Assembly (NCBI GenBank): GCA_015143295.1
Contig: CM026562.1
Location: 12,924,041 to 12,988,040 of the forward strand
Source: Tetracentron sinense
Taxonomy: Eukaryota; Streptophyta; Magnoliopsida; Trochodendrales; Trochodendraceae
DNA length: 64,000 nucleotides
Reading direction: 5' to 3'
The notes under the pieces are model-generated. The model was not told the origin of the DNA. It made no database searches and saw only the letters and a list, made by a program, of their open reading frames with translations. A program made the position numbers and the translations under genes. This document shows, piece after piece, positions 1 through 64,000 of the stretch (positions are counted from its first letter, which is position 1; the number at the start of each line of letters is the position of its first letter).

Positions 1-1473
1 AGAAATTTTTTCTGTCAGGGACGATCGATTGTCTCATCGATTGCCACGACGATCGGTCGCCCATCACATGCAGGGTCTTAGACCCTTTTTTTCACGACAT
101 TTTAAACCACCCCAAAAAATTATACAGTTTAAATTTTGGACTGCGGACAGTTCAAAACCGAGGCTACATCCCTCTACTCTGATCAAACCACATCATTATT
201 CAGGGTCTCGGACCTATTCAATCCCTTCCCACAACAATCCAAACACATCCATAGATCATTTCAGGGTCTCGGACCCTTTCATCCATCCACACATTGAAAC
301 CATGCCAAAATATAGCAATAAAAGGGGAAAATGAGAAGAAAAGAGAGAGTTTTTTTACCTTTTTCTAGCATTTCAGGGGTCCGCACGGACGATCCGTTGC
401 TGCCAATGCGATCACCACGTCGAATAACCTTGGGGTAGCACGCATGCAACGTGCGGCCACTTTTCTCTCTCCTCCTTTTTCCCTTTCTCTCTAGAAACTC
501 TCTCTCTCTACAAATTCGGGAACCCACTGTCTGAATGAAAATTTTGGGTTAAGGCAAAGCCTTATATAGGGAAAGGGTTTGGATCATGCACAACGTGCAC
601 ATAAGAAAATGGTGTGAACTTTGACTTTTCAACCATTTGACTTGGTTGACCAAGTTTGACTGGATTCTGATTTCTTTCACGGAAATAGCCCATGTAACGA
701 TACTAAATGATGTGGAATTCCAACAAAACTTCAGGTGACCGAGCTTGGGATAGTTCGACACCTGTTGTAAAAATTTCAGGAAAAAATACTGAGTTTTGAT
801 AGCTGCATTTTAGTCCAAAAGAAAATTGCAAAACCTATTAATTTCCTGATTTTAGACACAAAACATGCTGCCATTTCTAGGTTTTAGATGATTAATTGTC
901 GAAACGATAGACGACCATCCTCACGGCCGATCGACACACTGTGGTACCAGCCGCATGGATTTCTATTAAAATCCTCAATAATTATGGAGTCCCAACTGAA
1001 TTCTAAAAAATCTAGAATTTCCTGGTTTTCTCGATTTTCTTACATTTAAGACCCCTGTGGTCTCGCAAATCGATATGCGACGGAACCAAAACTTCAGGTG
1101 ACTAAACTTGGGGTAATCTGACACCTACTATAAAAATTTTGAGAAAAAATACTGAGTTTTGACAGCTGCACTTTAGTCAGGAAGAAAACTGTAAAACCCA
1201 CTAATTTCCTGATTTTTCTCAATTTTATCACACATAATGGCCTCGCTGTCCCACAAAATGATACCTGACAGAACCGATACGATAAGGGTGTGTCTCGGTA
1301 ATCGACCGGTACATTGTGTGCAATTTTTGAGAAAAGATACTGAGATTTCCTCGATGCACTTCAATCCCGAGCAAAACCCACTTTTTATTAATTTAACAAG
1401 CACTCAAATATTTAACCCTAGTTAAGGACAAATAGATGCCTAATTTTATTATTTATAATTCTAGGGCGCTACA
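1..1473 (-). mobile_element. Tekay/Del-like Gypsy LTR, partial, cut by window edge
   Basis: Read on the minus strand this begins with TGTAGCGCCC (plus-strand end at 1473), the same start as the solo LTR at 45668-48090. The plus-strand bases just outside, AAAGG at 1474-1478, belong to a Copia LTR whose other copy runs without interruption near 22402-22410, so this is an insertion into that LTR; the second target-site copy lies outside the window. A minus-strand TATATAAG lies at about 561-568. A segment of about 110 bp recurs at about 730-850 and 1091-1215, with a partial third copy near 1320-1385. Degenerate ATCGAT palindromes lie at 20-60. I see no believable ORF. The family assignment rests on termini and length only. 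Confidence 0.6.
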
Positions 1474-2409
1474 AAAGGTCTTTTAAAACAAAGTATTTGA
1501 TGAGTTTATAGTGCAGACATTGACGTCTGAGAAGAAGAGACCTTCAAATGTTGATGTTTGGCGTTTATAGTAACCCATAATTTTTTCTGTCTTTGCAGAC
1601 GTCGACGTCTGAGAAGGAAACATTGACGTTTGAGAGTAACAATGTTTAAAGAAAAATTTTGTGTTGCAGACGTTGAAGTCTCAATGTTAAACGTCGGCGT
1701 CTGCCTATGGAAAGCTTATAACGACTAGTTTTTCAACGACTACAACTGTATTAAATGCTACACCAACATCTATAATCATCTAAGCCCTATAAATTGAGTT
1801 CATTTCTGAACTATGAACAACCACTGATCATCCATTATGCTTACATTGATTATTGCATTCAACTCTCATCAATCATACGGTGAAAATCCCCAAATCCTTA
1901 AATCCTCCTATTTGAGCTTTTAAATCCCAATCATTTGAGTGATTTTTAGAAGAGTTATTTCAATCTTATCTAGCTCATTAACGAGCTTTGTATTTGGATT
2001 CAAATCCATCAAACTTCATACTTTGAAGAAAATCAAGAATCTGTGTATTCTTATCTGAGAAGTCGGAAAGCTTCAAGAAGATAAGAGAAGGTGTTCTCTT
2101 GCATCAAAGGTGGTGTCCCAACTTGTGAAGAAAATTGGAAAGGTTAGGATTCGCCTGGAAGAAGTCTAAATGATTTGGAAATAAAATCGTGTGAATTCTT
2201 GAAGTGGGAGCTGAAAGGCGGGGACGTAGACAAGTTGTCGATCCTCATGAAAAAAACTCTCGGTGTTTGTATCTATTTATCTCTCTATATTTTTTATTGC
2301 TTGTTGCATTGCCTTAAATTTATTAATTCCGTAAAATAGTCTCAGGTGAAATTTTATTGTACCATTGACCCTAATCACCCCCCCTCTAGGGTCCACTTAT
2401 TGGGCAACA
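1474..2409 (+). repeat. 5' LTR of old Sirevirus, 3' portion
   Basis: About 936 bp of the LTR are visible; the upstream roughly 540 bp lie beyond the insertion at 1-1473. It matches 22404-22628 plus 40966-41657. It ends GGGCAACA at 2409, directly before the primer-binding site. It contains a palindrome cluster and a TATA box (separate entry) and the conserved run of C near 2384 before CTCTAGGG, which the other Sirevirus LTRs also have. Confidence 0.85.
1514..1795 (+). promoter_or_regulatory. LTR palindrome cluster plus TATA box
   Basis: There are six copies of a degenerate AGACGTCGACGTCT-type palindrome, the best a perfect 16-mer at 1596-1611. Hand-counted centres are 1521.5, 1552.5, 1603.5, 1624.5, 1674.5 and 1695.5, giving spacings of 31, 51, 21, 50 and 21. 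A TATAAATT box follows at 1788-1795. This is the U3 region of a Copia LTR, so the cluster is a likely upstream regulatory array. The factor that binds it is unknown. Confidence 0.65.
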
Positions 2410-2424
2410 ATTGATATCAGAGCT
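2410..2424 (+). other. Primer-binding site (tRNA-iMet type)
   Basis: ATTGATATCAGAGCT immediately follows the LTR end. It differs by one base (A for G) from the TTGGTATCAGAGC found in the other Copia elements here. Complementarity to the initiator tRNA-Met 3' end is the usual Copia primer. Confidence 0.85.
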
Positions 2425-2473
2425 AAGTATTTAGTATTTTGGTTTAACAACTTTAGAGAAAATATCAATATAT

Positions 2474-2639
2474 ATGACAAATAATATTTTTGCAACCAGC
2501 TTAGGAGAGGACCAGTCAACCACTAGGCCTCCACTGTTTAATGGAGAAAATTATAGTTACTAAAAAACCCGGATGATGTATTACATCCAATCCCTCAACT
2601 ATCAATGTTGGAAGGTGATAGTCAATGACCCATTTCTTC
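2474..2639 (+). pseudogene. gag: Gag N-terminus, old Sirevirus, interrupted
   Basis: The ATG at 2474 starts a reading frame resembling the minus-strand Sirevirus Gag start at 51831 (MxNIFAT, then PPLFNGENY). An in-frame TAA replaces the conserved Trp codon after NYSY, so the frame was dead or died later. It is cut at 2639 by the Tekay-like insertion and resumes at 12332 after the duplicated TCTTC. Gag would form the virus-like particle core. Confidence 0.8.
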
Positions 2640-3455
2640 TGTAGAACCCCAAAATTCAAGTTCACTGCGCTATGAATAGTGTCAGTGAATAGTATCTTAT
2701 ATAGTGTGAGTAAAGGCCTAAAGCCTTCCATTGAGTCTTGGTATTATGGTGAGTCAAGTGAGGATTTTAGGTATGTGTTTTGAGTCTAAAAGAGAGAGTA
2801 AAAATATACTCTAAGTAAGTAAAAGCAAGGGTATAAAATACCCTAAGTGTTTAATGGGTTGCAAGTGAATAGCGCGGTAAATAGTGCTAGTGCGCGAGGC
2901 ATAAAGAGGTCGGGGCCTGTCATGCATAATGGCGTGAATTCAATAATTACCTAGGTGGGTTACAAACCTATGGGGTAACAAGTCATGAGGTTTGAGTAGG
3001 GTGTTGGACCCGAGTGAAAAGAGTATGAAAGCACTAGAAACGTTCTAAGTGTTAAAAGGGTATGTCTTAACATACCCTCAACTTTATGAAGCTCTAGTTT
3101 AGTCACCGCTTATCTGAATCGAGTGATTATTGAATTTGTAGAAAGATATTGGAACCCTCTTTAAGGTTGATGTTGATCACTTTTCCAGATTTTGAGTTGG
3201 GGTGGAGTTAAAAGTGGGATTTCCGAAGTCGGATTGCTGAAAATCTGGGTTCCTGAAATCTATTTTCGGACTACTTGGCTTTAGAGCCCATTTAGATAAT
3301 TAAAAGTCAAAATTTGGATTTGTCTATTCGAGACAAAATCGGTCCTCTTCAAAATACGAGTCTAACACAAGTTGAATCATCAAAATTCGATAAGGGAGTC
3401 AAAAGTTATGGCCAAAATACCAAAGTAGGAAAAACCTGAAAACTTTCTATCAGAG

Positions 3456-3694
3456 TTACGATCGATCGTAAATGACCTACGAACGATCGTAAAGTACTGA
3501 AAATGCTGAAAACTCACTGGATAACCTATATTGATCATAGGAAGCTTATGAACGATCGTAGAGTCCCAGAAACCCTGTAAACTCACTGTTAAGCCTACGA
3601 TCGATCGTAGGAAGCCTACGAATGATCTTAGATGTTTGACCCAAACTTTTTTTATGCGTGATTTTTGGATTTTTCACCCCTTTGCCTATAAATA
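3456..3694 (+). promoter_or_regulatory. Palindrome pairs upstream of LTR TATA box
   Basis: Six palindromes of the ACGATCGATCGT type include a perfect 18-mer CCTACGATCGATCGTAGG at 3594-3611. Hand-counted centres are 3463.5, 3484.5, about 3533, 3553.5, 3602.5 and 3623.5: pairs about 21 bp apart repeating every 69-70 bp. TATAAATA follows at 3687-3694. The corresponding module in the 3' LTR is 9866-10103. Confidence 0.7.
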
Positions 3695-4642
3695 GGGATC
3701 ACATTTGGGGGTTTTCGGGTTACCCTAAACCTAAGAAAGAGGGAGAAAGGAGAAGAGAGATTAGGGAGAAATCCAAAAGAGGGATTTGGATTTGAATCAA
3801 GTGGAGCTCAAGTTTTGATCATCTTCAAGCAAGGATCCTCCTCTATCAAGCTTGGGAATTCCAAATCAAATGGGTCTTCTTCAAGGTTGGGGTTTTACCC
3901 TCAAAGGTTAGTACACTCTCCTAGTTAGCTTAGTAATAACTTAGGTTTTTCCTTAAAATGATTGAAGTTTGATCTTGTATTTTCCCTTTTCTTGAACCCT
4001 ATCATTATCCCTAAGAATGTATGAGATTAATAACTTAGTTATGGATGCCATGTGGATGTAATAGATGTTGTGTGATGGAAAATGGGAATGAGCAATGGTA
4101 CGCATAATGAACACACATAAAGTGTTTGATGAAATGTAAGAAAGAAACTATGAAAAAAAAATTAAAAGACTAAAGAGATGTTGAACGACACTTGTTTGAT
4201 AAAATGTATATATGAGAACTCAATCAAGAATATGACATTATGGTTTAGGATTTTTCCTCAATTGGGTAGTTTTAATCAAATACAAAGCATGTTTCTTCAA
4301 CCCTCACATGGTTATCGATTATTAGTAAATTGGAAAAATTGCCCTATATGTTGCCTTAAATTTTCCATGTCTATGAAAATATAAGAAATGCAAGATTATG
4401 CTTTATTGTTTTATGTCAACATGATATCACCAAGGGGTTGCACACAAGTACACAAGCATGTATGAATCAAGTTTTCTAAGTATAAGGATATGAAAAGAAC
4501 CAGCAAGAACATGAAAGGTGATTACGAAACAATGAACTGAGCTTTTCAAAGTATAAGTTTACATGTAAGAAACCACAAGAATAAGACATGTGAATTTCAA
4601 AATGAATGATAAAGCCGGACATCGGGCCAGTAAAGGGTAGGA

Positions 4643-4658
4643 CATATCGCAAGATATG
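4643..4658 (+). other. Short hairpin with GCAA tetraloop in the LTR
   Basis: CATATC, GCAA, GATATG form a 6 bp stem closed by a GNRA-type loop. It recurs at 10961-10976 in the 3' LTR and, in reverse orientation, at 46616-46631 in the solo LTR. A second copy there (46701-46717) keeps the stem but changes the loop. It sits in transcribed LTR sequence downstream of the TATA box. Confidence 0.5.
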
Positions 4659-4689
4659 ACATACTTGGGTCACAAGAAAACAAGTCAGG

Positions 4690-5330
4690 GATACTAATGT
4701 GTTCCGTTCCATCATAGTCCGGACATTAGTAAACAAGTGAATTACTAGTGTGTTCCGTTCCACCATAGTTCGGGCACTAGTCAAGTCAAGACAAGATGCT
4801 AATGTGTTCCGTCCCATTATAGTTCGGGCATTAGTAAAAGAAGAACAAGATACTAATGTGTTCCATTCCATCATAGTTCGGGCATTACTAAACAAGTGAA
4901 TAACAGTGTGTTCCGTTCCACCATAGTCCGGGCACTAATCAAGTCAAGACAAGATGCTAATGTGTTATGTCCCATTATAGTTTGGGCATTAGTAAAGCAA
5001 GAACAAGATGCTAATGTGTTTCGTTCCATCATGGTCCGGGCATTAATAAGCAAGTGAATAACTAGTGTGTTCCGTTCCACTATAGTCCGGGTACTAGTCA
5101 AGTCAAGATAAGATGCTAATGTGTTCCGTCTCATTATAGTTCGGGAATTAGCAAAGCAAGACAAGAAGCTAGTATGTCCGTTCAATTCATAGTTCGGGTA
5201 CTAGTTAAAACAAGATAAGATGCTAATGTGTTCTGTCCCATTATAGTTCGGGCATTAGTCAAGCATGACAAGACCCTAGTATGTCCGTCCATTTCATAAT
5301 TCGGGTACTAACTAAACAAGACAAGTGAAA
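4690..5330 (+). repeat. Tandem array of hairpin-ended units in the 5' LTR
   Basis: About a dozen imperfect units of about 50-55 bp. Most units begin and end with complementary hexamers, and the two arms change together: CTAATG with CATTAG, CTAGTG with CACTAG, CTAGTA with TACTAG. Inside, TTCCG and CCGGG can also pair. Unit types alternate along much of the array. Related arrays lie at about 11005-11640 and, reversed, at about 62080-62600. Confidence 0.75.
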
Positions 5331-6000
5331 TAAAGAATCTCATGAGACGTGTAAGGTAACCACAAGATGCATAAGACATGTAAGGAACTCACAAAGTAGA
5401 AAATATGTGTTGGCCAAAGCATGAATTGAAAAGTATGAGTTAAAGTATAATGTTCAAGATTGTACAAGTATTATTTGTATTAGCTTCCGCACTCTGATTA
5501 TGTATATGTGATAATGAACTGTACCATGCATGACATATTATTGTTCTTAATTGTTTTGTTGCCACTATTGTTAGCTAGTAGTTTGTACTCGCTGAGTATT
5601 CCATACTCAGTCGTACCTATTGATGTTGGCATGTACACCATACGGTTATTGAGGTGGTTTATAGAGAGTAGGAGTTGCTCGGATTGTCAGTCAGATGTTA
5701 GGGGTTAGAAATGTGGTCTTAGGGTTGGGATGAGTGAGAGAGACATGTATTTTGGGACTTTCTTTTGGGGATTTTCATGTAGACTTGAGTTGGTAACTTA
5801 AGTGTTGAACTCTTGTGTACATATTGGAATTTTTATTAAGTAAATTGTTTATGTTAACACTTGGAAGAACAATTATAGAAAATAAATTTTCAGTTCACTA
5901 TTTAGCTTGCCTTATATGCTTCTGCAGGATGGTTATTATGATAAGTAATGAGCCCAAATATCGCCCAACTCCTTGGGGGTATTTTGGGGCGTTACAGAAG

Positions 6001-6013
6001 TGGAATCGAAGCC
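6001..6013 (+). other. Degenerate primer-binding site of Tekay-like element
   Basis: TGGAATCGAAGCC lies 4 bp after the LTR end at 5996 and matches the initiator tRNA-Met consensus TGGTATCAGAGCC at 10 of 13 positions. Position and similarity suggest the minus-strand primer site. Confidence 0.55.
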
Positions 6014-7591
6014 TAGGTATTAGGTTCTCTGGGGTTGTTTAGAGTTCGATACCACGATTAGACCAAGGCATTAGGTTCATCTTAGGAATTGCATTCCAAG
6101 TGTAGACTAATCACTTAGTCTTTGTCTATAACAGGTTGAGTTCAATCGAATTTAGTGTCTATTTTCGCTAGGAAAGCCGAAAATTTTATATGCTTATACT
6201 ATTATGTGTGGTATTGTTATGTGGTGTTATATGCTATATGGTGTGCGTACTATATGTTATATGCTAAGTGAAAACCAATGCTTTATGAACGAATTCCTAG
6301 TTAGACTCATGAGTTAAGTGATACTCAGGCTAGAGTCTAGCCTAGGTGTTAGTTGACAAGGGGGTGGTAGGTCCTTTGTCATACATCTTGTTATTAGATT
6401 TAGATAGGGATTTGTTTCCGAGTGAGACTATAGGAGGTTCTTTCATCTTGCTAGATTAGTAGATTTAGAGTCATTATGGAACAAGGGACATAGGTTTAGA
6501 TGTATATGTTGTTATGTGTATCCTGTGAAATTCCATCCGTTAAAGTGCGCTTAATGTATATTGTACCACAAATAAGCACAAATCGCACATCACGGTATGA
6601 CGATAATTCTATATAAGTTCATGCATACTCATGACTATATATATATTTTTACATCATGGATGTTTGATGCACGTTTCTAGATACAGATGTGCATTTTCTG
6701 CAGCATGTTCTAGACTCAGTGCTCAGTCCCAAATAATAAATATATTGTATACTCGATGGACATATATAATTTTGGATAAGCTCATGGATGTTTGATGCAT
6801 GTTTCTAGATACAGATGTGCATTATCTGCAGCTCATTCTTGATTCAGTGCTCAGTCCAAAATTCTAGATACAGATGCGTGTTAATTCTGCAGCACGTTCT
6901 AGACCCAATGCTCAATCCAAAATGATAATTATATTATAAACTCCAAAGATGGGTTCGGGTTCAAAATACAAGAGCATCATACATAACACGAGCATCATAC
7001 ACGGCATGAGCATCATACACGGCATAAGCATCACGCATTTCATAAGCATCACACACTTTCATACATAGCATAAGCATCACGCATCTCTTAAGCATCATAC
7101 TGAGCATGAGCATCATACGTAGCGTTCACTTCATACATTTCATAATCATCATACACATTCTGCATGCATCATGTAGACCTTAAGAGTGTCATACATGACC
7201 CAATGATTCAAAGAATGTTGCTTAAATAACCTAATTGTACAAACTACTAATTAATCTTAGTCCCAAGACGATTAACGTCTTGAGTAAGTAATTAGTTAAT
7301 ACCTTAACCGAGTGTGAGAACTTAGCTTCGCGAATTCAAGTCACACTCAGGCTATGTCCTCGCTCTCAGGCATAGACTAACAAACTAGTCCTAGTCTAAA
7401 ACGGGTTGGAACCACAACCGAACTTGGTGTCATACGCTAGGAAACATTTTTGTATACTTATATTATTTTACTGTGTGCCTCGATGTATTATTAAGTGCCT
7501 TATAATCATTAGATGATTGTTGCAATTGGAATCGAGATAAGTTGGTTTCCAAGTTAGGCTCACGCTTTGCTATTGTTCTCAGGATTAAATC
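6014..7591 (+). repeat. Untranslated leader with internal repeats
   Basis: No gene is visible. A block of about 125 bp built around TTTCTAGATACAGATG and CTGCAG recurs about three times between about 6655 and 6920. From about 6970 to 7170 there is an imperfect short tandem repeat of AGCATCATACAC type. A segment at about 6100-6230 is repeated, diverged, at about 7375-7490. Internal duplication is the likely origin. This is the 5' leader before gag. Confidence 0.55.
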
Positions 7592-8635
7592 ATGAGACAT
7601 GGCAATCGGGGTCGTGGATACCACACTAGGAGAGGTGGAGCATCTCCTCCTCCGTTGGGGGATGAGCAGCCTGACCTCACCCAAGTCTTGGGATCCATAG
7701 CAGAGACACTAGCGATGCTTGCAGCTAGGCAGCCCTCTACCCCTACTCCTACTGCAGCACTTGTGCGTACTCCTACACATCATGCCATGGGGATCAAGGC
7801 TTTTCGGAGGATGAGGCCCCCGATATTTTATGTTGGTATTGATCCATTGGTTGCTGAATCATGGGTTAGGCAGCTGGAGAAGTTGTTCTCCGTCTTGATG
7901 CCTATGGAGGCAGAGAAAGTTGCATGGGCCACCTTTATGATGGAAGGTGAGGCCAATCACTGGTGGAGATCCGCCATCAGACCGAGGGACTTGACTCGAG
8001 CGGGTCAAGAATGGACTTGGGAAGAGTTTCTAGATATTTTATACAAGAAATACTTCCCGATAGGAGTTAGAGAGAAGAAAGAACTAGAGTTCATTACCTT
8101 GGAACAAGGGAACATGACAGTGGTTGAGTATGAGGCAAAGTTCTTTGAATTGTCGAGGTTCACTCCATATTTGATAGCAACAGAGGCAATGAAGGCCAAA
8201 AAATTTGAGAGGAGATTGCAGGCCTACATCAAAGACAGAGTCTCCATGTTTAGGCATGAGACCTACGCTGAAGTTGTGGATAAGGCCCAGTTGGCAGAGT
8301 CGAATTCTAGGGAATTCTTCAAAAGAAAGGAGATGGGTGGAGATCCATCCAGTGGCTCAGCACCACTTGGGAGGAGGGCCAGGATTGCCCCGTATGAGGC
8401 CTCCGAGTCTACACCAATTCAGAGGCCTCCTTTTGCACCACAGATCCCTAGCCTCACTACGACTCAGACCACTCGATTCTTGCAGCCCTTAACTTCTGCG
8501 TTGGGAAGTGAGCACTATAGTCACTACGGAAGAAAGCATACTGGGATTTTCGGAAGCTCAAGAATGGATGTTTTCATTGTGGTGATCAAGGTCACCTGAT
8601 CAGAGGTTGTCCTCACCGTCTGCCTCCGGCTCAAC
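7592..8635 (+). pseudogene. gag: Gypsy Gag polyprotein, frameshifted before the zinc knuckle
   Basis: The 335-residue frame from ATG 7592 has a basic N-terminus, then a retrotransposon Gag domain at about residues 65-225 (motifs SWVRQLEKLF, NHWWRS, EFLDILYKKYFP and a conserved Q-G-x-M-T-V-x-E-Y). It would assemble the capsid of a Tekay-like Gypsy element. The frame ends at TGA 8599. A CCHC zinc knuckle (C-x2-C-x4-H-x4-C) is encoded in another frame at 8569-8610, so a frameshift shortly upstream separates capsid from nucleocapsid. No pol follows before the 3' LTR at 9048. The capsid frame has no internal stop, unlike the neighbouring old Sirevirus, which suggests a fairly recent or trans-complemented element. 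Confidence 0.82.
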
Positions 8636-9034
8636 CTCGGGAAAGCAAGCCCCAGTAGCTCTCACAATCGCCTCTCTAGGTGAGCTAGGGTAGAAGTTAC
8701 CATGCCGGAGTTGGATGCTCAAGCACCACAAAATGTAGGGTGAAGTGCTCGGATGACAATTTTTGGTAAGGGATGATGTAATGTTGTGTTTCAGTACATT
8801 GCCTATATGTAAAAACATACTATATTATGTTATGAGGTTTTCTTGCTTTTTGTGCACGTTCAGTAATACAAAAAACCTAAGTGCATTGCCAACAAGCAAG
8901 TGCCTAGTCTTGTGTTGATTGATGAAGGGTTCATATGTCTTTTAGTATAACTAGGGGTAGAGTTCAAGGTCAAGTATGGGAAAGTATCTCCGCTCGATTT
9001 TGTATCGTCCAAATTTAGAGGATGAAATTTCTAT
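8636..9034 (+). other. Short 3' untranslated region, no gene
   Basis: This is the stretch between the end of the zinc-knuckle coding and the polypurine tract. The bases before 9035 (ATTTAGAGGATGAAATTTCTATAAG) resemble the conserved pol-to-LTR junction of Tekay-like elements, which suggests that pol was removed by an internal deletion between gag and this point. Confidence 0.5.
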
Positions 9035-9047
9035 AAGGGGGGGAGGA
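9035..9047 (+). other. Polypurine tract
   Basis: AAGGGGGGGAGGA lies immediately before TGTAGAACCCC of the 3' LTR. It is the plus-strand priming site for reverse transcription. Confidence 0.85.
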
Positions 9048-12000
9048 TGTAGAACCCCGGAATTCGAGTTCACCTTGCTATGAATAGTGTCAGTGAATAG
9101 TATTCTTATATGGTGTGAGTAAAAAGCCTAAAGCCTTCCATTGAGTCTTGGTATTATGGTGAGTCAAGTGAGGATTTTAGGTACAAGTTTTGAGTCTCAA
9201 AAAGAGAGTAAAAATATATTCTAAGTGGGTAAAAGCAAGGGTATAAAATACCCTAAGTGTTTAATGGGTTGTAAGTGAATAGCACGGTGAATAGTGCTAG
9301 TGCGCGAGGCATAAAGAGGTTGGGGCGTCTCATGCATATTGTCATGAATTCAATGATTACCTAGGTGGATTACAAACCTATGGGGTAACAAGTCATGATG
9401 TGTGAGTAGGGTGTTGGACCCGAGTGAAAAGAGTGTGAAAGCACTCGAAACGTTCTAAGTGTTAAAAGGGTATGTCTTAACATGCCCTCAACTTTATGAA
9501 GCTCTAGTTTAGTCACCGCTTACCCGAATCGAGTGATTCTTGAATTTTTGGAAAGGTATTAGAACCCTATTCGAGGTTGATGTTGATCACTTTTCCAGAT
9601 TTTGAGTTGGGGTGGAGTTAAAAGTGAGATTTCCAAAGTCGGATTGCTGAAAATCTGGGTTCCTGGAATCCATTTCCGGATCAGTTGGCTTTAGAGCCCA
9701 TTTAGATAATTAAAAGTCAAAATTTGGATTTTTCTATTACATATAAAAAATTTTCCCTTTGAAAGATGAGTCCAACGCAAGTTGAATCATCAAAATCCGA
9801 TAAGGGAGTCAAAAGTTATGGCCAAAATACCAAAACGGGAAAAATCTAGAAACTTTCTATCAGAGTTACGATCGATCATAAATGACCTACGAACGATCGT
9901 AAAGTGCTGAAAATGCTGAAAACTCACTGGACAACCTACATCGATCATAGAAAGCCTACGAACGATCGTAGAGTCCTAGAAACCCTGTAAACTCACTGTT
10001 AAGCCTACGATCGATCGTAGGAAGCCTACGAACGATAGTAGATGCGTGACCCAAACTTTTTTGATGGTGATTTTTGGATTTTTCACCCTTTTGCCTATAA
10101 ATAGGGATCACGTTTGAATTAAGGGGAGCTCAAGTTTTGATCATCTTCAAGCAAGGATCCTCCTCTATCATGCTTGGGAATTCCAAATCAAAGGGGTCTT
10201 CTTCAAGGTTGGGGTTTTACCCTCAAAGGTTAGTACACTCTCCTAGTTAGCTTAGTAATAACTTAGGTTTTTTCTTAAAATGATTGTAGTTTGATCTTGT
10301 ATTTTCCCTTTTCTTGAAGCTATCATTATCCCTAAGAATGTATGAGATTAATAACTTAGTTATAGATGCCATGTGGATGTAATAGATGTTGTGTGATGGA
10401 AAATGAGAAAGAGCAATGGTACGCATAATGAACACACAAAGTGTTTGATGAAATGTAAGAAAGAAACTATGAAAAACAATTTAAAGACTGAAGATGTGTT
10501 GAACGCCACTTGTTTGATAAAATGTATATCTGAGAACTCAATCAAGAATATGACATTATGGTTTAGGGTTTTTCCCCCATTGGGTAGTTTTAATCAAATA
10601 CAAAGCATGTTTCTTCAACCCTCACATGGTTATCGATTATTAGTAAATTGGATAAATTGCCCTATATGTTGCCTTAAATTTTTCATGTCTATGAAAATAT
10701 AAGAAATGCAAGATTATGCTCTATTGTTTTACTTCAACATGATATCACCAAGGGGTTGCACACAAGTATACATGCATGCAAGAATCAAGTTTTCTAGGTA
10801 TAAGTATATGAAAAGAACCACCGAGAACATGAAAGCTGATTACGAAACAATGAACTGAGCTTTTCAAAGTATAAGTTTACATGTACGAAACCACAAGAAT
10901 AAGACATGTGAATTTCTAAACGAATGATAAAGCTGGACATTGGGCCGGTCAAGGGTAGGACATATCGCAAGATATGTCATACCCGGGCCACAAGAAAACA
11001 AGTCAAAGATACTAATGTGTTCCGTTCCATCATAGTCCGGGCATTAGTAAACAAGTGAATAACTAGTGTGTTCTGTTCCACCATAGTCCGGGCACTAGTC
11101 AAGTCTAGGCAAGATGCTAATGTGTTCCGTTCCATTATAATTTGGGCATTAGTAAAGCAAGAACAAGATGCTAATGTGTTATGTTTCATCATAGTCCGGG
11201 CATTAGTAAACAAGTGAATAACTAGTGTGTTCCATTCCACCAAAGTCCGAGCACTAGTCAAGTCAAGACAAGATGCTAATGTGTTCCGTCCCATTATAGT
11301 TCGGGCATTAGTAAAGTAAGAACAAGATGCTAATGTGTTCCATTCCATCATAGTCCGGACATTAGTAAACAAGTGAATGACTAGTGTGTTCTGTTCCACC
11401 ATAGTCCGGACACTAGTCAAGTCAAGGCAAGATGCTAATGTATTCCATCTCATTATAGTTCAGGCATTAGCAAAGCAAGACAAGAAGCTAGTATGTCGTC
11501 CAATTCATAGTTCAGGTACTAGTTAAAACAAGACAAGATGCTAATGTAATCCGTCCCATTATAGTTTGGGCGTTAGTCAAGCAATACGTACAAGACCCTA
11601 GTATGTCCGTCCATTTCATCGTTCGGGTACTAGCTAAACAAGACAAGTGAAATAAAGAATCTCATGAGTCGTGTAAGGTAACCACAAGATGCATAAGACA
11701 TGTAAGGAACTCACAATACTCATAAAGTGGAAAATATGTGTTGGCTAAAGCATGAATTGAAAAGTATGAGTTGAAGTATAATGTTCAAGATTGTACAAGT
11801 ATTATTTGTGTTAGCTTCCGCACTCTGATTATGTATATGTGATAATGAACTGTACCATGCATGACATATTTTTGTTATTAATTGTTTTGTTACCACTTTT
11901 GTTTGCTAGTAGTTTGTACTCGCTGAGTATTCCATACTCAGCCATACCTATTGATGTCAGCAGGTACACCATATGGTTATCGAGACGGTTCATGGAGAGT

Positions 12001-12326
12001 AGTGTTGCTCAAATTGTCAGTCAAATGTTAGGGGTTGGACATGTTGTCCTAGCATTGGGATAAGTGAGAGAGACATGTATTTTGGGACTTTCTTTTAGGG
12101 ATTTTCATGTAGACTTAAGTTGGTAACTCAAGTGTTGAACTCTTGTGTACATATTAGAATTTTTATTAAGTAAATTGTTTATGTTAACACTTGGAAGAAC
12201 ATTTATAGAAAAGAAATTTTCAGTTCACTATTTAGCTTACCCTATATGCTTCTACAGGGTGGTTATTGTGATAAGTAACGAGCCCAAATATCGCCTAACT
12301 CTTAGGGGTTATTTTGGGGAGTTACA
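9048..12326 (+). repeat. 3' LTR of Tekay-like element (3,279 bp)
   Basis: Starts TGTAGAACCCC and ends GTTACA, followed by the target duplicate TCTTC at 12327-12331. It carries the same modules as the 5' LTR: palindromes at 9866-10040 (perfect 18-mer at 10004-10021), TATAAATA at 10096-10103, the hairpin at 10961-10976 and a tandem hairpin array at about 11005-11640. It is 78 bp shorter than the 5' LTR, in part because of a deletion just after the TATA box. Confidence 0.88.
11005..11640 (+). repeat. Tandem hairpin array in the 3' LTR
   Basis: Counterpart of the array at about 4690-5330: alternating CTAATG/CATTAG and CTAGTG/CACTAG units of about 54 bp, ending with CTAGTA/TACTAG units. Unit order differs a little from the 5' LTR. 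Confidence 0.75.
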
Positions 12327-13650
12327 TCTTCCTACCAAAGAAATTGATGGGGTAAGAATACCCAAGGTAAAAGAAGAATGGACCAAGGCCGATATTAAAC
12401 TTATCCAAATAAATGCTAAGGCAATTAGTAATTTATATTATGCTTTAAGTCCTCAAGAGTTTAATAGAGTGTCGGATGTGACATAGCCAAGGAGATTTGG
12501 AATAAACTCCAAGTCACCTATGAGGGTACTAATCAAGTAAAGGAAGAAAAGATTTGTATGTTAGTTTATAAATATGAACTATTTAAAATGAAAAAAGATG
12601 AGTCCATAGGAGATATGTTTACAAGATTTACTAACATTTTAAATGGACTAAAGTCTCTTGGTAAGATCTATTCAAATACATAAAATGTGAGGAAGGTGCT
12701 TTGTTCACCACCAAAAGAATGGTCTCCAAAGGTGACTACCATCCAAGAAGCCAAAGATTTAATCAAGTTTCAAATGGAAGAGCTACTTGGGTCACTAATG
12801 ATTCATGAAGTCACTATGAAAGGGCATCAAGAGGATGAGCCCAAGCTCAAGAAAGGCCTTGCCTTAAAAGTCTCTCAAGTAATTGAGAGTGAGGAGGAGG
12901 AAAGTGATGAGAATGATGATACTACCCTAATGACAAGAAGGTTCAAGAAATTCCTCAAACATAAGAAGAATTTCAAGAAGAGGCCCTACAAGAAGGAATT
13001 CTCCAAAGAAGTAGCTAAGGGAGAATCAAGCAAGAAGGACCCCATCATATACTTTGAATGCAAGAAGCCGGGACATATCAAAACTGACTGTCCTCAACTC
13101 AAAAAGAGCCAAAGATATAGCAAAAAAGGCTATGAAGGTAGCTTGGGATGATTCCGATGAATGCAGATCCGAATGCTCAAGTGATGAGGAAGTTGTTAAC
13201 CTTTGTCCCATGGCAAATAAAGAAAATGATGAGGTAAAATCTTCTCCTAATGATTCCCTTTCATATGAAGAGATTAGAAAAGCCTTTGATGAATTATATA
13301 TAGAATTTAGAAAACTTGGCTCAAAGAACAAAGTCCTTAAAAAGGATAATCTTTTACTTTCAAGCTTAAATGAAATTTTGCAAAAAGAAAGAGATGATTT
13401 TCTAAAAGAAATTGAAATTTTGAAAAAGAAGGAATTGATAGTTGTTCAAGAACCTCAACCTTCTGATAATGAATGTGATGAGCTTAAAGCTAAGCTTGAG
13501 GACTTAACAAAATCCTTGCACATTTTTGTAAATGGTGAAAAGAATCTAGAAAAGATTCTTAGCCAACAAAGATGTTTGTTTGGAAAAGCCGGAATTGGCT
13601 ATCAACCCTTTACCAAACAAAAAAATTATGAGAAATTCTTTAATGTATAA
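12327..13650 (+). pseudogene. gag: Gag C-terminal part, old Sirevirus
   Basis: The coding resumes right after the Tekay-like insertion with the residues expected from the minus-strand copy (LPTKEIDG, then IKLIQINAKAISNLYYALSPQ). Frameshifts and stops break it at about 12485, 12680 and 13150. A basic region precedes a zinc-knuckle remnant around 13050-13100 in which the first Cys is Tyr (YFEC, then KKPGHIKTDC). An acidic and then coiled-coil segment follows (about 13150-13600). It is non-functional. Confidence 0.8.
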
Positions 13651-13899
13651 CCCAAAACTTTAAAGACTCCTTCAAATGCATTTTATAAATTCTATTGTAA
13701 TAAAAGTAAAAATAAAAATGTAGTCAAGAAAATTTGGGTCCCAAATGGAACATTCATTCCCAAGACTAACCTTAAAGGACCAAAGATGGTTTAGGTTCAA
13801 AGGAAAACTATCCTCCCAAGACCAAAAATAAGTCCATTTGGGTACCAACCAAAATGGTTTGGGTACTGGGAGGAACATATCTTAGAGTTACTTAAATTT

Positions 13900-15313
13900 A
13901 TCTTGTAGGTATGTTTGAAGTCTATCTCCTCCAAGATTAAATGATTCTTGGATAGCGGTTGCTCAAGGCATATGTCGGGAAATAAAAGTCTGTTTATATC
14001 AATCACTCCTAAAGATGGAGGACATGTGACATTCAGGGACAACGCAAAAGAGAAGATCATCGGCATAGGTAATGTTGGTAAGTATGACACTACTTGTATT
14101 GAAATGTTCTTATAGTAGAAGGCTTGAAACATAATCTTATTAACATTAGCCAATTATGTGATAAAGGATTGAATGCTTCTTTTAAAGCTAATATGTACAT
14201 AATTAAAGATTAAGACAATGTTAACACTACATTTATTGCACATAGAAATGAGAATGTTTATACTCTTAATTTTGATGAATTAACTTCACAAAATATGATT
14301 TGTTTCTCCGCTTTAAATGAAATTAGTTGGCTATGACATAGAAGATTAGGTCATGCTAGTATGGATTTATTGTCTAAATTATCTAAGACTGATCATTAAA
14401 GGATTGCTTAAAACTAAGTTTTCTAAAGATAAAGTATGTAATGCATGCCAATTAGGAAAAAAAATTAAAATATATTTTCAAAAGAAGAAAGATATTTCCA
14501 CTTCTAGATCATTAGAACTATTGCATATAGATTTGTTTGGTCCAAATGATATTGCTAGCTTAGAAGGAAAACTATATGCCTTTATAATTGTTAATGATTA
14601 CTCTAGATATTCATGGGTATTGGTTTTAGCTCATAAGAGTGAAGCTCATTTACTATTTGCTAAATTTTGTAAAAGAGTTTAAAATGAAAAGGGCTATGCA
14701 ATAAATAACATTAGAAGTGATAGAGGTGGAGAATTTAAAAACAAAGAACTTAAAATTTTTTGTGAAGAAAATGGTTTTAATCATAACTTCTCCGCACTCA
14801 AAACACCTCAACAAAATGGAGTTGTTGAACGTAAAAATAGATCACTTCAAAAAATGGGTAGAACAATGCTTAATGAACATAAACTAACTAATTATTTTTG
14901 GGTTGAAACTATAAACACTGTATGCTATGTAATTAAGGGTTGTTATAAGAAACAAACTAAATAAGACGCCCTATGAGCTTTGGAAAGGAAAATCACGTAA
15001 CATAAGTTACTTTAGAGTGTTTGGTTATAAATGTTTCATATTAAATGATAAACACTGTCTAAAGAAATTTGACTATAAATCAAATGAAGGTATTTTCCTT
15101 GGATATTTCTTTAATAGTAAAGCTTATAGAGTTTTTAATAAATCATCTTTAGTAGTGGAAGGAATTATTCATGTTATATTTGATGAAGCTAATCTATTTG
15201 AGTTAACTAAACCTATTGAAGATGATGTACGTGAAAATGTTAATAAAATATCTAAAGATATCTCAAACATTGAAATAAACAAGGAAGAAAAGGAAAAAGA
15301 AATTAATGAATAA
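13900..15313 (+). pseudogene. pol: Protease and integrase remnants, old Sirevirus
   Basis: The aspartic protease motif LDSGCSRHMSGNKSLF is encoded around 13945-13995 (DSG codons 13951-13959), but the preceding conserved Trp codon is TGA. The pre-integrase zinc region and integrase core follow: HIDLFGPND (about 14524), then NIRSDRGGEF (about 14710) and NGVVERKNRSLQ (about 14817), the D, D and E motifs. Single-base indels and stops split it into pieces (for example after 14682 and near 14960). The C-terminal GYKCFILN and GIFLGY motifs lie in 15017-15313. Confidence 0.82.
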
Positions 15314-16930
15314 TCTAACCAAGAAAATTCCTTTGAAATTGAAAATGAGGAAGAAAATAAAAATGAAAATGGGTATCAACTCCCTAAAACATATAAAATA
15401 GTGAAAGATCATCCTAAAGAACTTGTTTTAGGAGATATGGAAAAAGGTGTAAGAACAAGAAGAAATCTTTGTAATAATTTGACATTCTTATCTCAAATTA
15501 AACCTAAGAATGCAATTGAAACTATTAATGATGAATCATGGGCAATTGCTGTGTAAGAATAACTTAATCAATTTGAAAGAAATCAAGTTTGGAACTTAGT
15601 TCTTAGACCAAATGATAAATCAACCATTGGAACAAAATGAGTATTTAGAAATAAAAATGATGAAAATGATAATATCATTAAAAATAAAGCAAGAATGGTA
15701 GCCCAAGGTTACAACCAAGAGGAATGAATTTATTATGAAGAAACCTTTGCTCCTGTTGCTAGACATGAGGCAATAAGAATTACTTGCATATGCTAGTTAT
15801 AAAGATTTCAGACTTTTCCAAATGGATGTTAAAAGTGTATTTTTAAATAGATATATTTCAAAAGAAATCTATGTTGAACAATCTCCTTGTTTTGAAGATC
15901 ACAAAAATCCTAATTATGTGTTTAAATTAACTAAAGATTTATATGGATTAAAACAAGCTACTAGAGCTTGGTATGATAGACATAGTAGATTTTTGTTTGA
16001 AAATGGATTTATTAGAGGAAAAATTGACACAACTTTGTTTGTAAAGACCAAAAATAAAGATATGCTTATTGTACAAATCTATATTGATGATATTATTTTT
16101 AGGTCTACCAATGAAATTTTATGTCAAGAGTTCTCTCAGACTATGTAGGATGAAATTGAAATGAGTATGAAGGGAGAACTGAATTTCTTCCTCGGACTTC
16201 AAATAAAACAAAGCAATGAAGGAACCTTTATCAACTAAGCTAAGTATACAAAGGAACTTCTCAAGAAATTAAGGATGAAAAATGGGTAAGTGTTGAAGAG
16301 AAGAAATATAGAGGTATGATTAGTAGCTTGCTTTATTTAACTGCTAGTTGACCTGATATAATGTTTAGTGTATATATTTGTGCTAAATTTCAGTTTTGTC
16401 CTAAAGAAACTCATATAACTACCGTGAAAAGAATTTTTCAATATTTGTTAGGCATCGATTTAGGGTTATGGTATCCCAAGAACACTTCACTAGAATTATT
16501 TAGTTATTCCGATGTTGACTTTGTTGGATGCAAAGTTGATCGGAAAAGTACTAGTGATACTTTCTACTTCCTAGTACACTCTCTTGTTTCATGGTTTAGC
16601 AAGAAACAAAATTCAGTAGCTTTGTCCACAGCTGAAGCTGAGTATGTAGCTGCTGAAAGTTATTGTGCTCAAACTTTGTACATGAAACAACAATTAGAGG
16701 ATTTCAAACTTTATTATAACAAAATCCCTATCAAATGTGATAATACTAATGCAATATGTATGACTAAAAATCCTATTCAACATTCTAGAACAAAGCACAT
16801 TAAAATAAGATATCATTTCATAAGAGACCATGTTCAAAATAGAGATGTAATTTTAGAATTTGTTGATACAAATAATCAATTAGCTGACATCTTCACTAAA
16901 CCTCTTCAATATGAAAGATTAGCACTTTAA
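15314..16930 (+). pseudogene. pol: Reverse transcriptase and RNase H remnants, old Sirevirus
   Basis: RT motifs appear in order in several frames: KARMVAQGYNQE (about 15690), [11 protein letters not shown] (about 15817), LYGLKQATRAWYDR (about 15940) and the catalytic YIDD at 16080-16091. RNase H follows in one open frame, 16361-16928, with [30 protein letters not shown] and IKCDNTNAICM, ending at LADIFTKPL. Stops at about 15556 and 16148, a TAA near 16240 and frameshifts near 15720 and 16280 destroy the RT. Confidence 0.83.
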
Positions 16931-17557
16931 GGAGAGAATTAAGCATGACTAAGCTAAGTGAATTGAAATGATCTTATCAGAAAAATGATTAAAAAGATTA
17001 TCAAGAAAATCCTTATTCAAAATCAAAATTGAATGCTTGATAATGTTTGCACATTGATTTAATGCTTGAAATGGTAATTTTGGTAGTTAAAAGATTATTA
17101 CAAAACAAAGAAAAATTGATTTAAAATGAAAAATTAATGTTTCTAAAAAATTTAGCATGAAACATCGACGTCTAAATCCTAAATATCGAAGTCTCAAGGT
17201 TATTTTTTTGGTGTTTAGTTTCTGTTTCAAGCTAAACGTCGATGTCTCAAGTTCAGGACTTTTCAAACATCAACTTTTGTGTAAGAAACAGTAGCTTGCT
17301 TAAGACCAAGCGTCGACGTAAATTGTTTAATAAACTCCAAACGTCAACGTTTGGCCTCTTGAGTATAAAATACCTAAAACCCTATTTTCTTTTCCAAAAC
17401 CCCTTCTTCGTGCACGACTGTTCTTCTTTCCTCCAAACCCTCTTCAAATCTTCTTTTTCACTCAAAATATTCCAAAACCACCTCAATCTCATTCCATTAC
17501 CTTCTAAAACTTCCATTTAATTCTAAAATCATTTTCCCCAAATTTGTTTGAGCAAAA
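16931..17557 (+). promoter_or_regulatory. Spacer with palindrome cluster and TATA box before the third ORF
   Basis: Between pol and the third ORF, palindromes of the same word as this element's LTR reappear: around 17162-17172, 17234-17246, 17309-17322 and 17338-17354 (CAAACGTCAACGTTTGG). TATAAAAT follows at 17364-17371 and the third ORF begins at 17558. The arrangement copies that of the LTR and suggests an internal promoter. No coding frame is seen here. Confidence 0.55.
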
Positions 17558-19342
17558 ATGCCTCTGAGAATAAAGCTGCCATCAAAGAAACCTGGAAAAG
17601 AGAAGAAAAAGACCTCAGTAAAAGGCAAGGAGAAAGAAGCTTCAACTTCAGAAAATCCAGCTCCAGCACCAGTGTACTTTGAGTCTGATAAGCATGCATT
17701 AAGATTCAATAAAATCTCCATCAAGCTGAAACCATTCCTCGGTAAGATTGTAAACTTCAAGTTCTTCTCAGATAATGGCCTCAATGTCATTTCTGATCAT
17801 TTTCAATCTCTGCATTGAACCTCTTTTCTTGAATCCAATGAGGCCATGCATCCTTACCTAATGCTTCAGTTTTATCTTCACTTGAAATATGATGAAAATC
17901 CAAAACTATTTCATCCCGTGTTCATGGAAAAGAAATTTCTTTTCCAAAAAGAGTTTTAGAACAAATTTTAAACTCCCCAGTGGTGACTTTCAACTCTACA
18001 CCACTAACCAGTGGGCTGTACACCATGGTTTCGATGTCATTTCTGCCTTGAAAGTCATTTGCATTAATAAAAACATTTCTAAAGAGTTTCAACCTGGAGT
18101 AAAAGATCTTACTCTGGAAGCCCCACCACATAATTTCCTATAACCTAGTCCCTAGAGGTGGTGGTGGGGATCATGTTTCATTTTTTGATGTTTTCTTGAT
18201 GTGGTGCATCCTCACCACATAGCATATTAACCTTACATTCATTATACTTCATGTGATGCTTGATGCATCTAAGAAGAATAAAAGTCATATGCCTTTTGGT
18301 CAAACTCTTACCCGTCTTTTAAAATTCTTTCGATGTCTCTTCCATCTCTATAAGGATCAGATAGAGGCCACTGACTTTGACTTCTACTCAGTTGGCACTC
18401 TAAAGAGAATAAGATATGTTTGGGTAGCACACCAAAATGTCTGGGTCTCAAAACCCACTTATTCAGATCCTCCTTCCATCCCTCCTCCTACTCCTGCTCC
18501 TGATTCTATTCCTATTCCTACCCCTACTCCTGTTATTCCTCCCTCCTCAGCAGCAGGTCCAGAGACAGAGCCCGAGATAGAGGTAGAGCTAGAGCTAGAG
18601 ACAGAGGGAGAGGCAGAGGGTGAGCCAGAGTGGGCAGAGGTTATGATTGAGGCTGAGTTTCTTGAGTCTTCTCGGAGACAAGACTCACCTCATTTTGAGG
18701 ATTCAGGGCCATTTTTAAAGCCTCCTAGCAGACCAAGAGTGAGTGATGATCAGATGATCCTCATGACAGGGCAGATAGCCTCCATGGCTTTGAGCATGGA
18801 GCAATTTCAGCTGGAGATGAGAAAGAGCCAGCTTTAATTTTAGGCAGCCATGAGAGAGAGCATTGTGAGCCTCCAGTCTGAGACTAGAGATAGACTGACA
18901 CCTCTAGAGTCCAGGATGGATGATATTCAGTCTGAGATGGTCAGGAGGACTGAGCAAGTAGAACCTCATTTGGAGGAGTTGAGATTGCCGAAGAGGTAAT
19001 CAAGAATAGAGTGGATTCTATTATATCTTTGATTAAGAGGAAGGCTATAGATGCCTTAGTTGTTAGTGAGAGGCTGAGTGATGATGTCACCAGCATTGGG
19101 AAGGCAGTGAATGTTCAAGCCTCCTACCTCCATCAGATGTCTACTTTGTTGGATGCTCAGCCCCAGCCATCGGTGAAATGACCTCAAGAGTCACTCAGGT
19201 AGCCATTGAGATGATGAGTATTCGGAACAAGTTAGCTCACATTCTTGTCCCTCTTGATGTGGTAGTTCCAGAAAAACCTCAGTTTAAGTCCTCAAAGCAA
19301 GTAATCTCAAGTGATAGTTCTGACTCTAAGGACTTGTCCAAG
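17558..19342 (+). pseudogene. Third ORF (env-like / putative plant transposon protein) of old Sirevirus, broken
   Basis: It starts MPLRIKLPSKKPGKEKKK with a basic N-terminus, then a region matching the minus-strand third ORF (LPSGDFQLYTTNQW; compare LPSGEFQNYTTN), then a Pro-rich stretch (about 18470-18545), a strongly acidic Glu stretch (about 18560-18650) and a helical C-terminus. Stops at 17816 and 18837 and several frameshifts break it. It resembles the uncharacterised plant transposon-protein domain that follows pol in Sireviruses; older literature calls this ORF env-like, but I see no convincing signal peptide or membrane anchor. Function is unknown. The C-terminal end (lysine- and serine-rich) continues at 21348-21419 after a CACTA insertion. 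Confidence 0.7.
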
Positions 19343-19409
19343 CACTACAAAAATAATGGCCTACCACGGTGGATTTTTTGCGACATTATGGTAATACTAC
19401 CGCAACCTA

Positions 19410-19655
19410 AGGTATAACACGGCGGTATTATAATACCGCCGTCTATGACTGTTTTCGGGATGAAATTCATGGCGGGTAATTAATACCCGCCGTAGTATGT
19501 GATATATTGCGGCGAGTTTACTCATAACCGTCGTGGAATGATTTCCCTCCAACCTTTTGGATTCCCGCCTTTGCAACATGGCACGACGAGTTTAAAAATA
19601 ACCGCAGTTATATGTATATATATTACGGCGGTAATTTGAAACCGCCGTGATATTA
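19410..19655. repeat. Subterminal GC-rich hairpin repeats of the CACTA element
   Basis: Five short inverted repeats built on CGGCGGT and ACCGCCG with AT-rich loops lie at about 19419-19440, 19471-19491, 19511-19535, 19583-19608 and 19624-19648. A further CCGCCGT lies at 21316-21322 near the other end. Subterminal repeats are the usual binding sites for CACTA transposase; here each is itself a hairpin. Confidence 0.65.
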
Positions 19656-19689
19656 ATTAATATTAACCCTGATAATTTCTTCTTTCTTC

Positions 19690-19822
19690 CTCCCCTTCTC
19701 TCCTGCTCTCTTTGCTCTCTCCGGTCACTCCACGACCATCGACCACCTGAAATCCGGCGAGTCCATGATCTCCGATGACCACCTCCAGCAGCTCCACGAT
19801 CTCCCTCTCCACGCTCAGGTAA
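19690..19822 (+). other. Possible captured exon fragment inside CACTA
   Basis: A GC-rich island in an AT-rich element is open in one plus frame, reads as ordinary protein-like sequence (about 19724-19822, including DHLKSGES and DDHLQQLHDLPLHAQ) and ends in CAG|GTAATC, a plausible splice donor. CACTA elements are known to carry host gene fragments. I do not recognise the source gene, and the minus strand is open as well, so this could be chance. Confidence 0.3.
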
Positions 19823-20544
19823 TCACTCTCTCTATGCATGCAAGCGATTTTTTTTAGTGTGTAGCTTTCTCTCTCTCTCTTAACTCCAGCCACCTTCGGC
19901 TACCTCCGGGAACTCCACCTCTGACAGCTCCTGAAGCCATAGCAAGCTTGTAGACCCCCTTCTCCTCTCTGACAACAGTAAGTAAGTCCGTGAATGTTCA
20001 TTCTCTTGCTTTTCATTTGTTTAATTTCATTTTTTTTTGGTTTGTACTTATTTTGTTCCATTATATTTTTTTGAATTTATGCTTTGTGATTAGTTGATTA
20101 TGGTTTCTTCTGCTAACTGGGGGTTGTATGAACTCTGTACGGGGAGGTGATGTAATTTCGTTGGAGATTTTTCTTGTTGTCTTATTTTTCTTTGTACTCG
20201 TGGTTGTTAAATTGAAGTTGAATTTGCTTAATTTTACTAGTAATGGTGAATTTTGTAACTGGGTCTATATTTTTTTCAGTAATCTTAGGATAAACTAGAT
20301 GATTTTGAATTTTATATTTTTAGACTAATTCCTCTTGTTCAATTATGTTATAGGTAATTTTTTTAAGACCAAATAAATTATGAGAAATCATAGAACTCAT
20401 TTATGGATTGTTAAAGAGGTCCTATTTGACATTAGATTTTTACCATTATTGAAGTTGTGAATTAGTGTAGGGTAATTAATTTTAGGTTAATTTTAATTGC
20501 TTAATTTTAGTTCTAGGGGAAAAATAACCTTTGGTTATGATTAA

Positions 20545-21090
20545 CTGCAATTAAAGAGGGCTCTACAAGCCACCATGTATCACTTTTAAGACCCACTAAC
20601 TATGGTTAAAACTCACTCAGCCCTAGGATTCATCCATCAAACCTTGGTGTTTAGAAAAAAAAAAAACCTTAAGTTGTTTATGCTTAACCACAATTAAAGG
20701 GAGTTCTACAAGCCGTCACGTGTCCCCTTTAACGCACTCTAACTATGGTTAAAATTCACTCACCCCTAGGATTTATCCATTTAATCTTCATTTTTAGAAA
20801 AAAAACTCGAAGGTTGATAATGCTTAACCACAATTAAAGGGGGATCTACGAGCCGCCACGTGTCCCCTTTAAGACCTACTTAATTGTGCTTCAGATTCAC
20901 TCATCCCTAGGATTAATCCATCTGCACTTGCTTTTAAGAAAATAATCAAAATATTAACCTTAGATTAATTATGTTTAACCATAGTTAAAGGATCTCTAAA
21001 AATCGCCATGTGTCCCTTGTAATACCCACTAACTATGGTTAAGATTCACTCACCCCTAGAGTTCATCCAATCTAACATTGGTTTTTATAA
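20545..21090. repeat. Four tandem repeats of about 140 bp in CACTA
   Basis: Each unit contains an ATTAAAGG block, GCCACGTGTCCC-like bases, TTAA-GACCC-ACTAACTATGGTTAA, a CACCCCTAGGATTCATCC stretch and a poly-A/CTTA segment. Copies begin near 20548, 20693, 20830 and 20985. A diverged reverse-complement copy lies at about 58775-58835 in the hAT-like element. Confidence 0.7.
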
Positions 21091-21344
21091 AAATATATAT
21101 ATACTTGATTTTGGAAATATATATTAACCTTAAGTTGATATTATTAACCTTGGTTAGAAATCAATAATCATTTATTTCATTGAATTAACTAACCTTGTGT
21201 TGAAAAAGGGTAATTTAGATATTTTAATATGTTTAAATGATGATATCATCAAAATTATTATTTACAAAATATACTTATTAGCTTATTTAAGATGTGGCAA
21301 ACGCTACATCTAGACCGCCGTAAAAAAGCTCAAGTTTTGTAGTG

Positions 21345-21862
21345 AAGGCAGCATCCTCCAAGAAGAATCCCACATCAAAGCCTGATCACAAGAGGAAGAG
21401 AGAAAACTTGAGCTGAAGACTATTTTCTTCTCACTTTTTATTACTTGGATGTATTGTCTTTTTGGTTGTAATTTTTTTTTGGGGGCAATAAAAATTCTTG
21501 TACCTAAATTTTTGAAACTTCTCTTGGTTTAAAATATGGTTAAATAAACATATATAGGAGAGAAGCTCATGGAACTTCTCTTGGTTTAAAATGAATGATA
21601 TATTCTCATATTCTTTATGGAACTTCTCTTGGTTCATTTCTTTGTGGAACTTCTCTTGGTTTTCTTAGGATTAACCTTTTGTTGAAAATAAATATCTCTT
21701 GAAATGTCTAAAATATGCATATAAGTCAAACTTTGATCAAATTTATATGAATGCATATGTTTAGGGGGAGCTACCTCAAATACTTTATTTAAAATCATAT
21801 ATTGAGGGGGAGCTTAATCTCAAGTCATTTCATTATTATGTCATCATCAAAAAGGGGGAGAT
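21345..21862 (+). other. 3' region of old Sirevirus: end of third ORF, minisatellite, repeated polypurine tracts
   Basis: The third ORF tail runs to about 21419. Five copies of AACTTCTCTTGGTT lie between about 21517 and 21661. Purine tracts of the AGGGGGAG type occur at about 21762, 21805 and 21852-21860, the last directly before the LTR. Repeated polypurine tracts are a known Sirevirus trait. Confidence 0.7.
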
Positions 21863-22628
21863 TTTTAGTGTAAGGTTATATCTCTGTGTACCCCTAATAA
21901 TTTTGATTATGGCACAATAATGCAATGAACATTTTAGTACTAATTGTTCTACCAAGTGTATGTCGATTTCAGATTTAAGGAACATTAGTCCATCTCTTAA
22001 GAAAGATTCAACATGTCAAAGAGATAGCTCAAATCAAAGCCAATATCATTTGATGAAAAAGAAATCAAGACAAAAGGCTACAAGAGCCAAATTGCAAATT
22101 GAACTCAAAAGAAGATTCAAGAAGTCACCACAATGTTCAAGTTAGGTCATGAAGCCAAAGAAGAAAATCATTCAAAATCAAGACAAGGAAAGTGAAGACT
22201 CAAGAAAGCTTTATTGATTTATTTTGAGAGTCTAGGACTTATGTATAAAGTCCTCTTTTGATCGAAAGTTAAAAGGCTCAAAAGCCTAGATTTACCTTAG
22301 GAAACCTTAACTTAATTGAAGAACAATCCAAGGCCCTAGAATATCTTAAAAGTTGACCAAAAACATGATAAAGGAAAGCTCAAAAGCCTATGAATTTATT
22401 CACATGTTAAAGGTCTTTTAAAACAGAGTATTTGATGAGTTTATAGTGCAGACGTCGATGTCTGAGAATGAGAGACCTTTAAACGTCAATGTTTGGTGTT
22501 TACAGTAACCCATAATTTTTTCTATCTTTGCAAACATCGATGTCTGAGATGGAAACATTGATGTTTGAGAGTAACAGTATTTAAAGAAAAATTCTGTGTT
22601 GTAAACGTTGACGTCTCAATGCTAAACA
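21863..22628 (+). repeat. 3' LTR of old Sirevirus, first part
   Basis: The start is placed by alignment with the minus-strand Sirevirus LTR, which begins TGTTAGCC at 53262; here the second base has changed (TTTTAG). It runs into palindromes centred at 22456.5, 22487.5, 22538.5, 22559.5 and 22609.5 (spacings 31, 51, 21, 50, as in the 5' LTR) and is split after 22628 by an LTR-type insertion. It continues at 40966. Confidence 0.8.
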
Positions 22629-23106
22629 TGTTAGATTTGATGCCTAGAAAAGTCATTTAAATTGTAAGATTCTTATTAATTTGATTAATAGTGACTTTTA
22701 CTTTATCTATTGTGAATTCATTATGAGTAATTGACCATAATCATGAGATGATCTATACGATATGAGATATCGACAAAGGTTCATAGGATATATTGTAGAA
22801 AAGCTATGTGATGGGACTATCACAGGCAGATATAGCGTTCCAGTTCCTTATACCTTATATAGTCACAGCTATGGATGAAGCTGGGCACTTCACTTATATG
22901 GCTGCCACAATGCAAAGATGTTCTCAATGGTTGAGATGTAGTTTTATCTCAAACTATTGTAGTGGAGAATACACATTAGCATATGGGTGATTAAAATGTA
23001 CACTGATTGATTGCATGCAATGAGAGACCTCTTGCATAAACATACTATCAGATAATTGGTCTCTCATTCACATTGAACAGTTTTGATCCTTATATCTGAT
23101 GAGTTC
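22629..23106 (+). repeat. LTR-type insertion, left part (split)
   Basis: Starts TGTTAGATTTGATG and matches 56336-56818 of the intact solo LTR on the right of the window. It is interrupted after AGTTC at 23102-23106 by the three-LTR Sirevirus block and continues at 39245. The flank AAACA (22624-22628) against AACCG (40966-40970) fits a 5 bp target duplication of AAACG with one change on each side. Confidence 0.8.
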
Positions 23107-24335
23107 TGTAAATCCCTAAATAGGTGTTGGCAAATTCCGTGATCATTAGATAGGTCAGTTGAGTCGAGTCGTCGAGTCATGTTTAACTTGTCAAAAGAGA
23201 AGAGCTAAAGCTTAAGGAAGATTGAAGAAAGTGAAGGACAAAGCTTCTACTCCGGATCTAGACAGGTAATGGACTTAGAGACCCTACCTAGGTTGGATTT
23301 GACTTAGATAACCCTAAAAATACCTAGGAGGATAGTTTTAAGCCTACCAAAGATATTTGATCTTAGTTGAATCAAATAAAAATAAAATGAAAATGGTTTT
23401 GGCAAAAATTCTGTCTCAACCGATCGCTCGGTATTGCGACCGATCGATCGGTGGCCTACCGAGCGATCGGTGGCTATCGACTGGACCAAATTTTTGTATG
23501 GGGAAATTTTCCAGAGAGATGATTTATGACCGAGCGATCGGTCATTAAAACCGATCGATCCGTTGTGAACCGAGCGATCGGTAGTGAGCACCGATCGATC
23601 GGTCCCCGTAAAAAGAATTTTTCTTTTTCTGGATTCTTTTTTTAACCCTATATAAACAACTTTTGAGAGACCTAATTCGGGTCTTTGATATTTTTTGAAA
23701 GAGTAGAGGTCTGAGAAACTCTTCTAAGGTTTTTCTTATTGCTTTTATTAGATCTTTGTTGATCCCTCATCTTTCTAAGATCCTAGAGAATGCAAGTATA
23801 GATTTAAATCTTTGATCTTGCATTGTGTGATCCCAGATCTGTATGAGATCCCTCTAGGGTTTGAAAATTTACTAAATTGATTCACAACCCTACACCTTGT
23901 GTGTGTCCGGTGTTTGATCCGGAGCCTTCGTGGAAGGAGATCGATCGTGTGTGATCGTGGATTTGAAGTCGCTTGAAAAGATTTGGTCGGTGTGGAACCG
24001 AAGCTGCTAAGGCGGAGATCGAACCTGCTGGTTCGTGGAAATCAAGAGTAAGAGTCTATACCTAGGAACGTCGTTTCTGTTTTGGTAAGGTCTTGTCTTG
24101 TACTTGATATCTTTTTATAGTGAAGTTTATTGTTGGACAAGGTCCCGTGGTTTTTTTCCCGTTAGGGTTTTCCACGTAAAAATCTTCTGTGTTTGATTTG
24201 TGTGGATTGTCTGATTGAATTAATCATTGATTACTAAACATATTAATTGAAAAATTAAAATTGGTTAAAAATTATTAGATAGACCTATTCACCCCCCCTC
24301 TAGGTCTTAGAGATCATTGATCTGGATAAATTTCA
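23107..24335 (+). repeat. Sirevirus LTR1 (1,229 bp)
   Basis: TGTAAATCCC to AAATTTCA. It contains seven palindromes and a TATA box (next entry), and the C-rich run before CTCTAGGTC near its end. It differs from LTR2 by small changes, for example one extra T near 23396. Confidence 0.92.
23419..23656 (+). promoter_or_regulatory. Seven-palindrome array and TATA box of young Sirevirus LTR
   Basis: Seven 14-mers of the form ACCGATCGATCGGT, or with one GAGC/GCTC variant half, at 23419, 23439, 23458, 23529, 23550, 23569 and 23590. Start-to-start spacings are 20, 19, 71, 21, 19 and 21. TATATAAA is at 23649-23656. Identical arrays start at 28417 (TATA 28647) and 38328 (TATA 38558). Spacing near two helical turns suggests sites on one DNA face for a dimeric protein. 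Confidence 0.75.
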
Positions 24336-24350
24336 ATTGGTATCAGAGCT
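24336..24350 (+). other. Primer-binding site, unit A
   Basis: ATTGGTATCAGAGCT directly follows LTR1 and is complementary to the initiator tRNA-Met 3' end. The same site follows LTR2 at 29334-29348. Confidence 0.92.
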
Positions 24351-24396
24351 TGTTCACTGATAAGGCTAATCCCTTAAGTGTGATCCTGTATTATCC

Positions 24397-26351
24397 GTGA
24401 TCATGAGTACTCTAAGAGAAGGAGGATCCGTCTCTCGTCCACCACTTTTTGATGGAAATAATTATGCATACTGGAAAGCTAGAATGAGAGCCTTTCTCAA
24501 ATCTATAGACGAGAGAATTTGGATGTCTATACAGAATGAGTGGACTACGCCCATAAAAACTGTAGGTGATTTGACTGTCGTCAAATATTCTGATGAATGG
24601 ACCAGAGAAGAGCTTGATTCAAGTGGATGGAACACTAAAGGTCTCAATGCTATCTTTACTGCAGTCACTGCTGAGGAATTCAGACGAATTTCTTCATGTG
24701 AAACAGCAAAGGAGGCTTGGGACATTCTTGAAATTACCCATGAGGGTACTACCACTGTTAAAATCTCAAAACTCCAAATGTTAACCACCAAATTTGAACA
24801 TTTAAACATGGAAGACAATGACACTTTTGATGAATTCTATGCAAAACTTAGTGACATTGTCAACGCTAGTTTCAATCTAGGTGAGAAAATATCTGAGTCC
24901 AAAATAGTTAGAAAAGTCCTTAGATCTCTCCCAGAAAGATTTCAACCCAAAGTCACTGCAATCGAAGAGAGTAAAATGTTGATTCTCTGAAGATTGAGGA
25001 ATTGGTTGGATCACTCCAAACCTATGAACTCAATCTACGTCCATCCAAGAAGAATAAATCTTTAGCCTTGAAAACCATCAAGGAAACTTTGGATGAGGAT
25101 GACAGTGATGGAGAAATGAATGAGGAAGAAATGGCTCTTTTCGTTAAAAAATTTCGAAAATTTTTTAGAACGAAAAAGAGGTTTAATCCCAAACAGGGAG
25201 GAAAATCTTTTGATAAGTCAAAGTCTAAGCCCTGGGAAAACAAGAAAAATTCCAAAAGTGGCGACAAGAAATCCCAAGGTGTTCAATGTTATGAATGCCA
25301 TGGCTTCGGTCATATTTCACCTAACTGTCCTAACAAGAAGAAGAGTAAGGGCAAGGTGATGAATGCCTGTTGGGATGACAGTGATTCCGAGAATGAAGAA
25401 TCGGACAGTTCCTCTTTAAATGAAGATACTGGAAATCATACGGCTTTCACTGTTTCCCTTACAGGGATTCTTGAGACTACCTCTGCGGTTGATGAAAAGG
25501 ATAGAAGTGATGAGAGTATTCATACTGAGTCTAGTGATGACTTACAAAAGAGTCAAACTGACTCTGAAAGTGAAGAAGATTTGAAAACAACTTATGATAA
25601 GTTGTATGCTGAAAGTTTGAAACTGACTAAAACAAAAATCTCTTTGAGCAAAAAACTCAAACTCATTCAAAATGAAAGAGATATCTGTAAACTAGTAGCA
25701 GAAGAGAAGAGTGCACTAGTTAGTCAGTTGGAAAATGAAAAAGAAGCATTTGTTATAAAAGTTCAATGTCTTTTGGAAGAGAATGTCTCATTGACTAATG
25801 TGGTTAGAAAATTAGAAGTTGAAAGAGACACTTCCATGAAAGAAATTGAAGAGTTAAGAACTCTGCAAATGGAGCTGGAAACTTTTAAAGTTTCTCTTGT
25901 TGATAAGGTGAAATTTCTTGAAAAAGAACATCAAATTACCCTTAAAGACAAGACTGACTTGATTCAGAAGGTCTATACTCTTGAAAAAGAAGTAAGAATG
26001 TTTGGTAACACTAGCTGCCTAGATGAATTAGTTAGAAAGTATGGATCAAATTCTAGTAGATCTGGGATAGGACATGTTGACACACCAACTGGTCCTTTAG
26101 CTGTTGGAACAATGGCTAGTGCAGTGTTTGAGCCAATACATTCTAAACCTAAAGAAAATTTACCTTCTACATCTAGTACTAAGGCTAATACAAATTTTGT
26201 AACGCCTAGAAATACAGCTCCTAGAGTGAATGCTTTTAGGAATCAAATTCCAGTTAGAAGAAATCTTCCTCCTCTACCAAGATTCATACCCACATGTCAT
26301 TTTTGTGGTGTGAGGAGGGTCAAAGAAGGACCAAAATGGTTATGCATTTAG
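24397..26351 (+). pseudogene. gag: Gag of unit A, frameshifted
   Basis: It is nearly identical to the Gag part of 29395-33048. One A is missing from the AAAAA run near 24975, which ends the first frame at 24990; the rest is open from about 25002 to 26351 and includes the first CCHC knuckle and the coiled coil. The second knuckle (CHFCGV) begins at about 26295 but degenerates at once, because the sequence becomes indel-rich from about 26310. No pol follows. Confidence 0.88.
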
Positions 26352-28105
26352 GAGAGCTCCCCGAAATGGTTCATGGAACCAAAATCTAAGTCAAGGGACT
26401 CTTCAAAGGCAGATTCAGGCACTGCTGGAGAAGCGCAAAAGGCTTTGGCTGTAAATTGGTAAAAAACAAGGGTAAAGCCCATCTTCCCATGCCAGTCATC
26501 ATATTCTTTTCAATAAATCTCGGCCGCTCAAACTTTACAGTGAATATTTTAGCAAAAAAAGGCTATCATGGTTGAGCGTGGAATTCAAAGTTGGGATTTT
26601 CGATTTTCTTCCTAAAATCCTACCGATCGGAAAGGGGAAGGTATTATCCATCTATCAGGTCAGCTCCTATTCGGGTGGTTTCCAGGATTTTATCCAATTT
26701 TTCTGAAATCAACTTGAAAACTTGGGTCTTTCAAACTAAAGCTTTAGAAAATGGTGGTAATAATCCTGTTTAATTGCTTGCTATTCTGTTGGTCCTCGAG
26801 TTCTAGAATGCTTATTATCCTATAGATATAAGACGATGAGGATAAAGAACCCATGGAACAAGTGTTACCTTTCTAAAGTCGGCACTCCTTCATTTTGGGT
26901 TGGTTATCCATTTTGAAGTGTCTAAACTAACTAGGGGATGCAAGAATTGTAAACCTAGTATGTAATGAGTGACAATATCCACCCAAAGGTAACCAATACT
27001 GTAGACCGTAGGAAGAAAGGAGCTCGATTCTATTCAGTCTTCTTGTGGGATGATATTGATCTGGAGACATTTTATCGATTTGATGGATCCAAGCTCATCG
27101 ATCTGACACTTGTAGTTGGAGCCCTTCCCTTTGGATCTCTGAGCACAAACCTTATTGGTGTACAAGGGGGATTTGCACTCCGGTGCTCCTACTCGGGTAC
27201 CTAGAGGTCCAATCAATAATAAAAAGACCTATCTCAGAGTTTCTCACATGCCCAGTCGAGATACAGAGAGGAGGGAGCAAGAAGTTGGTGAGGTGTTGGG
27301 TCATCTCGTCCTACACCAACCACTTGGATGATCTTGGGAGCGATGATGGAGAGAGCAGATGGATCTCCGGACTCATATTTCTTCATACGAGGGAGTTTAC
27401 TACAAGGTTCGTGGTAGACTGTATCTCCTCGATGCAGCCGTGCTAGGGCTAGGAGTACAGAGAGTACTGTTCGAGATTTTCCGTGGGGCTTACTATGAGT
27501 CACAGTCTCAACTTCTGATGATGACCAGGAGTGATAGTTCGTGAGTAGTAGTTTATCTCTAGTCAAGTATCAGTTTTTATTTGACATTTTGATGTATTTT
27601 GTCTTGGTTGGTACTTCGTACAAACCTACTGGATATATTGACTTGTTATGGATGTATAACTTGAATGGGTTATGCTCAATTATTTCTATCTTCGCTCATT
27701 TTAATGATTTATGCATTCCTTTTCTAATCCACCTTTGGCATTTCGAGCCAAAAAGGGGGAGAATGTTTACATGGTATTAAGATGTCATGGATGATGGAGA
27801 GACCTGTTATGGATTGTGGAATTGTGAATGGTTATACATGTTTTCATGAATGTTTTGAATGGTGATACATGTTTTCATTCTTATCCTATTGCTTATTTCC
27901 CATGCTTCACAGGTTTTTGATTTAGCATGTGCAGGCAAACAGGTTCTAAGTTTGGTAAATCATGACAAGTTAACATGTCAAAAGTCATGTAATTATTTTG
28001 AGTCATGTAAAGGTCAATTTTCCATTTTTTGAATCAATTGAGAAAATTTGAACCTAGTATTATGAATTAGTCTTGTTTTGTCCCGGAATTGCCAAAGGGG
28101 GAGAT
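26352..28105 (+). pseudogene. Pol-deleted, indel-rich internal part of unit A with third-ORF remnant
   Basis: After a little Gag-pol sequence (to about 26422, matching about 31412) the sequence jumps to third-ORF sequence equivalent to about 36342, removing roughly 4.9 kb of protease, integrase, RT and RNase H. From about 26310 to 28075 it carries many one-base insertions and deletions relative to unit B, while the flanking gag and LTR2 are almost perfect copies. Purine tracts at about 27754 and 28095 survive. Confidence 0.8.
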
Positions 28106-29333
28106 TGTAAATCCCTAAATAGGTGTTGGCAAATTCCGTGATCATTAGATAGGTCAGTTGAGTCGAGTCGTCGAGTCATGTTTAACTTGTCAGAAGAGAA
28201 GAGCTAAAGCTTAAGGAAGATTGAAGAAAGTGAAGGACAAAGCTTCTACTCCGGATCTAGACAGGTAATGGACTTAGAGACCCTACCTAGGTTGGATTTG
28301 ACTTAGATAACCCTAAAAATACCTAGGAGGATAGTTTTAAGCCTACCAAAGATATTTGATCTTAGTTGAATCAAATAAAAATAAAATGAAAATGGTTTGG
28401 CAAAAATTCTGTCTCAACCGATCGCTCGGTATTGCGACCGATCGATCGGTGGCCTACCGAGCGATCGGTGGCTATCGACTGGACCAAATTTTTGTATGGG
28501 GAAATTTTCCAGAGAGATGATTTATGACCGAGCGATCGGTCATTAGAACCGATCGATCCGTTGTGAACCGAGCGATCGGTAGTGAGCACCGATCGATCGG
28601 TCCCCGTAAAAAGAATTTTTCTTTTTCTGGATTCTTTTTTTAACCCTATATAAACAACTTTTGAGAGACCTAATTCGGGTCTTTGATATTTTTTGAAAGA
28701 GTAGAGGTCTGAGAAACTCTTCTAAGGTTTTTCTTATTGCTTTTATTAGATCTTTGTTGATCCCTCATCTTTCTAAGATCCTAGAGAATGCAAGTATAGA
28801 TTTAAATCTTTGATCTTGCATTGTGTGATCTCAGATCTGTATGAGATCCCTCTAGGGTTTGAAAATTTACTAAATTGATTCACAACCCTACACCTTGTGT
28901 GTGTCCGGTGTTTGATCCGGAGCCTTCGTGGAAGGAGATCGATCGTGTGTGATCGTGGATTTGAAGTAGCTTGAAAAGATTTGGTCGGTGTGGAACCGAA
29001 GCTGCTAAGGCGGAGATCGAACCTGCTGGTTCGTGGAAATCAAGAGTAAGAGTCTATACCTAGGAACGTCGTTTCTGTTTTGGTAAGGTCTTGTCTTGTA
29101 CTTGATATCTTTTTATAGTGAAGTTTATTGCTGGACAAGGTCCCGTGGTTTTTTTCCCGTTAGGGTTTTCCACGTAAAAATCTTCTGTGTTTGATTTGTG
29201 TGGATTGTCTGATTGAATTAATCATTGATTACTAAACATATTAATTGAAAAATTAAAATTGGTTAGAAATTATTAGATAGACCTATTCACCCCCCCTCTA
29301 GGTCTTAGAGATCATTGATCTGGATAAATTTCA
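28106..29333 (+). repeat. Sirevirus LTR2 (shared, 1,228 bp)
   Basis: The 3' LTR of unit A and 5' LTR of unit B at the same time. It is preceded by the polypurine tract CAAAGGGGGAGAT and followed by a primer-binding site. It is identical to LTR3 except for about one base (GAAGTAGC against GAAGTCGC). Palindromes from 28417; TATA at 28647. Confidence 0.92.
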
Positions 29334-29394
29334 ATTGGTATCAGAGCTTGTTCACTGATAAGGCTAATCCCTTAAGTGTGATCCTGTATTATCC

Positions 29395-32300
29395 GTGATC
29401 ATGAGTACTCTAAGAGAAGGAGGATCCGTCTCTCGTCCACCACTTTTTGATGGAAATAATTATGCATACTGGAAAACTAGAATGAGAGCCTTTCTCAAAT
29501 CTATAGACGAGAGAATTTGGATGTCTATACAGAATGGGTGGACTACGCCCATAAAAACTGTAGGTGATTTGACTGTCGTCAAATATTCTGATGAATGGAC
29601 CAGAGAAGAGCTTGATTCAAGTGGATGGAACACTAAAGGTCTCAATGCTATCTTTACTGCAGTCACTGCTGAGGAATTCAGACGAATTTCTTCATGTGAA
29701 ACAGCAAAGGAGGCTTGGGACATTCTTGAAATTACCCATGAGGGTACTACCACTGTTAAAATCTCAAAACTCCAAATGTTAACCACCAAATTTGAACATT
29801 TAAACATGGAAGACAATGACACTTTTGATGAATTCTATGCAAAACTTAGTGACATTGTCAACGCTAGTTTCAATCTAGGTGAGAAAATATCTGAGTCCAA
29901 AATAGTTAGAAAAGTCCTTAGATCTCTCCCAGAAAGATTTCAACCCAAAGTCACTGCAATCGAAGAGAGTAAAAATGTTGATTCTCTGAAGATTGAGGAA
30001 TTGGTTGGATCACTCCAAACCTATGAACTCAATCTACGTCCATCCAAGAAGAATAAATCTTTAGCCTTGAAAACCATCAAGGAAACTTTGGATGAGGATG
30101 ACAGTGATGGAGAAATGAATGAGGAAGAAATGGCTCTTTTCGTTAAAAAATTTCGAAAATTTTTTAGAACGAAAAAGAGGTTTAATCCCAAACAGGGAGG
30201 AAAATCTTTTGATAAGTCAAAGTCTAAGCCCTGGGAAAACAAGAAAAATTCCAAAAGTGGCGACAAGAAATCCCAAGGTGTTCAATGTTATGAATGCCAT
30301 GGCTTCGGTCATATTTCACCTAACTGTCCTAACAAGAAGAAGAGTAAGGGCAAGGTGATGAATGCCTGTTGGGATGACAGTGATTCCGAGAATGAAGAAT
30401 CGGACAGTTCCTCTTTAAATGAAGATACTGGAAATCATACGGCTTTCACTGTTTCCCTTACAGGGATTCTTGAGACTACCTCTGCGGTTGATGAAAAGGA
30501 TAGAAGTGATGAGAGTATTCATACTGAGTCTAGTGATGACTTACAAAAGAGTCAAACTGACTCTGAAAGTGAAGAAGATTTGAAAACAACTTATGATAAG
30601 TTGTATGCTGAAAGTTTGAAACTGACTAAAACAAAAATCTCTTTGAGCAAAAAACTCAAACTCATTCAAAATGAAAGAGATATCTGTAAACTAGTAGCAG
30701 AAGAGAAGAGTGCACTAGTTAGTCAGTTGGAAAATGAAAAAGAAGCATTTGTTATAAAAGTTCAATGTCTTTTGGAAGAGAATGTCTCATTGACTAATGT
30801 GGTTAGAAAATTAGAAGTTGAAAGAGACACTTCCATGAAAGAAATTGAAGAGTTAAGAACTCTGCAAATGGAGCTGGAAACTTTTAAAGTTTCTCTTGTT
30901 GATAAGGTGAAATTTCTTGAAAAAGAACATCAAATTACCCTTAAAGACAAGACTGACTTGATTCAGAAGGTCTATACTCTTGAAAAAGAAGTAAGAATGT
31001 TTGGTAACACTAGCTGCCTAGATGAATTAGTTAGAAAGTATGGATCAAATTCTAGTAGATCTGGGATAGGACATGTTGACACACCAACTGGTCCTTTAGC
31101 TGTTGGAACAATGGCTAGTGCAGTGTTTGAGCCAATACATTCTAAACCTAAAGAAAATTTACCTTCTACATCTAGTACTAAGGCTAATACAAATTTTGTA
31201 ACACCTAGAAATACAGCTCCTAGAGTGAATGCTTTTAGGAATCAAATTCCAGTTAGAAGAAATCTTCCTCCTCTACCAAGATTCATACCCACATGTCATT
31301 TTTGTGGTGTGAGAGGTCACATACGACCAAATTGTTATGCATTTAGGAGAGCTCCCAGAAATGGTTCATGGAACCAAAATCAAAGTCAAGGGACTCTTCA
31401 AAGGCAGATTCAGGTTCTAACTGAAAAATCTAGAATGTTGAACGATGATGTTAATAGAATTGCTCAAATCTCTAGAACAAGAACTGGTCAATTTATTCCA
31501 AATGATTATTCAAGAGGAAATAATTTGATTTATCAAAAAACTAGAACTGAACAAAACAGAAAAAGGTCAAGGAGGACAAAAAGGAAAAAGGTCTCTACTA
31601 CACAGATTAATGATCCAAGATCTAAACAAAGTTTAAAGACTGTGTATGTAAGAAAGGAAGACCTTAAGTGCTTTGTCATTCATACTGCCTTGAAAGCCCA
31701 AAACACAGAAATGTGGTACTTCGACAGTGGGTGTTCTCGGCATATGACAGGTAACAAGTCCTTATTTATTCAATTTGAGGACTGTCCTGATGGGACTGTT
31801 ACTTTTGGTGACGGAAGCAAGTCTTTAGTCAAAGGAAAGGGTATCATCGATTCACCAGGCATACCTAAATTGAAAGATGCCTTGTTTGTTGAAGGACTGA
31901 AAGCTAATTTAATTAGCATAAGTCAACTATGTGATGATAATCATGCTGTGCACTTTACCCAAAATAAATGCTTAGTCATTAATGGTAAAGGTAAGTGTGT
32001 TCTAGAAGGATTGAGAACCACCGACAATTGCTACGGCTTAACTCCCAGTCCTATTCCCTCAAATGTCTGTTATAAGACTAGAATTGAGGAGGTTGATTTG
32101 TGGCACCGAAGACTAGGTCACATGAATTTCAAAGACCTATGTAAAATCTCTAAGCAAGAGCTTGTGAGAGGTGTTCCCAAACTAGGAAAGCCTTCTACTG
32201 CTGTGTGTGGGCAATGCCAAATTGGTAAACAAATTAGGACCCCACATAAGAAGACTTCAAGTATTGCTACTTCATATCCACTGGAATTAATTCATATGGA

Positions 32301-33048
32301 CCTTATGGGTCCTACAAGAACTGAAAGTCTAGGTGGAAAGCGATACATCCTAGTCATGGTTGATGATTTCTCTAGAATGTCATGGGTGGCATTTATAAGA
32401 GAGAAATCCGATGCTTTTGACAATTTCAAAAGTATTTGCCTGAAAATTCAAAATGAGAAAAGATGCCCAATCACTCGAATTCGAAGTGATCATGGAAAGG
32501 AGTTTGAAAACTCTAAGTACAACGACTTTTGTGATGAGTCGGGTATCAAACATGAATTTTCTGCACCTATTACACCTCAGCAGAATGGTGTAGTAGAGAG
32601 GAAGAACAGGGTTCTCCAAGAGATGGCTAAAGTTATGCTTCATAGCAACAATCTAGCTTCTCATTTCTGGGCTGAGGCAGTTCACACTGCTTGCTATATA
32701 GTTAATAGAGTTTTTGTAAGACCTGGAACAAGGAAAACCCCATATGAGTTGTGGAATAACAAGAAACCTAGTGTCAAGTACTTTCGAGAATTCGGAAGTA
32801 AATGCTATATCCTTAAGGATAGAGAGCAACTGGGCAAATTTGAATCCCGGAGTGATGAAGGGATATTTCTTGGGTATTCCACCAACAGTAGAGCTTATCG
32901 AGTGTATAACTTGAGAACCTCTACAATTATGGAGTCCATAAATGTAGTTGTGGATGACTCCGGTGTTGAAAATGTGCAACGTGAGGATGATGAAAATGCT
33001 GAAAATGTAAATGTTGAAATTATTTCAACACCACCTATTGATAAGTAA
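29395..33048 (+). CDS. gag-pol: Sirevirus Gag-protease-integrase polyprotein (1,217 residues)
   Basis: ATG 29395 lies about 60 bp after the PBS; a second Met (MST) follows two codons later. The Gag capsid domain is at about residues 60-215. There are two CCHC knuckles, at 298-311 (CYEC) and 634-647 (CHFC), with a long charged coiled coil between (about 395-540). The protease DSG is at 777-779. A pre-integrase HHCC zinc site has H904, H909, C938 and C941. The integrase catalytic D969, D1032 and E1068 have the canonical 35-residue D-E spacing. GIFLGYSTNSRAYRV marks the integrase C-terminus. The frame ends at TAA 33046-33048, and the same frame stays open beyond it into RT, so this looks like a premature stop in one long gag-pol frame, although programmed readthrough cannot be excluded. 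Confidence 0.93.
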   Translation: MIMSTLREGGSVSRPPLFDGNNYAYWKTRMRAFLKSIDERIWMSIQNGWTTPIKTVGDLTVVKYSDEWTREELDSSGWNTKGLNAIFTAVTAEEFRRISSCETAKEAWDILEITHEGTTTVKISKLQMLTTKFEHLNMEDNDTFDEFYAKLSDIVNASFNLGEKISESKIVRKVLRSLPERFQPKVTAIEESKNVDSLKIEELVGSLQTYELNLRPSKKNKSLALKTIKETLDEDDSDGEMNEEEMALFVKKFRKFFRTKKRFNPKQGGKSFDKSKSKPWENKKNSKSGDKKSQGVQCYECHGFGHISPNCPNKKKSKGKVMNACWDDSDSENEESDSSSLNEDTGNHTAFTVSLTGILETTSAVDEKDRSDESIHTESSDDLQKSQTDSESEEDLKTTYDKLYAESLKLTKTKISLSKKLKLIQNERDICKLVAEEKSALVSQLENEKEAFVIKVQCLLEENVSLTNVVRKLEVERDTSMKEIEELRTLQMELETFKVSLVDKVKFLEKEHQITLKDKTDLIQKVYTLEKEVRMFGNTSCLDELVRKYGSNSSRSGIGHVDTPTGPLAVGTMASAVFEPIHSKPKENLPSTSSTKANTNFVTPRNTAPRVNAFRNQIPVRRNLPPLPRFIPTCHFCGVRGHIRPNCYAFRRAPRNGSWNQNQSQGTLQRQIQVLTEKSRMLNDDVNRIAQISRTRTGQFIPNDYSRGNNLIYQKTRTEQNRKRSRRTKRKKVSTTQINDPRSKQSLKTVYVRKEDLKCFVIHTALKAQNTEMWYFDSGCSRHMTGNKSLFIQFEDCPDGTVTFGDGSKSLVKGKGIIDSPGIPKLKDALFVEGLKANLISISQLCDDNHAVHFTQNKCLVINGKGKCVLEGLRTTDNCYGLTPSPIPSNVCYKTRIEEVDLWHRRLGHMNFKDLCKISKQELVRGVPKLGKPSTAVCGQCQIGKQIRTPHKKTSSIATSYPLELIHMDLMGPTRTESLGGKRYILVMVDDFSRMSWVAFIREKSDAFDNFKSICLKIQNEKRCPITRIRSDHGKEFENSKYNDFCDESGIKHEFSAPITPQQNGVVERKNRVLQEMAKVMLHSNNLASHFWAEAVHTACYIVNRVFVRPGTRKTPYELWNNKKPSVKYFREFGSKCYILKDREQLGKFESRSDEGIFLGYSTNSRAYRVYNLRTSTIMESINVVVDDSGVENVQREDDENAENVNVEIISTPPIDK

Positions 33049-34713
33049 ACATCTCCATCAAAACTTACACATCCTAGGGTCATGAGTCCTCACACCCCCA
33101 CTGATATAATTGGTGATGTTGAAAGTGGAGTGAGAACGAGGAAACAAATAGAAAATGAAGTTAGCTATATTTGCTATACTTCATCTTTTGAACCCAAGAA
33201 TGTAACTGAAGCTCTTGCAGATGATAATTGGATAAATGCAATGCAAGAAGAGTTACTTCAGTTTACTAGGAATGATGTTTGGTATTTAGTACCTAGGCCT
33301 AACAATACAAATGTGATAGGTACCAAATGGATTTTCAAGAACAAATCTGATGAAAAAGGTACTATCATAAGAAATAAGGCTAGGTTAGTTGCACAAGGAT
33401 ACACCCAAATTGAAGGTATTGACTTCGATGAAACTTTTGCTCCTGTAGCCAGGCTAGAATCAATAAGAATTCTTCTAGCTGTGGCTTGCCATATGAAATT
33501 CAAACTTTTTCAAATGGATGTTAAGAGTGCCTTTCTGAATGGCATTCTACATGAAGAAGTCTATGTAGAACAACCAAAAGGGTTTGAAGATCCACATCAC
33601 CTTGATCAAGTTTATCGACTAAAAAGGGCCCTCTATGGTTTAAAGCAAGCTCCAAGAGCTTGGTATGAGAGGCTGACTACTTATCTCTTGGAAAACGGAT
33701 TTTCGAGAGGGGGAGTAGACAGAACCCTTTTCATAAAGAATGTGAAAGGTGATATTGTCATCGCCCAGATATATGTTGATGACATAGTATTTGGTTCCAC
33801 ATTAGACTTACATGCTCATTCATTTGCTGAACAAATGAAAAATGAATTTGAAATGAGCATGGTTGGTGAGCTAAGTTTCTTCCTTGGTCTTCAGATCAAG
33901 CAATTGGATTCTGGGATCTCAGTATCTCAAATCAAATATGCAAAAAATCTAGTGAAGAAATTTGGAATGAGTTCTGCTAAGCATGCTAGGACTCCTATGA
34001 GTACTACTATAAAGCTTAGTAAAGATACTTCAGGGAAGGATGTCGATCAGACTAATTATAGAAGCATGATTGGTAGTTTGCTCTACCTAACTGCTACTAG
34101 ACCCGACATAGCCTTTAGTGTTGGAGCATGTGCCCGTTATCAAGCAAATCCCAAAGAGTCTCACTTAGTTGCTGTCAAGCGTATCATTCGCTATGTGAGT
34201 GGAACTATGTCCTTAGGCCTCTGGTATTCTTTCGATACAAATGTCATTGTTGTGGGGTATTCCGATGCTGATTGGGCTGGAAATACTGATGATAGGAAGA
34301 GCACCTCCGGCGGGTGTGTCTATATTGGAAACTGCTTGGTTGCTTGGCTTAGCAAAAAGCAGAATTCCATTTCCCTATCTACAGCCGAGGCTGAGTATAT
34401 AGCAGCTGGTAGTTGTTGCACCCAACTTCTATGGATGAAACAGATGTTGAAGGATTATGGGATTGATCAAAGCACTATGATTGTGTATTGTGATAACACA
34501 AGTGCAATCAATATCTCCAAAAATCCTGTGCAACACTCTCGCACAAAGCATATAGACATTAGGCATCACTTCATCCGTGATCTTGTTGAGCAAAAAGTTG
34601 TCTATTGAGTATGTCCAAACAGAGAATCAATATGCGGACATTCTCACAAAACCTTTAGATTCCCTTAGGTTTGAACTCCTTAGGAAATCCATCGGTTTGT
34701 GCGGAGTTGAGTA
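33049..34713 (+). pseudogene. pol: Sirevirus reverse transcriptase and RNase H
   Basis: It continues in the same frame as the upstream polyprotein after one TAA. Counted from Met 33082: RT motifs [23 protein letters not shown] (Asp 146), [16 protein letters not shown] at 231-234 and FFLGLQIKQ. RNase H has Asp 395 (YSDADWAG), Glu 436 (TAEAEY) and Asp 471 (YCDNTSA). A small indel near 34596 shifts the frame after DLVEQKV and creates a stop at 34608; the conserved tail (YADILTKPL and onward) is encoded in the next frame to about 34713. All catalytic residues are present, but the last 35-40 residues are out of frame. Confidence 0.9.
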
Positions 34714-35880
34714 ATAGTGTACATGTTACATAGCCTATGTGTTCTTCATGTTTTATTTATGTCATAGAGCTATTTTTTTGTTATTTTCTTTAAGTAATAA
34801 AAAATCCAAAAACATTCAAAAATTGAAAAATATGCAAAAAATAATGTGTTTGTATGACCTCATTTGTCCTATCTTTTTGCTTAATGTAATTTCCTTGAAA
34901 TCATCTTTAACCATATAATCCAAGAATAAATATTTCATAGGATTGATTAAAATAGGATAGTTCAATTGTTGGTTCGATCTTGTGATTGAATTTGGTCATG
35001 CTAATTAACCTCAGTTAGAGTTGAGCATACAATGATGTTCTAATTTGCACATGCACTCTGACTGATTCTTTAGATGGTTTTAGTTCCTATTTAAAGGTTC
35101 TGATATTATACCATATGGTTCCCTAGATTAATCAAATCTAGAATAACCAATGTCATAAAAACTTCCATAAGGTGAGCCCCCTAGATATAAAAATCATGGA
35201 CATGGAGAGGACTACCTGTGAGTTTGTGTGATAGCTACTAGTGAATGCAAACAGTGAGTAATGGCTACCTAGACAAACAGTAGATATCTATATGGATTGC
35301 TAGTGTGAAAGCCCCTACTGTCATTAGAAAGAGCTACCTTCTCACTTGAGTGAAAGTCACCAGTGTACTAAAAACTATATATGTGTACTCCAAAAAGAAT
35401 TTTCAGAATGAGTACAATTTGACTGAAAAAGAAATGAAATAAATTTGTTAGTCAAATTTGGGATAAAAATTGCTCATCAGATAAATATGGATGATTATTG
35501 GTTTTAAATCTAGTTTTTGAAAATTTTAGAGTCCCATTTGAGATATAATGTCAAAATCAAGATTAAGAAAAGAAACCAATTCAAAGAGTCAAGTAATGAA
35601 TTTTGATTTCATAATCACATTACTTCTAATTGTATCTTGACTCTAATTGTGAATTTGATGCAAATACCATATTTAATCACCGGTGAAAATCAATTAATGT
35701 TTACATAATCCTTGTTTATGTCTATACTTGATATATCAATTCTTGGGTGATTATTATTTATGATTTTTATGAAATCACATGTTGCATATTTTTTGGTCAG
35801 TTGGTCATTTTGAGGTGAAAATGAATTTTCAATGTTCCATTGGTTGAGGGGGAGAAAAGGTTTTAATTGTAAAATTTTAA
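34714..35880 (+). other. Long pol-to-third-ORF spacer, no gene
   Basis: About 1.2 kb of AT-rich sequence without a believable frame. The AGGGGGAG purine tract near 35848 is an extra polypurine-like copy. The spacer separates pol from the promoter-like module at 35894. Confidence 0.6.
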
Positions 35881-35893
35881 AAATTTTCAGACC

Positions 35894-35951
35894 ACCGATC
35901 GCTCGGTGCTAAATACCGATCGATCGGTCTTTCGTGAACAGTGTTATAAAA
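35894..35951 (+). promoter_or_regulatory. Palindrome pair and TATA box before the third ORF
   Basis: ACCGATCGCTCGGT at 35894-35907 and ACCGATCGATCGGT at 35915-35928 are 21 bp apart and are exactly the word used in this element's LTR. TATAAAA follows at 35945-35951, and the third ORF starts at 36152. It reads as a compact copy of the LTR promoter architecture. Confidence 0.6.
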
Positions 35952-36151
35952 CCCTCATTTCTATTTTTTTTTGTTCACTTGTTCTCCGACCTCTAGAGCG
36001 ATCCCTCGGTTCCTTCTCCTACAAATCCTTCATACGGTCATTCCTTTCTATTTTAAAGGTTTCCCAAGCATCTAAAAGGTAAGATTTGTGGATTTTCTTC
36101 GATTTAGATTGATTTTCTCGTCTAGGGCATTGTTTTCTTGCATTTTCTTCC

Positions 36152-37443
36152 ATGGCCTTCGTTTTGTCGTTAATCCTTCTTGCCTATCTCATGTCTGGCG
36201 TTCCCAAACGTCGGAGGTTGGTCCTCAACAACCAAGAGGATCCTCCTCAAGATGAGGAAAACCTAGAGCCATCTACTTTCACTCCAATAGGGCATGGTAT
36301 TTCCATTGGGGACAGACCAATTCGTAGAATCATTGATTCTACTGCTGAGAATCGCCAAAAGGCTTTGGCTGATAAATCTGGTAAAAACAAGGGTAAAGCC
36401 TCATCTTCCCATGCCAGTCTATCATCTTCTTTCATTAATCCTTCGGCTGCTCAACTTTACCGTGAATATTTTAGCAAAAAGGCTATCATGGTTGAGCGTG
36501 GAATTCAAATTTTGGATTTTGCTGATTATTATCTTCCTAAACTCATTACCGATCGTAAATGGGAAGGTATTCTCCATCTATCATGTCCAGCTCCTATTCG
36601 GTTGGTTCAGGAATTTTATTCCAATTTTTCTGAAATCAACTTGAAAACTTGGTCTTTCAAAACTAAAGCTTTAGAAAAATCTGTGGTAATAAATCCTGAT
36701 TTAATTGCTGCTATTCTTGGTTGTCCTCGAGTTCTAAATGCTTATTATCCTTATAGATATAAGACTGATGAGGATAAAGAACCCATGGAACAAGTTGTTA
36801 CCTTTCTAAGTGGCACTCCTTCATTTTGGGTTGGTTCTCTCATTGAAGTGTCTAAACTCACTAGGGATGCAAGACTTGTAAACCTAGTCATGAGTGCCAA
36901 TATCCACCCAAAGGTACATACTGTAGACCTTAGGGAAGAAAGAGCTCGATTTCTATTCAGTCTTCTTCGTGGGGATGATATTGATCTTGGAGCACATTTT
37001 ATCGATTTGATGATCCAAGCTCATCGATCTGACACTGTAGTTGGAGCCCTTCCCTTTGGATCTCTTATCACTAAACTTCTTGGTTTACAAGGGGTATTTG
37101 CACCTCCTGGTGCTCCTACTCGAGTACCTAAGGGTCCAATCAATAAAAAGACCCTATCTCAGAGTTTCTCACATGCCTCAGTTCGAGATACAGAGAGGAG
37201 GGAGCAGAAGTTGGTGTTGGGTCATCTCGTCCTCCACCAACCACTATGGATGATCTTGGGAGGATGATGAGAGAGATGCAGATGGATCTCCGGACTCATA
37301 TTTCTTCATACGAGGAGTTTACTACAAAGGTTCGTGGTAGACTTGGATCTCTCGATGCAGCCGTGCTAGGAGTACAGAGAGATGTTCGAGATTTTCGGGC
37401 TTACTATGAGTCACAGCTCACTTCTGATGATGACCAGGAGTGA
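36152..37443 (+). pseudogene. Third ORF of young Sirevirus (env-like / putative plant transposon protein)
   Basis: A 371-residue frame from ATG 36152 continues, after a frameshift near 37245, in a 65-residue frame (37246-37443). The N-terminal 16 residues are hydrophobic but are followed by PKRRR, so a later Met (36191) may be the true start. The middle (about residues 95-310) has YLPKLITDRKWEGIL, LVQEFYSNF and LKTWSFKTKAL, resembling an uncharacterised plant transposon-protein domain common after pol in Sireviruses. The C-terminal part is helical and charged. Role unknown: it has been called env-like, but nuclear or regulatory roles are equally open. It has its own upstream TATA and palindromes. 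Confident as a Sirevirus ORF, not as an envelope. Confidence 0.75.
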
Positions 37444-38016
37444 TAGTTCGTGATAGGAGTTTATCTTAGTCAAGTATCAGTTTTTATTTGACATTTTGAT
37501 GTATTTTGTCTTGGTTGTACTTCGTACAAACCTACTTGGATATTATTGACTTGTTATGGATGTATACATTTGAATGGGTTATGCTCATTATTTTCTATCT
37601 CGTCTCATTTTAATGATTTATGCATTCCTTTTCTAATCCACCTTTGGCATTTCGAGCCAAAAAGGGGGAGAATGTGTTACATGGTATTAAGATGTCATGG
37701 ATGATGGATGAGACCTGTTATGGATTGTGGAATTGTGAATGGTTATACATGTTTTCATGAATGGTTTTGAATGGTTATACATGTTTTCATTCTTATCCTA
37801 TTGCTTATTTCCCATGCTTCACAGGTTTTTGATTTAGCATGTGCAGGCAAACAGGTTCTAAGTTTGGTAAATCATGACAAGTTAACATGTCAAAAGTCAT
37901 GTAATTATTTTTGAGTCATGTAAAGGTCAATTTTCCATTTTTGAATCAATTGAGAAAATTTGAACCTAGTATATGAATTAGTCTTGTTTTGTCCCGGAAT
38001 TGCCAAAGGGGGAGAT
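37444..38016 (+). other. 3' untranslated region with two polypurine tracts
   Basis: No gene is seen. AAAAAGGGGGAGA at about 37661-37673 and CAAAGGGGGAGAT at 38005-38016 are two well-formed purine tracts, the second adjacent to LTR3. Confidence 0.7.
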
Positions 38017-39244
38017 TGTAAATCCCTAAATAGGTGTTGGCAAATTCCGTGATCATTAGATAGGTCAGTTGAGTCGAGTCGTCGAGTCATGTTTAACTTG
38101 TCAGAAGAGAAGAGCTAAAGCTTAAGGAAGATTGAAGAAAGTGAAGGACAAAGCTTCTACTCCGGATCTAGACAGGTAATGGACTTAGAGACCCTACCTA
38201 GGTTGGATTTGACTTAGATAACCCTAAAAATACCTAGGAGGATAGTTTTAAGCCTACCAAAGATATTTGATCTTAGTTGAATCAAATAAAAATAAAATGA
38301 AAATGGTTTGGCAAAAATTCTGTCTCAACCGATCGCTCGGTATTGCGACCGATCGATCGGTGGCCTACCGAGCGATCGGTGGCTATCGACTGGACCAAAT
38401 TTTTGTATGGGGAAATTTTCCAGAGAGATGATTTATGACCGAGCGATCGGTCATTAGAACCGATCGATCCGTTGTGAACCGAGCGATCGGTAGTGAGCAC
38501 CGATCGATCGGTCCCCGTAAAAAGAATTTTTCTTTTTCTGGATTCTTTTTTTAACCCTATATAAACAACTTTTGAGAGACCTAATTCGGGTCTTTGATAT
38601 TTTTTGAAAGAGTAGAGGTCTGAGAAACTCTTCTAAGGTTTTTCTTATTGCTTTTATTAGATCTTTGTTGATCCCTCATCTTTCTAAGATCCTAGAGAAT
38701 GCAAGTATAGATTTAAATCTTTGATCTTGCATTGTGTGATCTCAGATCTGTATGAGATCCCTCTAGGGTTTGAAAATTTACTAAATTGATTCACAACCCT
38801 ACACCTTGTGTGTGTCCGGTGTTTGATCCGGAGCCTTCGTGGAAGGAGATCGATCGTGTGTGATCGTGGATTTGAAGTCGCTTGAAAAGATTTGGTCGGT
38901 GTGGAACCGAAGCTGCTAAGGCGGAGATCGAACCTGCTGGTTCGTGGAAATCAAGAGTAAGAGTCTATACCTAGGAACGTCGTTTCTGTTTTGGTAAGGT
39001 CTTGTCTTGTACTTGATATCTTTTTATAGTGAAGTTTATTGCTGGACAAGGTCCCGTGGTTTTTTTCCCGTTAGGGTTTTCCACGTAAAAATCTTCTGTG
39101 TTTGATTTGTGTGGATTGTCTGATTGAATTAATCATTGATTACTAAACATATTAATTGAAAAATTAAAATTGGTTAGAAATTATTAGATAGACCTATTCA
39201 CCCCCCCTCTAGGTCTTAGAGATCATTGATCTGGATAAATTTCA
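38017..39244 (+). repeat. Sirevirus LTR3 (1,228 bp)
   Basis: TGTAAATCCC to AAATTTCA, then the target duplicate AGTTC at 39245-39249. Nearly identical to LTR2. Palindromes start at 38328, TATA at 38558. Confidence 0.93.
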
Positions 39245-40965
39245 AGTTCATTTATAACTAAGTAGTAATCTGACTGTTTTGATTCCACCAAAGTACTCTC
39301 TACCTGAGGGACTACAATACGGTGACAGTTGGATAGTCAGAAAGCTATTCGAGTCATGATGAATTTCAAACAAGAAATCCATACTCATTAATTTGAGAGA
39401 TTATCCAAGTTCCGGGTAAGACAATCGATTAAGCTTAAATCCTACGCAGGTGATTTTTGAAATCAAATAAGTTTGAAATATATTTTTATTAAAATATATT
39501 ATACTTATAAAAAGCTTTCCTCAAAATGTTTTACATGAGAAAATGTTTCTCATGGCTTAATCAAATGTCTTCAAATGTGCAATGGGCAATGAGTTAGATA
39601 GTATATTAATCTCGAAGGTCCATTAGAGATAATATTATAAGAAGGATCAATTGAATTAAAAAGTTTATGTGGCGGGATCCTTAATGGTTAATGTTTTTAC
39701 ACTGGGATTCAATTGCAACATGGATATCTCACGTCACTTACAATTCTGATGTAATTCCTATTTAGGGTCAATGTGATAAAATTGGGTAAGCCAAGGTTAG
39801 AATGTCCCAGAGCAATCTGTGGAGATACTCACATAAGAAATACAAGCTCAATAATAGATTAAATGTTAATCTATAATTTAAATTATTAAATGCTAATCAT
39901 TAATAAAATGGAGTTAATGTTAATCTATGGTTTAGATTAAAAGTTAATCTAAATTAAAGGATATTAATAATGATTATTTAATTAATATAAAATAAGGGGA
40001 AATGGGTTTGACCCATATCCATTAAACCGATAAAGTATGGAATTTGCTAGTGTGCTCAAACCCATGGAATAAATCCCTAGGGTGGGGCGCCTATTTGAGT
40101 TTCCTAATTGGATTAGGAATTGGTTTTTTTAATAATTATTAATTAAATACTCCTTATTTCATGGGATTAGATTCCAATACTTGGAATACAAGAAAGAAGG
40201 AGATAAGAGTAGAGTTTTATTAAAACTTGGAGACCAAGATTCACAAAGGCTCATGCCCCTCTTAGCTCACGCCCACCCGTTTGGGGGTTTCCTAATTTGA
40301 TTAGGATTCTTAAAAGTTAGTAGTTTGTTGGGATCCCTAGAATCTAGGGAATTAGTTACACCCCTTTAGTTAAGGAGTCCTTTTAGGAAAAGGAAGCCTA
40401 AATTAGAAAGTTAGTTATAACTAATGATAAGAGTTATTATTAATTAGTAACTCTTCAAAGGGATAACTTCTAATTGGAGTAGGATTAGGATACGATCCTA
40501 ATCTATAAATACCCCATACCCCAAAATGTGTGGGAGAGGATTGTCATTATTTTCAACTTTCCCCAAACAGTGAGATAGAGAGAAAAAGAGAGAAAACTCT
40601 CTTAAATTTTCGTGAGCCCCTAGGGTGTTTCCAAGTTGGTTTTTGAAGCTAGGGTTTTGAACCCACAGTTTATGCGAGATAGAAAGTCTACTCCATCATC
40701 TCTTCTTCATCTCTTTCTTCTTCAATACCAAGTAGAGATTCAAAAGCTTCGTGCGGATAGCGAAGAACAAAGATTGAGCTTAAAGTATTTCTTCGAGAAA
40801 TCTCTACAAAGAGTTCTGACAGTTCGAGTTGGTTTTTGCTTCACCGGTGAACATCATTCACCGAGGTAATTCTCTAAACATGTAGATAGTATTATTTGCT
40901 TACTATAGTGTAAAGATCCTTGGGATCGAGTTTTTCACATAAATTTTTTATCTGGATTCCCTTCA
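39245..40965 (+). repeat. LTR-type insertion, right part (split)
   Basis: Continues 22629-23106 after the Sirevirus block and matches 56814-58508. It contains TATAAATA at 40504-40511 and ends GGATTCCCTTCA at 40965. There is no internal region, so it is a solo LTR of roughly 2.2 kb. The open frame at 40636-40869 lies in transcribed LTR sequence and I do not count it as a gene. Confidence 0.8.
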
Positions 40966-41657
40966 AACCGTCGACGTCTGCATGGAGGAAGCTTAGAACG
41001 GCTAGCTTTTCAACGACTAAATCGCATTACATGCTACACCAATGGCTATAATCATCCAAGCCCTATAAATTGAGTTCATATATGAACTATGAACAACCAC
41101 TGATCATCCATTAAGCTTACATTGATTATTGCATTCAACTGTCATCAATCATACGGTGAAAATCCCAAAATCCTTAAATCCTCCTATTTGAGCTTTTAAC
41201 TTCCAATCATTTGAGTGATTTATAGAAGAGTGATTTCAATCTTATCAAGGTCATTAAGGAGCCTTGTACTTGGATTCAAATCCATCTTACTTTGAAGAAA
41301 ATCAAGAATCTGTGTATTCTTGTCCGAGAAGCTGGAAAGCTTTAAGAAGACAAGAGAGAGTATTCTCTTGTATCAAAAGTGGTGTCCCAACTTGTGAAGG
41401 GAATTGTAAAGGTTAGGACTCACCTAGAAGAAGTCTAAACGATTTGGAAATAAAATCGTGTGAATCCTTGAAGCGGGAAGCTGAAAGGCGGGGACGTAGA
41501 CAAGTTGTCGAACCTCGTGAACAAGCTCTCGGTGTTTGTGTCTCTTTATCTTTCTATCCTTTTTATTGCTTGTTGCATTGCCTTAAATTTATTAATTCCA
41601 TAAAATAGTCTAAGGTAAAATTTTACTGTGCCATTGACCCTAATCACCCCCCTCTAG
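40966..41657 (+). repeat. 3' LTR of old Sirevirus, second part
   Basis: It resumes with CGTCGACGTCTG, carries TATAAATT near 41067 and runs to CCCCCCTCTAG at 41657. The final 20 or so bases found at 2390-2409 are missing; an inverted gypsy fragment follows directly. Confidence 0.82.
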
Positions 41658-42894
41658 TGCTATCGACCAGAAACCTCCCCTCGCAACCTAAGGCCAAACT
41701 GCTCGAGCGGAAGTCGACAGTATCAAACCACTCAAGCGGTGCAACACACCTCCGCTCGAGCACAAGTAATGAAACTTAAGTTAAAAATCCTGATTCTCAC
41801 TCAAACTCCCCAAATCCATTCTGAATTCAACATAGTTGATTTTTAAATGATCACATACATGCTATAATTATAAATAAAAAATAGTACTAAACACGAATTT
41901 AAAGGTTTATAGAGTGTTCACTTACCTTTACCCTAGAAATTGAGGGTTTCTACAAAGAGAATCCAACCAAAAGGGGTTTGCCTCGAAGGATCGGTCTCCC
42001 CACAATGAAAGCTCAAGCCTCGAACCCCGGATTTTCCTTCCAAGCTTAAACAATACCCCCAAAACCCTAGAGCCTCCTCTTTTTCCTCCAAAAGCTCTCT
42101 TAGATTAGGTTTTACAAAAGTGAGAAAATTAGGTTTCTCTTTCTATTTATACTCTCCATTATTTATGCTTTTACTTAATTACCCCTACTAATAGTGTTTA
42201 GCTCCAATTCTTAGTTAACCCACATGATAGATAGTTGCTCATGGCCAAACACATGCTAGCAATATTACCAAAGCACCCTTAAACTAGGAATTTACAAAAA
42301 TACCCTTAGAAGCAAAAATGGAAATTTAGAATCACTACATTCTATCCTCCTTACTGATAATTTTGTCCTCGAAATTTAACATACCTCAATCAAGAAAAGA
42401 TGTGGATATTTCTTCCTCATTTCCAACTCTAACTCCCACAAAGCTTCATCTTCGTCATGATGGTTCTACTGAACTTTCACTAATGAAATGGACTTTGCCC
42501 GAAGTTGCTTCATCATCCGGTCTAAGACACAAATTGACTCCTCCATATAAGAAGCATCATGCCTAAGCTCCAAGGCATTGAAATCAATGTTGTGCGATTC
42601 TTCCCTCGCGAATTTTCTCAACCGAGGCACTTTGAAAACATTATGCACACTTGACAAACTAGGTGGTAAAGCAAGCCTGTAAGTCACTACCCCAATTTTA
42701 TCCAATCTCGAATGGTCCGATGAATCTAGGTGACAACTTCCCATTTTTCTTTCTAAATCTCACTACACCCTTCATAGGTGAAACCTTTTCAAAAGAACAT
42801 GATCACCCACTACAAATTCTGAACTTCTCCTATGCATGTTTGCATAACTGTTTTGCCACAATACGCAACCGCTCTAGGTTTCTGGTCGATAACA
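41658..42894 (-). mobile_element. Inverted gypsy fragment (left arm) with 19 bp inverted ends
   Basis: On the minus strand: end of integrase/pol C-terminus (42890 to about 42360; VTYRLALPPSLSSVHNVFKVP is within it), purine tract, then LTR start TGTAGTG at 42339 running to 41658. It matches the plus-strand segment from about 53513 to 54742 as an inverted copy. Both ends read TG(C/T)TATCGACCAGAAACCT inward (41658-41676 and 42876-42894). No target duplication was found, so it looks like a rearranged piece rather than a clean insertion. Confidence 0.75.
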
Positions 42895-42907
42895 CTTGAC
42901 ACAAATG

Positions 42908-44074
42908 TTACACTGGCTCAGTCTCTGCTGCTGGCTCAACATCAGTCTCTAGGTCCTCTGGTAGCACTAGCTCAGCTGTTGCAGATTGAAGAATGATAGG
43001 GGAATGGGTAAGAGAATGAGTAGGAGATGAAATGGGGTCATGTGAGGAAGGTAGTGGATCAGAAGAGTCAGGAATGGAGGAAGGGGGTGTTGGAGGAGGA
43101 TAATAAGAAGGTGGAGGAGCAGAAATCGGTATAGGAACAGAGGGGTCTGGAATGACAGAAGGATCAAAAGAAGGGATGGTTTGGGATTTTGGAACCCAAA
43201 CATTACTGAACTCAATCCAAGTGTAACCCATATGCATGATAGTTGCTGTTGAGTATACATCCGAATCAGTCAGATTTTTCTTGTCTTGATAGACAGATAA
43301 TGGAACATTAAAATGTTTAAAGATTCTGGTGAGTGCAAGTCCATAAGGCAATCTGCCAAAAGATTTTTTAGATGCATCACGCATGACATACATGATGATG
43401 AAGGTAAGATCAATTAGTTTGGTGGTTAAGATGCACCAAATCAAAAAGACATCAAAGAAAGTGATAAAATCTCTACCACCACCTCTAGGAACTATGTCAT
43501 AGGTGATTATGTGGTGAGCAAGCCTGGCATCAAGGATGAGGTCCTTGAGCTTAGGAGGGGCAGGATTAGTGATGTCTTTGTTGACACACATAACCTTCAA
43601 GGCTTCTACTACATCAAATCCCTCATGGGAAACCCACTAATTAGTGGTGTAATTTTGGAATTCCCCACTTGGCAATTTGAGTATGGTTTGGAGTTTATCA
43701 TGATTAAAAGAAATACGTTTGGCATGAGCATAGGAATTAAGGGTTTTTGTGGTTTTATCATAAGTAAGATGAGAGTAGAATTGTTTTATGAGGTCTGGGT
43801 ACATGAGTTCTCTAAGTTCAAGAAACTTATGCCACTTGAGGGCATGGAATTTAGATGCAAGGATATCTAGCCCTATATCTTTGACAAGAGCAAAATCTAG
43901 AACCTTAACTAATATAGGCTCTCTCTTGATAAAAATCCATATGTAGTTCTTTTGGGCTACCTTGGACTGGAACAAGCTTGGAGCTTCTGTTTGAGATGTT
44001 TCTGCAGCCTTGCCCTTCCATTTCTCTGTTGTGGTTGGTTTCTTCTTTGCTTGCGGCACAGAGAGGTTCTTCAT
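42908..44074 (-). pseudogene. Third ORF of minus-strand Sirevirus, one internal stop
   Basis: From Met 44074: a basic N-terminus (VPQAKKKPTTTEKWKGK), then FHALKWHKFLEL, LIKQFYSHLTYD and LPSGEFQNYTTN, a single in-frame TAG at 43637-43639 where the plus-strand relative has Gln, then an open frame to 42908 with a Pro/Ser-rich stretch and an acidic end. It would be about 388 residues, with domain order as in 17558-19342. Role unknown; there is no clear membrane segment. It is preceded by its own palindrome/TATA module at 44227-44410. Confidence 0.75.
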
Positions 44075-44226
44075 TCTTGGAGCTATGGATTTGAGAGAAA
44101 TGGAATGATTTGGAATGAGTTTGGATGAGATTGGAGAATAATGGAAGAAGATTTGAAGGTTTTGGAATGAGAGGGAAATCAGATTTGAAAAGTATGAATA
44201 GTGAATGATTTGAGAAATTAGGTTTT

Positions 44227-44410
44227 AATTTATAGTCCCGCAGCACTCGTCGACAAATAGGTTGGAATCGTTGCCGAGTGGCTAAGAAAACTCTAATTTT
44301 TATGTCACTCATCGACGAGTAGTGAGAACTCGTCGCCAAGTGGCCAAACTCAACCTACTGTTTTATGCACTCGTCGATGAGTACAACTCTGTACAGTGAC
44401 TCGTCACCAA
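44227..44410 (-). promoter_or_regulatory. Palindrome cluster and TATA box before the third ORF (minus strand)
   Basis: On the minus strand, ACTCGTCGATGAGT-type palindromes at 44369-44382, 44307-44320 and near 44244-44257 precede TATAAATT (plus-strand 44227-44234), about 150 bp before the third-ORF ATG. The word is the same as in this element's LTR. Confidence 0.55.
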
Positions 44411-45667
44411 ATCCATACAATAAATACTTAAATTTTTGAATTTTTAAGTTCAAACCCAATTTCTCATGCCTTAAATCTTCCTTTTAATAAACATACGATT
44501 ATTTTGGACAATGAAAACTACAATTCAAGTAGATATACATAATAAACACAATCCAACTTTCAACATATATCAAACATAAAGCACATTCACCAAAGATTTC
44601 TCAATTTTTCATACTCGGCATATTTTCATTTAATGTCACATAATCTAGCCATGCCTAATTCTCTTCTTAAAGTACTGAATCTATCATAAGGGAGTGGTTT
44701 AGTAAATATGTCAGCAAGTTGGTTATTTGTTTCAACAAATTCAAACATTACATCCTCATTTTGAACATGATCCCTTATGAAATGATATCTAATTTCAATG
44801 TATTTAGTTCTTGAATGTTGAATGAGATTTTTGGTCAAACATATAGCACTTGTATTATCACATTTAATTAGAATTTTATCATAGAATAATTTGAAGTCTT
44901 CTAATTGTTGTTTCATGTAGAGTGTTTGAGCACAACAACTACCAGCTGCTACATATTCAGCCCCAGCTGTTGATAGAGCTACAGAGTTTTGTTTCTTACA
45001 AGACCATGAAACTAATGAGTGTCCTAAGAAGTAACATGTGCCACTAGTGCTCTTCCAATCAACTTTGCATGCAGCAAAGTCAGTATCAGAATAACTAACT
45101 AGTTCTAGTGATGTGTTCTTAGGGTACCACAGTCTTAATTGTTCCAATTAGATATTTGAAAAAAAAAATTATAGCAGTCATATGTGATTCTTTAGGATTA
45201 GCTTGAAATCTTGCACATATGCAAACACTAAACATACTATCAGGTCTACTAGCAATTAAGGATAATAAACTACCAATCATACCTCGATATTTAGTTTCTT
45301 CCACACTTATGCCCTTTTCATCTTTATCCAGCTTTGTAGATGGACTCATGGGAGTGTCAGCTTCCTTTGAGTTGCCCATCCCAAATTTCTTGAGTAGCTC
45401 TCTTGTATACATGGCTTGATTGATGAAGATGTCTTTATTTGTTTGCTTGATTTGAAGCCCGAGGAAGAAACTTAACTCTCCCATCATGCTCATTTCAAAT
45501 TCATCTTGCATGGTTTTAACAATTTCTTGACAAAGAGATTCATTAGTAGAACCAAAAATATTATCATCTACATAGATTTGTACTATAAACATATTATCAT
45601 TTTTGGACTTTATAAACAATGTAGTATCTATTTTTCCTCTAATGAACTCATTTTCAAGTAGAAAGCC

Positions 45668-48090
45668 TGTCGCGTCCCAAAATACCCCCTAGGAGTTAAG
45701 GGATACTTTAGAGGTGACTATTCGTACTTGCCAAATCATCCTGTAATGAGCAAGGTAAACATAGTATTATAACCACCATAATCAGAGTGTGGAAACTAAA
45801 ACATGAGTGCGGAAGCGTGAACTAACCTTTTTTTTTCTATATAAGGTGGTCTGTATTCCAAGTGAATATATATAAAACATATCAAGTCGAAGGTAGACAT
45901 GCCCACCCATCAAAATACAAAAGAAGTATCGAGCCCACTATGCTTAACAGTAATCTAAGTAAGGCCAAACGTCGTGATCCCTATCCTCTTGCGACTGTAT
46001 CGGGATAAGAGGCTCTCTCTTCTCCATATACTCTTCCTCAACCCAAGGCTCAAGGTTGAGGGCTTCCTCAGTATCTACCGACATAAAAGTACGGTTGAGT
46101 ATGGAGTACTCAGTGAGTACAAGCTACTAACTAACCATAGCAATAACAATCACACAAAGGCAACGAGATATAATTCATCATTTCAATCTAAAGCAATAAT
46201 AGCAGCATATAACAAATGGCAGTGAAGTAAAGCAATGTAATAATCTTGACATGCTTGAATGAATGCAAAAACTTCAGTAAAACTCGTCCTTTAAAAATCA
46301 TGTCTTATTCTTGAAAATAGTTTTTCATGTTTCTTTCAAAACTTACTTGTCATGTTTGAAAATTTGTTCTTGTCTTGGTCTTGTTCGTGAGAATTACACA
46401 TGTTTGTCTTGTCTTGCTTGGAATCACTTGTCTTGCTTGTTTTTGTCATATTCTTGACATGTTTTTGACTTGACTTGCTCATATACTTGTGAGCCAGAGG
46501 TTAGTGCCCTTGAAGCGACTTGTGAGCCGGGAACGTAGGTTCCCTTTAATGAAATATATATAGAGAAAAGGGTACACCAACCTCCTTGTCTTGTTTTCTT
46601 GTGAATCAGGTATGATATATCTTGCGATATGCTCTACCCTTGACTGGCCCGATATCTGGCTTTATCATTCATGTTTGTTTTTCTTGTGAGCCAAGTATGA
46701 CATATCCTAAGGATATGCCCTACCCTTGACCGGCCCGATGTCCGGCTTTATCATTCGTATCATTAATCACAATTCTTGTTCTTGTTTGGTTTAACATATA
46801 CATATACTTTTAGAAAACCGATTCATGCATGCATATGTGCGTGTGTGTAACATTTGTAGTAAATATAATGACATGCTTGAGTATAGCATTTCAATTTCTA
46901 ATATAAGCATGTGAAAATGTAGATAACATGTAGAGCATTTGATCAACTTATCATTTTTAGGAAAAATTACATAAAGCCTACTTTCATTTTCTTCATTAAA
47001 TCCATTAAATTCTCGTTTAGGTATTTTATCAAACACATGGCGTGCAACACATTCACAGTTATTTCATTTCAACTTCTTAGTGCCTATATTTCATCAAACC
47101 ACATAAAGTGTATTCATTATGCTTGAAATGCCCATCCACCATTTTTCCAGCACACATTCATCAACCAACACGGCATCCAATCGCCTCAACCCCTCATCCA
47201 TTCATACATCCCACCATTCACATTTTTCTTGTTCAGATTTAGGGAATATAGCATATTTCAAGGGAAGGAAAGATACAAGATCAAAATCACAATTTCCAAA
47301 AGAGAAAATCTAGGTTATTGTTAAGGAAGTTAGTAGGGTGTACTAACCTTGAGACCAAAGCTTGATCTTGCAAGAAAATCCTTGATTGGGAACCTTCAAG
47401 CTTAATGGAGGATGATTCTAGCTTGGGATTCTTCAAGCTTGAGCTTCTTGATCTCAATCCCAAAAACCCCTCCTTGGATTCTCCTTCAATGTCCTCTTCT
47501 CATTTTTCCTCTTTTTAGGTTTAGGAAACCTCCCCAAGTGAGAACCCTTAATAGGTTAAGGGTAAACCCAAAAATTTGGCATCAGCTACCATGTGCGATC
47601 GATCGCACACTTAACTGCGATCAATCGCGGGTCAGTGTGATCGATTACACATGGATGCAATATGTCACACATGAACCCGAACACTTTTGTCTAATTTCCC
47701 CCTGCATGCAATCGATCACACACTCTTGCGATTGATCGCAGATCCCTGCGATCTGTCGCACCTGACATCTCAACTATCGCATATGGTCCAGAATGTTTGG
47801 GGCTAATTTCGCCTGCATGCAATCAATCGCACCTATCTTGTGATCGATCGCACTTTCCAGATTTTGTTGTTTTCCCTCATTTTTTCCTACTTTGGTATTT
47901 CAGTTATAACTTTTGACTCGTTTGTCGGATTTCGATGATTCAACTTGCGTTGGATTCATCATTCGAAGAGGAACATTTCTGGCATTTTAGAAATTTTCAA
48001 TTCTTTTTTATTTATTAATTGGAATACGTGAAAGACCAATTGGCTATGAAAATACTATTCATTGGGTGCGAAGAGTTCTGGGGCGCTACA
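45668..48090 (-). mobile_element. Solo LTR (2,423 bp), Tekay-like
   Basis: Minus-strand start TGTAGCGCCCC (48090), end GGACGCGACA (45668), flanked by a perfect duplication AAGCC (45663-45667, 48091-48095). The absence of any internal region shows LTR-LTR recombination. It shares with the element at 2640 the GCAA-type hairpin block (46616-46631, 46701-46717) and the GGCCCGAT..CCGGCTTTATCATT context, but uses its own palindrome word. It interrupts the RT of the minus-strand Sirevirus. Confidence 0.92.
47592..47851 (-). promoter_or_regulatory. Eight regularly spaced palindromes in the solo LTR
   Basis: A perfect 18-mer TGTGCGATCGATCGCACA at 47592-47609 and seven degenerate copies. Hand-counted centres 47600.5, 47622.5, 47642.5, 47713.5, 47733.5, 47753.5, 47824.5 and 47845.5 give spacings 22, 20, 71, 20, 20, 71 and 21. 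The expected TATA position downstream on the minus strand (near 47553) is decayed to CCTATTAAGGG. Confidence 0.7.
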
Positions 48091-48768
48091 AAGCCACTTA
48101 ATCTATCATACCAAGCTCTACAAGCTTGCTTTAAACCATAAAGGGCTTTAGTGAGTTTAAACACATGATTAGGCATTTTATGATCTTCAAAGCAAGGAGG
48201 TTGTTCAACATATACTTCCTCCAAAATAAATTCATTTAGAAAAACACTTTTTACATCCATTTAATATAGTTTAAAATCTTTAAAACTAGCATATGTAAGA
48301 AGCATTCTAATTGCTTCAAATCTAACAACAGGGGCAAATGTCTCATCATAATCAATTCTCTCTTCTTAGTTGTATCCTTGAGCTACTAGTCTAGCTTTAT
48401 TTTTAATAATATTTCCACTTTCATCATTTTTATTTCTAAATATCCACTTAGTACCAATTATAGATTTACTTTTTGGTCTAGGTACTAAGTCCCAAACTTG
48501 ATTTCTTTCAAATTGATTTAGTTCCTCTTGCATAGCAATTCCTCAAGATTCATCATTAATTGCTTCAAGTGCATTCTTAGGTTCAATTTGAGAGAGGAAT
48601 GCAAGGTTATTACAAATATTTCTTCTTGTTCTTACACCTTGTTTCATATTTCCAAGTATGAGATTTTTAGGATGAACTTTAATTAATCTCCAAGTCTTAG
48701 GAAGTTGATGTTCATTTTATTCTTCATTTTCACTATCATGTTTATTGATTTCCAAATTAGCTATATCT

Positions 48769-50111
48769 TTAGATATGTTCAATCTTTTCATTTGGATCAT
48801 CTTCATCAATTTTCTTGGTTTCAAATGGATTAGATTCATCAAATATTACATGCATAAATTCTTCAACAATTAGGGAAGTTTTGTTAAACACCCTATAAGC
48901 TTTGCTATTAGAAGAATAACCAAGGAAAATTCCTTTACTAGATTTTGGTTCTAATTTTTTTTTATTGTGTTTGTTATTTAGAATAAAATATTTGCAACCA
49001 AACACTTTAAAATAATTAATATTAGATGATCTTCCATTCCAAAGCTCATAAGGGGTTTTATTCAATTTGTTTCTAATAACAACCCTATTGATTATATAAC
49101 AAGAAGTTTTAATGGCATTAGCCCAAAAATAACTAGGTAGTTATGTACATTTAGTAATGTTCTATCCATTTCTTGTAAAGATCTAGTCTTTTTTTCAACT
49201 ACCCTATTTTGTTGAGGAGTTCTAGGGGTGGAGAAGTTATGATTGAAACCATTTTCTTCACAAAAAGATTCAAGTTCTTTATTCTTGAATTCTCCACCTC
49301 TATCACTTCTAATATTATTAATTGAGTAGCTTTTTTCATTTTGAATTCTTTTACAAAATTTTTCAAACAAGGCATGTAGTTCACTTTTATGAGATAGAAA
49401 TAGCACCCAAGTGAATCTAAAGTAATCATCAACAATAACAAATACATAAAGCTTACCACCTAAGCTAGCAACGTTATTTGGCTCAAACAAATCCATATGT
49501 AATAATTCCAAAGGCTTAGAAGTTGATATTTCTAATTTCTTTTTAAAAGATGACTTAATTTGTTTTCCTAGTTCGCAAGCATTACAAATTTATTCTCTTG
49601 AAAACTTGGTTTTTGGCAAACCTTTTATAAGATCATGTTTAGACAATTTAGATGATAAATCCATACTTACATGACCTAACCTTCTATGTCATAACTAGCT
49701 AGTTTTATTTATAGCCGAAAAGCACATTAGGTTTTGAGAGGTTAATTCATCAAAGTCTATGGTTTACACATTTTCATATCTATGAGCAATAAACATAGTA
49801 TTAATGTTGTCTTTGTCTTTAATAATGCAAACATTAGATTTAAAAGACACATTTAAACCTTTATCACACAATTGACTAATAGTTATTAGATTATGTTTAA
49901 GATCATCTACAAATAAAACATTTTGAATGAATGTAGTATTGTCCTTACCAACGTTACCTATTTTGATGATCTTCCCTTTTGCACTATCCCCGAAGGTCAC
50001 ATGCCCTCCATCTTTAGGAGTGATTGAGATGAAAAGTTTTTTATTCCCCGACATATGCATTGAGCATCCACTATCCAAGAACCATCTTAACTTGGAGGAG
50101 TTAAACTTCAA
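48769..50111 (-). pseudogene. pol: Protease and integrase of minus-strand Sirevirus
   Basis: The protease frame begins near 50111 with WFLDSGCSMHMSGNKKLF (DSG codons at plus 50067-50075) and stays open to 49764. The pre-integrase region (about 49740-49560) is broken. The integrase core at 49511-49092 has LLHMDLFEPN, NIRSDRGGEFKNKE and NRVVEKKTRSLQ (the usual NGVVERK degraded). The C-terminus is at 49065-48769 (NKTPYELWNG, GIFLGYSSNSKAYRVF). Stops and frameshifts separate the pieces. Confidence 0.83.
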
Positions 50112-50349
50112 ACATACTTACAAGATAAGATTTAAGTAACTCCAATATATGTTCCTCCCAGTACCCACAAAATTTTGGTTGGTACCCAAACTGATTTTTG
50201 ATTGGTCTTGGGAGGGTAAGTTCCTTTTGGAACCCAAACCATGTTTGGTTCTTTATAAATGGTCCTTGGAGTGAATGATCCCTTTGAGACTCAAACTTTC
50301 TTCATCAATATCTTTTCATTAAAAGTAAAGAATGCATTAGACAGTGGGT

Positions 50350-51831
50350 TTAAAACATTAGTTGATTTTGAGAAAAAGTTTTGGTACTCCTTTTGTTCTG
50401 TAAAGGGATTATACCCAGTCCGAACTTACTAATGACACATCTTTGTTGGCCCAAAAGTTTCTCTAGGTTCTTTTCACCCGTAGACAAAGTGTGAGCTATT
50501 TTAGTCAAATCTTTTACTTTAGCTTGAAGTTCTTTACACTCACAAGATGAGCCTTGGGATGAATTTTGAAATTGTTTTAATTTTTCTTTCAAAATTTCAT
50601 TTTCATTTTCTAAGGAGGCATTTTCATTTTGTAAAGATTCACAAGAATTTGTAAGAGTATGAATGGCCTTTTTGAAAGATTTATTCATTGAAGTAATTCT
50701 TTTAAATACTAAGTATAACTCATCAAAAGCATCCATAACTTCATCATAAGAAAGGGATTCATTAAGTGAAGGAGTTACCTCATCCTCATTGGTCATGATG
50801 CACAAGTTTGTCATCTCTTCATCGCTAGAAGCTTCCGATCCTCTTTCCTCGGAGTTGTCCCCAAGTAGCTTTCATAGCCTTTTGCCGGAACCTTTTGCTT
50901 TTTTTGAGTTGAGGACACTCCGTTTTGATGTGTCTCAGTTTTTTGCACTTGTAGCAAATGATCGGTTCCTTTTTGCTTGATTCACCTTTAGATACCTCCT
51001 TGGTGACTTTTTTCTTGAAAGACTTCTTCTTGAAGTTCCTCTTGTTTTTAAGGAACTTCTTAAATTTTCTAGCTATGAAGGCTATGTCTTCATCCTCCTC
51101 ACTTTCCTCTTCTTCACTTTCTTCTTCTTGATGAGATGACTTGAGAGCAAGTCCTTTCTTGTGCTTTGGCTCATCTTCTTGATGTCCCTTCATGAGTCAT
51201 CAATGACCCAAGAAGTTCATCCATTTGGACCTTGGTCAAGTCCTTTGCTTCTTGAATGGCTGTCACTTTGGGAGACCATTCCTTTGGCAATGACCGCAAC
51301 ACTTTTCTTAGATATTCTGCACTAGAATAAACTTTACTAAGTGCCTTTAGTCCATTCAAGATATTAGTAAACCTAGTGAACATTTCATTAATAGATTCAT
51401 CTTCTTTCATTTTGAAAAGTTCATATTTGTGAACCAACATACTAATTTTTTTCTTCCTTTACTTGGTTGGTTCCTTCATATGTAACTTGAAGCTTATCCC
51501 ATATCCCTTTTACTGAATCACATCCAAAGATTCTATTAAACTCTTGGGGGCTAAGAGCACAGTATAAATTGCTAATAGTCTTAGCATTTATCTGGATGAG
51601 TTTAATATCAGCCTCATTTCACTCTTCCTCAACTTTAGGAATTACAACATCATTAACTACTTTAGTGGGAAAATGTGGACCTTTGACTATGACTCTCCAA
51701 CATTCATAGTCAAGAGCTTGACTGTAAAACATCATCCTAATTTTCCAATAGTTATAATTTTCTCCATTAAACAATGGAGGAGGGGTGGTCGATTGGCTCT
51801 CTCCTAAGGTAGTAGCAAAGATGTTTGCCAT
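50350..51831 (-). pseudogene. gag: Gag of minus-strand Sirevirus
   Basis: Begins MANIFATTLGES at 51831, followed by PPLFNGENYNYWKIRMM. A stop follows VIPKVEEE at about 51619, then frames 51440-51171 and 51193-50825 carry the rest of the capsid and a knuckle CYKCKKLRHIKTEC in which the usual Gly before His is Arg. A coiled-coil segment runs from 50814 to 50350. It is non-functional but easily recognised. Confidence 0.83.
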
Positions 51832-51879
51832 AAAAGATCTTTAACTCTAAGATGGTTAAGTCTAAATAGCAGAGTACTA

Positions 51880-51894
51880 GGCTCTGATACCAAT
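51880..51894 (-). other. Primer-binding site of minus-strand Sirevirus
   Basis: On the minus strand ATTGGTATCAGAGCC lies directly after the LTR end GGGCAACA. It is an initiator tRNA-Met type primer site. Confidence 0.9.
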
Positions 51895-53262
51895 TGTTGC
51901 CCAGCTAATGGACCCTAGAGGGGGAGTGATTAGGGTCAATGGCAATTTAAAAAATTATCTAAGTGATTTATGCATAATTTAAAAGTTAATCACTAATGCT
52001 ACAAGTAATAACAAGGTAAATAGAGAGAGGGACAGATAAAGAATACGACACAAGGATTTGATATTGGGGTTCAGCAACTTGCCTACGTCCCCGGCTTTAA
52101 GCTTCCCGCTTTAAGGATTTTCTCATGATTTCACAAATCATACTCTTCTTTACGTGCAAAGAGTAAGCATTTACAATCCTTTTCGCAGGCTCAGGATAAA
52201 ACCTCTTCAAGAGAATGCCTCTCTTGGATACACTAAGAACTTCTTCTCAACTGGTGCAAGAATCCTCGATTCTTGACTTTAGCTTTTACAAAGATTTGTT
52301 GGATATAAAATCCAAAATTGAAAGCTCCTTACTGAGCTAGATAAGAATGGAATACAAATTTAATAATCACTCAAAGATGATTGGAATTGAATGCTCTTAC
52401 AAAGAGGGATTGGGATTCTAGGTATTCAATGAAAAACAGAGTTTTGATTGCTGGAACTGATAGAATAATCAATGAATGAATGAATAGTATTAGAATCTTG
52501 TTGTTTGCTCATAAATATTATTTATTTATAGTTGAGCAATCAAATATGGCCATTTGGGGAACATGTAATGCGAAATAGCAGTTGAAAACTAGCCGTTATA
52601 CTCAGTTCCCGCAAGCACTCGTCGATGAGTGAGTCTGGAAAGTACTGGAGTCGTCGTCGAGTGAAAATAGTAAGCAAATGAGATTTATTGTCATCCCACT
52701 CGTCAACGAGTCTCTTCCACTTGTCGACGAGTTCTCTGAAATATTATAGAGAACTCATCTCTATAAGACCAAAAGGATGAGAATTATTGTATGGTCCATA
52801 GGCATTCAAAAATCATCATTTTTAATCATTTTTAGGCCCTTAGAATGATGTCCAAACTATTCTAAGTATCCTAGGGTCTATCTAGGTATACTTTGAGCAA
52901 TCATGTTCCAATATCTTGAGGACTTTTACAAGGTCCTAGACACTCTCAAGGATAACACTAGACTACTTTGAGTGTTGATCTTCTTTCTGAATTTATGGTG
53001 CTTCATTTTTTATGTGTCTTCATGAATTGGCTTGAGTCCTTGAAACATTTTCTTTGAAATGACTTATGTTTGGACTTTTGACTTGATTTTCTTGAGAGTT
53101 TGATCTTTTCAATACTCCATCACTTGAATGATGATCTTAATGCTCTTTTTCTCTGAAAGTACACATTCTAAATGGAAATGTTAGTACCATAAAGATCATT
53201 CCATTATTGTGTTATCATCGAAACTATTAAGGGTACTTAGAGTTGTAACCTTGAGGCTAACA
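51895..53262 (-). repeat. 5' LTR of minus-strand Sirevirus (1,368 bp)
   Basis: TGTTAGCC (53262 downwards) to GGGCAACA (51895). It aligns with the old plus-strand LTR, for example in the ACACAATAATG block near its start. It contains the palindrome/TATA module below. Confidence 0.85.
52521..52732 (-). promoter_or_regulatory. Palindromes and TATA box in minus-strand Sirevirus LTR
   Basis: ACTCGTCGACGAGT-type words at 52719-52732, 52698-52711, 52649-52662 (degenerate) and 52617-52630; centre spacings 21, 49 and 32. On the minus strand TATAAATAAA follows (plus 52521-52530). Confidence 0.6.
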
Positions 53263-54003
53263 CAAGTGATGGAAGATATGCTTTGGGCTTGTATCTTGGA
53301 TTTCAAAGGTGGTTGGGAGGATCACCTATCATTAGTAGAGTTTGCATATAATAATAGCTACCATGCCAGTATTGGTATAGCACCTTTGAGGCACTATATG
53401 GTAGGCCTTGTCGATCGTCGATTTCTTGGGCAGAGGTGGGGGATAGTGGTTTGCTTGAACCCAAATTGGTTTGTGATACTACAGAGAAGGTAGTTGTGAT
53501 TAGAGAACGGTTGCGTATTGTGGCAAAACAGTTATGCAAACATGCATAGGAGAAGTTCGGAATTAGTAGTGGGTGATCATGTTCTTCTCAAAAGGTTTCA
53601 CCTATGAAGGGTGTAATGAGATTTAGAAAGAAAAATGGGAAGTTGTCACCTAGATTCATCGGACCATTCGAGATTGGATAAAATTGGGATAGTGACTTAC
53701 AGGCTTGCTTTACCACCCAGTTTGTCAAGTGTGCATAATGTTTTCAAAGTGCCTATGTTGAGAAAATTCATGAGGGAAGAATCGCAAAACATTGATTTCA
53801 ATGCCTTGGAGCTTAGGCATGATGCTTCTTATATGGAGGAGTCAGTTTGTGTCTTAGACCGGATGATGAAGCAACTTCGGGCAAAGTCCATTTCATTAGT
53901 GAAAGTTCAGTATAACCCTCATGACGAAGATGAAGCTTTGTGTGAGTTAGAGTTGGAAATGAGGAAGAAATATCCACATCTTTTCTTGATTGAGGTATGT
54001 TAA
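53263..54003 (+). pseudogene. pol: Gypsy integrase/pol C-terminus (right arm)
   Basis: Begins abruptly at the end of the Sirevirus LTR with an integrase stretch: MEDMLWACILDFKGGWEDHL, VEFAYNNSYHASIG, then frameshifts near 53385, a stop after RLRIVAKQLCKHA, and a C-terminal frame 53635-54003 with VTYRLALPPSLSSVHNVFKVP and EMRKKYPHLF. This order and wording match the pol end of Tekay-type chromoviruses. The frameshift before DKIGIV and the stop after CKHA are shared with the inverted arm at 42360-42890. Confidence 0.82.
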
Positions 54004-54800
54004 ATTTCGAGGACAAAATTATTAGTAAGGAGGATAGAATCTAGTGATTCTAAATTTCCATTTTTGCTCCTAAGGGTATTTTTGTAAATTCCTAGTTTAA
54101 GGGTGCTTTGGTAATATTGCTAGTATGTGTTTGGCCATGAGCAACTATCTATCATGAGGGTTAACTAAGAATTGGAGCTAAACACTATTAGTAGGGGTAA
54201 TTAAGTAAAAGCATAAATAATGGAGAGTATAAATAGAAAGAGAAACCTAATTTTCTCACTTTTGTAAAACCTAATCTAAGAGAGCTTTTGGAGAAAAAAG
54301 AGGAGGCTCTAGGGTTTGGGGGGTATTGTTCAAGCTTGGAAGGCAAATCCGGGGTTCGAGGCTTGAGCTTTCATCGTGGGGAGACCGATCCTTCGAGGCA
54401 AACCCCTTTTGGTTGGATTCTCTTTGAAGAAGCCCTCAATTTCTAGGGTAAAGGCAAGTGAACACATTATAAACCATTAAATTCGTGTTTAGCATTGTTT
54501 TTTTTATAATTATAGCATGTATGTGATCATTTAAAAATCAACTATGTTGAATTCAGAATGGATTTGGGGAGTTTGAGTGAGAATCAGGATTTTTAACTTA
54601 AGTTTCATTACTTGCGCTCGAGCGGAGGTCTGTTGCACCGCTTGAGTGGTTTGATATTGTCGACTTCCGCTCGAGCAGAGGTTTTCCACCGCTCGAGCAG
54701 TTTGGCCTCAGGTTGCGAGGGGAGGTTTCTGGTCGACAGCACTCAAGTGGCAGTCAGCCCCGCTTGAGCGGTTGTTATAGAATTTTGATAATTTCTTTGT
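54004..54800 (+). repeat. Gypsy LTR 5' part with CGCTCGAGCG palindromes
   Basis: The purine tract AGTAAGGAGGA precedes a degenerate LTR start at about 54040 (TCTAGTG; the other arm has TGTAGTG). TATAAATA is at about 54228. Palindromes of the GCTCGAGC type are centred at 54619.5, 54643.5, 54672.5, 54694.5, 54744.5 and 54765.5, downstream of the TATA box and so probably in transcribed LTR. The inverted copy of this segment ends at 54742. Confidence 0.65.
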
Positions 54801-56120
54801 TTTGAATCAGAACTTAGAAAATTGATGTATGATTCACCCATATATGTCTATGTTTGCCATACTTAGTACTTTTAATATCATGTTATGAACAATAAATCCA
54901 TGTTAATCTCCATCAATGTCTTATAATGTTTTCATGATAAGGAATTGTTATGCATGCCTAAATTAACTGCTCAGGATTGATTTACATTTGATAAATTGTC
55001 ATGCATGCCTACATTAACTATTCAGGGTTGTTTTATAAATTGTATAGCTTAGTAACTTCTTCGCTATGGCGGTATGGGACATCATAGTAAAGAAATTACT
55101 AAGCAGAGAATGATAATAATTTATGAACTTGTTAGGGTCCCATTAATTGAGGTTTTCCACCGCTCCGGAACCATTAGAACCTTTTGCATGGAAGGAGGCT
55201 TTTTATTATATAGAGAGAGTGTCCATGAAATATAGCTTTTGAAACATCCCAAACGAGCTTAAAAATCAAATTTTCACGAGTTTACAAATATCCAAAACAG
55301 CGTCCACCGATCGATCGGCCAAAAGGGCACCGATCGATTGGTGAGTTTGGAATTTGATCAAATTTCCTTGACAGAAGTTGTAGAGCTTTCCGAGCTGGTC
55401 GATTTGATATATTATCGGCCTAAATCAGAGCTATGGTCAATGAGTTATGCCCGGTACACCGAACAAGGGTTGATTTGCATTTCTAACTTCTCTTTAGCTC
55501 GGATCTTTGCTCGGTAGCAATTTACAAGAAACTTTAAAGCTTGTAAATTATTATTTTAGTCTTCTTTTCCTCGCATGAACCTGAAAATAATAAACACACC
55601 CAAGTGAAGTATTATAGTGGAAAAATGGGCTTAAAGGGATCAACAAATGTAGTTTAAGATGCATAAATGTGTAACAATTAGTACCGATCACCTACAATGG
55701 TGAAATGAGGACAATTATGTATGATCCCAATAATTGGTGAATTGAGTACAATTAAGTACGAACTCAATTTCCAATTAAGTGCAGTTACGTACGATCTCAA
55801 ACCACAGAGTAGTTGAATTATGTAAGATCACAAAGAGTGATTATCTGGGTGCCTTTCCATACAAGCCCAGGTTTTCTATTTAATGGTCATTAGGGTGAGC
55901 TGGTGTGATCCCTAAGGGCAATGACGTATACCAAGTAATTCAAAATGAAGAAAAATGTTGATACTTGAATGGTTATAAATTTACATTGAAGAACTGGGAT
56001 TATAACTTGTGTATGCATGTGCGTGATGGTTGTGTTTATTTTGTTGAGCTTATTGTTCACTCTTGCTATTAATTTTTTGGAGTTACCTGAAGTATATAGG
56101 GAGTCTCCAAGAGCAAGTAG
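54801..56120 (+). other. Probable remainder of gypsy LTR; no gene
   Basis: AT-rich sequence without coding potential. It holds a 14 bp inverted repeat with one mismatch (55048-55061 and 55090-55103, CTTAGTAA-type) and two ATCGAT palindromes (55307-55318 and 55330-55341, centres 23 bp apart). I could not find the LTR end. Confidence 0.4.
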
Positions 56121-56189
56121 CTAGTGGAGAACTGTCCTATTTGTTTTAATTAAGAGAGAAGGAAAACTTGTGGTGAGAACTTTTAAAGG

Positions 56190-56335
56190 ATTTCAAGATA
56201 TTATTTTAATTGTCAAACTTGTGGTGTTGCTCATTATGTACATTTGAAATGTAATTTTTATGTGATGAATTTTATTCATTATTGTGATATGTTCCAGATT
56301 CACACCTCTGAATCTATACAAATATAAGGTATATT
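56190..56335 (+). pseudogene. Possible DC1 (C1-like zinc) gene relic
   Basis: One frame reads YYFNCQTCGVAHYVHLKC and continues to a second Cys/His group (HYCDMF) before a stop at about 56328. The C-x2-C then H-x2-H-x2-C spacing resembles the DC1 repeats of a large plant protein family. It is only about 45 codons with no intact gene around it, and it is immediately followed by a solo LTR. A chance match is possible. Confidence 0.3.
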
Positions 56336-58508
56336 TGTTAGACATGATGTCCAGAAAAGTCATTTAGATTGTAAGATTCTTATTAATTAGATTAATAGAG
56401 ACATTTTCTTTTATCTATTGTGTATTCATTATGGGTAATTGACCATAATCATGAGATGATCTATACGATATGAGATATTGACAAAGATCCATAGAATATA
56501 TTGTAGGAAAGCTATGTGATGGGATTATCACAGGCAAATATAGCTTTCCAGTTCCTTCTACTTTATATAGTCACAGCTATGGGTGAAGCTGGACACTTCA
56601 CTTATATGGCTGCCACAATGCTAAGATGTTCTCAATGGTTGAGATGTAGTTTTATCTCAAACTATTGTAGTGGAAACTATACATCAACATATGGGTGCTT
56701 AAATGTACACTGACTGATTGCATGTAATGAGAAACCTCTTGCATAACATACTATTAGATAGTTGGTTTCTCATTCACATTGAACAGTTTCAATGATCCTT
56801 AGATTTGAAGAGTTCATTTATAACTGAGCAGTAATTTGATTGTTTTGATTCCACCAAAGTACTCTCTACCTTAGGGACTATGATACGGTGACTGTTGGAT
56901 AGTCAGAAAGCTGTTCGAGTCATGATGAATTTCAAACAAGAAATCCATGCTCATTAATTTGAGAGATTATCCAAGTTCATAGTAAGACAGTCGATTAAGC
57001 TTAAATCCTGCGCAGGTGATTTTGAAATCAAACAAGTTTGAAATATATTTTTATTAAAATATATTATACTTATAAAAAGGTTTTTCTCAAAATGTTTTAC
57101 ATGAAAAATTATTTCTCATGGCTTAATCAAATGTCTTGGAAACTCGGATGATGTGCAATGAGTTATAAGTTAGATAGTATATTAATCTCAAAGACCCATT
57201 AGGGATAATGTAATTGGAAGGATCAATTGAATTAAAAAGTTTATGTGGTGGGATCATAAATGTTAATGTTCTTACACTGAGATTCAATTGCAATATGGAT
57301 ATCTCACGTCACTTGCAATTCTGATGTCATTCCTATTTAGGGTCAATGGGATAACATTGGGTAAGCCAGAGTTAGAATGTCCCATAGCAATCTGTGGAGA
57401 TGCTCACATAAGAAATATAAGCTCATTAATAGATTAAATGTTAATCTATGATTTAAATTATTAAATGTTAATCATTAATAAATAAAATGGATCAAAAGTT
57501 AATCTATGGTTTAAATTAATTGTTAATTTAAATTAAAGGATAATAATAAATTATTATTTAACTAACCCAATATAAGGGGAAATGAGTTTGACCCATATCC
57601 ATAAAACCCTACTAGAGTGGACCTTCTAGTTGGGCCTAAGCCCATTGGATTGGTTCCCTAGGGTGGGCGCCCATTTGGAGAATCCCTATTGGATAGGGAG
57701 TTTGTTAGTTAAATAATTATTGTTTATTTAATCCTCATTTTATGAAATTAGATTCCAATCTTGGTAAACAAGAAACTAAGAGATAAAGGTTTGACTTTAG
57801 TCGAAACTTGGAGTGCAAGACTCCCTATGGCTCACCCCCCCCCTCCCTTAGCTCATGCCCCCTTTTGGAAGTTTCTTAATTGGATTAGGATCCCTATTAT
57901 GTAGGGAGTTGGTTGGATCCCTACAAAGTAGGAGTTAGTTATATCCCTTTAATTTAGAAATCATTTTAGGAAAAGGAATCCCAAATTAGAAAGTTTATAA
58001 CAGCTAATTAATTATGAATTAATTAGGAGTATTAAATTAGTAACCCCTAAAGGGATAACTTCTAAATGCATTAGGATTCGGATATGATCCAAATCCTATA
58101 AATAGCCCAACCCCAAACCGTGTGGGAGGAATCACTCATTAATCCTCTCCTCTCCAAAACCGTGAGCCCCAAGAGAATTATCTCTTTGATTTTCGTGAGC
58201 TACAAGGGCTGCTCCAAGTTGGGTTTTTAAAGCTTAGGGTTTTGAACCCTAGGGTTTTGGGTAATAGAAAGTCTACATCAACCATCCATCTTCTTCTCTT
58301 TGTTTCTTGAAGACCAAGTAAAGATTCAAAAGCTTCGCGGGGATAGTGAAGAACAAAGATCAAGCTTAGAGTTAGTTTTTGCTTCATCGGTGAACATCAT
58401 TCACCGAGGTAATTCTCTAAACATGTAGTTAGTATTATTTGCTTTCTTTGATGTAAAGATCTTCGAGATCTAGTTTCCGCATAAAAATTTTTATCTGGAT
58501 TCCCTTCA
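56336..58508 (+). mobile_element. Solo LTR (2,173 bp) with perfect TSD
   Basis: TGTTAGACATGATG to ATTCCCTTCA, flanked by ATATT at 56331-56335 and 58509-58513. It is the intact reference for the split copy at 22629-23106/39245-40965. TATAAATA lies at 58097-58104, followed by transcribed leader-like sequence. No internal domain is present, so it is a solo LTR (or an LTR-only derivative). Copia-type by resemblance of its 3' end only. Confidence 0.85.
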
Positions 58509-58572
58509 ATATTGTGTATACGATTTGGGGTCATGACATAGGGATACCCCAAGATGATGTGTAGGTCATGGA

Positions 58573-59250
58573 CAGGGGCTGAGCTAGGGGGCATGACCCC
58601 CCCTCCCCTCCCTTAAAATAAAATTGGTACTTTTATTTGTATGCGCAATATAAAGGAATTGACCCTTTAGGTATCCATGCGCCCGTTTAACCCTCTTTAA
58701 CCATAGCTAAAATTTAATAACTCAAGATTTATTTATTTATTTCAAAATACTAATTGTAGATGTATAAACCCTAGGGGTGATTGAATCTTAACCACAATTA
58801 ATGAGTGTTAAAATAGACATGTGTCAAGCAAGGGAGGTGCGCACGTTTCACCTAGTGGAATACACATGGAAAAAAAAATCTTCATAATATAAAAATATAA
58901 TTAATTATATATATATATAATAGATTTATCAAAAGAGGAGACCTTTTTTTCTTTTTTGTGGACATTTATTAGAAGGGAAATGCTATTGAGACTGTCTAGG
59001 GTGGAGACCACCCCTGATCGTTAAAATTTTTTTTTGAATCCTCATGTTGTTGGGAATGATCTCGGGGTGGTCTCCACCCTAGACGGTCTCATCAGCATTT
59101 CCCTAATGGAAATGTTATATTAATGAATTTTATAACCTAGATGGATCCATTACAAAAAAAGAAAAAAATCGGGGGCTACAACCCGAATCCCAAAGCCCCA
59201 TATCCCAATCCCATCCTATGAAAAAAAAAATTTCCAGGCTCCACCCCTTG
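58573..59250. mobile_element. hAT-like non-autonomous element (678 bp)
   Basis: Ends CAGGGGCTGAGC and, inverted, CAAGGGGTGGAGCC, a common plant hAT-type terminus. TCATGGA flanks it at 58566-58572 and 59251-59257 (7 of the 8 bp expected for hAT). No transposase. It contains a diverged reverse-complement copy of the CACTA tandem unit (about 58775-58835) and a foldback element (58974-59104). Confidence 0.6.
58974..59104. mobile_element. Foldback MITE (131 bp)
   Basis: Two arms of about 40 bp are near-perfect inverted repeats (AGGGAAATGCT..GTCTAGGGTGGAGACCACCCC against its complement) around a short AT-rich loop. No clear target duplication was found. Confidence 0.65.
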
Positions 59251-59257
59251 TCATGGA

Positions 59258-60342
59258 GGAATGCTAATATGTTCTCAAAATTCCTACTCTCAATTGAAAA
59301 TTAACACACGCTATGTGTTGGGTTTTGGCTGAAAGTAAGGAGAATTGTTACAGGGAATGCATAGGAATAGGGCTAGCAGGCCTCACATAAAATCCTTTGT
59401 TCAATTATCTAAAAGGACCGGTTTAGAAATGCAAGTATCCCTAGCATTCCTCTTAGATCACTTAACTGATTGAGGTAGGCTCGGGGCAGCAGGACCTTCG
59501 ACGAAGTCACCCGGATGTGATGGTTACAAGACCAATTAACTTTGTTTTAATGTGCTAGTGGCGAGCGCAAAAATGCGTGTGAAAGTCACTTGAAGGATTA
59601 TATCGTATCGCCATTGAGCACACAGAGTTTAATTGCACTCACAAATCAACACGGTGGTTAAGATTCATTAACCTTTAAAGTTGAATAATCTAAATTTCCT
59701 AACTAGAGTTAAAATAGTAGTTAAGGGTACGTTCTTTTGGTGGAATTTTTAAAGTCTAAAACTTTCATAATGTCATGCCTAATTTTACTTAATGTCTAAA
59801 ACTATATTATTCTATAAAGTGCAAAAGTTCTACAAATATGGAACCTTCAAATTCTATCCAAAATTTTGGATGTTTTAAGTTCCATTCACGCGGAACTTCT
59901 AATTAAATTGAATCCAATAAATCTAAGATACCATTAAGTAAGAGTTAGAAACTCTCTCTCTTTTCCTACCACACACTTGCATCTTGTTTCAAAATATTAA
60001 TGTTCCAGATTTTTAAATATTTCACTAAAAGAACGGAGCCTAAAGGAACTTTGTGAGAGTAATTGAACTCAGGAGAGTTTAATCACAACTGAACAAGATC
60101 CGGACTCACCCTTGTAACTCCCATTGCAATATGTCATGCAAGAATGCAAGACGTGTCCTTTTTTTGGAGATATAGATAAGGGAACACTAAACACACACAA
60201 TCAACCTTAAGGTAACTACCAAGGTGCCATAAGAGTAAACCTATGCACTCACTCCAAAAGGTCTGACTAATGAAGGAGGAGTTGTGGACCCTTATACACC
60301 TTTGCGAAGTCTAAGTACCCAACCGATGTCCTTTAAGTGCAC
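59258..60342. other. Intergenic stretch, no recognised feature
   Basis: No ORF of note, no tRNA-like structure and no terminal repeats that I could pair. It is mostly unique-looking AT-rich DNA with short GC-richer patches near 59470-59520 and 60080-60130. Confidence 0.4.
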
Positions 60343-60568
60343 TTTTTTTTTTGGTTAACAAGATATTTCATTCAAAAAACATTTGGATTAGGAGCTGAAA
60401 AAGAAGCCTTTGAATGCTATCGCTGAGAGCTAATTGCACTAACTGATAAGCTAGGTACGCCTCTCGCCTGATGAAAATGCATTTTCTCAAATTCGTTTTA
60501 ATTACGGGGATTTTGGACCTTGAGAGGGTTCTAATTAGGGGTGTCAATAGATATCGTATTATTCTCAA
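60343..60568 (-). pseudogene. LINE 3' end: RNase H-like tail and poly(A)
   Basis: On the minus strand a frame ends FIRREAYLAYQLVQLALSD.. and a stop at 60368, then GAAATATCTTGTTAACC and a run of ten A (plus T10 at 60343-60352). The RREA-x-x-A-x-x-L motif resembles the RNase H-like C-terminus of plant L1 elements, and the short 3' UTR plus A-run is typical. It is 5'-truncated. Confidence 0.5.
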
Positions 60569-61484
60569 ATAGATCCAATTCGATAAATAATTGACATATT
60601 ATATAATATTTTTATATATACATAATATATTGTAAATTTATAAAATTGAAATAGTCTCATTAATATATACTTTCTATATATTTTTAAGATATATTAAATT
60701 ATTATTGTGAATATACATTAGGATACAATATTAGTTTATTATTCTTTGAATAAAATTTATATATTTAAAATATTTTTACTTTTAATTTTTTTTAAATAAT
60801 CAAATAATTAGTAAAATTTTCTAAATTCGATTATTTTAAGCAAAGTCAAAAAAAAAAAAAAAACTCTATTCACTATTGGATGGATATTTAATCGGATTTG
60901 AATAGTCAAATATGTAATCGAATACAAATTTGGATATATGCTTCAAATTCGCTCAATTCCTGCTCTAGTTCTAACTTTAACATTTCATCACATACCTTCT
61001 CTTATCTTATTTGATAAATGGGCAATGATGTGAGAGCACTTACCCACACTCATACGCTCATAAGTGTAGGGGTCGTTTAGGAGTGGGCAACATACTCATG
61101 AAAATTAGGAACATCATTTGGCACTACACAAGCAAATATCTGGCTTTCCCCAAGTGAAAATGGGTCAAATATGCAATCAAAACACCAAGAGGAATGCTAG
61201 CCCTGTGACTGGCTGAGGCCAAAGTAAAATAAACTGGCCAAGCAATTAACTCAGCCTCTAACAATCTTTAAGTCTAGTTAAAAATTTTAACCCATATGGT
61301 TAAAAAATTATATTCTTTAATCTTAAGGATTTGTGCCTTACTACTCAAGGGCTTTTCCCACTTTTCTAATCTTCCCCTCTAACGCGGGCCGGGCTGAGGC
61401 GGGCGTGCACTTCTCTCTCTCTATCTATCCCTCCCTCAGAAAAAGGAATTGGCATCCTTTCGTTAGAACAAGCTTCAATATCTG
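60569..61484. other. AT-rich intergenic DNA
   Basis: Very AT-rich to about 60960 (possible relic of a dispersed element starting with the frequent plant motif AGGGGTGTCAAT at about 60537), then ordinary sequence. A CT-rich simple stretch lies at about 61410-61437. No gene seen. Confidence 0.4.
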
Positions 61485-62079
61485 TGTCGCGACCTAAAAT
61501 CCCACCTATGAGTTATGAGACTTTGACTCGTGACTTATCATATCATACCATCCTGTAAAAACATACAAGGCATGCTAATAGCGGAAGCTGAAAATTTCTT
61601 ATAACATAACCGTATTCCAAGTGTTTACAATACTAGAAATAAAGAGTGAATATCTTCTCTCAACAAAATATACATCTCTCCCTCTCATCACTCAAAACTG
61701 ATAATAGGGTTGCCTATCCAGGATCCTCTCTCCATAGGATGATCCAAGGCAGGTTCCTCCTTCACGTAATCCTCCTCGACTCATGGTTCTAGAGCACAGC
61801 TATCAAACGTGTACCTGCCAAAAATAACAGTTCGACTAAGCATTAAATCGCTCAGCGTATATAAACCACCAACTAGCAATTTTTATGAACATCAATAATA
61901 ACATACTCATATGTCAAGCAAAACAAAGCGGAATAAAGCATACTTTAAAACTAGAGTATGAAAACCATACTTTCAATTATCACATGTGCATACTTTAATC
62001 AGAATCAATACTTTATCAGCTTTCTTTGAAACAAAACTTTTACAAGAGTCTTATCAAGGGAACATACTTTCAATACTTA

Positions 62080-62600
62080 ACTAGTACCCGAATTATGGTT
62101 GGACGAAACATACTAGCATCTTCATTTCTTTTACTTTACTTAACTAGTACCCAAATTATAAAATGGATGGAACATACTAGTATCTTCATTACCTTCACTT
62201 TACTTAACTAGTACCCGAACTATGAAATGAACGGAACACACTAGCATCTTTCTTTGCTTTTACTTCACTTGACTAGTACCCGAACTATGAAATTGACGGA
62301 ACATACTAGCATCTTTCTTTACTTTTACTTCACTTGACTAGTACCTGAACTATGAAATAGACGGAATATACTAGCATCTTTTACCTTACTTAACTAGTAC
62401 CCGAACTAGGAAATAGACAGACATACTAGCATCTTTTACTGTACTTGACTAGCACCCGAAATATGAAATAGACTAACGTACTAGCATCTTTTACCTTACT
62501 TAACTAGTATCTGAACTATGAAATTGACGGATATACTAACAGCTTTTACTTTACTAGTACTTGAACTATGAAAATTGACGGACATACTAGCATCTTTCCT
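62080..62600 (-). repeat. Tandem hairpin array (minus strand)
   Basis: About nine units of 52-65 bp of the form CTAGTACCCGAACTATGAAAT..GACGGA..TACTAGCATC. The stem arms are CTAGTA/TACTAG in almost all units. Homologous in design to the arrays at 4690-5330 and 11005-11640. Confidence 0.75.
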
Positions 62601-63313
62601 TATGAGCTTTACTTGTGACTTTTCGGATACCCGTACTTATGAGAATCCTCTTACATGCAAAACATGTGTTCATATATTCTTTGTGAATGACATAGTGGCA
62701 ATAAAGTCCCAAGTAGCATAGCACATGTTTTTTCATATCTCAGTTATGGCAATAACATACACATACTTAGCTTACACATCTTCTATTTCACCAAGAACAT
62801 GCTTTTCATCTTTACTTTTTAACATAGAATTAATCATAATTTAATCACGTTTCATCAAAACCATATATCTAAACTTACTTTCTGATAAAACCCTTCTTTT
62901 CAATACTCAGATTTATAAAAAAAAAACTCGATCATGCAAGCGTATGTGTTCATACATCATTAGTGAGCAATATGATAAACATAAAAATCCTCAACTATCA
63001 TGATAATATCCATATTACTTCATCCATAGCAATAGCATGCATAAACATAATCGATACCACCTGATTTCATTAAAGAATCATACACAAAACCCTATTATCT
63101 ATTGATGACCTATAACAAGACTAGTTAGTAGAGCGTATCTACCTTTCAAGACCGAATCCCCTCGGTCTAGTGCTTGAGAAAGTCTCTTGCGGTGAAAACT
63201 GGCTTCACCCTTGATCCTAGCACAACCCCCTTTCCAAATCCTAGCTTCTCTCTCTTTTTCTCTCAAAAATCTCTCTTAGAATTTGATAAACCCCAAACCC
63301 ACGAATTGGGTTC

Positions 63314-63568
63314 TATTTATAGGTAAAGGGGTTGTCAAAACCCCAAATACCCTTAAACATATCTCAGTAGGTCGGCTAAGGCACAAAACACATCAAAGTG
63401 GTCGACCGGAGGCATTAGCAATAGACCGGAAGAAGGGCGGTCGACCAGTGGTCCGAGCGGTCAACCAGTTTGGTGCACACTATATGAACAAAACCCCATA
63501 GACATTTAGTGCGATGAGCGGTTGACCGGTCATGGAAGCGGTCGACTGGTTTGGCCAGCAGTCGACCG
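63314..63568 (-). promoter_or_regulatory. GTCGAC palindrome array and TATA box
   Basis: Eight GTCGAC-centred sites, some degenerate, at centres 63373.5, 63403.5, 63423.5, 63442.5, 63462.5, 63523.5, 63543.5 and 63563.5 (spacings 30, 20, 19, 20, 61, 20, 20). On the minus strand TATAAATA (plus 63314-63321) lies just downstream. Confidence 0.65.
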
Positions 63569-64000
63569 GTTTGCTCTGTTTTTGGCCACTTTGACTTGTT
63601 GTTTACACTTAAACACTTAAATGTTTTTCCAACACCCTTAGACCTCTCCCCTTGCTTTAACTTAAACCCTAACACATGCATAACACCTAGTTAAACCCAA
63701 ATTATCCTTACCATGCAATGGAAGTTCCAAGGGTATATAGTCTGAAGTTACCCTGGGTTCTGACCTCACAACTTTAGAAAAAAGCCTTTCTAGAATCTTA
63801 CGAACAGTTAAAAGGGACACGTGTTTAGTTGGAGAGGAAATATTTTGGCCCTAGCCAGAGAAAATTCTAGTCCACTAAGCCCTATAAGGAGATTTTAAAT
63901 AAATAAATAAACACTCACTCACTATCAGTGCAACACTTGTTGTTATCCCTTTGACAAGTTAATAAAAAAATAAGACGTTATAGCCTCAATTGAGGGCCTT

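What the first reader, a model, noticed from the sequence alone, without database searches (positions are those of the whole stretch)
1514..63568. Unrelated Copia and Gypsy LTRs share one geometry of element-specific palindromes
Seven LTR families here each carry 4-8 copies of a private 10-18 bp CG-centred palindrome: CCGATCGATCGG (23419-23603), AGACGTCGACGTCT (1514-1705), ACTCGTCGACGAGT (52617-52732), ACGATCGATCGT (3456-3631), GCGATCGATCGC (47592-47851), GGTCGACC (63371-63568) and GCTCGAGC (54615-54770). The words differ but the spacing recurs: centres 19-22 bp apart in pairs or triplets, then jumps of about 49-51 or 70-71 bp. For example 22,20,71,20,20,71,21 in the solo LTR, 20,19,71,21,19,21 in the young Sirevirus, and 21-bp pairs every 70 bp in the Tekay-like LTR. 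In six of seven cases a TATA box, or its decayed remnant, lies just downstream. Palindromes in Sirevirus LTRs have been described before; common spacing across Copia and Gypsy, with sequence free to change but geometry kept, points to convergent binding of a dimeric protein on one DNA face, possibly helping the element escape silencing.
Basis: partly seen in the sequence, partly recalled or inferred. Interest (0 to 1): 0.9.

Follow-up and report, generated by a model that had tools for sequence, protein, structure and literature searches.

The report
Helix-phased palindrome arrays in retrotransposon promoters
Copia and Gypsy jumping genes in this stretch of (by their type, likely plant) DNA carry, mostly just ahead of a start signal, rows of mirror-image DNA words whose centres lie close to whole turns of the double helix apart; these likely serve as landing strips where a pair-forming protein would bind side by side to switch the element on.

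Summary
The arrays are real, not chance: a blind scan found 35 similar-palindrome pairs within 130 bp against 0.07 on average in 60 shuffles. The geometry is broader than reported. Centre-to-centre gaps sit near whole helical turns: 45 of 49 lie within about 2 bp of a multiple of 10.2 bp, p=1e-4; non-palindromic repeated words of the window show no such phase. Arrays stay in phase over 102-245 bp, each at its own best period.

Corrections: D/E and B/F/G are relatives, so there are about four LTR lineages, not seven families. The words share a TCGA centre. Some long jumps are copied by tandem duplication (B, F, one E array). Gypsy array H lies downstream of its TATA box and fits poorly.

Also found: all three Copia elements carry their word again, with a TATA box, ahead of the env-like region. 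Sister elements differ symmetrically in the outer letters.

Palindromic boxes ahead of TATA and env are already described for Sireviruses (PMC2829016). Their presence in Gypsy LTRs, the shared core and the helical phase appear new. Best reading: enhancer arrays for a dimeric, probably host-encoded factor. No external genome could be tested.

The parts
23420..23602 (+). A (Copia, Sirevirus-like) LTR array, 7 sites of CCGATCGATCGG, gaps 20,19,71,21,19,21; near-identical copies at 28418-28600 and 38329-38511
   Evidence: LTR copies
23649..23656 (+). TATA box of the A LTR, 52 nt past the last palindrome centre
35895..35927 (+). A internal array, 2 sites of the same word, 21 bp apart, ahead of the env-like ORF; TATA at 35945 (a third, weakest-score hit at 36003.5 is probably chance)
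36113..37264 (+). A env-like ORF, 384 aa, Pfam PF20167 (named Transposase_32, above cut-off); function unknown
   Evidence: model unusable, mean pLDDT 38
1515..1702 (+). D (Copia) LTR array, 6 sites A(G/A)ACGTCGACGT(C/T)T, gaps 31,51,21,50,21; TATA at 1788; older copy at 22450-22616 continued at 40966-40979
17160..17352 (+). D internal array ahead of its env-like region, 6 sites of D's word (two at the weakest score); TATA at 17364. A further weakest-score site is centred at 17135.5
52617..52732 (-). E (Copia) LTR array, 4 sites ACTCGTCGACGAGT, gaps 21,49,32; TATA at 52530
44245..44412 (-). E internal array, 6 sites of E's word (one at the weakest score), gaps 30,41,21,41,21; TATA at 44234; ORF pieces with PF20167 matches below the curated cut-off follow at 43640-44224 and 42911-43636
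3457..3630 (+). B (Gypsy gag; LTR 2641-5996) array, 5 called sites TACGATCGATCGTA plus one decayed near 3533 (by reading); TATA at 3687; 3' LTR copy 9867-10040
47594..47852 (-). F solo LTR (about 45669-48093 by reading, inserted in E) array, 8 sites TGCGATCGATCGCA, gaps 21,71,20,20,71,20,22; decayed TATA
63398..63569 (-). G (LTR related to B) array, 6 called sites (C/G)CGGTCGACCG(C/G) plus one decayed near 63422 (by reading); gaps 20,20,61,20,39; TATA at 63321
54614..54771 (+). H (Gypsy, SH3_Tf2-1 tail then LTR) array, 6 sites CCGCTCGAGCGG, gaps 24,29,22,50,21; lies about 386 bp downstream of its TATA; reversed copy of part at 41699-41763
55307..55341 (+). H2: extra pair of A's word, 23 bp apart, host element not assigned

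Best explanation
These are retrotransposon promoter arrays of mostly 4-8 TCGA-centred palindromes whose centres lie close to whole helical turns apart, and they likely work as enhancers on which a dimeric, probably host-encoded DNA-binding protein would bind cooperatively along one face of the DNA to drive transcription from the nearby TATA box. Shown by sequence: the arrays, the shared TCGA core, the phase of about 10.2 bp, the position 17-93 nt from a TATA box in 8 of the 10 arrays checked, and the re-use of the same word at a second, internal TATA box in all three Copia elements. Inferred: that one dimer reads each palindrome, that neighbouring dimers touch (hence two-turn pairs and whole-turn jumps), that the LTR and internal promoter are switched on together, and that each sister element follows a different member of one protein family, so its outer letters change while core and phase stay. 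A host factor is preferred over an element-encoded one because Copia and Gypsy here, and the published grape Sirevirus box CGGTCGACCG, share the same core. New array units would arise by tandem duplication of phased pairs.
For: Blind scan 35 pairs vs 0.07 shuffled. Helical phase: 49 gaps R=0.789 p=1e-4 (floor), 45/49 within about 2 bp of n x 10.2; gaps of 28 bp or more 21/23; R=0.703 with only best-scoring sites (23 gaps); control 299 non-palindromic repeats R=0.084 p=0.56, 111/299 near. Whole-array coherence R2 0.661 vs 0.278+/-0.037, p=2e-4 (floor of 5000 trials); nine arrays R 0.79-0.98, each at its own best period. Zero-phase period 10.16 bp, bootstrap 10.06-10.28. TATA within 17-93 nt in 8 of 10 arrays. 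Same word at LTR and env-like promoter in 3 of 3 Copia elements. TCGA consensus centre in 11 of 11 arrays; D vs E at half-site position 5: T in 23 of 24 half-sites vs A in 20 of 20; B vs F at position 6: T 10 of 10 vs C 16 of 16 (sites were called with these words, which leans the counts that way). D/E promoters are orthologous by flanks (LTR z 6.5, one env spacer z 4.4, env 3' flank z 4.9). Similar boxes ahead of LTR TATA and env are described in Sireviruses, the grape one being CGGTCGACCG (PMC2829016, sections 9 and 19).
Against: No binding, expression or methylation data; the protein is unknown. H does not fit: array downstream of TATA, gaps 24 and 29, lineage test p=0.24. H2 has a 23-bp gap. 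At one common period of 10.2 the B array (R=0.51) and D env array (R=0.26) are not coherent; they fit 9.95 and 10.50. With only the best-scoring sites, long gaps are marginal (n=9, p=0.052). The 18 short gaps cluster near 21 bp but by themselves fix no period (best 12.0, the edge of the range). At exactly 10.5 bp the longer blind pairs show nothing (V=-0.03, p=0.59). Tandem duplication explains repeated long gaps in B, F and E env. Five of nine D/E flank or spacer comparisons show no significant similarity. Private words per element would also suit an element-encoded protein.
Confidence: 0.57

Rival explanations
1. Element-encoded, VANC-like anti-silencing: each element would make its own sequence-specific protein (in the Copia elements perhaps the PF20167 env-like ORF) that binds its private palindromes at both promoters and keeps them free of methylation, co-evolving with the word.
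For: Private word re-used at the LTR and ahead of the env-like region in 3 of 3 Copia elements; concerted word difference between sisters; VANC targets in Arabidopsis also form tandem repeats whose units diverge together between related copies (PMC5735166 passages).
Against: I saw no such ORF in the Gypsy elements (B has a gag ORF, H an integrase tail; F is a solo LTR and no coding part of G was identified), yet they share the core with Copia A. The ORF model is unusable (pLDDT 38), it has no PDB sequence relative, and no homologue was found in a protein database that, I infer, lacks plants. VANC21 motifs are described as same-orientation YAGTATTAY, not palindromes.
Confidence: 0.15
2. Neutral minisatellite turnover: each LTR amplified a palindromic seed by slippage and unequal exchange, and the regular spacing is only the duplicated unit length.
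For: Duplicated long spacers in B (69-70 bp unit, z 5.3), F (111 bp, z 4.8), E env (62 bp, z 3.8), weakly D LTR (z 2.3); TRF arrays at 3457-3627 and 23529-23604. A and G have a single long spacer each, so this cannot be excluded there by that test.
Against: Phase remains after removing duplicated and sister gaps (34 gaps, p=5e-5); lineages with mostly unalike spacers agree; E LTR and D env show no duplicated spacer; non-palindromic repeats have no phase; same word at two separate promoters of one element.
Confidence: 0.13
3. Nucleosome-related: the phase of about 10.2 bp would set the rotational position of one nucleosome, or keep the sites facing outward on it for a pioneer-type factor.
For: Fitted period 10.16 (10.06-10.28) lies nearer the recalled nucleosomal value of about 10.2 than free B-DNA 10.5; nine arrays span 102-245 bp between outer centres.
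Against: Spans and number of sites vary; individual arrays fit 9.95-10.5; nothing about nucleosomes was measured here.
Confidence: 0.08
4. RNA-level role: palindromes would fold in the transcript and seed small RNAs, as proposed for maize Sirevirus LTRs.
For: Maize Sirevirus palindromes are described as small-RNA hotspots (Bousios 2016, seen only as cited in passages of PMC10760457 and PMC5311732).
Against: Helical phasing has no evident use in RNA; the words have no loop; 8 of 10 arrays lie ahead of a TATA box, so mostly outside the 5' end of the transcript. No small-RNA data were available.
Confidence: 0.05

Closest known systems
Sirevirus repeated-motif (RM) boxes (Bousios et al. 2010, PMC2829016)
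   Same: Palindromic, CpG-rich, element-specific, many copies, clustered shortly ahead of the LTR TATA box and again ahead of the env gene; grape RM CGGTCGACCG is G's core word; Tnd-1 RM ACAATCGATTGT also centres on TCGA.
   Different: The paper calls the RM Sirevirus-specific and absent from 'classic' elements (its set is Ty1/copia as far as the text seen shows); here Gypsy LTRs (B, F, G, H) have such arrays. Spacing and helical phase are not discussed in the sections read. The A, B, D, E and F words lack the CGG-CCG order of the paper's signature.
VANDAL/VANC anti-silencing targets of Arabidopsis (PMC5735166 passages, PMC10398659 abstract)
   Same: Short motif arrays in non-coding TE regions, made by tandem duplication, diverging in concert between related elements.
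   Different: DNA transposons; motif not a palindrome; an element-encoded binder is shown there, none is known here.
Del/Tekay LTR 5' CpG island (PMC4029996 passages)
   Same: CpG-rich, length-variable segment in Gypsy Del LTRs; the paper recalls CpG-rich stretches just ahead of the TATA box. Array CpG o/e here 0.93-1.88 vs 0.39-0.70 in the rest of the LTR, LTR limits partly approximate.
   Different: The word palindrome does not occur in its main text; the islands were absent from its eudicot Del group.
Tnt1 BII boxes (PMC3316501 passages; repeat structure recalled)
   Same: LTR boxes binding host defence-induced factors.
   Different: No palindromic or phased array is described in the passages read.

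Membership tests
Sirevirus RM boxes (Copia elements A, D, E) | Palindromic boxes clustered ahead of an LTR TATA box | tested here: met
   A, D, E LTR arrays, TATA 52-93 nt past the last centre
Sirevirus RM boxes (Copia elements A, D, E) | Extra copies of the same box ahead of the env gene | tested here: met
   3 of 3 Copia elements, with TATA; D's env-like region by position and DNA similarity to E, without a Pfam match
Sirevirus RM boxes (Copia elements A, D, E) | CGG-CCG core signature | tested here: not met
   A word has CCG-N6-CGG, the reverse order; D and E words lack it. The paper's own Tnd-1 lacks it too
Sirevirus RM boxes (Copia elements A, D, E) | At least eight copies per element | tested here: inconclusive
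   One LTR plus internal array: A 9 (without its weakest hit), D 12-13, E 10, the last two including weakest-score sites
Sirevirus (genus; A, D, E) | Copia reverse transcriptase / integrase | tested here: met
   RVT_2 and integrase core in A and E ORFs, Copia gag in A; no Pfam match in the four D ORFs searched, D assigned by 74-78% DNA identity to E in gag-pol
Sirevirus (genus; A, D, E) | poly-C integrase signal and conserved PBS junction | tested here: met
   by reading only: A 24290-24349; D 2376-2424 (PBS-like stretch altered); E 51880-51930 on the minus strand
Sirevirus (genus; A, D, E) | multiple polypurine tracts | not tested
   no count made
Sirevirus RM boxes (Gypsy elements B, F, G, H) | Copia element | tested here: not met
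   B has Retrotrans_gag/Ty3_capsid; H has SH3_Tf2-1; F and G only by LTR similarity to B
VANC-type anti-silencing system | motif arrays grown by tandem duplication and diverging in concert between sisters | tested here: met
   duplication in B, F, E env; word differences D/E and B/F
VANC-type anti-silencing system | element-encoded protein binding the motif and removing methylation | not testable with these tools
   no binding or methylation data; candidate ORF model unusable

The most novel reading that the evidence does not exclude
Copia and Gypsy retrotransposons have convergently adopted one promoter grammar: TCGA-core palindromes set in whole-turn steps along one face of the DNA, read by an undiscovered family of dimeric host proteins that oligomerise on the helix. 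Each element lineage rides a different member by changing only the outer letters, at its sites and at two promoters at once.
Probability: 0.27. Interest if true: 0.85.

Novelty: new variant of a known kind. Interest (0 to 1): 0.62.

Why it matters
The 2010 Sirevirus paper left the role of its palindromic boxes open and found no common binding factor (section 19). A helical-phase rule makes the question testable: a factor that binds cooperatively on one DNA face predicts that half-turn and full-turn shifts behave differently, and the shared TCGA core gives one bait for finding the protein. The same grammar in Gypsy LTRs would turn a Sirevirus peculiarity into a wider retrotransposon promoter code. 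Symmetric word differences between sister elements would be a natural record of a protein and its site changing together.

Tried and rejected
External replication failed. Protein scans of viral contigs (10 pattern matches, no relative) and of prokaryote genome contigs (5 matches, no relative) found nothing. In one search I scanned all 126: 24 held at least one palindrome pair (6 of these were fetched by a palindrome pattern), several as a single pair, others in GC-rich or GATC-repeat DNA; 3 of 126 (L031, L071, L085) had direct repeats over 150 bp, which I did not follow up. None was identified as a plant LTR element. The protein database gave no hit for the env-like ORF, the only protein searched there. 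The structure of that ORF was unusable, so no fold search was run.

Rejected: chance; a general 10-bp periodicity of repeats in this DNA (control); tandem duplication as the whole cause; common descent of the arrays across superfamilies (long spacers mostly unalike; A/F z 4.6 is the best cross-family score of 66 spacer pairs tried in both orientations, an eight-letter match by eye that I judge not significant).

Choices that could bias the phase test: sites were called with family words and a cost that discounts CpG decay. One search left out the five weakest sites. The 34-gap list left out duplicated and sister gaps, also three D env gaps (31, 21, 53) and A env 82, yet used D env and E env gaps that rest on weakest sites. 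One search repeats the test at five score cut-offs with nothing else dropped. One search was given neither H2 nor the 82-bp A env hit and skipped the two-site A env array. The decayed sites near 3533 and 63422 were used only.

No host protein could be named from recalled plant motifs.

Full report
WHAT IS THERE. The window is a nest of LTR retrotransposons. A is a Copia element with three LTR copies (23107-24336, 28106-29334, 38017-39245) and gag-pol ORFs. D and E are Copia elements whose aligned blocks are 68-78% alike. B has Gypsy gag and LTRs 2641-5996 and 9048-12326. F is a solo LTR inside E, 77% and 71% like B on the two sides of its array. G is an LTR sharing B's downstream 54-bp repeat (66-74%). 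H is a Gypsy element: an SH3_Tf2-1 tail (one of three pieces matched), then an LTR. A, D and E carry the poly-C signal and PBS-type junction described for Sireviruses (by reading). A plant source is inferred from these element types; no call named an organism.

THE ARRAYS ARE REAL. A blind scan for similar 12-bp near-palindromes within 130 bp, with duplicate LTR copies masked, gave 35 pairs; 60 dinucleotide shuffles gave 0.07 on average, at most 1. One of the 35 (6673) is outside the arrays. The scan missed the D arrays and G, which are more decayed or less symmetric.

MORE ARRAYS THAN REPORTED. The blind scan pointed to internal sites in A (35895, 35916) and E (44308), and word scans found them in D too. 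In all three Copia elements the element's own word recurs ahead of the env-like region, followed by a TATA box 17-23 nt past the last centre: A 2 sites, D 6-7 and E 6 counting weakest ones. The region that follows holds a PF20167 ORF in A and PF20167 matches below the cut-off in E; D's matches E by DNA but has no Pfam match. Re-use of a private word at two separate promoters is the strongest hint that a specific factor reads it.

THE WORDS ARE KIN. Pooled half-sites start GA by consensus in 11 of 11 arrays, so each consensus centres on TCGA. A, B, F, G, H and H2 read CG-N-TCGA-N-CG; D and E read CG-TCGA-CG. A and H are the same 14-mer but for one letter per half. Sister elements differ symmetrically: D has T at half-site position 5 in 23 of 24 half-sites where E has A in 20 of 20; at position 6 D has C or T in 23 of 24, E has G in 16 of 20; B has T at position 6 in 10 of 10 where F has C in 16 of 16. 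Sites were called with these words, so the counts lean that way. D and E promoters are orthologous by flanks (LTR downstream flank z 6.5, one env spacer z 4.4, env 3' flank z 4.9), but five of nine comparisons show no significant similarity. So two separate arrays changed both halves in step, by substitution, conversion or re-amplification; I cannot tell which for most sites.

THE SPACING IS HELICAL. Gaps fall at 19-24, 29-32, 39-43, 49-53, 61, 69-71 and 82 bp. With every site kept: 49 gaps, best period 10.05, R=0.789, p=1e-4 against gaps jittered by 5.5 bp; 45 of 49 within about 2 bp of a multiple of 10.2. Gaps of 28 bp or more: 21 of 23, R=0.766, p=1e-4. At four stricter cut-offs: all-gap R 0.70-0.75, p=1e-4 each; long gaps p 2e-4 to 5e-4, except the strictest (n=9, p=0.052). 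The control, 299 non-palindromic repeated 12-mers of the window, gave R=0.084, p=0.56, 111 of 299 near. Whole arrays: R2 0.661 against 0.278+/-0.037 when sites are re-placed with the same span, number and minimum gap, p=2e-4; nine arrays R 0.79-0.98, each at its own best period between 9.95 and 10.5. At a common 10.2, B falls to 0.51 and D env to 0.26, the other seven are 0.74-0.98. Zero-phase period 10.16, bootstrap 10.06-10.28. Leaving out any one of seven families leaves p=2.5e-4, the floor of that run. By lineage: A p=0.010, B/F 0.00075, D/E 0.0005, G 0.025, H 0.24. H thus does not support the rule, and its array lies downstream of its TATA. The short gaps alone cluster near 21 bp and fix no period; a fixed 10.5 bp fits the longer blind pairs not at all (V=-0.03, p=0.59) while 10.05 does (R=0.644, p=4e-4).

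TANDEM DUPLICATION. Long spacers are repeated copies in B, F, E env and perhaps D LTR; A and G have one long spacer each and cannot be tested so; TRF agrees for B. This copies gaps within an array. With duplicated and sister gaps removed, 34 gaps give R=0.766, p=5e-5, and the 16 of 28 bp or more p=2.5e-4. Between families the long spacers are mostly unalike (best A/F z 4.6, then 3.0 and 2.9, of 66 pairs). So duplication is how arrays grow, while near-whole-turn spacing is what different lineages keep.

FUNCTION (inferred). Position ahead of TATA in 8 of 10 arrays checked, dyad symmetry, helical phase and re-use at two promoters suggest an enhancer bound by adjacent dimers. I favour a host factor because Copia and Gypsy here and the published grape Sirevirus box share the core. 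The element-encoded, VANC-like alternative stays open for the Copia elements.

AGAINST PRINT. PMC2829016 (passages; sections 9 and 19 whole) already describes palindromic CpG-island boxes ahead of the TATA box and of env in Sireviruses, calls them Sirevirus-specific, and found no common binding factor. 'Helical' occurs there only in a reference and 'spacing' only in a reference title. Searches listed, as far as titles and abstract starts show, no paper with phased palindrome arrays in Gypsy LTRs; four of these lists were cut (20 of 92, 15 of 22, 15 of 91, 10 of 295), only open-licence papers are held, and Bousios 2016 could not be read. VANC comparison: PMC5735166 passages, PMC10398659 abstract and outline. 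Del CpG islands: PMC4029996 passages. Spacer lengths of ACGT repeats in plant promoters, where helical phasing is invoked: PMC3622567 passages. Passages of PMC11302176 and PMC6911290 were also seen; the latter reports only a weak preference of insertions for palindromes.

LIMITS. One 64-kb window, about four LTR lineages, no external replication, no wet data.

Noticed in passing
23107-39245: Element A is a tandem of three near-identical LTRs with two internal regions, the first shortened, so two copies share a middle LTR.
   Followed up: partly
22603-22640 and 40962-40980: Another element (homologous to 56336-58509) is inserted in D's second LTR, by reading at the last palindrome of the array.
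   Followed up: no
41656-42889: A reversed piece of an H-like element (94.8% to 53504-54743) sits at the D/E boundary, bounded, by eye, by a 16-bp inverted repeat; possible repair filler.
   Followed up: no
36113-37264; 42911-44224 (-): The env-like ORF of A matches Pfam PF20167, named 'putative plant transposon protein', not a known envelope family; E's pieces match it below the cut-off.
   Followed up: partly
55307-55341: A pair of A's word 23 bp apart (second copy one letter off) downstream of H, in a stretch I could not assign to an element.
   Followed up: no
22450-22616: In D's older LTR copy the palindromes appear, uncounted, to differ mainly by C-to-T and G-to-A changes at CpG, as expected if the dead copy was methylated.
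   Followed up: no
2641-12326: Element B has 3.3-kb LTRs around only about 3 kb of internal DNA with a 336-aa gag ORF: probably a non-autonomous derivative.
   Followed up: no
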